From the NCBI GenBank assembly GCA_024516035.1, contig CM044964.1:26746866-26810865 (forward strand): DNA of 64,000 bases, given 5' to 3'. Numbering within the stretch: position 1 is the first letter of the stretch; each line of letters begins with the position of its first letter. The position numbers and the translations under genes were made by a program. This DNA is from Bactericera cockerelli (lineage: Eukaryota; Arthropoda; Insecta; Hemiptera; Triozidae). Positions 1 to 64,000 of this stretch are shown piece after piece. Under the pieces are notes generated by a model that saw nothing but the letters and a program-made list of their open reading frames with translations, was not told the DNA's origin and ran no database searches.

Positions 1-137
1 AATGTCTAAGCCATATGGCCATATCCATATCCAGGTCCAATGTCTAAGCCATATTCAGATCCAATGTCTAAGCCATATCCAGGTCCAATGTCTAAGCCAT
101 ATCCAGATCCAATGTATAAGCCATATCCAGATCCAAT
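1..137. repeat. 24-bp minisatellite at left edge
   Basis: About five copies of a 24-bp unit (core ATGTCTAAGCCATATCCAG). The unit is a multiple of three and reads as an eight-residue Met-Ser-Lys-Pro-Tyr-Pro-Asp-Pro repeat on the plus strand. A SINE begins straight after it. It could be the end of a repeat-coding exon that starts left of the window, or a non-coding minisatellite; nothing here decides. Confidence 0.6.
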
Positions 138-505
138 GAGAGCTGCGATAACTCAGTGGTTAAGCAATCGCATGCCGTGCGGAAGGTCCGGGTTGAATAC
201 CCCGTACAGACAAAAAAATTGTATTCTTTGGTTACAGTTATTTGTAAGAGATATACATTCCGGTTAACCCAGATCCTAAATTTAGGTTAGATATTTTGTT
301 TGTAAGGGATACCTTCCGGTGCGCTCGTGTTGACCCAGCACCTAAGTGGGAAGTATTGTGTCACTTCTCGCCCATCAGAGGGGAGGCATACTACGGGATG
401 GGCAAGCTACATGCTACAACACTGACCACAAGTGTCTACAGTAGCTCTTGTTTCATGGCTACAAAATAAAAAAGGCTGTGAAACACTCATCTTTAAAACA
501 AAAAA
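138..505 (+). mobile_element. tRNA-derived SINE, family F
   Basis: An A-box-like start (AACTCAGTGGTTAAGC) is followed by a B-box-like GGTCCGGGTTGAATACC and a body ending GGCTGTGAAACACTCAT. The same family recurs at 24.3, 39.1 and 56.0 kb. This copy carries an internal duplication of the GATATACATTCCGGT / GATACCTTCCGGT part. Confidence 0.75.
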
Positions 506-515
506 CAGAAAAAAA

Positions 516-670
516 TCATGTAATGACTTCTTTCTGTAGTGTCCTCAACACCGATGCCACATTTCCTCTATGTACCGCGAAACTCACTCTTTGTCGGAAG
601 TACTCCCCTGCACGTCTCTCTTTAGTTTCAAGGAATTCAAGGACCATCATAGACTTAAAAATAGAATTGA
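516..670 (-). CDS. Possible terminal exon of an unrecognised gene
   Basis: On the minus strand an acceptor-like TTGGATCTAG at 671-672 is followed by 50 codons without a stop, ending in TGA at 518-516. Read with one base from an upstream exon, it gives a charged protein-like stretch with VLEFLETKERRAGEYF and VHRGNVASVLRTLQ, and the C-terminus KEVIT. Composition is more protein-like than the other short frames nearby. I do not recognise the family. Upstream exons were not found before the next repeats. It may be a real last exon, an exon remnant, or chance. Confidence 0.3.
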
Positions 671-1467
671 CTAGATCCAAGACAATAAGCATATTATTCT
701 GTCCGAAAGTTTCATATTCCTAATCCAATTTGGAATTAATTTAATTGCATACTGTAGCCATATTGTAAAAAAATATTGTTCTACGTCTCATTAACATCCA
801 CGTCAGTCCCAGCGGTGCCAGGGGTTAAACCCTCCATTCACTGGAAATTCACAAACCCGCTGCTACCCATATTAACCTCACCCAGCCTATATTAGTCCAG
901 GGATAGTTTTGATGATGTTGGTTTTGTTTTGCGAATGTAAAAATAAATTTATATCCATCTTGTGTACCTAATGTGTATTTTTATAACATAATAATGTCAT
1001 CCCAGCTAGATAAGTCCCATTACTCCAGTAGTAGTAAGCCCAAGACGCATTATTGTGGTGGACTTTCCAAAAGATGGCGAATAGATGGGAACAAAATAAT
1101 GTCGATTGAGATTCAGTTAGAAATAATTTACTTGTACATTTATAAACTGTTCAATTTGTAGAACAAAGTTGGATAAAATTAAATATAACATTAATAAGAA
1201 GCAATGACATAGTAAAATTATCTCTTGCAGGCTGGGGGTGCCAATGAGTTATCATTTATCAGATCTAGGTATATTGCATTTTCATTCCCAATAAATAATG
1301 AGACTTTGTTTAGAACGTCAGAGTAAAGGGACTCTTTAGTCTCATTCAGTACTGTTTTGTAGGCACTCTTCGTTTGCAAACAGGCGCAACAGATGTTGTT
1401 TTACTGGTAATTTCAAGGTCAAAAAGCAAGCAAGCAAGCCTTTCATAAACTACGTAGCTATGGCAAC
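671..1467. other. Intergenic, one SINE-E scrap
   Basis: AT-rich sequence without a supportable gene. Positions about 800-905 are a minus-strand fragment of SINE family E (CTCCATTCACTGG, AACCTCACCCAGCCT). Confidence 0.5.
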
Positions 1468-1536
1468 CAGGCGTGGCTGTGTTAAGGAGCTTCGGCATCA
1501 ACCCGGACCAAAAGAAAAAAAAGGGGTCAAGTCCTA

Positions 1537-1790
1537 ATCTTCTTACTCTATTACCTACTCTGTCTTATTCCGTTCAAAGTACAACAGTACTTCATGGAGC
1601 TGTAATGGAATTGAAATGTACATGAAAATAAATAAAGATACTTATTTAAAAAAAAGCAGGGTCGACGTTGTCCAACCTTATTGTTGAGATTGGTTGGCTT
1701 TGGCACATTTTTTACGGCTGGGTGCCCTTCCGAATGCCAACGATTTTATTTGATTGAACGTCCTGGATTAGGATGGGGGTTTTCAAGTCC
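1537..1790 (-). mobile_element. SINE family E fragment inside MITE M
   Basis: Minus-strand SINE-E body (GGCACATTTTTTACGGCTGG, CGTCCTGGATTAGGA), with its tail separated by about 80 bp of other AT-rich sequence. It is cut by MITE H at 1793. Confidence 0.6.
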
Positions 1791-1792
1791 TA

Positions 1793-1921
1793 GGGCGAAA
1801 TTAATAGACAAATTCTAAATCACAAGTCACTGCTAAGTGTTGGTTTTCCCTATCTTACACAGTACGCAATCTGTGACTTAACGCCACAGAGGTATTACAA
1901 AAACGTCTATTAATTCCGCCC
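1793..1921. mobile_element. MITE H (PIF/Harbinger-like), copy 1
   Basis: Terminal inverted repeats GGGCGAAATTAATAGAC and GTCTATTAATTCCGCCC, about 130 bp long, flanked by the 3-bp duplication CTA. Five copies lie in the window, all with 3-bp target duplications or near-duplications, as known for PIF/Harbinger elements. Confidence 0.8.
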
Positions 1922-2281
1922 CTAATGTCTATGTAAAATCATTAATTTCATATTTTTAGTGTTAGGAATTCGCGAAATATCATTCGCAATATCTTGAGAA
2001 TTTAAAATCCATTCTTCATAATCGACAGAACTACGAAACGGCTCGACAAAAATTATGACTCCCTATTTGGCACAGAGTTTCCTTTTGATATTTAGGTGCG
2101 CATGCGTACTAATTAGAAAGGATTTTTAAAAACTCCAAATACCTAGGACGCAAACCACGGGCAGAAACTTCAACGGCGACAAAATGAAGGGATTTAATTA
2201 GTGATAAGCACGTGATAATCTTTATTTTAAATTAGAATGTTGTGGCAGCACCCCCTATTTTTTTCCCACCAGCCGTGCCTG

Positions 2282-2759
2282 ATCTAATTCTAATGAGTGA
2301 GTAATGGCTGGTTAACATGAAATCGACAGTTACAATAACAGTGTGATAGCAAACTGAAGATGGATATATTTTTTTATACTCAACACCAACTTGGGCTTTT
2401 TTCCTTCCCTGTTCTTTTATAGATCTATAGGAAGTTTCAAGTACTGGAATCACCCCCAAAAAATTAAGAAATTATGTGAGAGTCATACAACAAGTTACGT
2501 AGGAAAGATCATGCTTACTTGTGACGACGCCCCGGAACTAGCATACACATTAACCCGTGAGTGGTGCGAAAAAAGAAGTAAAAGAGTGGTGTGGTGTAGA
2601 GAAAAAAATCTAACATATTTATTTTCCCTTTTTAGGGCAATTTCTCGTGGAATATTTTCTTATAAATTAAAAAATAGGCTGTATATTTGTATCAGTATTT
2701 GAAAAAGCACTTACCTGGTTGGTCACATGTTGTCATCATCTTCCGCTGCAGGGTGGGCG
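2282..2759. other. Intergenic, nothing recognised
   Basis: Open frames occur on both strands here, but none has a recognisable domain, codon pattern or splice context. I see no feature I can support. Confidence 0.4.
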
Positions 2760-3230
2760 CATTATTATTATTATTATTATTCAACAGTTTGGATCAATAT
2801 TAATTATTTACAATTTTTTATATACAGGTACAGTCAAAAGGTATAATTAATTAAAGATAAACAAAGTTTGATCAAGGGTGGTGATAATGCCTTTGGCATT
2901 CTCTTCCGCACCACTCTTGATAACAGGATATAATAACAGTTGGAAAGTATAATACAAAATATTTACAATTAAAACAACATGGGGGTATTAGCAACTTATA
3001 TACATATATTATTAATCCAAGGTAAACATATATTCTTTTAATATCATCTTAAACGACGTACGACTTTCCAAGATTCTCAGTTCCTCTGGAAGTCGATTCC
3101 ACAACCTTGCAGCATTAACAGCGAAACTCTTACTCATACGCATTGGTGGCAACGGAACATCCGCTCGAATGTATGCCCACTTGCCCACACACTGTGGGAC
3201 CTTTAAACTTGGACGATTTCCGGACACTAA
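2760..3230 (-). mobile_element. CR1/Jockey-type LINE 3' end
   Basis: Minus-strand frame 3227-3012 ends a LINE-type reverse transcriptase: SFAVNAARLWNRLPEELR and a later FK..LKEYMF match the C-terminal signature of CR1/L2/Jockey-group proteins. After the stop comes a 3' UTR with a hairpin (GAATGCC/GGCATT) and a terminal ATT repeat. 5'-truncated, so a dead copy. Confidence 0.7.
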
Positions 3231-3330
3231 TAATTAATTCCCCGTAATTTCTAGATCGGCACATTAAAGAAAACAATATTTTAGAATTAAAAATGCTGTA
3301 CAACACTCATTTTTTTAAGTTCGCAGGAAA

Positions 3331-3372
3331 AGATAGTGAAAGAAGAGACCGGTCTTTTCTTTCACTATCTTT
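3331..3372. repeat. Short perfect hairpin
   Basis: GATAGTGAAAGAAGAGACC is followed by its near-perfect inverse ending in CTTTCACTATC, with almost no loop. A second hairpin (GGGATCACCGAAGTT / AACTTCGGTGATCCC) lies at 3598-3630. Confidence 0.7.
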
Positions 3373-3680
3373 TCCTACATCTCAGAAAGGTAAAGTTTTT
3401 TAAATGCCGAAATCGAACGCCCGGAAGCCGAAATCGAACGCCACAGATGCGCTACGGAACCCCGACCCTTCAGTTGCAGTTGCGCCCTCTGCTCTTGGAA
3501 CCTGTGAATCCAAACACGTCGGATCTTGAAAAGTGATTTATGTTATATCTCCCAGAATGCCAGCATCACAAAGTCTTCACCTCGCTGGACAAAGTCTGGG
3601 ATCACCGAAGTTGCTTAACTTCGGTGATCCCACCAGAACCAGTGCATTCAAATCGCCATCGACTGAAGATGAGATTAATG

Positions 3681-4016
3681 CAGTAGAATCCGCTAACTCG
3701 AAATTTAAGGGACAAAAGCGTCATTTCGAGTTATCGAGAGTTTCAAAATATCGGGATTTCGAATAAAGATCGAAGTTATTATTATGCAAATTCGGAAAAG
3801 TTATATTTACATTAAGAATAAATACATACATTAAGAATAAAAAAAAAAAAAAAAAAATACATACAAGGAATATTTACAAAATAAAATTATAGAAAAAAAA
3901 AAAAAATGATCAAGAGTAGTCCTAATGCCAACGGCACGAGGTTCAACAAGGGACAATTATTTCGATTTAACGGGATTTTCGACCTATTGGGATTTCAAGT
4001 TAGCGAGATTCTACTG
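3681..4016. mobile_element. pogo/Tigger-like MITE with nested A-rich insertion
   Basis: Terminal inverted repeats CAGTAGAATC...GATTCTACTG with subterminal GCTAACTCGAAAT / ATTTCAAGTTAGCGAG, resembling pogo/Tigger ends. A LINE-like 3' tail with A-runs and a GCCAACGGC hairpin interrupts it around 3780-3945. Confidence 0.7.
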
Positions 4017-4766
4017 TATAAATAATTAATTTGTCTAAATTTCTGAAATCTAAATTAGCTTCTGCCTGGTACACTGATTTTATGACACATGGGCCCGGGA
4101 TGTAACTTTTTAGACACACAATGATAATACTGGGACGTTGCTTGTGATGTGTGTTCCCTTCTCCGTTCTAGCAGAAAACAGTTCATTGTGCTTCATCATA
4201 CCCGTTTCCATTTGTTTTTTCTCGAAATTGCGCTGCTTTTGCCTGCCTGAGCAACCACACATTTAGTACCTATAAGTATTGTACTTGAATAAATAATATG
4301 TCGAATAAACTATAAATTATAAATTCTAAATTCTAATAATATTTACAGAAGTTTACAGTTTAAGAGTAATTAAAAAATAGACTTGGTATTGGTAAAGGTA
4401 GTGCTATCGGCTACGAAAGCTCTTTGTCACTGCAACCTTAGATAGATATTTTGTAATTATAGACTTATAATTACATTTTTTTAAATGAATAAGTAAGTGT
4501 AGAACTGAGAGCCATGATAGAGGGAAAGCTGATTCTGTTCTTGTCAATTCTGGTGATAAGGTGCGGTGAACATTTGGCAACTCTACAGGGTCTTACAGGA
4601 CCTATTGGTAAGAACTTTCTTTCAGACCGTCTCAATAAATAATATAATAAGTAGGTCACAATAGCCAATACTTTTGATGGCTATCGAGAGAGCACTCCAA
4701 GTCGCTAACCATTGGAGGAGGAAAATTTGATGATAGGAAGAGGACACGGAAAGTAAGTAAGTAATA
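4017..4766. other. Non-coding stretch
   Basis: AT-rich. The 65-codon minus frame at 4471-4668 has no recognisable domain. No exon could be supported, although the 5' exon(s) of the 5.7 kb gene must lie somewhere upstream. Confidence 0.4.
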
Positions 4767-4945
4767 GCCGACCTCCGTGGCTCAGTGGTTAAGAGCATTG
4801 GTTACTGACCCGGAGGTTGCGGGTTCGAATCCCGGCCGGAGCGGAAATTTCTGACCGAAATTTTCCGTTTCCGGCATGGCATGGATGTAAAGGTAAAGGG
4901 CCCTGAAGTAATGCGAAAGCGGTTCCGGGGCACACTTACCTTTTT
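4767..4945 (+). mobile_element. tRNA-derived SINE, family C
   Basis: A-box GTGGCTCAGTGG and B-box GGGTTCGAATCCC lie 35-40 bp apart, followed by a body with CCGTTTCCGGCATGG and a T-rich tail. A second copy lies at 35983-36165. Confidence 0.85.
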
Positions 4946-5174
4946 TAAAAAAAGGTCATAATAGATCTTAACAGAGGTCGGTGTGCTAATTGGTGCTTCT
5001 CTTGTGGAACTCCAACCAGTCTATATAAATCTCAATAGGTATAGTGTTGTAATCAACATCTTATTTTTTCTTCTTCTTTTTTTTTGTACTTGAACATACT
5101 TTTTGGATGTAACTTTTGAAGCAACATACCTACTGTAATCAAACCTCTTTTACAGCAAGCAAAAATCGATTTTC

Positions 5175-5735
5175 GCTAAATTCATATTTCAGGTTATCCA
5201 GCTGTTTCTTTCTCCATTACATTTTTGCTAAATTCATATTTCAGGTCGTCTAATGTTTTTATCTCCATTACATTTCCGCTAAATTCATATTTCAGGTCAT
5301 GTAGCTGTTTCTTTCTTCATTACATTTTTGCTAACTTCATATTTCAGGTCATGTAGGTAACTGTTTCTTTCTTCATTACATTTTCGCTAAATTCACATTT
5401 CAGGTCATGTCGGTAACTGTTTCTTTCTTCATTACATTTTCGCTAAATTCATGTGTCAGGTCATGTAGGTAACTGTTTCTTTCTTCATTACATTTTCGCT
5501 AAATTCACATTTCAGGTCATGTAGGTAACTGTTTCTTTCTTCATTACATTTTCACTAAATTCATATTTCAGATCATATAGCAGTTTCTTTCTTCATTACA
5601 TTTTCGCTAAATTCAAATTTCAGGTCATGTAGGTAACTGTTTCTTTCTCTATTACATTTTTGCTAAATTCATATTTCAGGTCATGTAGGTAACTGTTTCT
5701 TTCTTCATTACATTTTCGCTAAATTCATATTTCAG
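5175..5735 (+). repeat. Minisatellite made of duplicated splice acceptors
   Basis: About ten tandem units of 50-56 bp run TTTCTTTCTTCATTACATTT, then CGCTAAATTCATATTTCAG, then GTCATGTAG. Each carries a pyrimidine-rich tract, an AG acceptor and the first bases of the exon that starts at 5736, so the array ends on a real 3' splice site. Several units continue GTCATGTAG|GTAACT, placing a donor-like site 9 nt after the acceptor. Confidence 0.9.
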
Positions 5736-8700
5736 GTCATGTAGCTGTTTCCTGCACACTTGGAGGGACCGCAGGCTGTTCCGCTTATTGCAGTCTGTTT
5801 GAAGGCAAAACGAAAATCGGAAAATGTGTGAGGGAAGGTTGGGGTAACTGGAAAACCTGCGTGTGCGAGGAAAAGCCAGTGGAAAAAGTGGATTACACGT
5901 ATCAGATCAATACCTTGCGCATGGGGTTGCTGCAACTGTTGGGTCTGTACAGATACACTGACCCGCTGAGGGATTGGGTGAGGTCTGCGTTCACCAGAAC
6001 AGACAACATGCAATATGTTATCTTCGATAAGAGAACGATTTATAGTCTGTTAAGCGTGCTCAGACCACACGTCAAGTTCGATGTGAATTTTTACAAGAGT
6101 TTCTTCTCCACTCTGTTCTTGGATAGAGAGTCCAAGATCCCCGAGAATGGTATCGAAAATGCCGCGCAGAAAATGTTTACTGTGGGCGAAAATTGGGACG
6201 AAAGAACTATGTTGGAATCTCTGGACGAAATATTTAAGACCAACATCAACGCGACATCGTTTGATTACAACCCGACGTATGTTCAGAAGTTAGTGGATAT
6301 TTTCTTGCCGTTCTTAGAACCAGAGGACTCACAGGTTCAGGAAATTGACGAAAACAACGAAAAGACGTTGACAACGCGTCACGCGGATGACTATAAATTT
6401 CAGCCAAACTCGAAAAGTGTAAAATATCGTGTTATAGAACCAGGTACTGACAAGAAGACCGTGAAATACAAATTAATAGGACCCGATAGTACTCGCAATG
6501 ACAAGAATAATGTGAAATACAGTTTTATAAATCCCGATGGTATCACAAATGAGAAAAAGAATATGAAATACAGTATTATAAATCCCGATGGTACCACAAA
6601 TGACGAAAAAAATATGAAATACCATATCATGAATCCCGATGGTACCACAAATGACGAAAAAAATATGAAATACCATATCATGAATCCCGATGGTACCACA
6701 AATGACAAGAACAATGTTAAACACAGTATTATAAAATCCGATGGTACCACCGATGGCAAAAGTGTTGAGAAATTCAACGACATAGAACTCGATAGAGCGG
6801 ACGACAAAACTGTGAAATCCACAGTTCGTCCGTTACCCGTTTCAAATAACCCAACTGGTGATTCTGGCGAAACAAACTCTGAATCAGGAAAGAATGACAT
6901 GACTTTAAGTGAACATGAAATCAATGACAAAGACAAAACTAATGAAAAAACTCGTGACATTGACTACAAAGACACTAGCATACGCTCCGGACAATTTTGA
7001 GAATTCGGTAGGGATAAACAGAGCAATATCACCGGTTGATTACGATGAAAATGGTTCCAATATGGGAATATTGAACAAAAACCTTGTGGGTAAACCGTTA
7101 GATACTAAATCTGAAAAGAATAATGTTAATTTTAAACAGTTCCCAATAAATACTGAATTAGGTCAAAATAATGTGAATATAAATTTAAACCCCGTAAATT
7201 TTGTTTCGGACTCCGAAAAAACTAACCTTGATATTAATTTGAAACTGGAGCCATTAGATTCTGGTATGAGTAAAGAATACATGAAAGTTACTGGTGATAC
7301 ACCGACTGGACAAGGTGAATCCTATCTAACAACACCTGGATCAGGTCGTACTGATTCCAAAATTAAACAAGTAAATTCACAAGTACATGTACCTTTACGA
7401 ACTTTGAATGGAGGATATATAAACAGTGATTCTTATAGACCTAGAAGAGTGGTATCCCAAATGAAGCCAATAGAGAGCCCAGGAAGAAATCAGAATGGTG
7501 TATCGACTATTACCCCAAATAGCAATCGCATAAGAACAGCACCTTTAGAAAGAAATGCCATTGAACGTATAGAACCGTATAGAAGAAACATAAATCCACC
7601 AACCAAAGATCTGAACTCAGTAAATGGTTTTGATTATTCGAACAGAGAACTAGAATTAAACCCCAATCACCGTCAAATTGAAACTACTGAATGGAGTAAA
7701 TTTCCGATAATAGTCAACACTAATAGTCTTAAAAACAACAATGACAACGAAGAACTAAATCCTAACCTAAGAAGAAATCCTGTACATAATAGAAAAGAAG
7801 ACCTGAGATCTGACCCAATAAAAACAAGTCACAACAACAATGATCTAAGAAGACTTACTAACACTAATAACGAAAAAGAACCAAATCCAAACCCAACTGA
7901 TAATGGTCCTTATTACAACAACAATGAAAAATTGAGACCTGAATCAGGAAGAACTACTGGTCCTAACCACAATAATGAGGAAATGAGGCCTAACCTTGAG
8001 GAAAATATCAGTTCTTACAACAACAAAGAAGTAAGGCCTGAACTTAGTGGAAATACTAGTCCTTTTAACAGAAACAATGGAAATATACCGGAACAATATC
8101 AAGGAGATCGAAATGGTGAACCAACCGGATTGTTTTTCAGACATCCTTTGGATAATCAGATAAACTCTTTAATAAATACTGAACCGTACAGATATCAAAG
8201 TCCAGACGTTTGGCCATCATCGACAGGTATTCAGGAACCACTGACAGATACTCAGCAACCATCTACAAGAATAAGGGAGCGATCAACAGGTATGCCTCAC
8301 GTAACAGAAAATCCTGTTCCAAACGAAAATGAAGACTTGTGGTCTGACCCAAGAAAAAATACTAGCCCACAAAACAACAACAATGAAGAATTTAGACATG
8401 GTAGATATGAAAGTCCACCACGTTTTCAACAACCATCGAGAGATACTCATCAAACATGGACAGATACTCGGCAACCATCGAAAGGTATTTGGGAACCATC
8501 GAACGGTATTCAGCACCCTTCGACAGTGAATACTAATCCGTATAGTATGCAGCACCCTTCGACAATGAATACTGATCCGTACAGATATCAACGTTCACAC
8601 AATTGGCCATCATCAACAGATATTCAGCAACCATCTACGAGGATAAAGGAACCATCGACAGGTTTACCTCACGTAACAGGAAATCCTGTTCCTAACGAAA

Positions 8701-11700
8701 ACGAAGACTTGTGGTCTGACCCAAGACAAAATACTAGTCCACAAAACAACAATAATGGAGATTTTAGACGTGATAGATATGAAAATCCAACAGATATTCA
8801 ACAACAATGGCCAGGTGCTCAGCAACCATCGACAGGTATGCCTCACGTAACAGAAAATCCTGTTCCAAACGAAAATGAAGACTTGTGGTCTGACCCAAGA
8901 AAAAATACCAGCCCACAAAACAACAACAATGAAGAATTTAGACCTGGTAGATATGAAAGTCCAACACGTTTTCAACAACCATCGAGAGATACTCATCAAA
9001 CATGGACAGATACTCGGCAACCATCGAAAGGTATTTGGGAACCATCGAACGGTATTCAGCACCCTTCGACAATGAATACTGATCCGTACAGATATCAACG
9101 TTCACACAATTGGCCATCATCAACAGATATTCAGCAACCATCTACGAGGATAAAGGAACCATCGACAGGTTTACCTCACGTAACAGGAAATCCTGTTCCT
9201 CACGAAAACGAAGATTTGTGGTCTGACCCAAGACAAAATACTAGTCCACAAAACAACATTATTGGAGATTTTAGACGTGATAGATATGAAAGTCCAACAG
9301 ATACTCAGCAACCATCTACAAGGATAAGGGAGCCATCAACAGTTATGCCTCACGTAACAGGAAATCGTGTTCCTAACGAAAACGAAGACTTGTGGTCTGA
9401 CCCAAGACAAAATACTAGTCCACAAAACAACATTAATGGAGATTTTAGACGTGATAGATATGAAAATCCAACAGATATTCAACAACAATGGCCAGATGCT
9501 CAGCAACCATCGACAGGTATGCCTCACGTAACAGGAAATCCTGTTCCTCACGAAAACGAATATTTGTGGTCTGACCCAAGACAAAATACTAGTCCACAAA
9601 ACAACATGATTGGAGATTTAAGACGTGATAGATATGAAAGTCCAACAGATACTCAGCAACCAACTACAAGGATAAGGGAACCATCGACAGGTATGCCTCA
9701 CGTAACAGGAAATCCTGTTCCTCACGAAAACGAAGACTTGTGGTCTGACCCAAGAAAAACTACTAGTCCACAAAACAACAATAATGGAGATTTTAGACCT
9801 GATAGATATGAAAGTCCAACAGATATTCAACAACCATGGCCAGGTGCTCAGCAACCATCGACAGGTATGCCTCACGTAACAGAAAATCCTGTTCCTCACG
9901 AAAACGAAGATTTGTGGTCTGACCCAAGACAAAATACTAGTCCACAAAACAACATTATTGGAGATTTTAGACGTGATAGATATGAAAGCCCAACAGATAC
10001 TCAGCAACCAACTACAAGGATAAGGGAACCATCGACAGGTATGCCTCACGTAACAGGAAATCGTTTTCTTAACGAAAACGAAGACTTGTGGTCTGACCCA
10101 AGAAAAACTACTAGTCCACAAAACAACAATAATGGAGATTTTAGACCTGATAGATATGAAAGTCCAACAGATACTCAGCAACCATCTACAAGGATAAGGG
10201 AACCATCGACAGGTATGCCTCACGTAACAGGAAATCGTGTTCCTAACGAAAACGAAGACTTGTGGTCTGACCCAAGAAAAACTACTAGTCCACAAAACAA
10301 CAATAATGGAGATTTTAGACCTGATAGATATGAAAGTCCAACAGATACTCAGCAACCATCTACAAGGATAAGGGAACCATCGACAGGTATGCCTCACGTA
10401 ACAGGAAATCGTGTTCCTAACGAAAACGAAGACTTGTGGTCTGACCCAAGAAAAACTACTAGTCCACAAAACAACAATAATGGAGATTTTAGACCTGATA
10501 GATATGAAAGTCCAACAGATACTCAGCAACCATCTACAAGGATAAGGGAGCCATCGACAGGTATGCCTCACGTAACAGGAAATCCTGCTCCTAACGAAAA
10601 CGAAGACTTGTGGTCTGACCCAAGACAAAATACTAGTCCACAAAAGAACAATAATGGAGATTTTCGACGTGATAGATATGAAAGTCCAACACGTTTTCAA
10701 CAACCATCGAGAGATACTCATCAAACATGGACAGATACTCGGCAACCATCGAAAGGTATTTGGGAACCATCGAACGGTATTCAGCACCCTTCGACAGTGA
10801 ATACTAATCCGTATGGTATGCAGCACCCTTCGACAATGAATACTGATCCGTACAGATATCAACGTTCACACAATTGGCCATCATCAACAGATATTCAGCA
10901 ACCATCTACGAGGATAAAGGAACCATCGACAGTTATGCCTCGCGTAACAGGAAATTCTGTTCCTAACAAAAACGAAGATTTGTTGTCTGACCCAAGACAA
11001 AATACTAGTCCACAAAACAACATTAATGGAGATTTTAGACGTGATAGATATGAAAGTCCAACAGATATTCAACAACAATGGCCAGGTGCTCAGCAACCAT
11101 CGACAGGTATGCCTCACGTAACAGGAAATCCTGTTCCTCACGAAAACGAAGATTTGTGGTCTGACCCAAGACAAAATACTAGTCCACAAAACAACATTAT
11201 TGGAGATTTTAGACGTGATAGATATGAAAGTCCAACAGATACTCAGCAACCAACTACAAGGATAAGGGAACCATCGACAGGTATGCCTCACGTAACAGGA
11301 AATCCTGTTCCTAACGAAAACGAAGACTTGTGGTCTGACCCAAGACAAAATACTAGTCCACAAAACAACATTAATGGAGATTTTAGACGTGATAGATATG
11401 AGGAAATGAGACCTAGCCTTGCGGAAAATACTAGTTCTTACAACAACGAAAAAGTAAAGCCTGAACTTGGTGGAAATACTAGTCCTTCTAGCGGAAACAA
11501 CGAAAATATACCGGATCCGAGTAGAAATAATAGAGAGATAGGACAACAATATCAAGGAGATTGGAATGGTGAACCAACTGGATTGTTTTTCAGACATCCT
11601 TTGGATAATAAGTACAGAAATCCAGACGTTTGGTCACCATCGACAGGTATTCCTAACGTAATACAAAATCCTCTTCCTAACCCAAGAAAAACTACTAATC

Positions 11701-12620
11701 CTCACAACAACAACAACGGAGAAAATAGAAATGAATTAAGAAGACTACCTAATTCTACCCCAAGTAAAAATAATGGTCCTTATTACAACAATGAAGAATG
11801 GAGGCCTGAATCGAGAGAATATACAAGTCCACAGAACAACAACAACAACAATGAAGAATTTAGACATGACAGATATGAAAGTCCAACAGATATTCAGCAA
11901 CCATCGACAGATATTCAAGAACCGTGGACAAATACTCAGGAACCATCGACAAAGATTCGGAAACCGTCGACAGGTATTCAGCAAACTTCGACATTAGGTA
12001 TTTCTAAACCAAAACGAAATCCTGTGAACCAAATTTCTAAACCAAAACAAAACGATAAAGAATACCTGAGGCCTGACTCAAGAAGAACTATTAGTCCCAA
12101 CAACAACAATGATTGGCCATCATCGACAGATATTCAGCAACCAAGGACAAATAATCAGCAACCATCGACAAGGATTCAGGAAACATCGACAGATATGCCT
12201 CACGTTCCTAATCCTGTTCCTAACAAAAACGAAGACTCAAGTTCTGACCTGAGAAAAACTAGTCCTCAAAACAACAACAACAATGAAGAATTTAGACATG
12301 ACGGATATGAAAATCCAACAGGTATTCAACACCCATCGAGAGATACTCAGCAATCATCGACAGGTCTTCAGCAACCACGGACAAATACTCAGCAACCATC
12401 GACGTATAATCGACAACTATTGACAGATTCTCAGCAACCATTGGCGAGTCTTCCGCACAAACCAACAGAAAATCAGAAATTATCGCCGGAAAGAAAACTA
12501 ATTCCGTTCAAAACTAAAGACGGTTCGACAGCCTACTATATCTCAGAAGTTGAAGAGGGGGAGGAAGAGGAGGAGGAAGATGATGAAGATGATTCAATTA
12601 ACCTCGAGCAAAATCAGTAG
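5736..12620 (+). CDS. Secreted-type protein: defensin-like head plus long repeats, one frameshift
   Basis: Not recognised as a named gene. The exon opens after a TTTCAG acceptor in phase 1 and reads through to TAG at 12618-12620. Order of parts: (1) six cysteines in the pattern C-x7-C-x3-C-x11-C-x10-C-x-C (5753-5866), the spacing of cysteine-stabilised alpha-beta peptides such as defensins; (2) about 150 residues with hydrophobic helices and no cysteine pattern; (3) about seven 17-residue units, K-Y-x-I-x-N-P-D-G-T-T-N-D (about 6410-6770); (4) from 8.2 to 11.4 kb about fifteen 58-residue units rich in N, P, Q and T with LWSDPR and PSTGMPH; (5) a Glu/Asp-rich C-terminus. The signal-peptide exon should lie upstream but was not found. 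The first part is in a different frame from the rest: it stops at 7000, while the second frame is open from before 6909. The cause is a small indel (allelic, assembly or real). Extracellular role inferred only; salivary or surface mucin-like protein is a guess. Confidence 0.65.
6410..6770 (+). repeat. 51-bp coding repeat
   Basis: About seven units of 51 bp encode 17-residue repeats. The central two units (AAATACCATATCATGAATCC) are identical at DNA level, which suggests recent expansion. The frame is kept. Confidence 0.85.
8200..11420 (+). repeat. 174-bp coding minisatellite with higher-order structure
   Basis: About fifteen units of roughly 174 bp (58 codons). A longer block containing THQTWTDTRQPSKGIWEP and HPSTMNTDPYRYQRSHN recurs three times (about 8.42, 8.96 and 10.69 kb), so duplication also worked on multi-unit blocks. 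Three adjacent units (about 10.14-10.66 kb) are almost identical. All changes keep the frame. Confidence 0.9.
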
Positions 12621-13435
12621 AAATTAGATATTTCAGTTTTCAACAATTCTCAGTAAGCAACATTTTGGACATTAAAATTTGTTTTACTTCCGAAAAATTT
12701 CTATTTATTAGAAATCGGAAGTATTTTGTTCGAATTTGTAAAAGAAATATATTTTTGCTCCGATTTCAATTTTTTTTTTTTTTTTTTTTTTTTCATGTTT
12801 CTGGACGTTTCATAACCTCCTGGGCAACTTTGGTTTTTGTGTCTGTCACAAAAACCAAAGAATCCTGTTATTGTTACTGTCCTGTTAAACATCCCCAAGA
12901 GTAGGTAAGTCCAAAGAAATGCTTTGTCCAATAAAGAGAGTATGTCCAATCAGAGCGCTTTAGCGTACAAGTTAAAGGGAAATCTGAATGAACATAGACT
13001 GCGCTATCAATCAGGATCTGCCTCAGTAGGAGACTAAATGGTTCTGCTGAGGACTTTGGACTCGATAGCCAAAGTTGTTAATCCTGAAATACTCATACGA
13101 TTTATCTGGCCATTCAAAATTGTTCCAGCCCATCAGAACAATTCTGTGTCACACCGCTGCACCAACAGGAGAAAATGTATTTTTTCTTCTTTCTCAAATA
13201 TGTACAGGTACAGGATACCTATACGAGTACCTATTTTCACAAGAAATCGATTTTAATCTATATTTTTTTCGATATCACTCATCGTAACGCGATATTTGCA
13301 ACTTTTTCCGTTTTTAAGATAAAAGCTAAAATGAAAATGGCTGATTTTTATGAGATTGTTCCGGATGCGTAACTACTATTGACACCTCTCGCTACCCGCC
13401 AAAATGTATCACTATTCGACTTCTTGTGTATGAAT
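12621..13435. other. 3' flank of the repeat gene
   Basis: Holds a T-run (12771-12793) and a perfect hairpin at about 12829-12862 (CTTTGGTTTTTGTG / CACAAAAACCAAAG). No gene supported. Confidence 0.5.
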
Positions 13436-13690
13436 CAGTCTAGTGACCAACAATCCATATGAAATTACTTAAATTTAATGTGAAATATATTTATAATCCA
13501 TATACTTTTTTTGAATTATTCAGTCTAGTGACCAACAATCCATATTAAATGACTTAAATTTAATGTGAAATATATTTATAATCCATATACTTTTTGTGAA
13601 TTATTCAGTCTAGTGACTAAACATTTATACAATCCATAGTTAGTGTTACTTAAATTTAATGTGAAATATATTTATAATCCATATGTGTAT
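13436..13690. repeat. Three-copy tandem repeat, about 90 bp
   Basis: Each copy contains CAGTCTAGTGACCAACAATC, then TTAAATTTAATGTGAAATA and ATAATCCATATAC. It is not beside any exon I can identify. Confidence 0.85.
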
Positions 13691-13813
13691 TATTATTCGC
13701 CTTCCATCTTTAATTTTCTTAATTTTAAGTTATAGTTTTCAGGTATGATGAAAATAAAGACCATTTAGTCAACCTCTGTGGCTCAGCTCTAAATTTCAGA
13801 TCTTTCAGACTAA

Positions 13814-13942
13814 GGGCGGAATTAATAGACGTATTTTCAATACCTCTGTGGCGCCAACTCACAGATTGCGTTCTGTTTAAGATAGGGAAAACCCATGCTT
13901 AGCAGTGACATGTGATATAGAGTTTGTCTATTAATTTCGCCC
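13814..13942. mobile_element. MITE H, copy 2
   Basis: GGGCGGAATTAATAGAC at one end and TCTATTAATTTCGCCC at the other. Flanks are TAA on the left and TTA on the right. Confidence 0.8.
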
Positions 13943-14501
13943 TTAGGCTTTGCAAGATATCCCGGTATTTGAAAAAACTCAACTTAAAAAAAAAAAAAAA
14001 AATGAGACTTTCAATGGTTACTATACAAAATTCAGCTCAATCCGACTTGTGATTCTCGAGTTAAAGCGTTATAAACACAAACACCACACAAACAAATTAT
14101 TTTAAAATAAAAGATATTATGTAGAGGTAGCAAAAAGTTAGAAACACTAAAGAAATTTAAAAAAGAATTAGAAGGCTGAAATTCTAGCGAAAAAAAGCTA
14201 GAGAAAAGAAAAACGACCGGTCTTATCAATGCAATCCTGTACTTCTGTTGAATAGATCTTGTGGTACCCTGTACAATTCGTATTTCATAAAATCTACCAG
14301 ACTAAGAAATAACTAAAATAAAACAATTAGTTTTGTAATAAAGATATTAAAGTTTTATTATAATTATCTACACTTCAATTCCCATATTGAATTATTTAAA
14401 ATATGTTATAACAAACTCTGGGCAGTAATCTGACTGAGTTTCACCATTTTTTGAACCACCCTGTTTGTGTTTACGACCAAACGATTATTTTTAGTTGTAG
14501 G

Positions 14502-15058
14502 CTGGTACGCAGAGACAATTTTGTAATCCCTATAGGGTTCACTGTTGGGTGGTCCCGAGCTTGCTATAGGGAATACTTCGACCTTGACAATTATTTATTA
14601 AAGAAACATCTGAATGCACATGCGCACAGACGCTTTAAACAAGGGTCTCTGCATAACAAAATCAGCTGAAGGGACAAATGGCCAGGCATTCCTACAGTGA
14701 GGACAATATTATAGCACATCCGAGCTTAAAATTCATAACTTTGGTTGACATAAATGACATGAAAGTGAGAAAAGAATAATAACACTCTTTAGTGGAAAAC
14801 CTGCAACAGATACACCAAGTTATCTAAACACAAAAGATGGTATGCAGAGTCCTCACTGTAGGGATGTCTGGGTCATTTGTCCCTTCAGCTGATTTTGTTA
14901 TGCAGAGACATTTGTTTGAAGCGTCTGTGCGCATGTGCATTCAGATGTTTCTTGAAAGAAGAGATTGTCAAAGTCGAAGTTTTCTCATAGCAAGCTCAAG
15001 ACCACCCTACAGTGAACCCTCTAGGGATAAAAAAACGTCTCTGCAAACCAGACAAAGT
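14502..15058. mobile_element. Inverted pair of MITE K copies
   Basis: Two copies of a roughly 210-bp element lie head to head: 14502-14705 is one orientation and 14837-15058 the opposite, with 130 bp between. Shared parts include CAGCTGATTTTGTTATGCAG and GCGCATGTGCATTCAGATG. The single copy at 54687-54896 has clean ends (GTATGCAGAG / CTCTGCATAC). Together the pair could fold into a hairpin with about 200-bp arms. Confidence 0.8.
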
Positions 15059-15536
15059 TAAATGCAACTGGTACATAAGATTAGCAGTTGGTGTGGTTAA
15101 GATGCTATACTTGGAAAGAATCTAGAACATGGATCCGAGAATCTACCGAATGGATCTGTGGATGAGATCCCACCAAATGCTTTTTTTCTCCTTATTAGTT
15201 AGGTAAACACTTACCAATGGAATTATCCATCCTTTCGCCAGTTTTTCAAATAAGCAGGCAGCATTTCCTTGCCGACTTTTGACACAACTATTTTTGTTAA
15301 GAAATTTTTCTAGATAATGTTGTCTCAAATAAAAACTATTACTGTGTGTGGATTCACACTGAACAGGAGAAACACGTAAGAATAATTCCCAGCTGTACAC
15401 AAAACTTATAATAAAACAAAAATATCTGGAAAATTTCAAGTACAAAAAAGTTATGTATTTCCTACATGAACTTATATGGAATAGCAAGTGAGTGAATAAC
15501 TATTCTGGTCAGTCTATGAACACATAATATTCTGTC
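15059..15536. other. Intergenic, nothing recognised
   Basis: A 114-codon minus frame (15143-15487) is Ser/Phe/Tyr-rich with no recognisable domain; treated as chance. Confidence 0.4.
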
Positions 15537-15740
15537 TGTCCTGGTAGCTCAATGGTAAAGGCGGCACTCTGCGAAACCAGAGATTCCAGAGCTCGTGGGT
15601 TCAAAACCCAGCCAGGACACGACAAGTTTTCCTCCCATTTGGGATTTTTACCACATAATAATACGTCTCGAGCTTACTGCTGGATTAATGGGACTTAATA
15701 GTCCTAATCGGGCAGTATAAATAAGGCGATGTTATTATAT
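15537..15740 (+). mobile_element. tRNA-derived SINE, family B, copy 1
   Basis: A-box GGTAGCTCAATGGTAAAGG, B-box GGGTTCAAAACCC, body TTTGGGATTTTTACCACATA and terminal ATAAGGCGATGTTATTAT. Full length, about 205 bp. Confidence 0.85.
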
Positions 15741-16019
15741 CCAAAATTGTTCCTGTGTTATGATTATAAATGCTATACTGTTATTTCTGATTATACTGAT
15801 TAGTAGATATTACTTATTCTTTCCCCCGCCACCTCAAGTATGTATATTTGCGGATCTGTAATTCGAATGTTACGGAGTACAATGCTCTGCTACCCACTAA
15901 ATATCTGATTAACACAAAGAAACCCACATATTTACACATATATTATTATTAGTACAGATTACTGACCCAGCACCTCAAGTAGCTGTACATAAAATCTAAT
16001 TAGGCCTTTCCTTACAATT

Positions 16020-17873
16020 ATTCCATTGCTCCTCTTTATCTCTCTCTTTCTTTATATTTTTTTTTCTCTCTCTCTCTCTTTCTTTATATTTTTTTTCTCT
16101 CTCTCTCTTTATATTTTTTTTCTCCTTCTCTCTTTCTTTCTTTATACTTTTTTCTCTCTCTCTAGCTCCCTTTTCTCTATCTCAGTCTTTCTCTCGATAT
16201 ATAACTTTTCTCTGTCTCTTTTTCTCTCTTTCTCTATTTTTCTTTCTTAGCCTCTCTCCCCCTCACTCCATCAATACATTCTCCTCTCTCTCTCCCTCTC
16301 TCTCTCTCTCTCTCACTTACTCATATTCTCTCTCTCTCTCACTTACTCATATTCTCTCTCTCTCACACTTACTCATATTCTCTCCTTATTCTCCCTCTCT
16401 CTCTATCTCACTTACTCATATTCTCTCTTTATTATCCCTCTCTCTCTCCCTTTCTCTCTCACTTACTTATATTCTCTCTTTATTCTTCCTCTCTCCCTCT
16501 CTCACTTACTCATATTCTCTCTCTGTCACTCATATTCTCTCTCCCCCTCACTCCATCAACACATCTTCCTCCCTCTCCTCTCCCTCTTCTTCCTCTCCTT
16601 GTGCTTCCCGTGCAGATACTTCTCCCAGGTCTCTCTCTCTCTCTCTCTCTCACACTCATATTCTCCCTCTCACTCACATCCTCTCTCTATTCTCCCCCTC
16701 ACTCCATCAACACATCCTCCTCCCTCTCCTCCTCTTCCTCCCTCTCCTCCTCCCTCTCCCTCTCCCTCCTCTTCCTCTCCTTATGCTTCCCGTGCAGATA
16801 CTTCTCCCAGGAGCGATGCTTCAGCGTCCGCAGGTCGCTCTCGCCGGCGATAGCGTCCAAGTAGCGACCCAGTCGCTTTCTCTCTCTCTCTCTTTCTTTC
16901 TTTATATATATATTTTTTTTCTCTCTCTCTCTCTTTCTTTATATATATTTTTTTCTCTCTCTCTCTCTTTCTTTATATTTTTTTTCTCTCTCTCTAACTC
17001 CCTTTCTTTTTCTCTATTTCTGACTTTCTCTCGATACATAACTTTTCTCTGTCTCTCTTTCTCTATTTTTCTTTTTTAGCGTCTCTACCCCTCAATACAT
17101 TTTCCTCCCTCTCCCTCTCTCACTTACTCATATTCTCTCTTTATTCTCCCTCTCTCTCTCTATCTCTCTCTCCCTTTCTCTCTCACTTACTTATATTCTC
17201 TCTTTATTCTTCCTCTCTCCCTCTCTCACTTACTCATATTCTCTCTCTCTCACTCATATTCTCTCTCTCCATTCTCCCCCTCACTCCATCAACACATCCT
17301 CTTCCCTCTCCTCCTCTTCCTCCCTCTCCTCCTCCTCCCTCTCCCTCTCCTTATGCTTCCCGTGCAGATACTTCTCCCAGGAGCGATGCTCGAGCGTCCG
17401 CAGGTCGCTCTCGCCGGCGATAGCGTCCAAGTAGCGACCGAGTCGCTTTCTCTCTCTCTCTCTCTTTCTTTCTTTATATATATTTTTTTTCTCTCTCTCT
17501 CTCTCTCTTTCTTTATATATACTTTTTTTTCTCTCTCTCTCTCTTTTTCTTTATATATACTTTTTTTTCTCTCTCTCTCTCTTTCTTTATATTTTTTTTT
17601 TCTCTCTCTCTAACTCCCTTTCTTTTTCTCTATCTCTGCCTTTCTCTCGATATATAACTTTTCTCTGTCTCTTTTTCTTTCTTAGCCTCTCTACCCCTCA
17701 CTCCATCAATTCATTCTCCGCTTTCTCTCTCTCTCTCTCTCTTTAATCGCCCTCTCTCTCTCTTTATTCTCCCTCTCTCTCTCTCTCTCTCTCTTTATTC
17801 GCCCTCTCTCTCTCTCTCTCTCTCTCTTTCATATCCTCTCTCTCTCACTCATATCCTCTCTCCACTCTCCCCC
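16020..17873. repeat. CT-rich microsatellite carrying copies of the UBLCP1 3' end
   Basis: Mostly (CT)n and CT-rich variants. It contains repeated blocks matching the last part of UBLCP1 exon 5 on the minus strand: about 16783-16875 and 17353-17450 (full block encoding [16 protein letters not shown] to EKYLHGK) and a shorter one at about 16595-16632. CTCCATCAACACATC, which encodes the gene's last residues, recurs beside the blocks. They are tandem copies of the gene's 3' end, lying downstream of its stop. Confidence 0.85.
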
Positions 17874-18221
17874 TCACTCCATCAACACATCCTCCTCTCT
17901 CTCCTCCTCTTCCTCCCTCTCCTCCTCCCTCTCCCTCTCCCTCCTCTTCCTCTCCTTGTGCTTCCCATGCAGATACTTCTCCCAGGAGCGATGCTCCAGC
18001 GCTCGCAGGTCGCTCTCGCCGGCGATAGCGTCCAAGTAGCGACCCAGTCGCTTCAGTTCGCGATCGGTTGCGCGATTGAGATGCGCATCACGAAACGGTC
18101 GGATGCGCAGCCCGTTGCGTGGATTCATGAGGAAGTTGCGTCGGATGTCGTCGAGCATGATCGTGTTGGAGGGGGAGTAGACGCGTGGGAACTTGCCCCA
18201 GATCACGCCCAGGGGTTTCAC
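17874..18221 (-). CDS. Ublcp1: UBLCP1 exon 5 (terminal)
   Basis: Acceptor CTCTCTCAG|GTGAAACCC, TGA at 17876-17874; 115 residues. Its first 73 bp are the part duplicated nine times upstream. The final roughly 25 residues ([13 protein letters not shown]..., ending DVLME) are read from CT-rich repeat and lengthen the protein beyond its relatives. Confidence 0.9.
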
Positions 18222-19176
18222 CTGAGAGAGGGAACAATAATAATAATAATAATAATAATACAGTAATACAGTCGAGCATGATGGTGTTGGAGGGGGAGTA
18301 GACGCGTGGGAACTTGCCCCAGATCACGCCCAGGGGTTTCACCTGAGAGAGGGAACAATAATAATAATAATAATAATAATACAGTAATACAGTCGAGCAT
18401 GATGGTGTTGGAGGGGGAGTAGACGCGTGGGAACTTGCCCCAGATCACGCCCAGGGGTTTCACCTGAGAGAGGGAACAATAATAATAATAAAGAAATGGA
18501 ACAATAATAATAATTTGGATTCACCTGAGAGAGGAAACAATCATAATAATAAAGAAATGGAACAATAATAATAATTTGGATTCACCTGAGAGAGGAAACA
18601 ATAATAATAATAAAGAAATGGAACAATAATAATAATTTGGATTCACCTGAGAGAGGAAACAATCATAATAATAAAGAAATGGAACAATAATAATAATTTG
18701 GATTCACCTGAGAGAGGAAACAATAATAATAATAAAGAAATGGAACAATAATAATAATTTGGATTCACCTGAGAGAGGGAACAATAATAATAATTTGGAT
18801 TCACCTGAGAGAGGGAATAATAATAATAATTTGAATTCATCTGAGAGAGGGAATAACAATAATAATAATAATAATACAGTCAAATCCCCCAGATCACGCC
18901 CAGGGGTTTCACCTGAGAGAGGGAATAACAATAATAATAATAATAATAATAATAATACAGTAATACAGTCGAGCATGATGGTGTTGGAGGGGGAGTAGAC
19001 GCGTGGGAACTTGCCCCAGATCACGCCCAGGGGTTTCACCTGAGAGAGGGAATAATAATAATATAATAATAAATAATAATAATACAGTAATACAGTCGAG
19101 CATGATCGTGTTGGAGGGGGAGTAGACGCGAGGGAACTTGCCCCAGATCACGCCCAGGGGTTTCACCTGAGAGAGG

Positions 19177-19215
<39 letters not shown>

Positions 19216-19306
19216 AGTAATACAGTCGAGCATGATCGTGTTGGAGGGGGAGTAGACGCGAGGGAACTTGCCCCAGATCACGCCCAGGGGTTTCACCTGA
19301 GAGAGG

Positions 19307-19339
<33 letters not shown>

Positions 19340-19431
19340 AGTAATACAGTCGAGCATGATCGTGTTGGAGAGGGGAGTAGACGCGAGGGAACTTGCCCCA
19401 GATCACGCCCAGGGGTTTCACCTGAGAGAGG

Positions 19432-19470
<39 letters not shown>

Positions 19471-19561
19471 AGTAATACAGTCGAGCATGATCGTGTTGGA
19501 GGGGGAGTAGACGCGAGGGAACTTGCCCCAGATCACGCCCAGGGGTTTCACCTGAGAGAGG

Positions 19562-19603
<42 letters not shown>

Positions 19604-20456
19604 AGTAATACAGTCGAGCATGATCGTGTTGGAGGGGGAGTAGACGCGAGGGAACTTGCCCCAGATCACGCCCAGGGGTTTCACCTGAGAGAGGGAATAA
19701 TAATAATAATAATTTGGATTCACCTGAGAGAGGGAACAATAATAATAATAATACACTCAAAATAGGGTAATAGTACCTCATAAACTCACTATATTATTAA
19801 TGTATATTACGTAAAATTAAAATAAATAAAGAGTATTATGTTAAAAAAAAAACCCAAATGACGCCCAGTGGTTTCATCTGAGAGAGGGAATAATAATAAT
19901 AATTTTAGTAGTCACTGTGGCAGAGCGAGTTAGCGCGCTAGGCATTGCACACATGGTGACCTGGGTTCGATTCCCAGCGGGGGAGGATTTTTTCTGCTCT
20001 GTACTTGGATGTTCGGGGTCCACTCATACCTCGTGAGGAAAAATGAGTAGCTGCTTTAATGTGAAGCAGCGACCAGTGGCAGAATCTTAGGCAAGAAAAT
20101 AATACAAGATATTGTAAATTAATGTGGTAAAGTCCTATGATTCTGCGCTACCCACTAAAATTGTGACATAATAACACAAAGAAAAAGCATTATTATTATT
20201 ATTATAATAATAATTTGGATTCACCTGAGAGAGGGAATAATAATAATAATTTGGATTCACCTGAGAGAGGGAACAATAATAATAATTTGGTTTCACCTGA
20301 GAGAAGGAAAAATAATAATAATTTGGATTCACCTGAGAGAGGGAATAATAATAATTTTGATTCACCTGAGAGAGGGAATAACAATAATAATAATAATAAT
20401 AATAATAATACAGTCAAACCCCCCAGATCACGCCCAGGGGTTTCACCTGAGAGAGG

Positions 20457-20495
<39 letters not shown>

Positions 20496-23400
20496 AGTAA
20501 TACAGTCGAGCATGATGGTGTTGGAGGGGGAGTAGACGCGAGGGAACTTGCCCCAGATCACGCCCAGGGTTTCACCTGAGAGAGGGAATAATAATAATAA
20601 TAATAATAAAAAAGATAAAAGATAAAGAGCTAGTTATTTGTGTTATTATGTCACAATTCTTAGTGGGTAGCATCGACATTACGAGAACTAATGCTAATGC
20701 ATCATATCTCCGACCAACCATCATATTCCAATATCTATCTCGTAATGCCGCCACTGGTCGTTGCCCACTCTACAACTACCCCAATTGTCCTCACGAGGCT
20801 AGGGTAGGCCCCGACATCCAAAGTACAGAGCCGAAAAAATTCCGACCCCGCCGGGATTCGAACCCGGGTCACCTGGAGTGCAAGCCGAGCATGCTACCGC
20901 TAGGCCAAGTGACTACTTTATCTCCGACCAACCATCATATTTTAATAATAATAATACAGTCAAACCTGGATATGATTTTATTTGTGGTGAAGAACAAGGC
21001 CTCTTTACAATTTTTGTGGGTAGCGCAGCATTACTAAGAGCCTCCTGTACTTTTCAAATTCTATTACATTAATTTCTTTTTACTCTGGTAATGCCCCGCC
21101 ACTGGTCGTTACTCATACAAGTAACTACTCATTTTTCCTCACGAGGTATGAGTGGACCCCGAACATCCAAGTACAGAGCAGAAAAATTCCTGCCCCGCTG
21201 GGAATCGAACCCAGGTCACCATGGGTGCAATGCCTAGCGCGCTAACTCACTCTGCCATGGTGACTACCAAACCTGGATATAAGAGGACGACTTTTTGGTC
21301 TTAATTTACTTCTCTATAAAGGAAAATAACCTCTTGCTAAGAGAAACCTGGATATAAGAGAAACTTCGAAATAGAGAACAATTTCCAGGTGCAATTTACA
21401 TAAATAGATCGCGAGAAATATTCTACTGCTTTGAGATCAATGCCGTAGCCAGGGGAATTTCATTTATGTAATTGGCTGTTACGGTAAAGACAACAGAAAA
21501 GTGACAGTCTCCATACAAAAAATAAACAGTTATGGGATATGCGGTATCGATGTGTGTACCTCACCCCAAGAGAAGAAAAGAAGAAAAAAACTATAGACTA
21601 ATGGCTGAATTATGAAACAAAATTAGATTTAATCCAAGCGGACACTGTCAGCTGACTCAGGCTATTAGCTGACTATAGAGCACTGTGATTGGTTGAAATC
21701 CCACTAGGGGGATTGTTGACACGTTGGACGCCTGAGTCCCATATGTGGGCCTCAGTAAATTTGTTGAACTGGCCTGAAACTCATATAATATATATGGGTT
21801 TCAGACTCCATAAGAAATACATTGTAACTGAAACACAGATATGAGATTCGGGCTCATTTCGAATGAGTCTTGTTGAGTCCCACATGTGGGACTCAACAAG
21901 ACTAACATATCTAACATATGGCTCGGCGTTGAACGTATTAAGGGATTGTGCCCACTTAGATTAAATCTAATCCTGTTTCATAACTTGGGCCTTGTGTTAC
22001 CTCAACAACTCCGTGTTTGGGTAGGTGCACAGAAATCATCGCCGAGCAGTCAACATAGAACACGATCTTGTAGTTTGGATTGACGGTGACCCCGAGCAAT
22101 TTCATCTTCTCTTCTATCCACTTCATACTTGTGGCGGACCAGATTGCTATGTCATAGTTCTGTGGAGACACCAAGATTTTTTGTTGTTGTTGGAATAATA
22201 ATAAACAAGGGCATAGCCCACATCAAGCCAGATGAGGCATGGGAGAGATGAGATATCCGTAAGAGGGAGGAATTTTGGGTCAATATTGTATTATCTTGAC
22301 CTTTCTTTCATATTTGATCGAATCACAATATTACTCAAACTCTCTAAATCTTTTCTGAACTTTGGTCTTGAACTACAAACCTCTTTATGAGCCTGCTGCC
22401 TTATGGATAAAGCTGCTAAGGTAGGTGTGAATCTTAACATGTCTTCTTCGTTTACTCTGTCTTATCCCGCTCAAACAGAGTCGACGTTTTTCAACCTCAT
22501 GGTTGAGGTTGGTTGGTTTTGGCACATTTTTTTACGGCTGGATGCCCTTCCTAACGCCAACAATTCTATTTGATTTACGTCCTGGATTAGGACGGGGGTT
22601 TTACCCTCCATTCACTGGGCATTGTACCAGCTACCCAAATTAACCTCACCCAGCCTGGGTAGGGCCAGAAATGCCAGCCTCACATGAACAGGGGGAACAG
22701 AATTTTCTGTGTGAAAAGTCTGCTCCGACTGGGGATTGAACTCAAGATCTCTGGACTACGGGCAGTAGTCACAAGCATTATGCCATGGAGGCTGGCTGTG
22801 AATCTTAACATGTAGCTTTCTCACATCTAGCTTTCTCTTATTTTTGCAAAAGAATCAATGACTTACTGTATGATGAGTCTTGAATGATCTTTCCAAATGT
22901 AAGCTCTATTAATACTCAAAATAAAGACTCATTTAGGGGATTATCTAGGGGAGGAAAGCAGTCCTCTTGGTTTTTCAATTTTAATTTTTTTAAATAAAAT
23001 TGTTGGATGTAGAGGCTACTACCCAGGATTTGGGCTACTATATTGGTTCTTACACATTGACTGGCAGCTTGGTTTTGATATAAATTCAGTTCTATTTCAG
23101 CGAACTTAAAAGTGTGTTTTCTCTCTAATCTTACATTTTCTAATGGTGTTTTCTCTCTTAGACAACTGAGTGTACCAGCAGTGGTATATGCATGTCTGTA
23201 CAGAATGGACCAGTTGTGCCACTGGCGGTACACACATCTAGTACAGGGTCTCATTGCTGATCCCATGGGAGAACTCACTAAAAGCATGTCTGTTGTCTAA
23301 GTTAAGTTAAGTTATCATATCTGTGTTAATCACTATTGTGATATCACAACTACTCAAACTCGCTTTACTAAATATATGCTGAAACCGGGACTTGAACCAC

Positions 23401-26370
23401 CAACCTCCAGGTTACAAGTCCGCTGCCTTATCGATCAAGCTACTGAGGTCGGTCTGTTGTCTATGTGTTAACATTAACCAAAATAAATTGTTAACCACCT
23501 TGAGTATAAAAAAAACTCACCTTGTAAGCAGAAGTCAGGAATTCATGTAGGTAAGGCCTCATCAGCTCATAGCCCTGCTCCGCAGCAGACCTGTGATCAA
23601 ACAGTGTGTAGTCTATGTCCAGCACAAGCAGCTTCTTGCCGGGTCTTGGTTCATTTAGTACATCTATCTGTAAAAAAAGGAAAGAGAATGTTCATATTAT
23701 TTTTACTTTCCCTATCTCATAGAAAGGAAAGTAATGGATTTATTAATAGGTAGGTAATAATAATAATTCTGTGTCTGTGAGATAGGCACAGATATCTATG
23801 TATATAATGGTAGTGAAAGGATTATATGGATACCTCAAACAAGTAACTTCATTTTCTCTCACAAGGTATGAGTGGACCCCACACACTTAAAGACAAAATT
23901 CTACGTGGCCAGAAGATAAAACTTATCACTTGTGAGCACAATAATTTCTGGTACTAATTACATTTGTATTTTTGGTATGAGTTTTGAGTTAATGTTATAA
24001 TAAGGTATGAGTGAACTCCAAACATCAAAAGTAGAGAGCAGAAAAATTCACTCTGCTGTAATTCAAATCCAGGTCACCGTGCAATGGAGTAGCATGGTAC
24101 CCACTTGACCACCGTGACTACTAGTGTTGTTGTTGCTTTTTTAATTACATTAATTAATCTTTATTGGTTTGAAATACCATACTAACTTAGTACTTTCAAT
24201 TCCACTGGTGGTTAGGATTTAAATTTCTGCTGTGCAGACATTTTTTTTTCTTTTGTGATCAATTTTTTTTTTTTTTATGAGTGTTTCATAGCCTTATTTA
24301 TTTTGTAGCCATGAAATAGGAGCTACTGTAGATGCTTGTGGTCTGCCCATCCATAGTATGCCTCCCCTCTGATGGGCAAGAAGTGACAAAATACATCCCT
24401 TTTAGGTGCTGGGTCAACACAAGTGCACCAGAAGGTATCACTTTCAAACAACTGTAACCAAATTTTGAATACCTACAATTTTTTGTCAGCAAAGGGGTTC
24501 AAACCTGGAACCTTCCAAATGGCAAGCAAGTGCTCAACCACTGAGCTATTTGTGCACTCAATTGAATTGAAGATTCAATGTATTTATATAAAACTCTTCA
24601 TAAAACAAATAGATACAAATCTAAATAATTTGATAATAAAACAATTGCCTTTTTTATACTTATCACCTACATGATAGTCTTGAATTCTCTTCTCTACTTT
24701 GGCTAAATAAATGTCTTTGTTTTCAATTGCAACTTGTTCCTCTTCAATGTCAAAATCATCAAGAATTTCCGGAATATCAAGAGGTTTGGTACTCGCTTCT
24801 TGAATTGACTCCTCAAGAGATCCCATCACCATGAGTTTAAATCCTTCCGAGGCATTTGTATCAGACAGTTTTGCATCATCTGTGGTAGCTTTACCTGCAG
24901 GGATAAAAAAAGATACATTGTTAAAATGTTGTCATGATCAGACTTTCTGTTTGGTGCTAGTTTTAACAGTCTTCATAAGCAAGGCCTGTGGCTTTGCCAC
25001 ATTGTTAGCCTCAGAACCTGCACTTTCTAGTAACTACAACAGACAACTTGGTTTTTAGTTAGGGACATTTGCATTCTGACCCCTGAGTAAACTCACCAGA
25101 ATTCAGAGTCCCTTAGTGCGTGGACACAATGGAGGCCTATATACTGGGGTAGAGTTAGTACCTCATAAAATAATTTAACCATCCTATTGAATGTCAGCAG
25201 CCACAAAGGAGTCTCAAAATTTGTCTAGGTCAACAGCTGTAGGTACCAGGGTCTGTGATTAAGGATCTAGGGCAGGGGTCTTCAACCTTTTTCAGACTCT
25301 GGGCCATATTTCTTTTCTTCCAGAAAAGTCCGCAGGCCACTTAACTATTAGAAACATAAATTAAGGGGGGGGGGGGGGTTGAAAAAAAATTCAGAAAACT
25401 ATTTTTAATTTCAAGTGTTGGTATTTTTATTTGCATAAAAATAAAAATTATTTCACTCAATTTTTTTATACAAAGTCATTACTAATCCCTCTCACAAAGA
25501 TTGCCAGCTGAGCTGTATCGGTCATGTCGGTACTTTCATCAAGTGCCAAAGAGTAGAATTCAAATAGGAAATAGCATGAATGAGCTCGCGGGCCACCAAG
25601 AATGATCCGGCGGGCCACAAGTGGCCAGTGGGACACAGGTTGAAGACCCCTGGGTATAGGCCAGGGTCCTAGATGTGGCCACCTACTTACAACCATCTGT
25701 AATAATTTATAATTTTATAGAATCACAATTTATTAATGGTTCTAGGATTCAAACCTGGAATCTTCACATTTTCTACATAGTAAGCGGGGACCAGTGGCAT
25801 AGCTAGACCTACATTTCAGGGGGTTTAGAAATCTCACTTAACACGTATGAGACGGGTCCTATTTTCTATAGTTTGTACGCTGGGACAGCTTCAAATTAGG
25901 GTATGTGTTCCAAATATGACAACAAAAAAAAAAAAATTGGGACGGGTGAGTACAAAAATATATTAATAATAGCATTATCTGTGCCCACCGGTGGGTCACA
26001 TTACAAGGGAAATTGAAAAAAAAAACCTGATCCCGGGTTAAATCTACATGTTGCGTACTTGGACCTGGCAGTGGCATCTCAACCCATAAACATATTTTGT
26101 TTATGATCTTCTTTGCTGGGGTTTCTTGGAAATTTCAAAAGGGGGGTTTTCACAAAACAGCCCCCCTGGCTATGCCACTGGCGGGAACAACAACAAACTA
26201 TTACCTGCACATTTCAAATTCAACAGTTTCTGTCTCTCCGGTTTGACCCCCGTTTGTTTCAGGATTTCTTGCTTCAAGTCTCCGACGTTGTTGGATTTAG
26301 ATACGGTTACTTTGTACTCTTTATTGTTCCATTTAATTATTAGATTCAACAACTCCAAAGTGTCACCCAT
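17874..26370 (-). CDS. Ublcp1: UBLCP1: ubiquitin-like domain CTD phosphatase (5 exons)
   Basis: Nuclear HAD-type Ser/Thr phosphatase; the family dephosphorylates RNA polymerase II CTD and nuclear proteasome subunits, binding the proteasome through its ubiquitin-like domain. Coding exons (minus): 26370-26205, 24894-24671, 23667-23521, 22159-22001, 18221-17874. Phases agree at all four junctions and give 347 residues; family members are about 320. Residues 1 to about 80 are the ubiquitin-like domain ([13 protein letters not shown]). The catalytic DxDxT is D147-I-D149-Y-T151 in exon 3, followed by LFDHRS. Exon 4 has [11 protein letters not shown]; exon 5 has [10 protein letters not shown] and the metal-binding [13 protein letters not shown]. 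No key residue is missing. The excess length is a C-terminal Arg/Glu tail read from CT-rich repeat DNA. Intron 4 carries nine extra copies of the exon 5 start. Confidence 0.92.
18222..20610 (-). repeat. Array of nine partial copies of UBLCP1 exon 5 with acceptors
   Basis: Nine full units (exon parts ending near 18340, 18460, 19036, 19163, 19290, 19415, 19548, 19684 and 20575) carry CTCTCTCAG|GTGAAACCC, then 70-73 bp of exon 5 through ATGCTCGAC, then TGTATTACTGTATT and an (ATT)n run. Between them are about a dozen shorter units with only the acceptor end (TCTCTCAGGTGAATCC plus ATT). Most full copies keep the reading frame of the real exon; the copy near 19.35 kb has a small indel. A SINE-A copy (19911-20195) interrupts the array. 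Confidence 0.93.
19911..20195 (+). mobile_element. tRNA-derived SINE, family A, copy 1
   Basis: B-box GGGTTCGATTCCC, then GGTCCACTCATACCTCGTGA, CTGCGCTACCCACTA and a tail TTGTGACATAATAACACAAAG. Full length, about 285 bp. Confidence 0.85.
20636..20916 (-). mobile_element. SINE family A-like, copy 2
   Basis: Minus-strand full-length relative: TGTTATTATGTCACAATTC at its 3' end and GGGATTCGAACCCGGGTCA as the B-box complement. Confidence 0.8.
21008..21267 (-). mobile_element. SINE family A, copy 3
   Basis: Minus-strand copy with GGGAATCGAACCCAGGTCAC and GTATGAGTGGACCCCGAAC. The flank continues with AACCTGGATATAAGAG, a sequence seen again at 33.7 kb. Confidence 0.8.
21603..21991. mobile_element. 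MITE L, copy 1
   Basis: Inverted ends: GGCTGAATTATGAAACAAAAT...ATCCTGTTTCATAACTTGGGCC, each with ATTAGATTTAAT. A second copy spans 52078-52410. The interior holds palindromes such as GTCCCACATGTGGGAC. Confidence 0.75.
22001..22159 (-). CDS. Ublcp1: UBLCP1 exon 4
   Basis: Acceptor GTCTCCACAG|AACTAT, donor GAG|GTAACA; 53 codons, phase 0. Encodes [21 protein letters not shown] ends 10 bp downstream of its donor. Confidence 0.92.
22445..22795 (-). mobile_element. SINE family E in UBLCP1 intron 3
   Basis: Minus-strand, near full length: B-box complement GGGGATTGAACTCAAGATC, AACCTCACCCAGCCTGGGT, GGCACATTTTTTTACGGCTGG and the tail TACTCTGTCTTATCCCGCTC. Confidence 0.8.
23302..23454 (-). mobile_element. 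SINE family D in UBLCP1 intron 3
   Basis: Minus-strand: ACCGGGACTTGAACCACCAA (B-box complement), ATCAAGCTACTGAGGTCGGT (A-box end) and GTGTTAATCAC tail. Confidence 0.8.
23521..23667 (-). CDS. Ublcp1: UBLCP1 exon 3 (catalytic DxDxT)
   Basis: Acceptor TTTTTTTACAG|ATAGAT, donor AAG|GTGAG; 49 codons in phase 0. Encodes [17 protein letters not shown]. Confidence 0.92.
24000..24121 (-). mobile_element. SINE family A fragment
   Basis: Degenerate minus-strand copy: GTATGAGTGAACTCCAAACA, AATCCAGGTCACC, ACTTGACCACCGTGACTAC. Confidence 0.6.
24270..24558 (-). mobile_element. SINE family F in UBLCP1 intron 2
   Basis: Minus-strand copy: GAGTGTTTCATAGCCT, TATGCCTCCCCTCTGATGGG, AACCTGGAACCTTCCAAATGG, CTCAACCACTGAGCTA. 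Confidence 0.8.
24671..24894 (-). CDS. Ublcp1: UBLCP1 exon 2
   Basis: Acceptor TATCCCTGCAG|GTAAAG, donor CAT|GTAGGT. It ends the ubiquitin-like domain (GFKLMVMGS) and carries the acidic linker (DDFDIEEE). The donor GTAGGT, rather than the overlapping AG|GTGATA 4 bp downstream, is required by the frame of exon 3. Confidence 0.85.
25273..25652 (-). mobile_element. hAT-derived element with transposase remnant
   Basis: Ends CAGGGGTCTTCAACC and GGTTGAAGACCCCTG are perfect inverted repeats. The minus-strand frame retains [18 protein letters not shown], a transposase motif of hAT elements of the ZBED/Charlie type. An internal deletion derivative in UBLCP1 intron 1. The flanking 8 bp do not match well. 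Confidence 0.8.
25792..26180. mobile_element. hAT-like MITE J, copy 1
   Basis: Ends CAGTGGCATAGCTAGACC and GGCTATGCCACTG. Flanked by GCGGGGAC and GCGGGAAC, an 8-bp duplication with one mismatch. Interior differs from copy 2, so it holds other sequence. Confidence 0.8.
26205..26370 (-). CDS. Ublcp1: UBLCP1 exon 1
   Basis: ATG at 26370-26368 (GTGACACTTTGGAG follows); encodes the ubiquitin-like domain start. Donor GCAG|GTAATA, phase 1. A hAT-like MITE ends only 16 bp into the following intron. Confidence 0.88.
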
Positions 26371-27085
26371 TATGAACAGATGCTTCTTAACAAATGTGTG
26401 AGATAGAGATTAATGCTGTCTTCCTACACACCAGCAGGCTGCTTGAAAGAATTACAAGAAGCACAACTTGGCTTGGATTTTAGAAGGCAAAAAATTTAAT
26501 GATTATTATCAATGCTACCGCAGGATAACAGTAAAATACTCGATTGCCATGGAAAGGTAAAAACTGAATTGTTCTGTACTGATTCAGAACCTTTTAAAAA
26601 ACCAACTTCATAAATTTACAATCAAGTAAAGACATGACACTCAATTTTTTTGGAAAGTTTGTAGTTTCAAGTAATGGTATGAAAGAAAGTTTTATCAGTT
26701 GTATGATGTAAAAATAATGTATGTTGATCTCTTCTTCTCAAGAATAATATTATGTATTATAAATTTAAAATATTTATTAATTAGGTAATTATTTAGTTTA
26801 TTTTAATAAATAATCCGGCACAGCAGACAGAGAGGGGAAACGCGGAGAGTGGAGTGGAGAGGAACCGCAATACGAATTCTTGAATCCGGCCGCACCACTT
26901 AACGCACCTAATTTAGTTGGGAGCTCAACATTCTGTGCGTTTTACGTGCTTTCAGAATCTCAGGTCAAAAATTGTTATGCGCCTATACCTCTGGTTCCTA
27001 AAGCCCCTTACACATTGTTTGGTACGGCCAAATTCACGCTGGCGAGCCACAGCACGAAGTTTAGTAGCTAGAGTCTATCTATCAA
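26371..27085. other. UBLCP1 upstream region
   Basis: Contains the UBLCP1 5' UTR and presumably its promoter (minus strand), no TATA box I would assign. From about 26.87 kb the sequence is repetitive: GTGCTTTCAGAATCT recurs near 27.41 kb and GTGCTTTCA near 27.56 kb. Confidence 0.4.
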
Positions 27086-27384
27086 TAGCCGTGTTTTTTT
27101 ATACAACCAGACTTTACTAGAGTTTACATTTTGGAATTTTTTTTTTTTTTTTTTGTGGAATAAGAAATTTCCCCTCCTTTCTGGTAAACTCTAGTTAAAA
27201 TTATTCCAGTTTTCGGGGAAGAGAAAAAATTTCTCTTCCGTGGATTTTTACCAGAGTTTACTAGAAAATCGCCATTTTATTAATTTGTTTTTGTTTGTAT
27301 GGTAGTGGGGGTAACTAGACTTTACCAGAATGGATTAGGATTTGGATTCTAGTAAACTTTAGTTATATAAAAAAAACACGGCTA
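27086..27384. mobile_element. Foldback MITE
   Basis: TAGCCGTGTTTTTTTATA at one end and TATATAAAAAAAACACGGCTA at the other, with subterminal TTTACTAGAGTTTA / TAAACTTTAGT. No coding capacity. Confidence 0.75.
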
Positions 27385-27639
27385 ATACCTACGTGTGATT
27401 TTCGTGCTTTCAGAATATCTAATCAAAATAATGTGCGCACGCCGTTACAAAAGCTGCTAATGCTGCTTAGCCCACCAGTGTGAGATTGTGCTTGGGCGCG
27501 CCACCTCACGGACGAAATTTGGTAGATAGTCAAGCAAAATGTGCGTTGTACGTGTACGTGCTTTCAAAAAAGCTTCTACCGACAGGGTTAGTGACCGCCG
27601 GGAACTCGTAAACCTGACAGCGCCACTTGAAGCACAATA

Positions 27640-27835
27640 TAGCCGTATTTTTCTTTCTAACCAAAGTTAACCAAACGGGAATAAAATTTATAAAATGAAC
27701 CTAACTGGAAGCAAGTCATTTTTCTTTTGGCAGAGAAAAAATTTCCTCTTCCAAAGTTAACCAAAATGGAAGTAGAAAATTCTTGCTTCCAGTTCTTTAA
27801 ATAGGTTTTAAGTCCATTGTTTATCTTTAAAATTA
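27640..27835. mobile_element. MITE N, copy 1
   Basis: Shares CTTTCTAACCAAAGT, ACTGGAAGCAAGTCATTTTT and TTAACCAAAATGGAAG with an inverted-orientation copy at 61040-61245. Both are flanked by sequence reading TACGGCTA or its complement. Confidence 0.65.
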
Positions 27836-27989
27836 CCGAAAAGCATTTTTCTTGTACAAATGTGGTGAAGTCGACCTTGGAATAAAATGGAAATATCGAA
27901 CCTTAAATTTTTATTTGAAAAAAAAAAAATATGCCTAAAATATTATGTTCATTTCACGTGCTTTTTGAATCTTTAATAAAAATAGTGAA

Positions 27990-28489
27990 TGCGGTTTCGG
28001 CAAGATTTGGTTCCGGGGGATCCGAACTTCCAATGTGTCGACTTTCCTTTTTTACTAACCTAAGAACATCGGTATCTGCCATAAAATAACTGGCCGACGA
28101 TTCTATTAGACAAGTCCTCATGACATTTAGAAAGATTTTTTCTCCTAGGATGACATTACATTTTATTTATTATTATTATTATTTTTTTTTTTTAAGAATT
28201 TTTTTAGTTATTTCTCTTTCATCTCGGTTCTCATTTTCATCTTCATTGGTATTTCAACACAAACATATGGTACCCTTTGTTATCTTGGCAACCTGCTAGA
28301 GGGCAGGAAGGCGGCTTTCACAGCATTCCTCTCAATAATAAAATTGTGAATGTAAAACGCAGTAAATCCTAGAGCTGAGAGATTTTCGCGAAGGAATTTT
28401 CAGTTCTAAAGGTGAATAAAAAGAGAAAGTCGACACATTGGAAGTTCGGATCCCCCGGGCCCCAGAACCAAACCTACCGAGAAACCGTA
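27990..28489. mobile_element. 500-bp inverted-repeat element
   Basis: Left arm TGCGGTTTCGGCAAG...GGGGGATCCGAACTTCCAAT...GTCGACTTTC; right arm is its inverse (GAAAGTCGACACATTGG ... CGAGAAACCGTA). Arms are 60 bp or longer. No coding region. Confidence 0.75.
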
Positions 28490-28559
28490 TTTTCTAGAGG
28501 CCCACAATAGCTCAGACCTGGCAGTGGCATCTCGACTGCCATAAACAACTTTTGTTTAA

Positions 28560-29536
28560 CCTTTTGCACTCCAGTGAAAAAAAATTGGAACTGCCCATAC
28601 GGTCCAGTGCATGTCCCACATGCAACCATAGAAACGCCGCTACACTCCAGTATAAAATTCACAAGAACAGTCCTTAAGGTCCAGTGCATGTCCCACATGC
28701 AAGATTTCCCTCCACTTTATTCGATTTCATTTTATATTTTCCTTTAATTATCAGCCTATCAGATTTATTCTAGTCGATTCGTGATAATCCGTAGAATATT
28801 TACGAACAAGTCAAAAGTGTCTAAAATGTAAGCCAGCTGTGTAAACAAACATTATTATCAATGCAACTTGCGGAAGGTTGGTTCAGTGTAGTACCTGTTC
28901 TATCGTCTTTATTTCTGTAATAAAAATGTCTAAAAGAAAACTGTATAGTTTTATAGGTAAAGAAGAAGCAAAGAAAATTCGAAATTTACTTTGTGGTAAG
29001 TAATTTATTTTCTTTATAATATATGTTTATTTGAGGGTCAAAGATACCTCTGCAAAGTATATCTCAGTCTCTTTCTAGCACACTTGTTGACATGAGTTAG
29101 ACAAAGATGGATGATGTGTGATACAGGCCTGTATCACGCCACCCGGGTGGCGTTGTTAGCATTGATTTCACGACCCTCTTCAACACATTGTCTTTTTGTA
29201 CTTCCGCTACCTACCTTTTTTTAACAGTGTTTTATACCTAATTATTTACCCATTATTAGCTCCCATATCGCTAATTGGGGATCTATTGTTCTTTTTATAA
29301 AGTCAAAAGTTTGGGTCGTCTACAAACACCCTGTATACGAGGTCTGTAATTTAAAAGAAAATATCTACTGGACCGTAGCGCTTCGTTTCTTTCCGAAACA
29401 ACTCGACCTGATGAACAAACAAAACAATGCATGTGGGACATGCACTGGACCTTAAGGACTGTTCTAGTGAATTTTATACTGGAGTGTAGCGGCGTTTCTA
29501 TGGTTGCATGTGGGACATGCACTGGACCGTAAAAGG
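28560..29536 (+). mobile_element. piggyBac-like element flanked by TTAA
   Basis: TTAA precedes CCTTTTGCACTCCAGTG and TTAA follows TGGACCGTAAAAGG. The terminal regions of over 100 bp are inverted copies with the internal repeat GTCCAGTGCATGTCCCACAT. TTAA duplication and CC...GG ends are the piggyBac hallmark. About 977 bp: too short for a full transposase. Confidence 0.75.
28926..28995 (+). pseudogene. Possible first exon of a piggyBac-like transposase
   Basis: ATG followed by MSKRKLYSFIGKEEAKKI and ending TGTG|GTAAG, a good donor. It lies between the element's inverted ends. The remainder of a transposase is absent, so this would be a deletion derivative. Family assignment of the peptide is inference. 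Confidence 0.35.
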
Positions 29537-29939
29537 TTAAGATTATTAAAGTTTGAGAAGGAACAATAAGAAGATGAAACATTTGGGTGGGAAAATTTAG
29601 AAAAATTCCCTTTTTCTTTTACACGTCGTACCTCTCCGGAACCAGACCTATCGTCGTCATGGTTATTATGAAATCAGCTGTTTTTTGTTATGACTCAGGA
29701 TTTTAAAAAATTGAAATGTTTATTTTAATTTCATGGATTCCTGAATATTGAAAATCTGTCGGTCCAAAATTTGAAATTTTCTGAAGGTTATCGGCTCTGT
29801 TTCCTGTAAGGTTTTACTATTTACTTCCTACTGCTTTTATCAAAAATATCGTGTCGTCCTGCGAAAAAAGTCAAAGCTTCCCTGAGGTATTTATATTTTA
29901 CTTACATTCATCTTCCATTTCATTTATTCAAAATCAGCC

Positions 29940-30402
29940 ATGAGTTTACAATGGACCTTGATAGCTTGTATTCTCTATACTGAGATAGCATTCATGTTAC
30001 TGCTGATCCTACCTATATTCTCCACTAGAAGGCTCCACAAAATTCTCAAATCAAAAGTGGTGCAAGGTTTATCAGCTCAAGCAGGATGGTACTTTGGGTG
30101 CACACTTGCCATACTGGGTCTTTTCTTCCTTGATGCTATCCGAGAGATGAGGAAATATGCTTCCGAGGAAATCAAAGATGCTCACGGACACTTGGATGCG
30201 GAAATGCAGAACAACATGAAGCTGTTCAGGGCTCAGCGGAACTTTTACATCTCCGGGTTCTCTCTGTTCTTGTGGCTTGTTATTCGGCAAGTGATCCAGC
30301 TGATTGCGCAACAGGCTAACTTGCTTGCTCAAAATGAAGCCGCCATGAGTCAGGCCAGGCAAGCTTCAGTAGCTGCTCAGCAACTTTTGGATGGACCTAG
30401 AG
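29940..30402 (+). CDS. Bap31: BAP31 coding exon 1
   Basis: From ATG to GGACCTAGAG|GTAAGC; encodes the three membrane segments and the start of the coiled coil. Confidence 0.92.
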
Positions 30403-33290
30403 GTAAGCTTTATTTGATTGATGGTAGGTATATTAGTTACATTACCTAATTATGTCATGAGAGATTTCAGAATTTATTTCAAAAACTAAATGACTCACCA
30501 TACCTTAAATCATGAAAAACAAATTGGGATGTAATTCCTCTATTGATTTTTATAGTTCAATAGATATCTATCATCTCATATGACTATAATTATTATTGAA
30601 AACCCTTTATAATAAGTTCAACATTATTTTCTTTTAATGGACTATTTTGATTTGATTTCTTCTTTTGTACTAAATGCTCTTTGATTGCATCATTTTTTAC
30701 TTAAGATTTCTTAAAAAATTGTTATTAATTATTTGTTAATAACCCATGGCAGAACTAAACACTTGGGTACCTAGTTACCTACTCTCTAGTTCTACATTAA
30801 TCAAAGATATTTTGCATTAATTGCAACAAAAAGAAAAAAAATAAACCTGGATTATGTCATCTGTTTGAACATATTGTGTAGTATATAATTGTAGGTAAGA
30901 GTTTGAAAATGTACAGTAGAATCCCACTAACTCTAAAATTCAAGGGACAGAAGCTTTATTTTGAGTTATCAAGAGTTTTGATTTATCCAGATTTCAAGTA
31001 AGGAGCAGAAGTTAAATAAGGGCCAAAGAAATCTTTCAAGTTAATATATTTGACCTATTGGGATTTTGAGTTAGCAAGGAAGTAGTACTCATTTGTTCTA
31101 TAAATACATAGAGATTATGAAGAAGAGACAATAAGATGAGTATAATATTTGGAATTTGGCAAATCCTATCTATCTCAGATAGATCAGATGGCATGTCATA
31201 AGTTACATAATTGAATTTCTGCTGCCTAGATTTTTTTAAATCATATTGTCTAGGTATGCCTTACTTTGCATAAATATACTGTAACTTTTCTTCGTAGGTT
31301 TGGTAGAATGCCAGCTGTAGATCAATTTAATGAAGAGGTAGTTTGAATCTGTGTCCTTGTGTGTTAAGTAGCTATTTATTTGTCATAAGTAATCATTAAC
31401 ATTATCACATGTCACTAGTAATAATAAAATTATAGAAGCAGAACAATATATGATTGTATTATATGAAAGTCATGTTGAGGTTAAAATTTTACAAGGCCAG
31501 TTTTTCATTATGAGGTAAAGTAGGTACATTATTCATGATATAGTTCATTATATGTAGGTACATAATACTAATATCCTTCAAGCTGTCTTTATTTTTAAAT
31601 AAATAGAGTATAATAAATTTTGAAGAGATGAAAAAAGAAAGATTCAGAAAATAAGTACATAAAAAATAATAATATAATTATGCTATAAATTGTTTAAAAT
31701 AAACTTAGATGTTTAACATGTATTATGATAAAATACAGATTTATGTATTTAGCCAATAATTGATAATCTATGTATCATATACAACACATTTAAGTAGATT
31801 TACTGATTCCAGTACCTGGGCTCTAAATTTGGAAATTAAGTGAACCAAATGCTACAGAAAGATTGAAACTTTCAGAGGTTTAAAAAAATAATATCAAGAG
31901 AATATACTTACCATATTCCATAGATTTATGATCTAAAAGTAACAAAGACGTAAAAAACCGGTTGTAGTTTTTGTAAAGATAAACTACCATGTTTGCTTGA
32001 ACCTGCCTTAGTGCACTGCTATGCACTCAGATACTAAAAAAACACATAGGTTTGTAAAAAAAAATCTGTCCTGGTAGCTCAGTGGTAAAGGCGGCACTGC
32101 TAACATACATATATTTATTAATGAAGACAAAACTAAATATATGTATGTTAGCAAACACCAAACAACAGAACCACTGATAACGCCAGAAATATCTCTTGAA
32201 AAAGTAGAACAATTTAAATATCTAGGAAGTATATTACACCAAGAGAATAAGACTGATTTAGAAAAAGAAGCAAGATTACTTTCAGCCAATAGAGCTTATT
32301 TTAGTTTACAAAATATTTTCAAGAAAAGATCCTTATCAACGAAATTTAAACTAAGACTCTATCAATGCTAGGTTATACCTGTTTTGATTTATGGCTGTGA
32401 AGCAATGACATATCGAAAGGAAGACGAAGAAAAGTTACTTAGATTCGAAAGGAAAATCTTAAGACGTATATTTGGACCCAAATTTGATGATCAATTTAAA
32501 GCATGGAGAATATTAAAGAATAGAGAATTGGATGAAAAATATCCTTATCCAAATATCATTCAAGTATTTAAAAAACGCAGACTTAATTGGGCAGGACATA
32601 TATCTAGGATGAACAATGACTCTTTAATAAAAACATCATTCCTAGAAAGATTTGAAGGACACCGATCAAGGGGAAGACCTAGAACACGTTGGATTGACAA
32701 TATACGGAAGGATCTAGAAGAGATAGGAATTAATCCAAACGAATGGGAAGAGATTGCTAAAGATAGAAGAACATGGTTTCAGCTCATAGAACAGGCATAT
32801 GGTCGTTGAGGCCGCAGCCACGGAAAAGTAAAAGTAGTAAAAGTAAGTAAAAAGGCGGCACTCTGTGAATCCAGAAGTTCCAGAGGTTGTGGGTTCAAAA
32901 CCCAGCCGGGACATGACAAGTTATCCTCTCCCATTTGGGATTTTTACCACATAATAATATGTCTTGGGCTTACTGCTGGAATAATGGGACTTAAATAGTC
33001 CTTATTGGGCAGTATAAAAAAGGCAATATTATTTTTATTATAGGTCTTTTTTATTCCCATTAAAGTTTGTATTGTAATTTATTTATTTCTCTTTAACAGA
33101 AGGTGACTCGGAGGAGATCACAAGACTGAAGGAAAAGCTAACCAAGGCGGAAGATGATCTGAAGAAGGAGAAAACCAACAGTGCTGCTCTGAAGAGCCAA
33201 GCGGACTCTGTCGGGAAGGAATATGACAGATTGCTGAAGGAACATGAAAAGGTTCAGAAAGCAGGTGGGGGAGAGAAGAAAGATGATTGA
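29940..33290 (+). CDS. Bap31: BAP31-like ER membrane protein (2 coding exons)
   Basis: B-cell receptor-associated protein 31 family: an ER transmembrane chaperone/cargo receptor for sorting and quality control of membrane proteins. Exons 29940-30402 and 33100-33290 join in phase 1 (GA|GTAAGC donor, CTTTAACAG acceptor) to give 217 residues; relatives are about 220-250. Three membrane segments at residues about 3-27, 48-66 and 102-122, with the family-typical ARG/LYS-rich loop (STRRLHKILKSK). The cytosolic part is a coiled coil (residues about 125-205). The C-terminus KKDD fits the KKxx ER-retrieval signal. The ATG lies just after AAAATCAG, so a 5' UTR exon upstream is possible. The intron holds a pogo-like MITE and a SINE split by a LINE. 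No splice-junction array is present in this gene. Confidence 0.93.
30914..31090. mobile_element. pogo-like MITE fragment in BAP31 intron
   Basis: CAGTAGAATCCCACTAACTC at the left, TATTGGGATTTTGAGTTAGC at the right; same family as 3681-4016 but its right terminus is degraded. Confidence 0.6.
31091..32066. other. BAP31 intron, unique AT-rich DNA
   Basis: No repeats or exons recognised between the pogo-like fragment and the SINE. Confidence 0.4.
32067..33035 (+). mobile_element. SINE family B copy 2, split by a LINE
   Basis: The SINE head (TGTCCTGGTAGCTCAGTGGT) is at 32067-32098 and its remainder (GGCGGCACTCTGTGAATCC ... TAAAAAAGGCAATATT) at 32851-33035. The 12-bp AAAGGCGGCACT lies on both sides of the inserted LINE, its target-site duplication. 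Confidence 0.9.
32099..32850 (+). mobile_element. 5'-truncated non-LTR retrotransposon with 5' inversion
   Basis: Encodes the C-terminal half of a LINE reverse transcriptase: INEDKTKYMYVSKHQ, EQFKYLGSILH, VLIYGCEAMTYRKEDEEKLL, RRLNWAGHISRMN, GRPRTRWIDNIRKDLEE. An in-frame TAG sits at 32369-32371. The first 17 bp are an inverted copy of 32134-32150, a short 5' inversion of the kind made by twin priming. The 3' end is an AAAGTAAAAGTAG-type simple tail. Confidence 0.88.
33100..33290 (+). CDS. Bap31: BAP31 coding exon 2
   Basis: Acceptor CTCTTTAACAG|AAGGTGAC; encodes the coiled coil (EEITRLKEKLTKAEDDLKKE) and the C-terminal KKDD, stop TGA 33288-33290. Confidence 0.92.
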
Positions 33291-33839
33291 ATACTTGAAA
33301 TCCAAAGAAGAGAAGTAGTTCTGTGCTTCAAATATTTTTAATTGTGAGAACAAGCATGTCCTGTACATATTAACTCTTTTTTTATTCCTACTTTAAAATA
33401 ATATACACAAATTTATAATAATGAAAAGATGTTTAACAAATAATACCTACTTTTTTTAAAAGAAAAGAAATTTCCATGCAAATTAGCTTACAAGCCTTCT
33501 TATTATTTTTTGTTGAAAAATATACCTAACAAATGTTCATTTCAAATTTTATTCTGGGCATTTAATTTGAATTTCTTTTCATTCTCTTATATTCGATTTT
33601 TTTCAATCTTGTAGGTTCTACATCAGTATGAAATTTGCAAAAATAATAAATAAAATGTATTTATTTTTTGTTATTGTATTATAACTTTTGTGGGTAGAAC
33701 AAAATAAAAGGAATTTGGCCTTTTCCTGTTAAACCTGGATGTTAGAGAACAATTTCCAGGTCTAACTTACCTCTCTTCACGGAAAAACAACCTCATTATA
33801 AGAAAAACCTGGATATAATAATCCAGTCCCCTGAGTTCT
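33291..33839 (+). other. BAP31 3' flank
   Basis: AT-rich with several AATAAA-like sites (for example AATAAATAAAATG at 33644-33658) that could end the transcript. Confidence 0.5.
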
Positions 33840-33918
33840 CTTATATCCGCTGAGATTCGAACCTAGATCACCATGCGTGCAAGCATATTGCGCTACCCAC
33901 TCCACCATGTTGACTACT
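33720..33918 (-). mobile_element. SINE family A fragment with GGATATAAG flank
   Basis: GAGATTCGAACCTAGATCACC and CCACTCCACCATGTTGACTAC on the minus strand; the preceding part repeats AACCTGGATATAA, as at 21.3 kb. Confidence 0.65.
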
Positions 33919-34028
33919 AAAAATAATTTATTAATGAACAGGACAGGATTTCTATGAACATTTCAACCATTTATCTATTCTATGAGTTACTTGAAGTATT
34001 TTTTTTTTTTTTTTCTTTTTTTTTTCTT

Positions 34029-34059
<31 letters not shown>

Positions 34060-35167
34060 GAGAGAAAAACAGCATTATTTATTGTGAACTGCCCAATTGC
34101 AGGGTTGTCCAATTGTCCATAGACACAGTATATTATTCAAACAGTTTGATAGATAGATAGATATATGTTTTATTTGTAAAATTACCCTGACAGGTGTATA
34201 CAATGGTCAGAAAGTTTACAATGGTCTTTAAAAAAAAAAGATATTAATGAAAGTACATTCAGTATCAAAAAGCTCACAAGTACATGTATTATTTAATAAT
34301 ACATGTACTTGTGAGTCAATAGGCAATTTCTAAGATAATCCCTACAGTAATGATTTTTGACAAAAAAAAAAAAACCTTGAGTTCTACAATTTGAACCCAA
34401 GTTTTTTTTTTTTTTTTTCAAGATCATACATTACGAGACCATTAGGTTTTGCTCCTTGTTTTTACTATTTATTTTTGTTTTGAATTATTTTTCTTTATTT
34501 TTTGTTTTTTTATATGGTTTCCTTTATTTTATTGTTATTAAAAAGGTATGAAGCATACATTTTTTTATAATGTTCCCTTGTCTTTTGAGAAAGTATCTAT
34601 CAATAAACAACTATTTTCATTAAAATGTATACCAAAATTAGGTGTTCTTTCTCCTCTGAAACACAGGGACACAGGTAAATTTTAATTTCTTATTGAGCAC
34701 ATTTTGATTTGAGCAAAAACATGTAGGTACTGTATGAACTATCAAAGTGATTTCAAAATAATTACCTTTTAAATTTATAGTTTAAAATTTGTGGAATCTT
34801 AAAAGTAAACATGAAACGTTTCCTGGAATATTCTTGAAGTAATGTAAATAAATAAAACTTGTAGGTACTTAGGTTAGGTCACCTTTTTATTTTATAATAT
34901 GTTTCAAATAAATTTGTTTTATTTTAAGGGTTGTTTATTATTATAGTTATTCACATATTTCTTAACTTTGAAATAATATTGAAATATTTATTTTCATAAG
35001 TGTTAATTCTTACAAATGAATGTTAAAATACAAATGAATGTGCATTATGCATTTGTGAATGATATTGAAATGCATTTTAGATATGTTTGGAGGGTAAAAC
35101 CACTGGTGCAATTTAAACTACAAGGTTCGGATTAAGATTAAATTGTCAGACATACTCGTACTTATAG
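33919..35167. other. Intergenic, AT-rich
   Basis: Simple repeats only: T-run and (CTT)n at 34000-34060, a GATA run near 34147, A-runs, and a hairpin AATACATGTACTTGTGAG / CTCACAAGTACATGTATT at 34272-34313. No gene supported. Confidence 0.5.
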
Positions 35168-35527
35168 GTGGCGTAATGGTTGTGACTACTGCCCGTAGTC
35201 CAGAGATCCTAAGTTCGATCCCCGGTCGGAGCAGACTTTTCAAACAGAAAATTCTGTTCCCTCCGTATATGTGAGGCTGGCATTTCCGGCCCAATCCAGG
35301 CTGGGTGAGGTTAATGTGGGTAGCTGGTACAATTCCCAGCGAATGGAGAGTGAAACCCCCGTCCTAATCCAGGACGTTAAATCAAATAGAATCGTTCGCG
35401 TTAGGATGTGCATCCAGCCGTAAAAATGTGCCAAAACCAACCAACCTCAACCATGAGGTTGAACTACGTCGACCCTACTTGAGTGGGATGACCCTAGTTG
35501 AGTGGTATGAGACAGAGTAAAAGAAGA
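35168..35527 (+). mobile_element. SINE family E, full-length copy
   Basis: GCGTAATGGTTGTGACTACT, B-box AGTTCGATCCCCGG, CAGGCTGGGTGAGGTTAAT, CATCCAGCCGTAAAAATGTG and tail GAGACAGAGTAAAAGAAG. About 360 bp. Confidence 0.85.
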
Positions 35528-35757
35528 TAGGTCTGATTTTGAAAAATAAGAAATTAAGATTTCTGTTTATCACAAAAAATAAGTCTAGCAATTCAAAGAG
35601 GAAATTCAGCGGCAGTTGTGGGCTGTGTGCCCCAGGGAGATAAGTTGGTTGTCTTGTTTTATAGATAGTAAAATAAATATTACTGAAAATATAAATATAT
35701 AAAAAGAAGATGCCTTAATATTGTGTTGTATGAACTTCAGTGAAATGTGTTGCAAGA

Positions 35758-35935
35758 CCGACCACAGTAGCTTGATTCATAAGGCGGCCTCTTGTTACCT
35801 GGAGGTCGGTGGTTCACGTCCCAAGTTCATCAAAAATTTGGTAAAGCTCTTTTGACTAATCTATTGTGATGATATCACAAAAAATTGTGATGATATGACG
35901 ATTGTGATTAACACAAATATTTTTTTCAAAACACA
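35758..35935 (+). mobile_element. SINE family D
   Basis: ACCACAGTAGCTTGATTCAT, GGAGGTCGGTGGTTCACGTCC, then GATATCACAA and ATTGTGATTAACACAA. Confidence 0.75.
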
Positions 35936-35982
35936 AGTGATAAACTGACAGGTAATTATGAGATGACCAAATTTTCGTCCAA

Positions 35983-36165
35983 GCCGACCTCAGCGGTTCA
36001 GAACATTGGTTACTGACCCGGAGGTTGCGGGTTCGAATCCCCCGATCGGAGGGTAAAATTCTGACCGACTTTTTTCGTTTCCAGAATGGCATGGATGTAA
36101 AGGTAAATTACCCTGAAGTAATTCAAAAGCGGTTCCGGGGCACAACTACTATTTTTTTTAAAACA
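35983..36165 (+). mobile_element. SINE family C, copy 2
   Basis: GCCGACCTCAGCGGTTCAG, GGTTGCGGGTTCGAATCCC, GGCATGGATGTAAAGGTAAA, GCGGTTCCGGGGCACAAC. Confidence 0.8.
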
Positions 36166-36244
36166 AAAAAACACATTATTTCTCAAGACGAGATTTGGTT
36201 TTTGTGTTGTCTCGTAGTACTTTCATAAGATGAGTGAAGATGCT

Positions 36245-36455
36245 GTCTCCTCTCGCGAACTTTGTTGGTTTGGCTGGAAGAGATTGCCTAAGGCAATAAC
36301 CCCACCCTTTAGTTAGGACATAATTATATTATGTATATATTTATTTATTTATTTATTATTTTTTTTTTTTCTTCTATTACATTGTATTTTTATTTGTAAT
36401 TATTTGTATTGTATATAATATGTCCTATTACCTAATAAAGTGTAAATAAATAAAC
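36245..36455 (+). mobile_element. CR1-like LINE 3' UTR
   Basis: GGAAGAGATTGCCTAAGGCAATAACCCCACCC forms the GATTGCC/GGCAAT hairpin, then a low-complexity tail ending AATAAAGTGTAAATAAATAAA. Similar fragments (both orientations) lie at 36.7, 38.9, 39.9 and 49.7 kb; the 5' parts are missing. Confidence 0.7.
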
Positions 36456-36629
36456 TTCGAGGCGAAACGCCCAGCATTCATAGTCGATGTGATTATCAAC
36501 AAGATTGATAGCGGATAAATCAAAAACAGGAGCCGCTCCCCCAAATAAAGCTAGATGAACATGATCTAGCAACAGTAAAGTTGCAATTATTATTATTTGC
36601 TACACAGAGTCGATGTGATTACGGTGTTT

Positions 36630-36835
36630 TTTTTTTTTTTTTTTTTTTTTTAAGCTTTATTAGGAGGACAAAGTACAGGGTAACAGTATAAAATTAAGAA
36701 AAGAAAAAAAAAAACAAACAAACAAATGACAAAATAAATTAGTAAAAAAAAGAAGAAAATAACAATAATGTCCTACCTAAAGGGTGGGGTTATTGCCTGT
36801 GGCAATCTCTTCCACCCAACCCAACTAATAATAAT
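36630..36835 (-). mobile_element. CR1-like LINE 3' UTR, inverted copy
   Basis: Minus-strand counterpart: GTCCTACCTAAAGGGTGGGG, TATTGCCTGTGGCAATCTC, TTCCACCCAACCC, after an A-rich tail and T-run. Confidence 0.7.
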
Positions 36836-37064
36836 AGAGTGTTATACCTCACACTCTATTATTATTATTATTAAATACTTTAATAAGGACATAATTATGA
36901 ACAAGCATTTAATGATAAAATTATAATACAAAATTGAGAACAATATAAACAAGAAAAAGATAAACAAAATTGATAAAAAATATACAAATATATGACGTCT
37001 ATTCTCCTAACCTTATTCACTGTGGTTAGCTTCCACTAGAGAATTATTTTTATCCTAATAAAAA

Positions 37065-37396
37065 AAACAGTCTAGCTGGGGGACTACAAACAGGGAGTAG
37101 ACCAGCAGTCTAGCTGGGGGACTATAAACAGGGAGTAGACCAGCAGTCTGGCTGGGGGACTATAAACAGGGAGTAGACCAGCAGTCTAGCTGGGGGACTA
37201 TAAACAGGGAGTAGACCAGCAGTCTAGCTGGGGGATTATAAACAGAAAAAAAAACAAACAAACAAATAGACCAGCATTGGCTTGGTTCGGAGGGCCCTTG
37301 TCAATTATTAGCCTCCTTGTAAAGCCAGTGGTAGAAGTGCTGAGTCATTCCTCCACTGTCTGGCTACCATCGTTTACGATGACGCCGCCCTATGAT
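37065..37396 (+). mobile_element. Repeat family G with 38-bp VNTR, copy 1
   Basis: Five tandem copies of AGTCTAGCTGGGGGACTA...CAGGGAGTAGACCAGC, then TTGGCTTGGTTCGGAGGGCC, TTATTAGCCTCCTTG and CACTGTCTGGCTACCATCG. Two other copies of the family (50075-50268, 61485-61672) have fewer 38-bp units. Class unknown. Confidence 0.8.
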
Positions 37397-37405
37397 GATG
37401 ATGAT

Positions 37406-37546
37406 AAAAACCCAGCTGGGACATGACATGTTATCCTCCCAATTGGGATTTTTACCACATAATAATATGTTTTGGGCTTACTGCTGGAATAATGGGGCTT
37501 TAATAGTCCTAATCGGGTAGTATAAATAAGGCGATATTATTATTAT
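37406..37546 (+). mobile_element. SINE family B, 5'-truncated
   Basis: AACCCAGCTGGGACATGACA to GTATAAATAAGGCGATATTAT. It lies just beyond the Hr83 stop codon and so probably in its 3' UTR, antisense to it. Confidence 0.8.
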
Positions 37547-37563
37547 AAATTAAAAAACACCGC

Positions 37564-37733
37564 TCATATGAACTGAATTATCTGTCTCATGGGAATATTG
37601 CTGAGCACCGGCTGGAATAGAACCCGGTACACCGGACTCTCAAGCCCATCAGTAACCGCTGAGTTGACCAGCCGGAGTAGATGACTGATGGAGTCGTCTG
37701 TTTGAGAGCTCTTTGAGATGGTCCCTTGGGCTT
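37564..37733 (-). CDS. Hr83: Hr83 exon 7 (LBD helices 10-12, stop)
   Basis: Acceptor TTTCTCTTCTCAG|AAGCCC, TGA at 37566-37564. Encodes [15 protein letters not shown] and [18 protein letters not shown]. Phase matches exon 6, and the end resembles the activation helix of NR2 receptors. Confidence 0.8.
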
Positions 37734-40700
37734 CTGAGAAGAGAAAGAATGGTTGAAGGGATAAGGGATTATTTACATGAAAGTATTATTTACATAACTA
37801 AAAAGTTGAAAAACACCACTTTAATATAATAGAATATAGATAGATGGACAATGGACATACACTGGCACTCCAATTAATTTTTTAAACCTGAATTAGAAAC
37901 AAGAGGCTTTTATTTCTTACTTTTTAATCTGAATGTTGTAGAATAATAAGACGGAAACCAACAAAGTCCTCTAACATCATTAATTTAATGTTAATATTTT
38001 ATTGATATGTAGTCAAGTGGTTAGGGCGCTAGTCTGGTCATCCAGGTAGTGTAGGAATCCGTTGGTTCGAATCCCACCCAGTGCACGAATTTTTCGTCAT
38101 TAATTTGAGTTTGTGACCTCATAATAATAAGATTCTGAAGGTTAGGTGTAACTTACCTAACATCTGATGTATGATAGATAACTTACCTAACATCTGATGT
38201 ATGATAAATAACTTACCTAACATCTGATGTATGATAAATAACTTACCTAACATCTGATGTATGATAAATAACTTACCTAACATCTGATGTATGATAAATA
38301 ACTTACCTAACATCTCATGTATGATAAATAACTTACCTATAATATCTGACGTATAACTTTTACCTAACATCTGATGTATGATAAATAACTTACCTAACAT
38401 CTAATGTATGATAAATAACTTACCTGAAACATCTGATGTATAACTTACCTAACATCTGATATATGATAAATAACTTACCTGACATACGATGGATAGTAAA
38501 TAACTTACCTATAATATATGACGGATAACTTATATGAAATCTGATGGATAGTGAATTACTTACTTAAAACATCTGACGTATGACTTACCTAACATCTGAT
38601 GTATGATAAATAACTTACCTATAGTATATATCTCACGTACAACTTACCTAACATCTGATGGATAATAAATAACTTATCTTTAATATCTCACGTACAACTT
38701 ACCTAACATCTGATGTATGATAAATAACTTACCTAACATCTGCTGAATGATAGCGTCCTCCAGAGTGGACAGTTCCGATTGGTCCAGCTGTAGGTCTCTA
38801 CAGAAGTGAACAGCTTGGATGAGAAGGCTGCATTCTACAGGATGGTGGAAGCAGCTGGAAGGAATGAAAGGGTTGGGTGGAAGAGATTGCCATAGGCAAT
38901 AACCTATAGTGATGGGTAATACCGAGTATTTCATAGAACCGGTACTTCAGTAATCGATTTCGTAAAAGTACCGGTTCTATGAAATACTTGGTAAAACCCC
39001 ATCACCGGTACTTCAGTAATCGATTACGTCTATTTCTTTGAAAGGATCATTATTTGTACAGTACATATACTTAAGTTCATATTTTAAAGGGTGGGGTTAT
39101 AAAGAGCGCGCGATTAGCTCAGTAGTTAAGGACTCGTTTGCCATGCGGAAGGTCCCGGGTTCGATCGCGCGAGCCGACAAAAAAAATGTACTTTAAATTT
39201 GGCTACAGTGACTCAGCACCTTAATGGAAAGTATTGTGTCACTTGTCGCCCATCAGAGGGGAGGCATACTACGGGATGGACAAGCTACAACAAAGACCAC
39301 AAGCGTCTACAGTAGCTATAGCTACTGCTTCATGGCTACGAAATACAAAAGGCTGTGAAACACTCATATTTATATATCTCCCTTACCTTTATCCCATGTT
39401 AGCTTATGTTGCTATTGGGGTTGGCATTGTTCAACCTCGTGGTTGAGGTTGGTAGGGTGGAGCACGTTTTTTATGGCTGGATGCCCTTCCTAACGCCAAC
39501 GATTCTATTTGGTTTTAACGTCCTGATGAGGACAGGGGTGTTACCCTCCATTCGCTGGGAATCGTACCAGCTACCCACATTAACCGCATCGTACGAGCTA
39601 GGGCCGGAAATAATAATATCGCCTTATTTATACTGCTTGATTAGGGCTATTAAAGTCCCATTATTCCAGCAGTAAACCCAAGACATATTATTATGCGGTA
39701 AAAATCCCAAATGGGAGGATAACTTGTCATGTCCCGGCTGGGTTTCGAACCCACGACCTCTGGAATCTCTGGATTCACAGAGTGCCGCCTTTACCACTGA
39801 GCTACCGGGACAGAAATGCTAGTCTCAAGTGGTTGGAGGGAAAAGAATTTTCTTCGAAAAGTCGGCTCCTACTCGGGATCTCTTCCACCCAACCCATCTC
39901 ATAATCGTTGGGTGGAAGAGATTGCCACAGGCAATAACCCCGCCCATTAGGTAGGACATTAACTTCATTCTCTTTTTTTTCTTGTACATTTGTTTAATCT
40001 CTTTTTTTTTCTTTATATTTCATTGTATTCTACTGAATATATTTTTTGTTCTATCTAATAAAGCTTACTATAATAATAATATAATAATCTCACCTGTAGA
40101 GCTGTAGAAACGGAACCAAATCAACGCACCAATACGCCGCCCTCAATAGGAACAGCCTAGCCCAGACATTGCTCAGAACTAGGTTCTGGTCAGTCCTTGA
40201 GAGCGCCCGTAGAGGGTCCTGGGTTCGATGATATTTGATGAGATGGAGGAGAATACTGGACGAGATTTCGTACATTGCAAATAGGTCTGAGGAAAAGATA
40301 AAAATAATATTTATACTGCCTTTAATAATATTTATACTTTATAATATTAATGATATTTTTTATACGTATTTATAACCAGGTGAATTAATGTAGTAACTGG
40401 GGCTTTGAAGCCGAAAGACCTAAGTTTCCCAGTTACTGGGGTTTAACGAAGAAAAGGCCGCTGGTTCAATAACGCTACTACAAATGGTGTATTTAAAGGT
40501 ATTAAATTTACACGGAAAGATAAAAGGAAGAAATAATCTACTACTACGAAATGAGATTGGATGGTCTTACCTTGAGTACTTGTACCAAGTACTTACGTAC
40601 GCCTTTAGAAGTGGATCAAAGGGGGTAGATTGAGGAAGGAGCGAAGACGTACCCTGCCTGACCACTGTTTGTAACAATCTGAACGAGGCATCGTCGTTCC

Positions 40701-43700
40701 CAATCTATCGTACCGAATTTCTGTGGCTTTCTTTGTAAAAACATATGATATGCCTATCATCTGATATCGAAGTGTTATCTCTAACAGTTAGGGGCGTAGA
40801 GATCGATTGATATGCGCGGGGAAAGTTTGGAGGCAATTCAAACTGGAGTCACATGGCGTGAACATCCCCCCAGCCTTGAAAGAGTGCACTTTCAACCATT
40901 CAAAAACAATACAAATAATAAATGAAAATGGTTAAAAGCAAATAATGCAAAATATCAAGAACAAAGAAAGTTACAGTAAATTAGCTACAATAGATAACTA
41001 CAACTACAAGATTATATGTATATAAAAAAAAGGGGAAATTGCCTGAGCAAAACTACAAAACAAAATAAAAATTGAACTTATCAAAACAACAAAATAAATC
41101 AAAATTGCCTTAACAAAATACTCTTAAGAAAAATAGAAATTTGCCTGAACAAATCACCAGTGCTACCACCATGAAGAAAAATAAAATTTATTTACAAGTC
41201 TCATCATTATTACATGAAACATAACAATAAGTAGGTAAGTACCTACTGCGAAGGTAAGGGGCACAGTTTATTAACTGGCCGCTTCAATTCACCCTTTTGG
41301 GTTTTAACTAGAGCCACGCGAGCAACACCGTCCTTTCCAGGATAAGTCTCTACTACTTTAGCAAGTGACCAATGTAAGGGTGGCACATTGTCCTGCTTTA
41401 TTAAAACTATTTGTCCTGGACTAAGAGGCGAGGAACTAGTGTTCCATTTTTCACGCGACTGTAAGTCATGAAGATATTCGGAGTTCCAACGTTTCCAAAA
41501 TGTTTGGATAATTTGGTCCAATAACTTATATCGAGTAAGTCGATTTGGATTTTCATCTACTACGTCAGAGGCCGGTAGGCTTTCTAATGGAATTTGAGTC
41601 AAAAAATGTGCAGGAGTGAGAACACTCGGTTCTGAAGGGTCTGAACTCAAGACACATAATGGACGAGAATTCAAAAGAGCTTCTATTTGTGCTGAAATAG
41701 TACACAGCTCTTCAAGTGAAAGTATTTGAGTGCCTACACACCTATACAAATGTGATTTGACAGCCTTTACATTAGCCTCCGAGATACCGTTGAAGTGAGC
41801 TCCAGTGGGAGGAGTAAACTGCCAGGTTATCCTACGAACAGATAACTCCTCACTGAATCGAACTTTATATTCGCGAGAGTTTAATAATGTGTATAGTTCA
41901 TCAAGAGCGTTTTTTGCACCAACGAAATTCGTACCGTGGTCTGACAAGACACTTTGGCAAGGACCACGTCGGGCCAAGAAACGCTTGAATGCGTCTAAGA
42001 AAGTGGGAGTAGATAGATCAGAAGGAAAATTATGCGCCTCGTCCTCAGCTAACTGTCGCACCGTACGTAAAGCAAGGAACGGTGAACAAGTTAAACCGAA
42101 GGTAACCGTGGTCATCATGTAAGTCAACAACTCATCGTGTGGATGAAACCTCCAGAGAATCTTCTGATATTTCCAATCATCAGGATTCAATTTAATTTGC
42201 AAAAACATTTTTCTAATGTCCGCTATCATAACAATAGGAAAAAGACGAAAATTTAATAAAACTACAAATAGATCCGTGTACAGCTTGGGACCTGCATACA
42301 ATAAATCATTTAATGATTTAGTACTTGAAGATTGCATTGAAGCATCGTAGACACATCTAAACTTGGAACTTGCCTTATCAGGCCGGGCTACCATGTGGTG
42401 AGGAATGAAAAATCCTGAGCGATCAGATTGATCAGGTGCGACGCACAAATAACCTTCATCTAGGTGCTCCTTGATGACGTCATTATAAGCTGACCGCAAC
42501 TCTGCATGAGACTCGAGCTTTCTCTCCTGGCTGAAAAACCTATTGCGGGCAAGATGATAAGAGTCGCCCAACTCATCTGGGCTGCTCTTAAACGGAAGAG
42601 AAACAGTGTACGAACCGTTGTCATTTCTGTAAACGGAAGATGTGTACAGTTCCTCACACTTTCTATCATCACTATTTAACATGACCGGCGCTGAAACATT
42701 CTCTATTTCCCAAAAACGTTTTATTAAACTATCAACATGAGGCTCCTGGAATGCACAGAATGAATTTGATGTACTGTCCTCTATATCTATAGAATTCACA
42801 GGTACTTGACCCATAACCACATAACCTAGTACAGTATTCAAAGCGACAACACTATTACTAGGACTGGTGACACGGTGACCTAATATCAGAGAAGGGAAAA
42901 TTTGAGCACCGAGAATGCCAGACACAACGTCTGGTTTCATGAAATCGTCAGCGAGAGGCAATTGTTCCAAGTAATGCAAGTTAGACATATCTACAGGTTG
43001 AGAAGGTAACCTGTCTACTATTTTATCTACTACGAGTGCATGAATCGAATATTTAACTCTGTTATCCAACCTAGAGGCGAAAGCAAAATTCACCTGCCCG
43101 TGAACGGGATTCGAACCCATACCTAAACCCTTGATAGTCTTGGTAGCATCTTTGTTTAGAGGTAATCCTAACTTCTTACGAGCTGATTCCAATATCAAAT
43201 TACTTTGACTACCTGAGTCTAGTATAAAACGAAAGGAATGGTAAACACCGTGTCTATCCGGGATTCGAACCTGAACTGTAGACAAGAGAATTGTACCTCC
43301 GTTACCAATAGGTATCTGATTGTTATCAGAGCACAGAGCATTAACGTAAGGTGTATTGTCTACCGAGGAAGGGGGGGAGAATTATGATTCTCCACATTAC
43401 CAAGGTGTTGACTATTACGAGAATTTGCTGAAGCTTTAGCCTTTAACTCCCGAGGTCCTGATTTGGTACAGTCAGACTTATGATCTTTGAAACAAAGCAA
43501 CGTGTTATGCTTAATTTTGCAATTGAAGCACGTGGAATTATTTTTACACTCATTAACCTTATGGGCACCTGAGAGACAATTGACACAGAGTGAATATTGC
43601 TTAATTTTACAGAACCTATCTTGAGGAGAAAGTTTTAAAAACTTGGAGCATTTAAATATGGGATGGTCATTGTGACATATCTCACAAGATGCACTAGAAG

Positions 43701-46700
43701 TGCTATTTACAACAAAGGTATGTGGACCCTTTGCTTTTACTAGTGGGAAACCTGACTTAACGCCTGAGGTACCCAGACCACCACTACTATTATTTATACT
43801 ACTACTACTACTACTACTAGTGCTAGGTGAAACTCTGTTCAGAATTTTGGCATGCTCTTGAAGAAAAGAAAGTAACTTGTCAAAAGTAGGCAACTCATCT
43901 TTTTTAAGTGACATTTCGAAGGTTTTTACAGTTTCTGGGCAAAGTTTAGTACAAGCTAAATGAACAAAGATATAATCATCTAGATTTTCAATTTTCAAGG
44001 CCTTAAGGGCCAACACAGTAGCACAGAACTTGTCAGTAAACATGCTAAGGCTATTCCCTGACTCAATTTTGAGAGGTTTGAAATTTATGATCGAATCTAA
44101 GTAAGAGCTTGAAAGACATCTTTTATCATTATATTTCTTAACGAGATTATCAAAAATAATATTATAATTCTCAGGCGTGGCAGGAATGCCGGCACAAGAA
44201 CTAAGAGCCCTTCCAGAGAGTCTGGATATTAGGTATTGAACCTTTTGGGCGTTAGAAAGATCAGTTCTAACATGAATCATCGATTTAAAGGACTCGTAAA
44301 AGATTACCCAGTCGGCAAATGACTCTCCGTTGAATGAAGGCAACTCAAGTGCGGGTAACTTTACTTTGACCTCGGAACTAGCATTAACAGTTGAAATATT
44401 AGCCTGACTAATATCGGATTTTTTCAATTTTCCGTTTACTTCATCGAACTTATCTTTTACATAACCATAGATGGTTGTGAAGGACTCTAGCATTTGGTAG
44501 TTCGGTTTGGAATCTGGCTTGATCTCAATTTGAAGCATATTGATATCATCAACTACCTGACAAAACGATGTATACACACTGTCTAGCATGTTGATTTTGC
44601 GCCTGAGACCTTTTAATGTGTTCTCATTTGCCTGAGTCATGCTTTGAGCGAAGTCATTTGCTTCTTGCAGTACTTTAAAGAGGGAATCTCTTTTGGCAAT
44701 AAGAACTGTGAGCTTGCCTTCAGCCATTTTAATAAAATGTGCTCAAGACAAAGGGAAACAAGGCACTATGGAAAACGTGGTCAAAGGCTTCCGCTCAAAA
44801 GGCAGTGGTAATTTGTTCAATTTTACACTAAATGAAGCGAAAGGCACTTTAATTATACTATTTTAATAATTAATAAGCAGATAAAGCTGTCACTTAAAGC
44901 ATGGAAGATGCACTATGAAGCCTAATCTCCCTTACAAGCTACCTAGCCTAGCTGAATGGTTGAAGGTGCACGCCTTCACGACAATGCAAATAACTATAGG
45001 TATAGTTTTACTACTACGAAAAAAGAAAACATCCGGCCCGAAGGACCATGAATTAATGTAGTAACTGGGGCTTTGAAGCCGAAAGACCTAAGTTTCCCAG
45101 TTACTGGGGTTTAACGAAGAAAAGGCCGCTGGTTCAATAACGCTACTACAAATGGTGTATTTAAAGGTATTAAATTTACACGGAAAGATAAAAGGAAGAA
45201 ATAATCTACTACTACGAAATGAGATTGGATGGTCTTACCTTGAGTACTTGTACCAAGTACTTACGTACGCCTTTAGAAGTGGATCAAAGGGGGTAGATTG
45301 AGGAAGGAGCGAAGACGTACCCTGCCTGACCACTGTTTGTAACAATCTGAACGAGGCATCGTCGTTCCCAATCTATCGTACCGAATTTCTGTGGCTTTCT
45401 TTGTAAAAACATATGATATGCCTATCATCTGATATCGAAGTGTTATCTCTAACAGTTAGGGGCGTAGAGATCGATTGATATGCGCGGGGAAAGTTTGGAG
45501 GCAATTCAAACTGGAGTCACATGGCGTGAACACCAGGAATTCAATAAATTCCACTGACTAAGTATAAAAATGACAGCCTCCGTGGCGTAAAGGTTGTGAC
45601 TACTGTCCGTAGTCCAGGGATCCCGAGTTCGATCCCCGGTTGGAGCAGACTTTTCGAAGAAAATTCTGTTCCCTCCGAACACGTGAAGCTAGCATTTCCG
45701 GCCCTACCCAGGCTGGGTGAGGTTAATGTGGGTAGCTGGTACGATTCCCAGCGAATGGAGAGTTAAACCGCCGTCCTAATCCAGGACGTTGAATTTAATA
45801 GAATCGTTGGCGTTAGGAAGGTAAAAATCCCATATTAGATGATAAAAAAATAAACTTGTCATGTCCCGGCTGGGTTTCGAACCAACGACATCTGGATAAT
45901 CTGGATTCACAAAGTGCCGCCTTTAGCACTAAGCTACCGGGACAGACTCATAAAATTAACTTCTAGTTTTTCTCACGAGGTATGAGTGGACCCCGAACAA
46001 CACCCAATGTACACATATGAAGGAACCTTTTCTTCCGTCAGTTTTGTAACATATGAGTACTTCCTTATAGATTTGACAAAAAAGGAAAGAAAGTAAAAGA
46101 TATTATACAACATGAAAAAAAAGTATAATACCAGTTCATTTACATAATTAGAAGAAGGCAAAATATCCACCCAAAGCACATGTGAATGGACTTTATTTTC
46201 AAGGTCGTTTTTTACTTTGTAATGAGACACTACCTATTGGTATGGGTAAACCTATTGTTGGAATTATGATTCTTTCTAAGAAAACGGTTTATATTGCTGA
46301 TACCTACAATATTCAAGCTTAAAAAAACTTGCGAAAAAGAAAAACAGAGTTTCCATATTCTTTTTAAGAATGGCTGAATTCAGTGCAATATGAGCTATGT
46401 TGCAAAGAACTATGACGTAAAAAAATTTGGACTTGGTTCTGTTAATGAAGACCAAATCCAAAATTGTACCGGTAAAACAATATTGAGGATGTTTAGTGGG
46501 TATGGCACATAGTTTTCAGTGCCTTAACCTCACACTGTCCACCAGAGCCAGAGATGGTCTTGGTGTTCGTCTTGAATAGCAAGAAGATTGACCTCCGCTT
46601 TAGAAAAAAAAATACATATTTTACAGGTATTATGTTATGTCCTATAACCCCTTAAAGTTTGTTACCATAGAGCTGGAACACCCTATAATCCCTGTACACT

Positions 46701-49700
46701 GAGTATAATATTCCGAACTACCCAGTATATTGACAACCATAATAATTATTATTATTCGCTGAGCCATACTTCATTATTTTTCCACCAGCCAGACAATTCA
46801 GTTACTTCATCACTGCTGGTGAATTTTTTGTTGAGTTGAGTTAGTAGTGTGTTCATGTTCATCTTTATTTAGTATAGATTCTATTGCGTGGATTGTTGTT
46901 GTATCTGTAACATCGGTTGGTTACAAACTACACACGCCTCATTCTCATTACCTACCTCATTCTCATTCACAGACACTACACTTCACTACTTCTACTTTAG
47001 TCAGTCTGTTGTGTTCAGTGTTCTGAAGGACAACTCTCGTGCGAATCTCGTGTTGAGTCAAATCAGTTTTTTTATTCACACCCTAGAAGAGGTCTATCTA
47101 TTTTATTTTATTTATTTATTTTTTTAATTTTCTTTATTTTATTTTAAGTACCTACTTCTTATAAGATTTTGTGTTATTTTTTTAAGTCGCAGTGAAAAGG
47201 ATTCATTATTGTTTACTTCTAAATGTAAGTATGTAGGTATATAATATCTAGCTATGTACTCGTAGATACGCAGGATTTGGGAATGATAAACAAATATTTG
47301 ATCATCATTGCGTTAAAGTGGCTGTATGGGCTTATTTTTGGCCCTCTGCCAATCTTCTAAAAAAAAGACCATCATTGCGAAATTTTGATTAACTTGTGTA
47401 AATTGTAATAATTATGTAGCCAATGTTTATATTTTTTAAGCACTTTAATTTTAAAGGTTTTTTTTAAAAATAATTGTTATACCTACCAACCTTCCTCGTA
47501 AGCATTATTTTTTTTTTACACAAACTTTCGAGGTTAAGCCCATTTTTGTTACAAAAAAACTAACAAAGTTAAATTTAAAATTAAAAAAAACGTGATGATA
47601 AGGTAATCTTTATAAGGTAATTAGATGATACTGTGTGATGCTTCCTGAAAATTCCTAAAGCTGGTTACTTTTTAAATCCCTTTTGGGCGTCCAAATTTTT
47701 AAAATAAGATTCCTGTAAGTTTGCCACGGATTCTGAATCTTACTCTAATTGATGATGACACCGGTGGCGGCGTCATCATCAATTTCTTTCATGAGACAAT
47801 TCTATTGCATTCCCGTGTATCTATATCTACAGGGGTGAAAAATTCAATAATTTTTCGATATGTTCACGCTCTAGCCAGAAACGCCAAAATATTCCCAAAG
47901 CTGACCGCCGACCATAATTATATAAAACTCGAAAATCCTGAAGAATTTTGTGATAACAATTGTATATTCGGAGGCAAGATAGAGCAGGGCTATCGCCCCA
48001 TGTTGGGTTTAGCACTTGTCGGGATGGAATTTTGATTTTGGGCAAGCCATGCCTCAACAGAGTCAAGATCTTGTTGTAATTGTATACAATCGTATTCATT
48101 ATTGATTTTGTGATAGATCTTGAAATCGTCTGCATACTATACAAATACATAGCCGGCAAATAAATAAAGAAATAAATAAATAAAACAAAATACTCACCTG
48201 GTATACCCTAAACAAATTCTAACAATTAACTACAGATACATACCTACTCACTATCTATTTATTAGTATTTTTCTATGAATTTTTTTCTTGTTAACATGTC
48301 AACAACTAAAATTTAAGTTCATTGCACGCCCGTTCCACTGTCTTATATCTTTTATTTTTCTTATACCTACTTACCCTCTACTCTGTCAATGTTTTTTTTC
48401 TATTGTATATGTATAATTGTATATATTTAATTATTATATTGACGATTGACTATGTCCACTTGTGGACCATAAGGTCTATAAACACTAATAAATAAAATAA
48501 ACATTATTAATTACTTCCCCGATACCATCTATCACTATCGCGAAAAACAGACTGCTTAACTTTGAGCCCTGAATCACGGAGGATCTAATTGAATTATAGA
48601 AAAGAATTGAAGATTTTTCATGGTTAAAAATTTAGAGTAGGTAGTTTCCGCGATATACCTCGCGTCAGTTTGAAGCTGATGACAATGTCCTTACCTGAAT
48701 ACAGATTTTCAAAACTGCCAGTTCCATTCAGCGGGTGGTCAAAGGTAGTAAGAGTCATGGACCAATTGGTACTGTTCCTATTCATGGTATCTTCATTCAC
48801 ACTGCTGTTGTAGTATTCATTAACATTATGAGAAGTTAGAGACCTGGTGAATCCGCTTTTACTACCACCGCCTGCTCTGTTACGCCTGACAAACGATTCA
48901 CGACTGTCGAAACTTTTAATACCTGCAAACACAAATTGTACCAAAGAATAATAATATTTTTTTTCTTTGAGTTATTATGTCACAATTTTAAGTGGGTAGC
49001 GCAGAATCATAGGACTTTACCACTTTAATATAATATCTTTAATAGGTACAATATCTTGTTTTTATTTTGCTATAATTCCGCCACTGGTCGCTGATGCTTA
49101 ACATCAAAGCAGTTACTCATTTTTCCTCACGAGGTATGTGGACCCCGAATATCTAAGTGCAGAGCAGAAAAATTGCTTCTTATTCTCTTTTTCTTCTCCT
49201 TCAGTGTCTAATGACACTGTAATGGTTGTTATGAAACTCTTTATAAACAGGAAACATGTACAAACAAGTAATAATAAAAATGAAAATACAATATACATAT
49301 TATAAACAAGAAAACAAATGATAAACAACATAGATAAAATATAATAATAATTAAGTTAAGTTAAGTTATCATACATGTGTTAATCACTTTCGCGATGTCA
49401 CATCTACTTAAACTCGCTTTACTAAATCTTTGCTGAAACCGTGACTTGAACCGCCGACCTCCAGGTTACAAGTCCGCCGCCTAATCGATCAAGCTACTGA
49501 GGTCGGTTAGATATTTTTTTTTAAAGATAAAATATAATAATAATAATATCGCCTTATTTATACCTAATAGTCCCGATTAGGACTATCAAGTCCCATTATT
49601 CCATCAGTAAGCCCAAGACGTATTATTATAACTTGTCTTGTCCCGGCGGGGTTTCGAATCTGCACCCTCTGGAATCTCTGTATTCACACAGTGCGGCCTT

Positions 49701-52700
49701 TACCATACATATGTCCTAAATAAAGGACGGGGTTATTACCTATGGCAATCTCTTCCACCCAACCCGTTTGGGTTTGGGTTTGTTTGCGATGAAACTTCTA
49801 ATATCCCGATAGCTCCCGAGTTGGTACCGTTAGCTCAGTGGTTAAGGCGTCGGCCTGGTAATCCTGGGGAACCGACGTCAGTAGCTTGATGGATAATGCA
49901 TCGGACTTATAATTTGGAGGTCGGTGGTTCAAGCCCCAAGTTAAGCATAGATTTAGTTATGTGAGTTTGATTAGTTGTGATATCACGATTAAGATCAACA
50001 CAAACTTATGACAATTTCTTTTTATGATCAACACAAACCTATGACAATCTCTTTTTATTATATTATTAGTGGACTGGGGGACTATAAACACTTAAACTGG
50101 GAGTAGACCAGCAGTCTGGCTGGGGGACTATAAACATGGAGTAGACCAGCATTGGCTTGGTTCTGGGGGCCCTTGTCAATTATTAGCCTCCTTGTAAAGA
50201 CAGTGGTAGAAGTGCTGAGTCATTCCTCCACTGTCTGGCTACCATCGTTCACCCTATGATGATATTATTAGTATGGTGAAAGCATTTAATGGAGGGCTTT
50301 TCAAATTCAAAAGGGTCACGTTTAGTTTCTCATTTTAAAATGGCCATTGTGATATGTGCAAAGGAAAGTTCAGACTGTTAAACACGGCCTTGAGAAGCTG
50401 AAGGTTGGCTTTTGTTTGTCCTAAAAAAAATATCCTAAAAATTATCTAGGTCATAATATGAACCGAATTTGGGTGATTAGCACCAATTACAGGTCAAGTT
50501 TGGTGATTAGCACCCAAATATAGGTCAAGTTTGGAGGGCCAATTGTGGGCCAGACGAATTGACCGGCTGTGTCCGAGGTCAGCATCATATCGCGCAAACT
50601 TCTACTAATTATACTGATAAGAAATTATGATAAGAATTCGCAAATTTAGCGATAGCATTCTTTTCAATGTTGCATCGTGAATTTTGTTTCCCCGACGGCG
50701 TGGAAAAACTTTCTTAAACACACGGTTTTATTTTTATTTTTTAAATCAAGAGCAAATTTAATGTAGGTACAATAGTTATAAGTTATCATACCTGTGTTAA
50801 TCACTTTCGCGGTGTCACATCTTCTCAAACTCGCTTTACTAAATCTTTGCTGACACCGGGACTTGAACCCCCGACCTCCAGGTTACAAGTCCGACGCCTT
50901 ATCGATCAAGCTATACTGTGAGGTCGGTACAATAATATTATTATATTGAGAGATGCGGATAAGAATGTTAAAATTAAACCTGATCAGAACACTGGCCTCG
51001 TTTCGCAGATTTTCAAATGATTCAATTATTTTTTTCTGTAACTATTGACTTTTTCGGAAAAAAAAGTGAGTGGTTATAAGTTTCGCCACACTTTTTCGTC
51101 TGGTGACCACCTAATAATAAGACTGTGAGGGTTAGGTGGTAGAAAATGCTTTCAGCATGAACCTCGCCTGGTTTAGTTACCTTCCACTAAAGAGTACTAC
51201 CTATTATTATTATTCTCCACATTGTGTATTATGTACTTATTCAACGCGCAAAGTGCGATTTTTCCGCTACTGATAATAGAGATAACACTGATAAGAAATA
51301 GGAGAATACCTACAATACATTGAATACGTAATTCCTATACAATAATATAGTACTAAACTGCTATTATAGATTCATCATTGTGGAATTATCTTGAAATGTT
51401 CTGCGTTTGAATCAGTGGCGTAGCCAGGGGGGGGGGAGGGGGGTTTAGGGACAAACCCCCCCCCCCCCCAAAATTTTCAAGAAACCCCAGCAAAGATGGA
51501 ATATAATTATGTTAGGAGTGATTTCTGAACCCCCCCCCCCCCCCCGAAATGTAGGTCTAGCTACGCCACTGCTTTGAATGTACTTAATTACAATTAATAT
51601 ATTAAAACGTTCGTTTTGAGGAAAACGCCTATATATTACCTAAATGACTAGCCGTCTTTCCGCATTCCGCTACGGTAGGAGAGTTTAAACTATCAAAGGT
51701 GCGTTTTATCAATCACATTAAACGAAGTTCTAAATCACAAATCAGAGTTCATTGTTAATATTGTGTGTTCAGTTCCTGTTTTATAATTTATATAATCTGT
51801 TCCCTCCGCACATGTGAGACTGGCATTTCCGACCCTACTCACGCTGGGTGAGGTTAATGTGCGTAACTGGTACGATTCCCTAAAACCCCCGCCCTAATCC
51901 AGGATTTTAAATCAAATAAAATTGTTGGCGTTAAGAAGGGTATCCAGCCGTAAAAAATGTGCCAAAACCAACCAACCTGAACCATGAGGTTGAACAACGT
52001 CGACCCTGATTGAGCGGGATAAGACAGAGTAAAAGAAGAGGTAATCCGTCTCTTGGAGTCGAATTTTGGATTAGATTTGGGCCCCCGAATTATGAAACAG
52101 GATTTGTTAATCTTAGTGGACACTATCCCTTATTTTTCACCTTGAAAACAACTGTAGAGGTCATATCTAGCTGCGTATTAACTCTGTGGCGTAACGGAGC
52201 TGTGGCCAGCCTCCGTGACGGAAAATCTCATTTTAGAATACCTATCGGTCAGCTGATAAAATCTAAGGGCGGAATTAATAGACAACATCAATAACTTAAG
52301 TCGTTTGTAATCTTACACAGTACGCAATCCGTGACTTAGTGCCACAGAGGTATTACAAAAACGTCTATTAATTAAGCCCTAAATCTAATCCTGTTTCATA
52401 ATTCGGCCCTACTAGTAGATAGTAGATAATACCTTGACTATCACGAGAAATTTTCACATCACAATTCTCACCACGTTGACTTCCTCGTCCATTCGTTGCG
52501 CAACCGTTAACACCTTGACTCCCTCGTCCATTTTCCGCACAATCGCTAACACGTTCACTCCCACACCGGTTCGCCGCAGCTTTATTCTGTCTGCGGCGGG
52601 GTCCCCGCTCCTCCTGAACAAAGAGTGGGTTCATGCGGACCTGGAAACACTTCCGCAGGCGGCAGTGCGGGCACCAGTTGCGGCGAGTCTTGTCCACGCC

Positions 52701-55129
52701 GCAGTGTCCTGATCCTGCGGACGATAGACAAATGGATCATCTGATTAAATATTTCTGCGGATGATAGAGAAATGGATCATCTGATTAAATATTTCTGCGG
52801 ATGATAGAAAAATGGATCATCTGATTAAATATTTAATCTCAAATTAGGACGCAGTTTTACATAGGTTATTTATCCGAAATTTTGGACAAAAAAGTCAAAT
52901 AATAGGTTCACGTAGTAAACACTGGAGGCCAAATGGGAGCCGTTTTGTTGAAAATTGAAAACGATTTTTCTATTTTTATTGAAACAAAGCAAGGCTCTAG
53001 AAATTTTGTAGAGTCGTTAAGGAAATATATTTGAGTTCAGTAGTGAAATTTGGTGATCGTGTAAGCTAAGGGGGCCGTGATAAAAAATCGAAAAAGGGCC
53101 AAAAATAAAGGACCGGTTGATAATTTTCAATTAAAACCTATCAAGTGGGGTATTGAATAAAAGGCTGCGATGTCATGCTTGATTGAACATTTATAACGCG
53201 ATAGTTGATTCTGTGTGAGGTTTACAGTTCACAGAACTATTAGTAGGTAATAAAAAGTAAACTCAACTTGTCTGTCCCGGTAGCTCGGTGGTAAAGGCGG
53301 CACTCTGCGAATCCACAGGTTCCAGAGGTCATGGGTTCAAAACCCAGCTGGGACATAACAAGTTATCCTCCCATTTGGGATTTTTACCACACAATTGTAT
53401 GTCTTGAGCTTACTGCTGGAATAATGGGACTTTAAGGGTGGAATTAATAGACGTTTTTGTAATACCTCTGTGGCGCTAAGTCACCGAATGCGTACTGTGT
53501 AAGATAGGGAAAACCAACACTTACCAACGACTTAAGTTATTGATGTTGTCTATTAATTCCGCCCTAATAGTCCTTATCGGGCGGTATAAATAAGGCGATA
53601 TTATTATAACTTCCCGAGGGTACACTTACCTATACAAGGGTACACTTACCTATATACAAGTGCACACTTACCTATACAAGTGCACACTTACCTATACAAG
53701 TGTACACTTACCTATACAAGTGCACACTTACCTATACAAGTGTACACGATGTTCTTCCGAACACTCCTCTTGAAGAAGCAAGAGCAGCCATCACAGCAGT
53801 GGACGCCGTAGTGCTTGCCATAGGACTTGTCACCACAGACCTCACACTGGATGGGTATGGGTAGAGAACGTCCTGCAAAATTTAGAGGGTAAAACCCCGT
53901 CGTGATATGACCATGCGTTTGAAAGCGACGGTAAAACAACAACAACAAAAATCACAATAAGAATCTCGGAATTATAGGCAAAAATAAGGTATTAGGATCA
54001 GGCGCGGCCGGTGCTAAGGAGCTGCGGAACTGCAGCACCCCCAGACCCAAAAGAAAAAGCTGATTTTATCAAGTCCTAGCTCATACACAATGAAAATTAT
54101 CACACACTTCTAGATTAATTAATCCATAATTATTACGATTGGCATGGTAAACAAACTCAAACGCTTTAGATACTAAGAGATAGACTCTATAAATGCCATT
54201 TTAGTCTGGTTTATGTGGCAGCACCCCCGAATATTTTTCTCACCGGCCGCGCTTGATTAGGATATTAAGAGATATGGAAAAAGTCCTAATTTTTGCGCTT
54301 CCCACTATAAATTGTGATATAATAACACAAAGAAACACATTATTATAATAAGAATCTCAAACATCTTCAATAATTATTTGTGTCTAGACTAGCACAAAAA
54401 ACTAGCCGGCAAATCTTGAAACGGCACTTTATCATTTTACCGATTCCTCTAAAAATTATTTGTTCAGTGAGAGGGATAGGTAAGCCGACAAATTGCTGCC
54501 AAGATTTGCCGTCTAGTTTTGACTATATGCTTTGCCCTAATTAGATTTAGGGCGGAATTAATAGACGTTTTTGTAATACCTCTGTGGCGCTAAGTCACGG
54601 ATTGCGTACTGTGTAAGATAGGGAAAATCGACACTTACCAACGACTTAAGTTATTGATGTTGTCTATTAATTCCGCCCTTAGGGTCGTATGCAGAGTCCT
54701 CACTGTAGGGATGCCTGGGTCATTTGCCCCTTCAGCTGATTTTGTTATTCAGAGACGTTTCTTGAAAGCGTCTGTGCGCATGTGCATTCAGATGTTTCTT
54801 TAATAAATAATTGTCAAAGTCGAAGTATTCCTTATAGCAAGCTCGGGACCACCCTATAGTGAACCCTATAGAGATCACAAAATCGTCTCTGCATACTAGC
54901 CTTAATATTTTTATTATTAGATACAAAAAACCTGCCTCGGTAGCTTGATTGATTAGGCGGCGGACTTGTAATCTGGAGGTCGGTAATTCGAGTCCCAAGT
55001 TCGGTAAAAAATTAGCTACATGTGCTCAAGTAGTTGTGCCATCACAAGATTGATTAACACAAATATGATACCTTTACCTATTAGATCAAAAAAAGAAAAA
55101 CACAAACAGACACATATTTACTTACCCAT
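37564..55129 (-). CDS. Hr83: Hr83-like nuclear receptor (NR2E group), 7 exons
   Basis: Ligand-type transcription factor; insect Hr83 belongs to the NR2E group with tailless and dissatisfaction. Coding exons (minus): 55129-55126, 53872-53732, 52714-52433, 48922-48695, 40286-40094, 38854-38733, 37733-37564. All six junction phases agree and give 379 residues. Zinc finger 1: C11, C14, C28, C31, with P-box region CDGCSCFFK (Cys where most NR2E members have Gly); finger 2: C47, C53, C63, C66, then RLRKCF and [19 protein letters not shown] and RRNWCPHCR point to Hr83 rather than tailless. The hinge is long and Asn/Ser/Gly-rich. The ligand-binding domain has [30 protein letters not shown] and ends [18 protein letters not shown], a plausible helix 11-12. 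Exon 1 (ATGG) is inferred from phase and donor only. A BEL/Pao element sits in intron 4. Confidence 0.85.
38006..38145 (+). mobile_element. tRNA-derived SINE, family P
   Basis: GTAGTCAAGTGGTTAGGGCG (A-box) and GGTTCGAATCCCACCC (B-box), then TCATTAATTTGAGTTTGTGA. A longer copy lies at 56568-56790. Confidence 0.8.
38150..38732 (-). repeat. 30-bp array of duplicated splice donors at Hr83 exon 6
   Basis: About 20 tandem units, consensus on the gene strand ATCATACATCAGATGTTAG|GTAAGTTATTT. The exon itself ends ATCATTCAGCAGATGTTAG|GTAAGTT, so each unit repeats about 19 exon bases plus the donor. The unit is 30 bp, so the frame is kept; the unspliced reading stays open for one full unit (ten residues, [10 protein letters not shown]) and then stops. 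Units nearest 38.15-38.33 kb are almost identical; the middle is degenerate. Confidence 0.93.
38733..38854 (-). CDS. Hr83: Hr83 exon 6 (LBD helices 7-8)
   Basis: Acceptor CATTCCTTCCAG|CTGCTT, donor GATGTTAG|GTAAGTT. Encodes [22 protein letters not shown]1-like LINE hairpin lies in the intron immediately upstream, and the donor starts a long array. Confidence 0.88.
38919..38990. repeat. Hairpin upstream of Hr83 exon 6
   Basis: CCGAGTATTTCATAGAACCG / CGGTTCTATGAAATACTTGG, with GGTACTTCAGTAATCGATT repeated directly after it. A stem of about 28 bp, 65 bp from the acceptor. Confidence 0.75.
39104..39373 (+). mobile_element. SINE family F in Hr83 intron 5
   Basis: CGATTAGCTCAGTAGTTAAG, CCGGGTTCGATCGCGCG, CATCAGAGGGGAGGCATACT, AAAGGCTGTGAAACACTCAT. 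Confidence 0.82.
39405..39885 (-). mobile_element. SINE family E interrupted by SINE family B
   Basis: SINE-E halves at 39405-39610 (TGCCCTTCCTAACGCCAACG to TAGGGCCGGAAAT) and 39814-39885 (GAAATGCTAGTCTCAAG) flank a complete minus-strand SINE-B (39611-39813). GAAAT on both sides is the apparent duplication. So B was active after E inserted. Confidence 0.85.
39888..40080 (+). mobile_element. CR1-like LINE 3' UTR
   Basis: GTTGGGTGGAAGAGATTGCCACAGGCAATAACCCC then T-rich tail and AATAAAGC, (AAT)n end. Confidence 0.65.
40094..40286 (-). CDS. Hr83: Hr83 exon 5 (LBD helices 3-5)
   Basis: Acceptor TTTTCCTCAG|ACCTAT, donor CTACAG|GTGAGA. Encodes [16 protein letters not shown] and [15 protein letters not shown], the ligand-binding-domain signature region. 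Confidence 0.9.
40381..40864 (-). repeat. 3' LTR
   Basis: Bounded by TG...CA (plus-strand view TGAATTAATG to GCGTGAACA). Same length and, by eye, same sequence as the other LTR. Confidence 0.95.
41243..43285 (-). CDS. BEL/Pao Pol with large in-frame deletion
   Basis: The frame is open from about 43370. Aspartic protease region ([17 protein letters not shown] catalytic triad), then the start of reverse transcriptase ([24 protein letters not shown]). The text passes directly from ...[14 protein letters not shown] to integrase core sequence ([34 protein letters not shown]) and the family's C-terminal domain. The catalytic Y-x-D-D block of reverse transcriptase, RNase H and the integrase zinc domain are missing, yet the frame is intact. 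The protein cannot copy the element by itself. Confidence 0.9.
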   Translation of the reverse strand: MSTVQVRIPDRHGVYHSFRFILDSGSQSNLILESARKKLGLPLNKDATKTIKGLGMGSNPVHGQVNFAFASRLDNRVKYSIHALVVDKIVDRLPSQPVDMSNLHYLEQLPLADDFMKPDVVSGILGAQIFPSLILGHRVTSPSNSVVALNTVLGYVVMGQVPVNSIDIEDSTSNSFCAFQEPHVDSLIKRFWEIENVSAPVMLNSDDRKCEELYTSSVYRNDNGSYTVSLPFKSSPDELGDSYHLARNRFFSQERKLESHAELRSAYNDVIKEHLDEGYLCVAPDQSDRSGFFIPHHMVARPDKASSKFRCVYDASMQSSSTKSLNDLLYAGPKLYTDLFVVLLNFRLFPIVMIADIRKMFLQIKLNPDDWKYQKILWRFHPHDELLTYMMTTVTFGLTCSPFLALRTVRQLAEDEAHNFPSDLSTPTFLDAFKRFLARRGPCQSVLSDHGTNFVGAKNALDELYTLLNSREYKVRFSEELSVRRITWQFTPPTGAHFNGISEANVKAVKSHLYRCVGTQILSLEELCTISAQIEALLNSRPLCVLSSDPSEPSVLTPAHFLTQIPLESLPASDVVDENPNRLTRYKLLDQIIQTFWKRWNSEYLHDLQSREKWNTSSSPLSPGQIVLIKQDNVPPLHWSLAKVVETYPGKDGVARVALVKTQKGELKRPVNKLCPLPSQ
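43360..44727 (-). CDS. BEL/Pao Gag-like protein
   Basis: 455 residues starting ATG at 44727. Contains the DUF1759-type region ([30 protein letters not shown]) and a C-terminal set of Cys/His knuckles ([40 protein letters not shown]). Ends just past a run of seven C, where the pol frame takes over one base back. Confidence 0.9.
   Translation of the reverse strand: MAEGKLTVLIAKRDSLFKVLQEANDFAQSMTQANENTLKGLRRKINMLDSVYTSFCQVVDDINMLQIEIKPDSKPNYQMLESFTTIYGYVKDKFDEVNGKLKKSDISQANISTVNASSEVKVKLPALELPSFNGESFADWVIFYESFKSMIHVRTDLSNAQKVQYLISRLSGRALSSCAGIPATPENYNIIFDNLVKKYNDKRCLSSSYLDSIINFKPLKIESGNSLSMFTDKFCATVLALKALKIENLDDYIFVHLACTKLCPETVKTFEMSLKKDELPTFDKLLSFLQEHAKILNRVSPSTSSSSSSSINNSSGGLGTSGVKSGFPLVKAKGPHTFVVNSTSSASCEICHNDHPIFKCSKFLKLSPQDRFCKIKQYSLCVNCLSGAHKVNECKNNSTCFNCKIKHNTLLCFKDHKSDCTKSGPRELKAKASANSRNSQHLGNVENHNSPPLPR
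45049..45532 (-). repeat. 5' LTR
   Basis: As the 3' LTR. Position relative to gag makes it the promoter-bearing copy. Confidence 0.95.
45575..45830 (+). mobile_element. SINE family E
   Basis: GCCTCCGTGGCGTAAAGGTTG, GAGTTCGATCCCCGG, GGCTGGGTGAGGTTAATGTG. Its 3' end is replaced by a minus-strand SINE-B piece. Confidence 0.8.
45831..45945 (-). mobile_element. SINE family B fragment
   Basis: GTAAAAATCCCATATTAGAT to AAGCTACCGGGACAGA; minus strand, lacks the 3' third. Followed by a 40-bp SINE-A scrap (45964-46004). Confidence 0.75.
46005..47819. other. Hr83 intron 4, unique AT-rich DNA
   Basis: No exon, repeat family or RNA gene I can support. T-runs and short open frames only. Confidence 0.4.
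47820..48160 (-). mobile_element. LINE reverse transcriptase fragment
   Basis: Minus strand around 48130-48010 reads [17 protein letters not shown] then [15 protein letters not shown], the Y-A-D-D active-site block of non-LTR reverse transcriptase. Interrupted by stops and frame changes, so dead. Confidence 0.65.
48161..48694. other. Hr83 intron 4, near exon 4
   Basis: Low-complexity ATAA runs and a possible LINE 3' tail (CACTTGTGGACCATAAGG ... AATAAATAAAATAAAC). No gene. Confidence 0.4.
48695..48922 (-). CDS. Hr83: Hr83 exon 4 (hinge)
   Basis: Acceptor GTGTTTGCAG|GTATTA, donor TATTCAG|GTAAGG, phases 1/1. 76 codons rich in Ser, Asn and Thr with no domain; accepted because splice sites, phase and position between the two domains all fit. 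Confidence 0.75.
48966..49175 (-). mobile_element. SINE family A, partial
   Basis: TTATTATGTCACAATTTTAAG, GCCACTGGTCGCTG, CACGAGGTATGTGGACCCCG; the tRNA-like head is missing. Confidence 0.75.
49352..49508 (-). mobile_element. SINE family D
   Basis: TTAAGTTATCATACATGTG to GATCAAGCTACTGAGGTCGGT, minus strand. Confidence 0.8.
49541..49705 (-). mobile_element. SINE family B
   Basis: ATATCGCCTTATTTATACC to GTGCGGCCTTTACCA, with a deletion in the middle. A CR1-like LINE hairpin piece follows (49717-49772). Confidence 0.75.
49820..50035 (+). mobile_element. tRNA-like fragment joined to SINE family D
   Basis: 49825-49869 reads GTACCGTTAGCTCAGTGGTT and GCCTGGTAATCCTGGGG, a tRNA-like 5' half without its B-box; SINE-D begins at 49871 (ACCGACGTCAGTAGCTTG, GGTTCAAGCCCC). 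Confidence 0.7.
50075..50268 (+). mobile_element. Repeat family G, copy 2
   Basis: Only two 38-bp VNTR units, then GCATTGGCTTGGTTCTGGGG and CCACTGTCTGGCTACCATCG. Confidence 0.8.
50269..50769. other. Hr83 intron 3
   Basis: Non-coding; a short direct repeat TTTGGTGATTAGCACC ... ATAGGTCAAGTTTGG at 50468-50540. Confidence 0.4.
50770..50928 (-). mobile_element. SINE family D
   Basis: Minus strand: TAAGTTATCATACCTGTG, ACCGGGACTTGAACCCCCG, ATCAAGCTATACTGTGAGG. Confidence 0.8.
51098..51215 (+). mobile_element. SINE family P, 3' part
   Basis: TGGTGACCACCTAATAATAAG, GTTAGGTGGTAGAAAATGC, AACCTCGCCTGG. Confidence 0.7.
51413..51571. mobile_element. hAT-like MITE J, copy 2
   Basis: CAGTGGCGTAGCCAGG and CTAGCTACGCCACTG ends, G/C homopolymer interior, flanked by GTTTGAAT and CTTTGAAT (7 of 8). 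Confidence 0.85.
51788..52042 (+). mobile_element. SINE family E, 5'-truncated
   Basis: CTGTTCCCTCCGCACATGTG, CGCTGGGTGAGGTTAATGTG, ATCCAGCCGTAAAAAATGTG, GAGACAGAG-type tail (AAGACAGAGTAAAAGAAG). Confidence 0.8.
52078..52410. mobile_element. MITE L copy 2 with MITE H nested
   Basis: CCGAATTATGAAACAGGATT ... TAATCCTGTTTCATAATTCGG ends. MITE H (52267-52379, TAA duplication both sides) is inserted in it. Confidence 0.78.
52433..52714 (-). CDS. Hr83: Hr83 exon 3 (zinc finger 2, hinge)
   Basis: Acceptor CGTCCGCAG|GATCAG; donor CAAG|GTATTA. Encodes [26 protein letters not shown] and a hinge with three degenerate NGRGSQ(R/G) repeats. The donor is followed within 25 bp by MITE L. Confidence 0.88.
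52715..52840 (-). repeat. Triplicated splice acceptor at Hr83 exon 3
   Basis: Three tandem units of about 42 bp on the gene strand: AAATATTTAATCAGATGATCC then ATTTCTCTATCATCCGCAG. Each ends in a usable CCGCAG acceptor; the last abuts exon 3. No exon bases are included. Confidence 0.92.
52841..53271. other. Hr83 intron 2
   Basis: Unique non-coding sequence; nothing recognised. Confidence 0.4.
53272..53607 (+). mobile_element. SINE family B with MITE H inserted
   Basis: SINE halves 53272-53435 and 53565-53607 are joined by MITE H 53436-53564. The target TAA of the SINE (GGACTTTAATAGTCC) is duplicated, which fixes MITE H as an insertion with a 3-bp duplication. Confidence 0.93.
53615..53731 (-). 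repeat. 20-bp array of duplicated donors at Hr83 exon 2
   Basis: Six tandem units GTAAGTGTGCACTTGTATAG on the gene strand. Each recreates the exon end CACTTGTATAG|GTAAGTG. Unit length 20 is not a multiple of three; use of the next donor meets TAG in frame. Confidence 0.92.
53732..53872 (-). CDS. Hr83: Hr83 exon 2 (zinc finger 1)
   Basis: Acceptor AATTTTGCAG|GACGTT; donor TTGTATAG|GTAAGTG. Encodes [18 protein letters not shown] to VRKNIVYTC. The donor is the first of a tandem series. Confidence 0.92.
53999..54255. mobile_element. hAT-like MITE M, intact
   Basis: CAGGCGCGGCCGGTG ... CACCGGCCGCGCTTG, 257 bp, flanked by a perfect 8-bp duplication ATTAGGAT. Confidence 0.92.
54550..54678. mobile_element. 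MITE H, copy 5
   Basis: GGGCGGAATTAATAGAC / GTCTATTAATTCCGCCC with TTA on both sides. Confidence 0.88.
54687..54896. mobile_element. MITE K, single copy
   Basis: GTATGCAGAG ... CTCTGCATAC, 210 bp, lies 8 bp from MITE H. Confidence 0.85.
54933..55075 (+). mobile_element. SINE family D
   Basis: TGCCTCGGTAGCTTGATTGA, GGAGGTCGGTAATTCGAGTCC, GATTAACACAAATATGATAC. Confidence 0.8.
55126..55129 (-). CDS. Hr83: Hr83 exon 1, four coding bases (inferred)
   Basis: On the minus strand GACTGTTATGG|GTAAGTA supplies an ATG plus one base and a strong donor, exactly the phase exon 2 needs; the protein would start MGRSLPIP. Chosen because no longer open first exon is visible between here and exon 2. Needs cDNA. 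Confidence 0.5.
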
Positions 55130-55651
55130 AACAGTCAATTCGATCTTATTTTTCTTGAATTCTTTGTTATTTTCCTTTAAATTTTAAGATTCATTCATAA
55201 AAAAAACAATCCTAATTTATTCCCAGTCTAGAAACATTTTTCTCGATATAAAATATAATTTTTGTTGAGATCTAGCGGACAACTATAGCTAAGTGTTTGG
55301 TCAAAGGCTTCAATGTCAGCTTTCATGTATACGTATCAGAAGGCGGTGTATTGTGTAGGCTTTCTTTTTTGTGTATCTGGACTGTTGATTTCTTTATCAT
55401 GCTTTCCCAGATAATTTCAGCGTAGGAGGTACAGAGGTATGGATTTTGCATGTTGGTTGTTGAGATGAACTGGATCAGGCTGGGTGTTTTTTTTTCCCAG
55501 AGAAATTTCTGATGCATGTTTTTCTATACCTTCATATGCTAAGACCATGTTTATCCATAACTTAATGTCAAGTCAAACTCACAAGACGCATACCTAGCGT
55601 AAAATTTAAATTAGTAATTAGCAGTGAGACGTCACCGTTAAAACATTAGCC
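55130..55651. other. Region upstream of Hr83 exon 1
   Basis: Expected 5' UTR and promoter of Hr83. A 64-codon minus frame (55323-55517, with NMQNPYLCTSYAEIIWESM) is unidentified and possibly transposon-derived. Confidence 0.4.
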
Positions 55652-55975
55652 ACCGACCTCAATAGCTTGATCGAGAAGGCGGAGGACTTGTAACCTGGAG
55701 GTCGGTGGTTTAAGTCCCGGATTTTGGATTTGGTATTTAGTAGTTTTTAGTAAATTTAGTTAGTAAAGCTAGTTTGAGTATATGAAAGTTATCATATTAA
55801 ATTTGTGTTAATCACTTTCGTGATGTCACAACTACTCAAACTCGCTCTACTAAATCCACGCTGAAACCGGGACTTGAACCACCGACCTTCAGGTTACAAG
55901 TCCGTCCCCTTATCGATCAAGCTACTGTGGTCGGTAGCTAGTATGAGTAGTTGTGATATCACGAAAGTGATTACA
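55652..55975. mobile_element. Inverted pair of SINE family D copies
   Basis: Plus copy 55652-about 55785 (ACCGACCTCAATAGCTTGAT, GGTCGGTGGTTTAAGTCCC) and minus copy about 55785-55936 (ACCGGGACTTGAACCACCG, TCAAGCTACTGTGGTCGGT), ending in GTGATATCACGAAAGTGATTA. Head-to-head, hairpin-forming. Confidence 0.8.
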
Positions 55976-55992
55976 CATTTTTTTTTTTTTTA

Positions 55993-56255
55993 AAGATTAG
56001 TGTTTCACAGCCGTTTTTTATTTCGTAGCCATGAAACAGGAGCTACTGTAGACGCTTGTGGTCTGTGTTGTAGCCTGCCCATCCCGTAGTATGCCTCCCC
56101 TCTGATGGGCGAGAAGTGACACAATACTTCCCAATTAGGTGCTGGGTCAACACGAGCGCACCGGAAGGTATCTCTTACAAAGAACTGTATAACCAAATTA
56201 TGAATACAAATTTTTGTCGGCGCGGGGGTTCGAACCCGGGACCTTCCGCATGGCA
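55993..56255 (-). mobile_element. SINE family F
   Basis: AGTGTTTCACAGCCGTTTTT, TATGCCTCCCCTCTGATGGG, GGGGTTCGAACCCGGGACC; the A-box end is lost. Confidence 0.8.
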
Positions 56256-56567
56256 ATATGATAACTATAACTTTCAATATTAGTCACAGCCAGGCAGACC
56301 AAAATTAAAATGTTGTGAGCAAGCGTTGTGCTGAAATCTTCCCGACTTTCAGTATCCATTAACAAGGGCGTTAGGGATTTTCTATTTGTCAAAAGTTAAG
56401 ATACATTCTGTTATTTACAGTTTAACCACCAGGATAGGTAAGTTGTATTTCAGCTTTGGATACTGGGTGGACACTCGACACTGATGGACAGTTCATTTAA
56501 TAAAATATGAATAGATTAAATTAATAAAAAATATGAATAAATTACCAGGATATAAACAAGCAGTGCA

Positions 56568-56790
56568 TTGATAGTCAAGTGGTTAACGCACTAGTCTGGT
56601 AATAAAGGTAGTGTAGGGATCCGTTGGTTCGAATCCCACCCATGCAGTGAATGAATTTTTCCTCATTAATTTGAGTTTGTGACCACATAAGAATGAGACT
56701 CTGAGGGTTATGTGGTAGAAAATGCTTTTTGAGCATTAACCTCGCCTAGTGGTTACCTTCCAGATTTCCAATAAGGAGTGTTATTATTAT
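56568..56790 (+). mobile_element. SINE family P, near full length
   Basis: ATAGTCAAGTGGTTAACGC, GGTTCGAATCCCACCC, GAGGGTTATGTGGTAGAAAA, ATTAACCTCGCCTAGTGG. Confidence 0.82.
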
Positions 56791-56924
56791 TATAATAAAT
56801 TAAATATCTAAAAAGACGCATGACGTATTTTAGTATTACAAAATCCCCACTTTTTTATTTATAAATAGCTGATCGTCTCTTTACCATCTCGGTATTTATT
56901 CTAGGTATTTCTAGGTTATTCAAA

Positions 56925-57362
56925 ACGGGAGTTTTACCCTCTGTAAACTCACAAACCAGCTACTCCAGATTAACCTCACCCAGCCTGGGTTAGGCCGACA
57001 ATAGTCAGCATCACGAGAGTTCAATTTTAAATAGTCACTCATCCAAGTCCTAACCTCGATGGACGTTGCTTAACTTGAGTGACTGAACAAGAAATGGCTT
57101 ACTCAACGTGTCATCAACTCTCCTTAAATTCGTATTTTAAAGAAATAATAAAATGTAATAAAGAACTTACTGAATTTTGAATAGGTATTAGTTACTATTA
57201 ATCAATGAGTTATGTTATTAATCAATGAGTACCCATATAAACTCACCCAGCCTGGGTGAGGTTAATATGACTTTTCGTCGAAAAGTCAGCTCCAACCGGG
57301 AGTCGAACTAGGGAACTCTGGACTACGGGCAGAAGTCACAACCATTACGCCACGGAGGCTGG
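56925..57362 (-). mobile_element. Two SINE family E fragments
   Basis: 56925-57010 (GGGAGTTTTACCCTC, AACCTCACCCAGCCTGGGT) and 57236-57362 (CCAACCGGGAGTCGAAC, CATTACGCCACGGAGGCTGG), separated by non-SINE DNA. Confidence 0.7.
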
Positions 57363-57699
57363 CCTAGTTAGGTCTTACTTAATACTTATTCTTAAATTCT
57401 TCTTTTTTTTTTAACCAATCTGGATTTTTTATTTCGTCCCCTGTATAGTGTACCTATATGTATTGTATACCCACCCTGTATGATTCCTCAAGTGTTCAGC
57501 AGGTAGGTAAATAATAAATCGGAAAAGTTATCAGACAATCGGACTGAAAGAAAAATAATACATAGAAAGCACTTTTAAGAGCTCTCGAAAGTGCCTCGTT
57601 TTCTTCGGAAAAGCTTTGTGGTCTTTGTGGAGAAAGTGGCGAGTGGGTAACTTTTTACCTGTCAATTGTTATCAATAACAATAGAGGAGTTTAATATTT

Positions 57700-58365
57700 G
57701 AAAGCACTGCAGACAGCGTTGTAAAACACCTAAAGGGAAATGAGTGTCCAAAAACACCTGAATATGGAACAAGTGTTTAAAAAAACATCTGAACGAAGGA
57801 ATTGTTATTTGAAAGCACTGCAGACAGCGTTGTAAAACACCTAAAGGGAAATGAGTGTCCAAAAACACCTGAATATGGAACAAGTGTTTAAAAAAACACC
57901 TGAACGAAGGAATTGTTATTTGAAAGCACTGCAGACAGCGTTGTAAAACACCCAAAGGGAAATGAGTGTCCAAAAACACCTGAATATGGAACAAGTGTTT
58001 AAAAAAACACCTGAACGAAGGAATTGTTATTTGAAAGCACTGCAGACAGCGTTGTAAAACACCCAAAGGGAAATGAGTGTCCAAAAACACCTGAATATGG
58101 AACAAGTGTTTAAAAAAACATCTGAACGAAGGAATTGTTATATGAAAGCACTGCAGACAGCGTTGTAAAACACCTAAAGGGAAATGAGTGTCCAAAAACA
58201 CCTGAATATGGAACAAGTGTTTAAAAAAACACCTGAACGAAGGAATTGTTATTTGAAAGCACTGCAGACAGCGTTGTAAAACACCCAAAGGGAAATGAGT
58301 GTCCAAAAACACCTGAATATGGAACAAGTGTTTAAAAAAACACCTGAATAATTTTAGACTCGGTT
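57700..58365. repeat. 111-bp satellite, six copies
   Basis: Unit GAAAGCACTGCAGACAGCGT ... CTGAACGAAGGAATTGTTA, nearly identical copies. On the minus strand each unit has three AGGTGTTTT boxes (after TTCGTTC, CCATATTC, TTCCCTTT), roughly 30 bp apart. The minus frame stays open through all six because 111 is a multiple of three. Confidence 0.92.
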
Positions 58366-58794
58366 CTTCACCTTCAAAAAAAAACACCGTGTTTTTCGAA
58401 AAATGTTAGTTTCAAAGGATTCTTCAAGATAGCGCCAGTAGAGTTTTGCTCTCGCGAAACGGAGTTGGCGTATTTTTTGTGAAATACGCCAAAGGTAGCA
58501 AAAAAGTAAAAGCGCCAAAATTTAAAAATTCAAGAACATAAACAGAAAGCATAAAAACAAGAAAAGCTAATGTACCCGAAGCTACCAACGTCTTGAAATT
58601 TTTATCGAAATTTCTACAGGGTACGGCAAAATATTTTCTCTTATTGCTGAAGTTACCAAAGAGGTACTAATAATACATACCTCAGTCACAAGATTTTTTT
58701 ACTAAGATGTTTTTTTCTCGCAGAGTAAATATAATCCCACTACTAGCAGAAGTCATTTGCGTTCTATTTTTATGATATAAATTTTTAAATCAAT

Positions 58795-59085
58795 TTTGTA
58801 ATTTTTACAAACTTACACGCGCTTTTTTTTATTATTGTTGCAAATATAATTGCCTGTAATTTAAGGCAAAATAACTCGATTATAACCTAACGGCACGCAG
58901 TCATATCCGACATTGAAGGAACCAAAAGGTCTGTTGTAATCGTCTGTCGTAATGTTAGTACCTTCAGTGTCGGATATGACTGCATGCCGCCATCTATAAC
59001 ATTCAATATTATTTGCAACAAGAATATAAAAAGTTTTAGGGCGCGCGTAACTTAGTAATAATTACAAAAAAAATATTTTACAAAT
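58795..59085. repeat. Long foldback with a 100-bp core hairpin
   Basis: Core 58891-58992: GGCACGCAGTCATATCCGAC...GAAGG pairs with CCTTCAGTGTCGGATATGAC...GCC, about 28 bp, loop about 40. Flanks continue the inversion (TTACACGCGC / GCGCGCGTAA; TTGTTGCAAATA / TATTTGCAACAA). A half-copy (CTTGACATTCG, ATGACTGCGTCCCGCC) lies near 59.25 kb. Confidence 0.8.
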
Positions 59086-60245
59086 AGTATACAATTATAT
59101 AATAATAATTCCGTGTCCGTGAGATAGGTATTGATACCTAAATCACGGTGGTGAGAGGATTATATGGACGCCCAAAACCAATGTCTAGGCTCCTTTTATG
59201 TCCATAGTATACAATTGATCACAAGCTAGATTACGACAGACCTTGGTTCCTTGACATTCGTATATAATATATATATGACTGCGTCCCGCCAGGTTTAAAG
59301 CAATAATCTTTTAGGGCGATCCGAATTTCGTTGAAACAAAATTCGATTTCGACAATTTTAAATTTATGCACAAAAATAGACCAAGTGCCATGCGCGATCT
59401 CCAAAACATTAATCTCAGCGACTTCACTTTACCTCATCGCCCTCATCGGCAAGTTAACAGATGAAGAAATATAAAAAAAAAATGAAGCTGGGGAGCAATG
59501 ACTGTAGAAAGGTAAAAGAGAAAAAAGGGATAGTTTAATGAGAATTAAAAATGAATTATTCTAGAGAATTTTTCGTAAATAATGTTTATGGTTGTTTGTT
59601 GAACCCTGTTGAATAATCAAATTCGTTGTTTATTTCTATAGAGTAAAGATTATTATATTTAATTATGTATTTGATAAATGATCAAACACCAAATACGCCT
59701 CAATTTCACATAATGAAGGTTTTTTTTTTAAATTACCGCCACAATTTTGTTTATATTCTTGCCAATCCCTGAATTTGCAAAAAGTAAGCGTATTTCGAGC
59801 GAAACGCTGATTTTGAGGTTAGGTGGTTCGTGTTTTTGGCAAAAATGAAGAATCGGGCATTAATTTATTTTGATTTGTCTCCATAATTTATAGGTAGGTA
59901 GCTCTACCTGCTGTTCATGTCTTTATTATGCAATATTTTTTCAAAATAATTACCTATATGAAAATTGGAGAGAGAGAGAGAGAGAGAGAGTATGTGTAAG
60001 AGAGTGAGTGAGAGTGGGAGAGAGAGTTGTGAGAGTGGGAGAGAGAGTATGTGTGAGATAGTGAGAGTGGGAGAGAGAGAGAGAGAGTGAGAGAGAGAGA
60101 GAATAAATTAATAGTGATACGTACAGTCCAAAGAAGAGAGTACATATGTAACTATCGAGCTAAACGCTACAGGTTCGCAATTTACAACATAAGTTTGCAT
60201 AAGTCGCAATATGAGCGTTCTCTATGTACGATTGACACATATGAT

Positions 60246-60279
<34 letters not shown>

Positions 60280-60595
60280 GGTATAGGAAAGTAAAAAAAA
60301 GATAAGAAACGCCTCGTGGCGAACTTCAAATTTGACACTCAAGCGTCAAAAGTTTGCTAAAAGCTTTCTTTGTAGTGTTGATAAGGCAATTCATTTTGAA
60401 TTTTGACCCAACAACTATCACAATACATGTCATTTTAAGTACCTATGTATGTCTAAACTACTGAATCAGTGGCGGAGAAAGAGCGTTACTTTTTTATTAT
60501 TATCTGATCTGGTTGCAGGGTTTTCAGTGAAACCCTAAAAATTAACACTGCGACCTAATTAGATCTATTGTGACCAGTTGATTCTATTTAGTTTT
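59086..60595. other. Intergenic with simple repeats
   Basis: (GA)n with variants at 59969-60102, an A-run at 60246-60278. Near-duplicates ACTGAATCAGTGGCGGAGAA (60462) and ACAGAATCAGTGGCGGAGAA (60922) flank the SINE at 60.6 kb. No gene supported. Confidence 0.5.
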
Positions 60596-60596
60596 T

Positions 60597-60828
60597 ATCG
60601 TCCTAATTGAGATAGATAGTCAGGACGGGGGTTTTACCCTCCATTCGCTGGAAATCGTACCAGATATCCACATTAACCTCACCCAGACTGGGTATTAGGC
60701 CCGGAAATGCTAGCCTCACGTGTTCGGAGGGAACAGAATTTTCGTCGAAAAGTCTGCTCCAAGCGGGGATCGAACTCGGGATCTCTGGATTACGGGCAGT
60801 AGTCACAACCATTACGCCATGGAGGCTA
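60597..60828 (-). mobile_element. SINE family E
   Basis: GTTTTACCCTCCATTCGCTG, GGGGATCGAACTCGGGATC, CATTACGCCATGGAGGCT. Confidence 0.82.
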
Positions 60829-61039
60829 AGTGCTTTATTTTTTTAAGTTCGGAATTGAGAATGAAAATTATACTGACCTAACAACTATCACTTGTCATAT
60901 AAAATACCTATGTGTAAACTACAGAATCAGTGGCGGAGAAGGATAAAGTGATAAATACGAATATGATAACTTTTTACTAAGTTTAACTGCATTAGTATCT
61001 AACAAAAGGAGTTTCTAACTTCCCCACCATTCGTGAAAG

Positions 61040-61245
61040 AAAAATGCGTTTCGGTACTTTTAAAGATAAACAATGGACTTAACCTATAAGAGAACTGGAA
61101 GCAAGAATTTTCTAAATCCATTTTGGTTAACCAAACTGGAAGAAGATTTTTCTTCTTCAAAAAAAAAAAAAAAATGACTTGCTTCCAGTTTGTTCATTTT
61201 ATTCCAGTTGCATCCACTTTGGTTAGAAAGTAAAGTACGGCTAAA
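61040..61245. mobile_element. MITE N, copy 2
   Basis: Inverse of 27640-27835: TAAACAATGGACTTAACCTA, AACTGGAAGCAAGAATTTTC, TTTGGTTAGAAAG, TACGGCTA. Confidence 0.65.
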
Positions 61246-61325
61246 GACGCATACGTTTCTACTGTTTCCAATTATATCTAAAGTCCCTAATTTCCATTTG
61301 ATTCCAGTAGAAAAATTCCCTGGCG

Positions 61326-61455
61326 ATGGAGAAATCCACCCTCACTGAAGAAGACTACAAATTCCTGCTGGACAATGGCAAATACAGTGAGACAGAAGCT
61401 CTCAAAGAACTGCAGGAGTGGCTCAAAGAAAACCCGCACATAGGTGCCGATGCTA
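61326..61455 (+). CDS. CRAL-TRIO protein coding exon 1
   Basis: ATG to GATGCTA|GTGAGT; 43 codons plus one base. Confidence 0.88.
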
Positions 61456-64000
61456 GTGAGTACAATCAGAATAGTTTCATCATCATATGGTGGCGTCATC
61501 GTGAACGATGGTAGACAGACAGTGGAGGAATGACTCACCATTTCTACCACTGTCGAGGAAGGTAATAATTGACAAGGGCCCTCAGAACCAAGCCAATGCT
61601 GGTCTACTGCGTGTTTATAGTCCCCCAGCTAGACTGCTGGTCTACTCCCTGTTTATAGTCCCCCAGCCAGACTCAGAATTGTTTGAACAGGTAAAATAGG
61701 TATGCAACATGGCGACTACTAGTACTTGTCTATGTCACTAAGCACGTGAAACACATCAAAATCAACTCTGATGACATTGGCAAAAGAACATTTCTAACAT
61801 TATCAGAAACACAAAACTATGAACATGGATAACATCAGCTTTACCACCACCAACAACAACAACAACTACAACAAAATGAATCTAATCACCATTCTTGGCA
61901 AGAGCAACACCGACAATGAAACCACCACAAAAATTATCTGACGACTTTTAACCAACGTTTCGAATGACCTCAATAGCCATTTGGTGATTAGGTTCATTTT
62001 GTTTCTAAAACCAAAATTGGTTTTTGGTTTTGTCAATTTTCTCTGCATTTGTCTCTATCTTGCGATTGATCAAACCATCTGAGCCTCTTCTTCTTGGTCT
62101 AGCTCCTCTTGTACTGACTCTATCTCCTCCTCCACCTCCTCAGGTCCCCGCAACCTCCTCCTCTTCCTCTTGGTCTAGCTCTTCTTGTACTGACTCTATC
62201 TTCTCCTTCACCTCCCCAGGTCCCTGTAACCTCCTCCTCTTCCTCTTGGTCTAGCTCCTCTTATATTAACTCTATCTTCTCCTTCACCTCCCCAGGTCCC
62301 TGTAACCTCCTCCTCTTCCTCTTGGTCTAGCTCTTCTTGTACTGACTCTATCTTCTCCTCCACCTCCTCAGGTCCCCGCAACTTCCTCCTCTTCCTCTTG
62401 GTCTAGCTCTTCTTGTACTGACTCTATCTTCTCCTCCACCTCCTCAGGTCCCCGCAACTTCCTCCTCTTCCTCTTGGTCTAGCTCTTCTTGTACTGACTC
62501 TATCTCCTCCTCCTCCTCTTCCTCTTGGTCTAGCTCTTCTTGTACTGACTCTATCTCCTCCTCCTCCTCTTCCTCTTGGTCTAGCTCTTCTTGTACTGAC
62601 TCTATCTCCTCCTCCTCCTCTTCCTCTTGGTCTAGCTCTTCTTGTACTGACTCTATCTCCTCCTCCTCCTCTTCCTCTTGGTCTAGCTCTTCTTGTACTG
62701 ACTCTATCTCCTCCTCCACCTCCCCAGGTCCCCGCAACCTCCTCCGCTTCCTCCGCCACTCCAAGTACCGCATGGAGGTGTGCAAGAAGAAGATCTCCAA
62801 CTTCTACCTGGTGAGGTCCAAGATTCCCGAGTGGTTCCAGAACAGAGACCTGAGGCAACCGGCGTTGCGAGAATTGCTGGAGTTAGGGTAAGGAATAATG
62901 ATAATAATAACCAAGAGAATGGCTGGAGTAAGGGTAAAGAATAATGATAATAATAACCAGGAGAATTGCTGGAGTTAGGGTAAGGAATAATGATACTAAT
63001 AACCAGGAGAATTGCTGGAGTTAGGGTAAGGAATAATGATACTAATAACCAGGAGAATTGCTGGAGTTAGGGTAAGGAATAATGATACTAATAACCAGGA
63101 GAATTGCTGGAGTTAGGGTAGGGAATAATGATACTAATAACCAGGAGAATTGCTGGAGTTAGGGTAAGGAATAATGATACTAATAACCAGGAGAATTGCT
63201 GGAGTTAGGGTAAGGAATAATGATAATAATAACCAGGAGAATTGCTGGAGTTAGGGTAAGGAATAATGGTAATAATAACTAGGTCAGATGATAATAATAA
63301 GTTGTCTCGCCAGAGGACTATGAACAGAGAATAGACTAGCCAACCCTTACAAGGCAGGCTAGAGCTTGCAGTTTCCTAAAGGTTTAATGGCTTATAAAGA
63401 AAAGTCCAAGTCCTCATGATGGTTGATCGCACATAATAGAAATATGTGGCTCAGGAGGAGCCAACTTTGAAATAAAGTTGGCTGGAGACCATCACTTACC
63501 CCTCAGCTGTAGCCAAGCTGGCAACAACAAAACAACATAGTAATAAGTCACAATAGATCTTATTAGTTCGCATTGTTGTTGTAGCGGCAAAAGCTATGAC
63601 GAGGTGTGTGATAGTCTCTACCCGCGTTATTATTAAAAGTTCAGATGGAGTATGGGTCCTTTGCAATTAATGTAAACATTTTCGGAGCATTGTCCAGCTA
63701 TTCCCTGCCCACATTCTACATGTGAATTATTTGCAGGACCAACTATTTGCAGGAGCAACCATCGTGCGGACTTTTGGCTTTCTTTTTTTGCATAAGCCTA
63801 TTGAAGAGTAGTAAATTTAATGGAGTCTTAATTTCATAAATATTTTAGCAACAAACACTTCCAATAAAGTACTTCATGAAAATTATGGTGTACAACAATT
63901 TTTATGAAGATGGTGAAGGACTTTTCACCAATCACATGGAGCATTGTGATTGATGTAAAATCATTGTCCTCTTTTAAATAGTATCCACAATTTGAGTACC
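61326..64000 (+). CDS. CRAL-TRIO domain protein, 5' part (runs off the window)
   Basis: SEC14/alpha-tocopherol-transfer-like lipid carrier; the family binds and moves hydrophobic ligands such as retinoids, tocopherol or phosphoinositides in the cytosol. Exon 1 (61326-61455) starts ATGGAG and encodes LTEEDYKFLLDNGKYSE and LKELQEWLKENPHIG, the helical start of the CRAL-TRIO N-terminal domain. Exon 2 (62728-62887) joins in phase 1 and encodes PRNLLRFLRHSKYRMEVCKK, YLVRSKIPEWFQNRDL, the diagnostic N-domain helix. The lipid-binding CRAL-TRIO domain itself must lie right of the window. TTGATTCCAG at 61298-61307 may be the acceptor of a 5' UTR exon. Exon 2 has splice-site arrays on both sides. Which of the many insect paralogues this is cannot be told. 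Confidence 0.88.
61485..61672 (-). mobile_element. Repeat family G, copy 3
   Basis: Minus-strand copy with two VNTR units, 30 bp into the CRAL-TRIO intron 1. Confidence 0.78.
61673..62084. other. CRAL-TRIO intron 1
   Basis: A CCACCAACAACAACAAC run near 61840 and the palindrome AAACCAAAATTGGTTTTTGG at 62008-62027; otherwise nothing. Confidence 0.4.
62085..62727 (+). repeat. Array of duplicated acceptors at CRAL-TRIO exon 2
   Basis: Ten or so units. Five carry CACCTCCYCAG|GTCCCYGYAAC plus about 20 bp of exon start (acceptors near 62143, 62219, 62295, 62371, 62446); then four 48-bp units lack the acceptor (TCTAGCTCTTCTTGTACTGAC, CTCCTCCTCCTCTTCC); then comes the real site at 62727. In each decoy the exon-like part meets TAG about 11 codons in. 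Confidence 0.92.
62728..62887 (+). CDS. CRAL-TRIO protein coding exon 2
   Basis: Acceptor CCTCCCCAG|GTCCCC, donor GAGTTAGG|GTAAGG, phase 1 in and 2 out. This acceptor rather than the five upstream look-alikes is chosen because only it leads into an open frame; the others stop within about 11 codons. Confidence 0.9.
62888..63285 (+). repeat. 46-bp array of duplicated donors at CRAL-TRIO exon 2
   Basis: About eight units after the exon, AATTGCTGGAGTTAGG|GTAAGG then AATAATGATAATAATAACC. Each repeats the last roughly 16 exon bases and the donor. Reading through the first donor meets TAA at once. Confidence 0.93.
63286..64000. other. CRAL-TRIO intron 2
   Basis: No exon recognised before the window ends. 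Contains a weak family-G-like piece (CAGAGGACTATGAACAGAGAATAGACTAGCC, split at 63310-63340). Confidence 0.45.

What the first reader, a model, noticed from the sequence alone, without database searches (positions are those of the whole stretch)
5175..63285. Tandem arrays that copy splice sites at seven exon junctions in four genes
Seen directly: arrays of 20, 30, 42, 46, about 55, about 75 and about 125 bp units each end exactly on a real splice site and repeat it, usually with 15-73 bases of the exon. Donors and acceptors, both strands and four unrelated genes are affected; unit sequences are unrelated, so this is not one mobile family. Other tandem arrays in the window are fewer than those at junctions. 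A neutral reading is that duplication spanning a splice site survives because any copy still works. A stronger reading is a process that creates or keeps such arrays, for example replication or repair trouble at co-transcriptional structures, or selection for redundant splice sites. I know of no described system of this type; that is a statement of my knowledge only.
Basis: partly seen in the sequence, partly recalled or inferred. Interest (0 to 1): 0.92.

Follow-up and report, generated by a model that had tools for sequence, protein, structure and literature searches.

The report
Repeated splice sites in psyllid genes
In this plant louse, many gene segments (exons) carry a run of near-identical copies of their own splice site; such runs were known from a few lancelet genes and one human gene but look common here, and almost none of the extra copies could be used without ruining the protein.

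Summary
Confirmed, and it reaches beyond the window. The source is a psyllid (Hemiptera). Seven arrays (units of 20, 30, 40, 46, 56, 76 and about 125 bp) lie on splice junctions of four genes: 7 of the 24 junctions mapped in the window.

One 24-mer recurrence test gave 6 of 24 (window), 9 of 38 (flanks), 5 of 27 (five MCM genes) and 3 of 24 (three CCT genes): 23 of 113. Intronic 24-mers outside junction arrays recur at 2.0%. Against present-day array coverage of introns (16.4%), however, 23 of 113 is not significant (p 0.16).

The kind is known: lancelet mirages, and a donor-site VNTR in human ABCA7. Ten literature searches (listings, open-licence papers) showed me no insect mirage.

The reading that any copy still works is not supported: 234 of 240 distal copies would shift the frame or add a stop, so redundancy is an unlikely benefit. 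Four of 7 coding 3' ends also carry arrays, so splicing may not be the cause.

Best account: tandem duplications straddling an exon edge, expanded by slippage or unequal exchange, tolerated because the exon-proximal copy stays intact. Why edges are favoured is open.

The parts
5169..5751 (+). 56-bp acceptor array (11 copies, TTTCAG|GTCATGTAG) at exon 2 of the defensin-like gene; used junction 5735/5736
4514..4607 (+). exon 1 (reads as a signal peptide) of the defensin-like gene, donor 4607/4608, no array
   Evidence: read from sequence, no homologue seen
18150..20575 (-). acceptor array of UBLCP1 exon 5: 26 copies of CTCTCAG|GTGAA or close; units about 121-133 bp with 72-73 exon bases, plus nested 36- and 61-bp units; used junction 18221/18222
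16783..18053 (-). tandem duplication (about 600-bp units) of the 3' coding end of UBLCP1 with its TC-rich flank; extra coding copies 17350-17442 and 16783-16872
38149..38752 (-). 30-bp donor array (21 copies, GATGTTAG|GTAAGT or close) at an Hr83 ligand-domain exon; used junction 38732/38733
52715..52834 (-). 40-bp acceptor array (3 copies, CCGCAG|) at the second DNA-binding-domain exon of Hr83; used junction 52714/52715; no exon bases in the unit
52434..52562 (-). 39/42-bp in-frame coding repeat near the unsettled donor of the same Hr83 exon; possible eighth junction array, not counted
53620..53747 (-). 20-bp donor array (6 copies, CACTTGTATAG|GTAAGTG or close) at the first DNA-binding-domain exon of Hr83; used junction 53731/53732
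62084..62727 (+). 76-bp acceptor array (6 copies, CC[TC]CAG|GTCCC) of CRAL-TRIO exon 2, interrupted by a 51-bp sub-array lacking the AG; used junction 62727/62728
62869..63283 (+). 46-bp donor array (9 copies, GGAGTTAGG|GTAAGG or close) of the same exon; used junction 62887/62888
57695..58348 (-). 111-bp x5.9 array with CAG|GT motifs upstream of Hr83; no exon shown, counted as non-junction

Best explanation
These are mirage-type minisatellites. A short segment straddling an exon edge is duplicated in tandem (inferred). Slippage or unequal exchange then expands and homogenises it, to 2-47 copies in the cases seen (arrays shown, process inferred). The copy next to the intact exon keeps the functional site and is the one that gives the known protein (shown by orthologues and reading frames, not by RNA of these genes). 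The other copies become intronic decoys, nearly all with an intact GT or AG (shown). They are tolerated because the gene still makes a correct product when the proximal site is chosen; how splicing picks it among near-identical sites is unknown. Exon edges are over-represented as origins, for a reason not established. As 4 of 7 coding 3' ends also carry an array, the bias may concern edges of constrained sequence rather than splicing as such.
For: Anatomy and copies. Gene models from psyllid and other insect orthologues; MCM7. All 62 junctions mapped in the 264-kb stretch are GT/AG. 24-mer test: 6 of 24 and 9 of 38, 5 of 27, 3 of 24; background outside junction arrays 110 of 5590; binomial p against that rate 1e-12 (15 of 62), 4e-8 (9 of 38), 2e-4 (5 of 27), 0.011 (3 of 24). 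Seed null, each array counted as one unit: 14 of 25 non-exonic arrays in seven gene spans touch a junction against a mean of 1.91, reached in 0 of 20000 runs; MCM7 plus the second CRAL-TRIO gene, both outside the window, 5 of 8 against 0.98, reached in 4 of 20000. Distal copies unusable: 74 of 75, 160 of 165. Arrays at coding 3' ends.
Against: No RNA reads for these junctions: use of the proximal copy is inferred. Measured against present-day array coverage of introns (16.4%), 15 of 62 gives p 0.07, 20 of 89 gives 0.08 and the whole sample, 23 of 113, gives 0.16; the strong results rest on counting each array once or on leaving junction arrays out of the background. MCM7 alone is weaker: 4 of 7 against 1.10, 226 of 20000. 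MCM genes L029, L031 and L032 (18 junctions) and CCT gene L034 (10 junctions) have none by the 24-mer test. Flank and MCM junctions were placed by hand from homology; MCM7 was searched with a recalled sequence. The MCM family was chosen after MCM7 had been seen to carry arrays, and flank genes lie beside the window.
Confidence: 0.68

Rival explanations
1. A process tied to splicing or transcription (R-loops, RNA hairpins, stalled polymerase, RNA-templated repair) makes tandem duplications specifically at splice junctions.
For: About tenfold excess at junctions over the intron background outside junction arrays; donors and acceptors both hit, 9 of 30 and 7 of 32 in the window and flanks by the array list; hairpins in stretches of three of seven window arrays.
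Against: Four of seven arrays show no structure; of seven single units folded as DNA one reaches z -3.0, two -1.3 and -1.7, four none; arrays also lie at coding 3' ends where no splice site is involved.
Confidence: 0.2
2. Pure tolerance: tandem duplications arise evenly and those across junctions are merely not removed.
For: Exon-interior copies are rare, as selection would make them (28 of 1308); against present-day coverage the excess is not significant for the whole sample (p 0.16).
Against: Duplications inside introns should be tolerated as well, yet 1007 of 1117 locally recurring intronic 24-mers belong to junction arrays; seed null 14 against 1.91.
Confidence: 0.14
3. Selection keeps the arrays because redundant splice sites make splicing robust.
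For: 80 of 82 copies in the window and 158 of 165 distal copies outside keep GT or AG; in the two most diverged arrays the splice core ranks low in divergence (3 of 30, 9 of 56).
Against: 234 of 240 distal copies would shift the frame or add a stop; in the other seven tests the core ranks 5 of 20, 32 of 40, 55 of 76, 36 of 46, 5 of 36, 45 of 61 and 63 of 127.
Confidence: 0.05
4. The arrays are used: distal sites divert a share of transcripts to decay and so set gene dose.
For: In human ABCA7 use of the second donor copy retains one unit and gives a premature stop (PMC5954066 passages); nearly all distal copies here would shift the frame or add a stop.
Against: No RNA evidence; no consistent sign of conservation of the copies.
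Confidence: 0.05
5. Assembly artefact.
For: Long tandem arrays are hard to assemble; one coding frame break at about 6.9-7.0 kb may be a base error.
Against: Units differ between loci and copies differ within arrays; an assembler has no reason to favour exon edges; recurring junctions were found on 5 of 7 contigs sampled (C3, C7, C8, C10, C12; none on C1, C4).
Confidence: 0.03

Closest known systems
Mirages of amphioxus (globins BflGb6 and BflGb9, Adh3, troponin C, PGBD5)
   Same: [quoted passage not shown] PMC3902484 passage).
   Different: Psyllid instead of lancelet; 23 of 113 sampled junctions here, against a handful of loci named in those passages; arrays also at coding 3' ends; no RT-PCR or polymorphism data here.
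Human ABCA7 intron 18 VNTR
   Same: 25-bp array whose first GT is the exon 18 donor; distal copy use gives a frameshift (PMC5954066 passages).
   Different: A single locus; the unit begins at the GT and so, from that passage, holds no exon sequence at its start; linked to disease risk by length.
Intron gain by tandem duplication of proto-splice sites (Drosophila, potato)
   Same: Tandem duplication that copies splice signals (PMC2891723 passages; PMC4974935 listing only).
   Different: Here arrays flank introns whose ends do not repeat each other; only MCM7 intron 9 of 30 introns looks like a candidate.
Tandem splice sites such as NAGNAG
   Same: Neighbouring alternative splice sites (abstract starts in the listing).
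   Different: Those are 2-12 nt apart; here units of 20 to about 250 bp and up to 47 copies.

Membership tests
Mirages (amphioxus) | tandem, minisatellite-like repeat | tested here: met
   TRF; window units 20-133 bp
Mirages (amphioxus) | unit spans an exon-intron boundary | tested here: met
   6 of 7 window arrays carry exon bases; the 40-bp one ends flush on AG
Mirages (amphioxus) | both donors and acceptors affected | tested here: met
   9 of 30 donors and 7 of 32 acceptors in window and flanks
Mirages (amphioxus) | many, not all, copies keep AG/GT signals | tested here: met
   80 of 82 and 158 of 165
Mirages (amphioxus) | regular splicing not disturbed | not testable with these tools
   no RNA reads; orthologues place the junction at the proximal copy
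Mirages (amphioxus) | length polymorphism and somatic instability | not testable with these tools
   one assembly only
Mirages (amphioxus) | found in a cephalochordate | tested here: not met
   BCAP31 exon 86% to Diaphorina citri; this is the lineage of discovery, not a structural criterion
Intron gain by tandem duplication | intron ends repeat the neighbouring exon ends | tested here: inconclusive
   30 introns: MCM7 intron 9 start matches exon 10 start 11 of 12, its end only 3 of 12; next best start match 7 of 12
Introner or other mobile family | related sequence at different loci | tested here: not met
   16 units, 120 pairs: only the two CRAL-TRIO paralogues share a unit (score 220); five other pairs edge past 60 shuffles with scores 15-21; none of 21 window pairs does

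The most novel reading that the evidence does not exclude
In this insect a process acting at the edges of coding sequence continually creates or keeps tandem arrays, so that about one in five splice junctions and perhaps half of coding 3' ends carry a run of decoy copies, and now and then such an array turns into a new intron (MCM7 intron 9 as candidate).
Probability: 0.33. Interest if true: 0.85.

Novelty: new member of a known kind. Interest (0 to 1): 0.62.

Why it matters
If one junction in five carries up to dozens of near-identical splice sites of which only one makes the protein, the species is a natural test of how splice sites are chosen by position alone: MCM7 has 46 further copies of one donor (45 with GT) behind the used one, and a CRAL-TRIO exon has 28 further acceptors before the last, the only one that keeps the frame. 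It also supplies many arrays for testing the proposal that introns are born from tandem duplications of splice signals. And it would show that mirages are not a lancelet oddity.

Tried and rejected
Mobile family: rejected, units unrelated except between the CRAL-TRIO paralogues. A dispersed 38-bp minisatellite exists, but none of its copies seen touches a junction.

Purifying selection on copies: a first comparison anchored on the motif looked strong but was biased by the anchoring; a wrap-around alignment without that anchor gave no consistent signal.

RNA or DNA structure as common cause: not shared by all arrays.

Motif test without annotation: 5 of 24 window and 6 of 44 flank arrays have splice-like motifs beyond shuffles at p 0.05 or less (1.2 and 2.2 expected); weak, not used.

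Slips: the copy table flagged four arrays as having lost the dinucleotide, an off-by-one corrected. One search had two junctions one base off, of which one search mended one and both; one search prints those two donors one base off.

Control that first looked damaging: intronic 24-mers recur at 16.4%; in a repeat sample 1007 of the 1117 recurring ones lie in junction arrays. Both figures are in the report.

Psyllid DNA in viral contigs: one pattern scan, none. Literature: ten searches, judged from titles and abstract starts in capped listings; no insect mirage seen; a Drosophila paper on intron gain by tandem duplication was seen in passages.
Full report
WHAT IT IS FROM. The BCAP31 exon at 29928-30413 is 86% identical to Diaphorina citri and 83% to Cyamophila willieti, and 100% over 95% of the query to an unnamed sequence P0001; the second BCAP31 exon matches P0001 at 98%. 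The host is a psyllid; I did not name the species. When the genome search answered, it placed the window at C10:26746866-26810865 of an unnamed 565-Mb assembly in 1032 contigs.

THE OBSERVATION. TRF lists 106 rows. Reading the sequence shows seven arrays on junctions. Gene models come from homology: UBLCP1 (orthologues P0241-P0243), Hr83 (P0121-P0123), CRAL-TRIO (P0213, P0229) and BCAP31 (P0001). A fifth, secreted protein is read from frame and an apparent signal peptide only; calling it defensin-like is my recall of the cysteine pattern, Pfam gave no match above a cut-off and no homologue was among the 120 rows shown. Of 24 mapped junctions 7 carry arrays: 1 of 2 (defensin-like), 1 of 8 (UBLCP1), 0 of 2 (BCAP31), 3 of 9 (Hr83), 2 of 3 (CRAL-TRIO). 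One further Hr83 donor is unsettled and was left out; a 39/42-bp in-frame repeat lies beside it.

THE COPIES. There are 82 copies in the seven arrays (11, 26, 21, 6, 3, 6, 9); 80 keep their GT or AG. Orthologous proteins run through the junctions without insert when the copy next to the exon is used (not tested for the defensin-like gene). Using another copy would be harmful: the frame stays open for 8 of 82 copies, seven of them the proximal ones. Outside the window, 165 distal copies in 13 arrays: 158 keep the dinucleotide and 5 keep the frame open, all five in one 36-bp array (one of the 13, MCM7 exon 8, gave no copy at that setting although TRF shows five units). So the idea that any copy works is not supported, and redundancy can hardly be the benefit.

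BEYOND THE WINDOW. I fetched 100 kb on each side. A codon-usage scan that masked arrays pointed to MCM7, and tblastn with a recalled human MCM7 gave 13 exons; tblastn with P0213 and P0229 gave the rest of the CRAL-TRIO gene and a second copy of it. These add 38 junctions; all 62 are GT/AG. One test was then used throughout: does a 24-mer of 16 exon and 8 intron bases recur on the intron side within 3 kb with at most 4 mismatches. Result: 6 of 24 in the window and 9 of 38 in the flanks. The test misses the 40-bp window array, whose unit has no exon base, and MCM7 exon 8. Minimum mismatches are two-humped: 15 junctions at 0-4, one at 6, 46 at 8-12.

TWO FURTHER SAMPLES. Five MCM-family stretches on C1, C12, C4, C10 and C7 were taken from profile hits (the hit list already hinted at repeats in the C7 gene). 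They hold 27 junctions, 5 recurring: three of three in L030 and two donors of six junctions in L033; 18 junctions of L029, L031 and L032 have none. Three CCT genes on C1, C3 and C8 were taken the same way, out of at least seven split CCT genes in the hit list. A script found 24 junctions, 3 recurring; three exon pairs gave no junction and three were skipped for a missing exon. In all 23 of 113.

NULLS. Intronic 24-mers at least 100 nt from exons recur at 736 of 4496 and, in a repeat sample, at 1117 of 6749; 1007 of the 1117 lie inside junction arrays, and outside these the rate is 110 of 5590, 2.0%. Exon-interior 24-mers: 28 of 1308. Against 2.0% the p values are 1e-12 (15 of 62), 4e-8 (flanks), 2e-4 (MCM sample) and 0.011 (CCT sample). 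Against present-day coverage 0.164 they are 0.07 (15 of 62), 0.08 (20 of 89) and 0.16 (23 of 113). I think the first comparison is the right one, because an array counts once as an origin however long it grows, but the second is the cautious one. A simulation in collapsed coordinates, each array one unit long, gives 14 of 25 arrays at a junction against a mean of 1.91 (0 of 20000); window genes with the rest of CRAL-TRIO 9 of 17 against 0.90 (0 of 20000); MCM7 plus the second CRAL-TRIO gene 5 of 8 against 0.98 (4 of 20000); MCM7 alone 4 of 7 against 1.10 (226 of 20000).

NOT ONLY SPLICE SITES. The 3' coding end of UBLCP1 with its flank is repeated in about 600-bp units. The end of MCM7 with its stop codon is repeated, and so is that of the first CRAL-TRIO gene; in the second a 28-bp array starts within about 25 bases after the stop. 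That is 4 of 7 coding 3' ends placed here (the other three: BCAP31, Hr83, defensin-like; no TRF array at them). This speaks for edges of coding constraint in general and against a purely splicing-driven cause.

MECHANISM. Shown: arrays, intact distal sites, proximal junction by homology, unusable distal frames, excess at edges when each array counts once. Inferred: origin by duplication across the edge, growth by slippage or unequal exchange, use of the proximal copy in RNA. Open: why edges. Splice cores are not clearly more conserved than the rest of the units (ranks 9 of 56, 3 of 30, 5 of 20, 32 of 40, 55 of 76, 36 of 46, 5 of 36, 45 of 61, 63 of 127). Structure is present in some arrays only.

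KNOWN KIND. [quoted passage not shown] lancelet PGBD5 adds a case and cites Adh and troponin C (PMC3902484, passage). Human ABCA7 has a 25-bp VNTR starting at the exon 18 donor; retention of one unit causes a frameshift (PMC5954066, passages). The original Adh paper was not read. Ten searches covered open-licence PMC papers only and were judged from listings; I saw no insect mirage in them.

INTRON BIRTH. In MCM7 intron 9 the first bases of the intron match the first bases of exon 10 at 11 of 12 positions, the highest of 30 introns (next 7); the intron's end does not match the end of exon 9 (3 of 12). The array unit holds a near-copy of this stretch. The five MCM paralogues read through this position without an intron. 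This is a candidate only; I could not look at MCM7 of other insects.

Noticed in passing
window -18955 to -17720 (C10, left flank, MCM7 intron 9): Intron start repeats exon 10 start (11 of 12) and five MCM paralogues lack an intron here; candidate intron born from an array.
   Followed up: partly
16783-18053: 3' coding end of UBLCP1 repeated in about 600-bp units with a TC-rich flank.
   Followed up: yes
37068-37245, 50119-50151, 61597-61673; L029, L031: A dispersed 38-bp minisatellite (TGCTGGTCTACTCCCTGTTTATAGTCCCCCAGC...) occurs singly or in arrays; none seen touches a junction.
   Followed up: partly
6909-7000: The long repetitive coding frame of the defensin-like gene is split between two frames; base error, frameshift or a short intron.
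   Followed up: no
41243-44742: BEL/Pao-type element (DUF1759, DUF5641) in an Hr83 intron; matching open frames at about 40.4-40.9 and 45.1-45.5 kb look like its long terminal repeats.
   Followed up: no
4773-4841 and 39730-39811: tRNA-like matches, probably tRNA-derived SINEs.
   Followed up: no
62084-62727 and 84515-87108: The two CRAL-TRIO paralogues share the same acceptor-array unit, so the array is older than the gene duplication or was exchanged.
   Followed up: partly
-59590 to -58512: An open frame that reads as a homeobox gene (my reading, no search) is followed flush by a 30-bp array; the reverse complement of that unit recurs at 163718.
   Followed up: no
L036 6309-6562 and 7547-7697; L035 6956-7080: Further array edges near CCT junctions by TRF, not counted; the first unit contains a tRNA-like promoter sequence, so a SINE may have been caught in the duplication.
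   Followed up: no
57695-58348: 111-bp array with two CAG|GT motifs per unit and an open frame on the minus strand; could be an unseen 5' exon of Hr83.
   Followed up: partly
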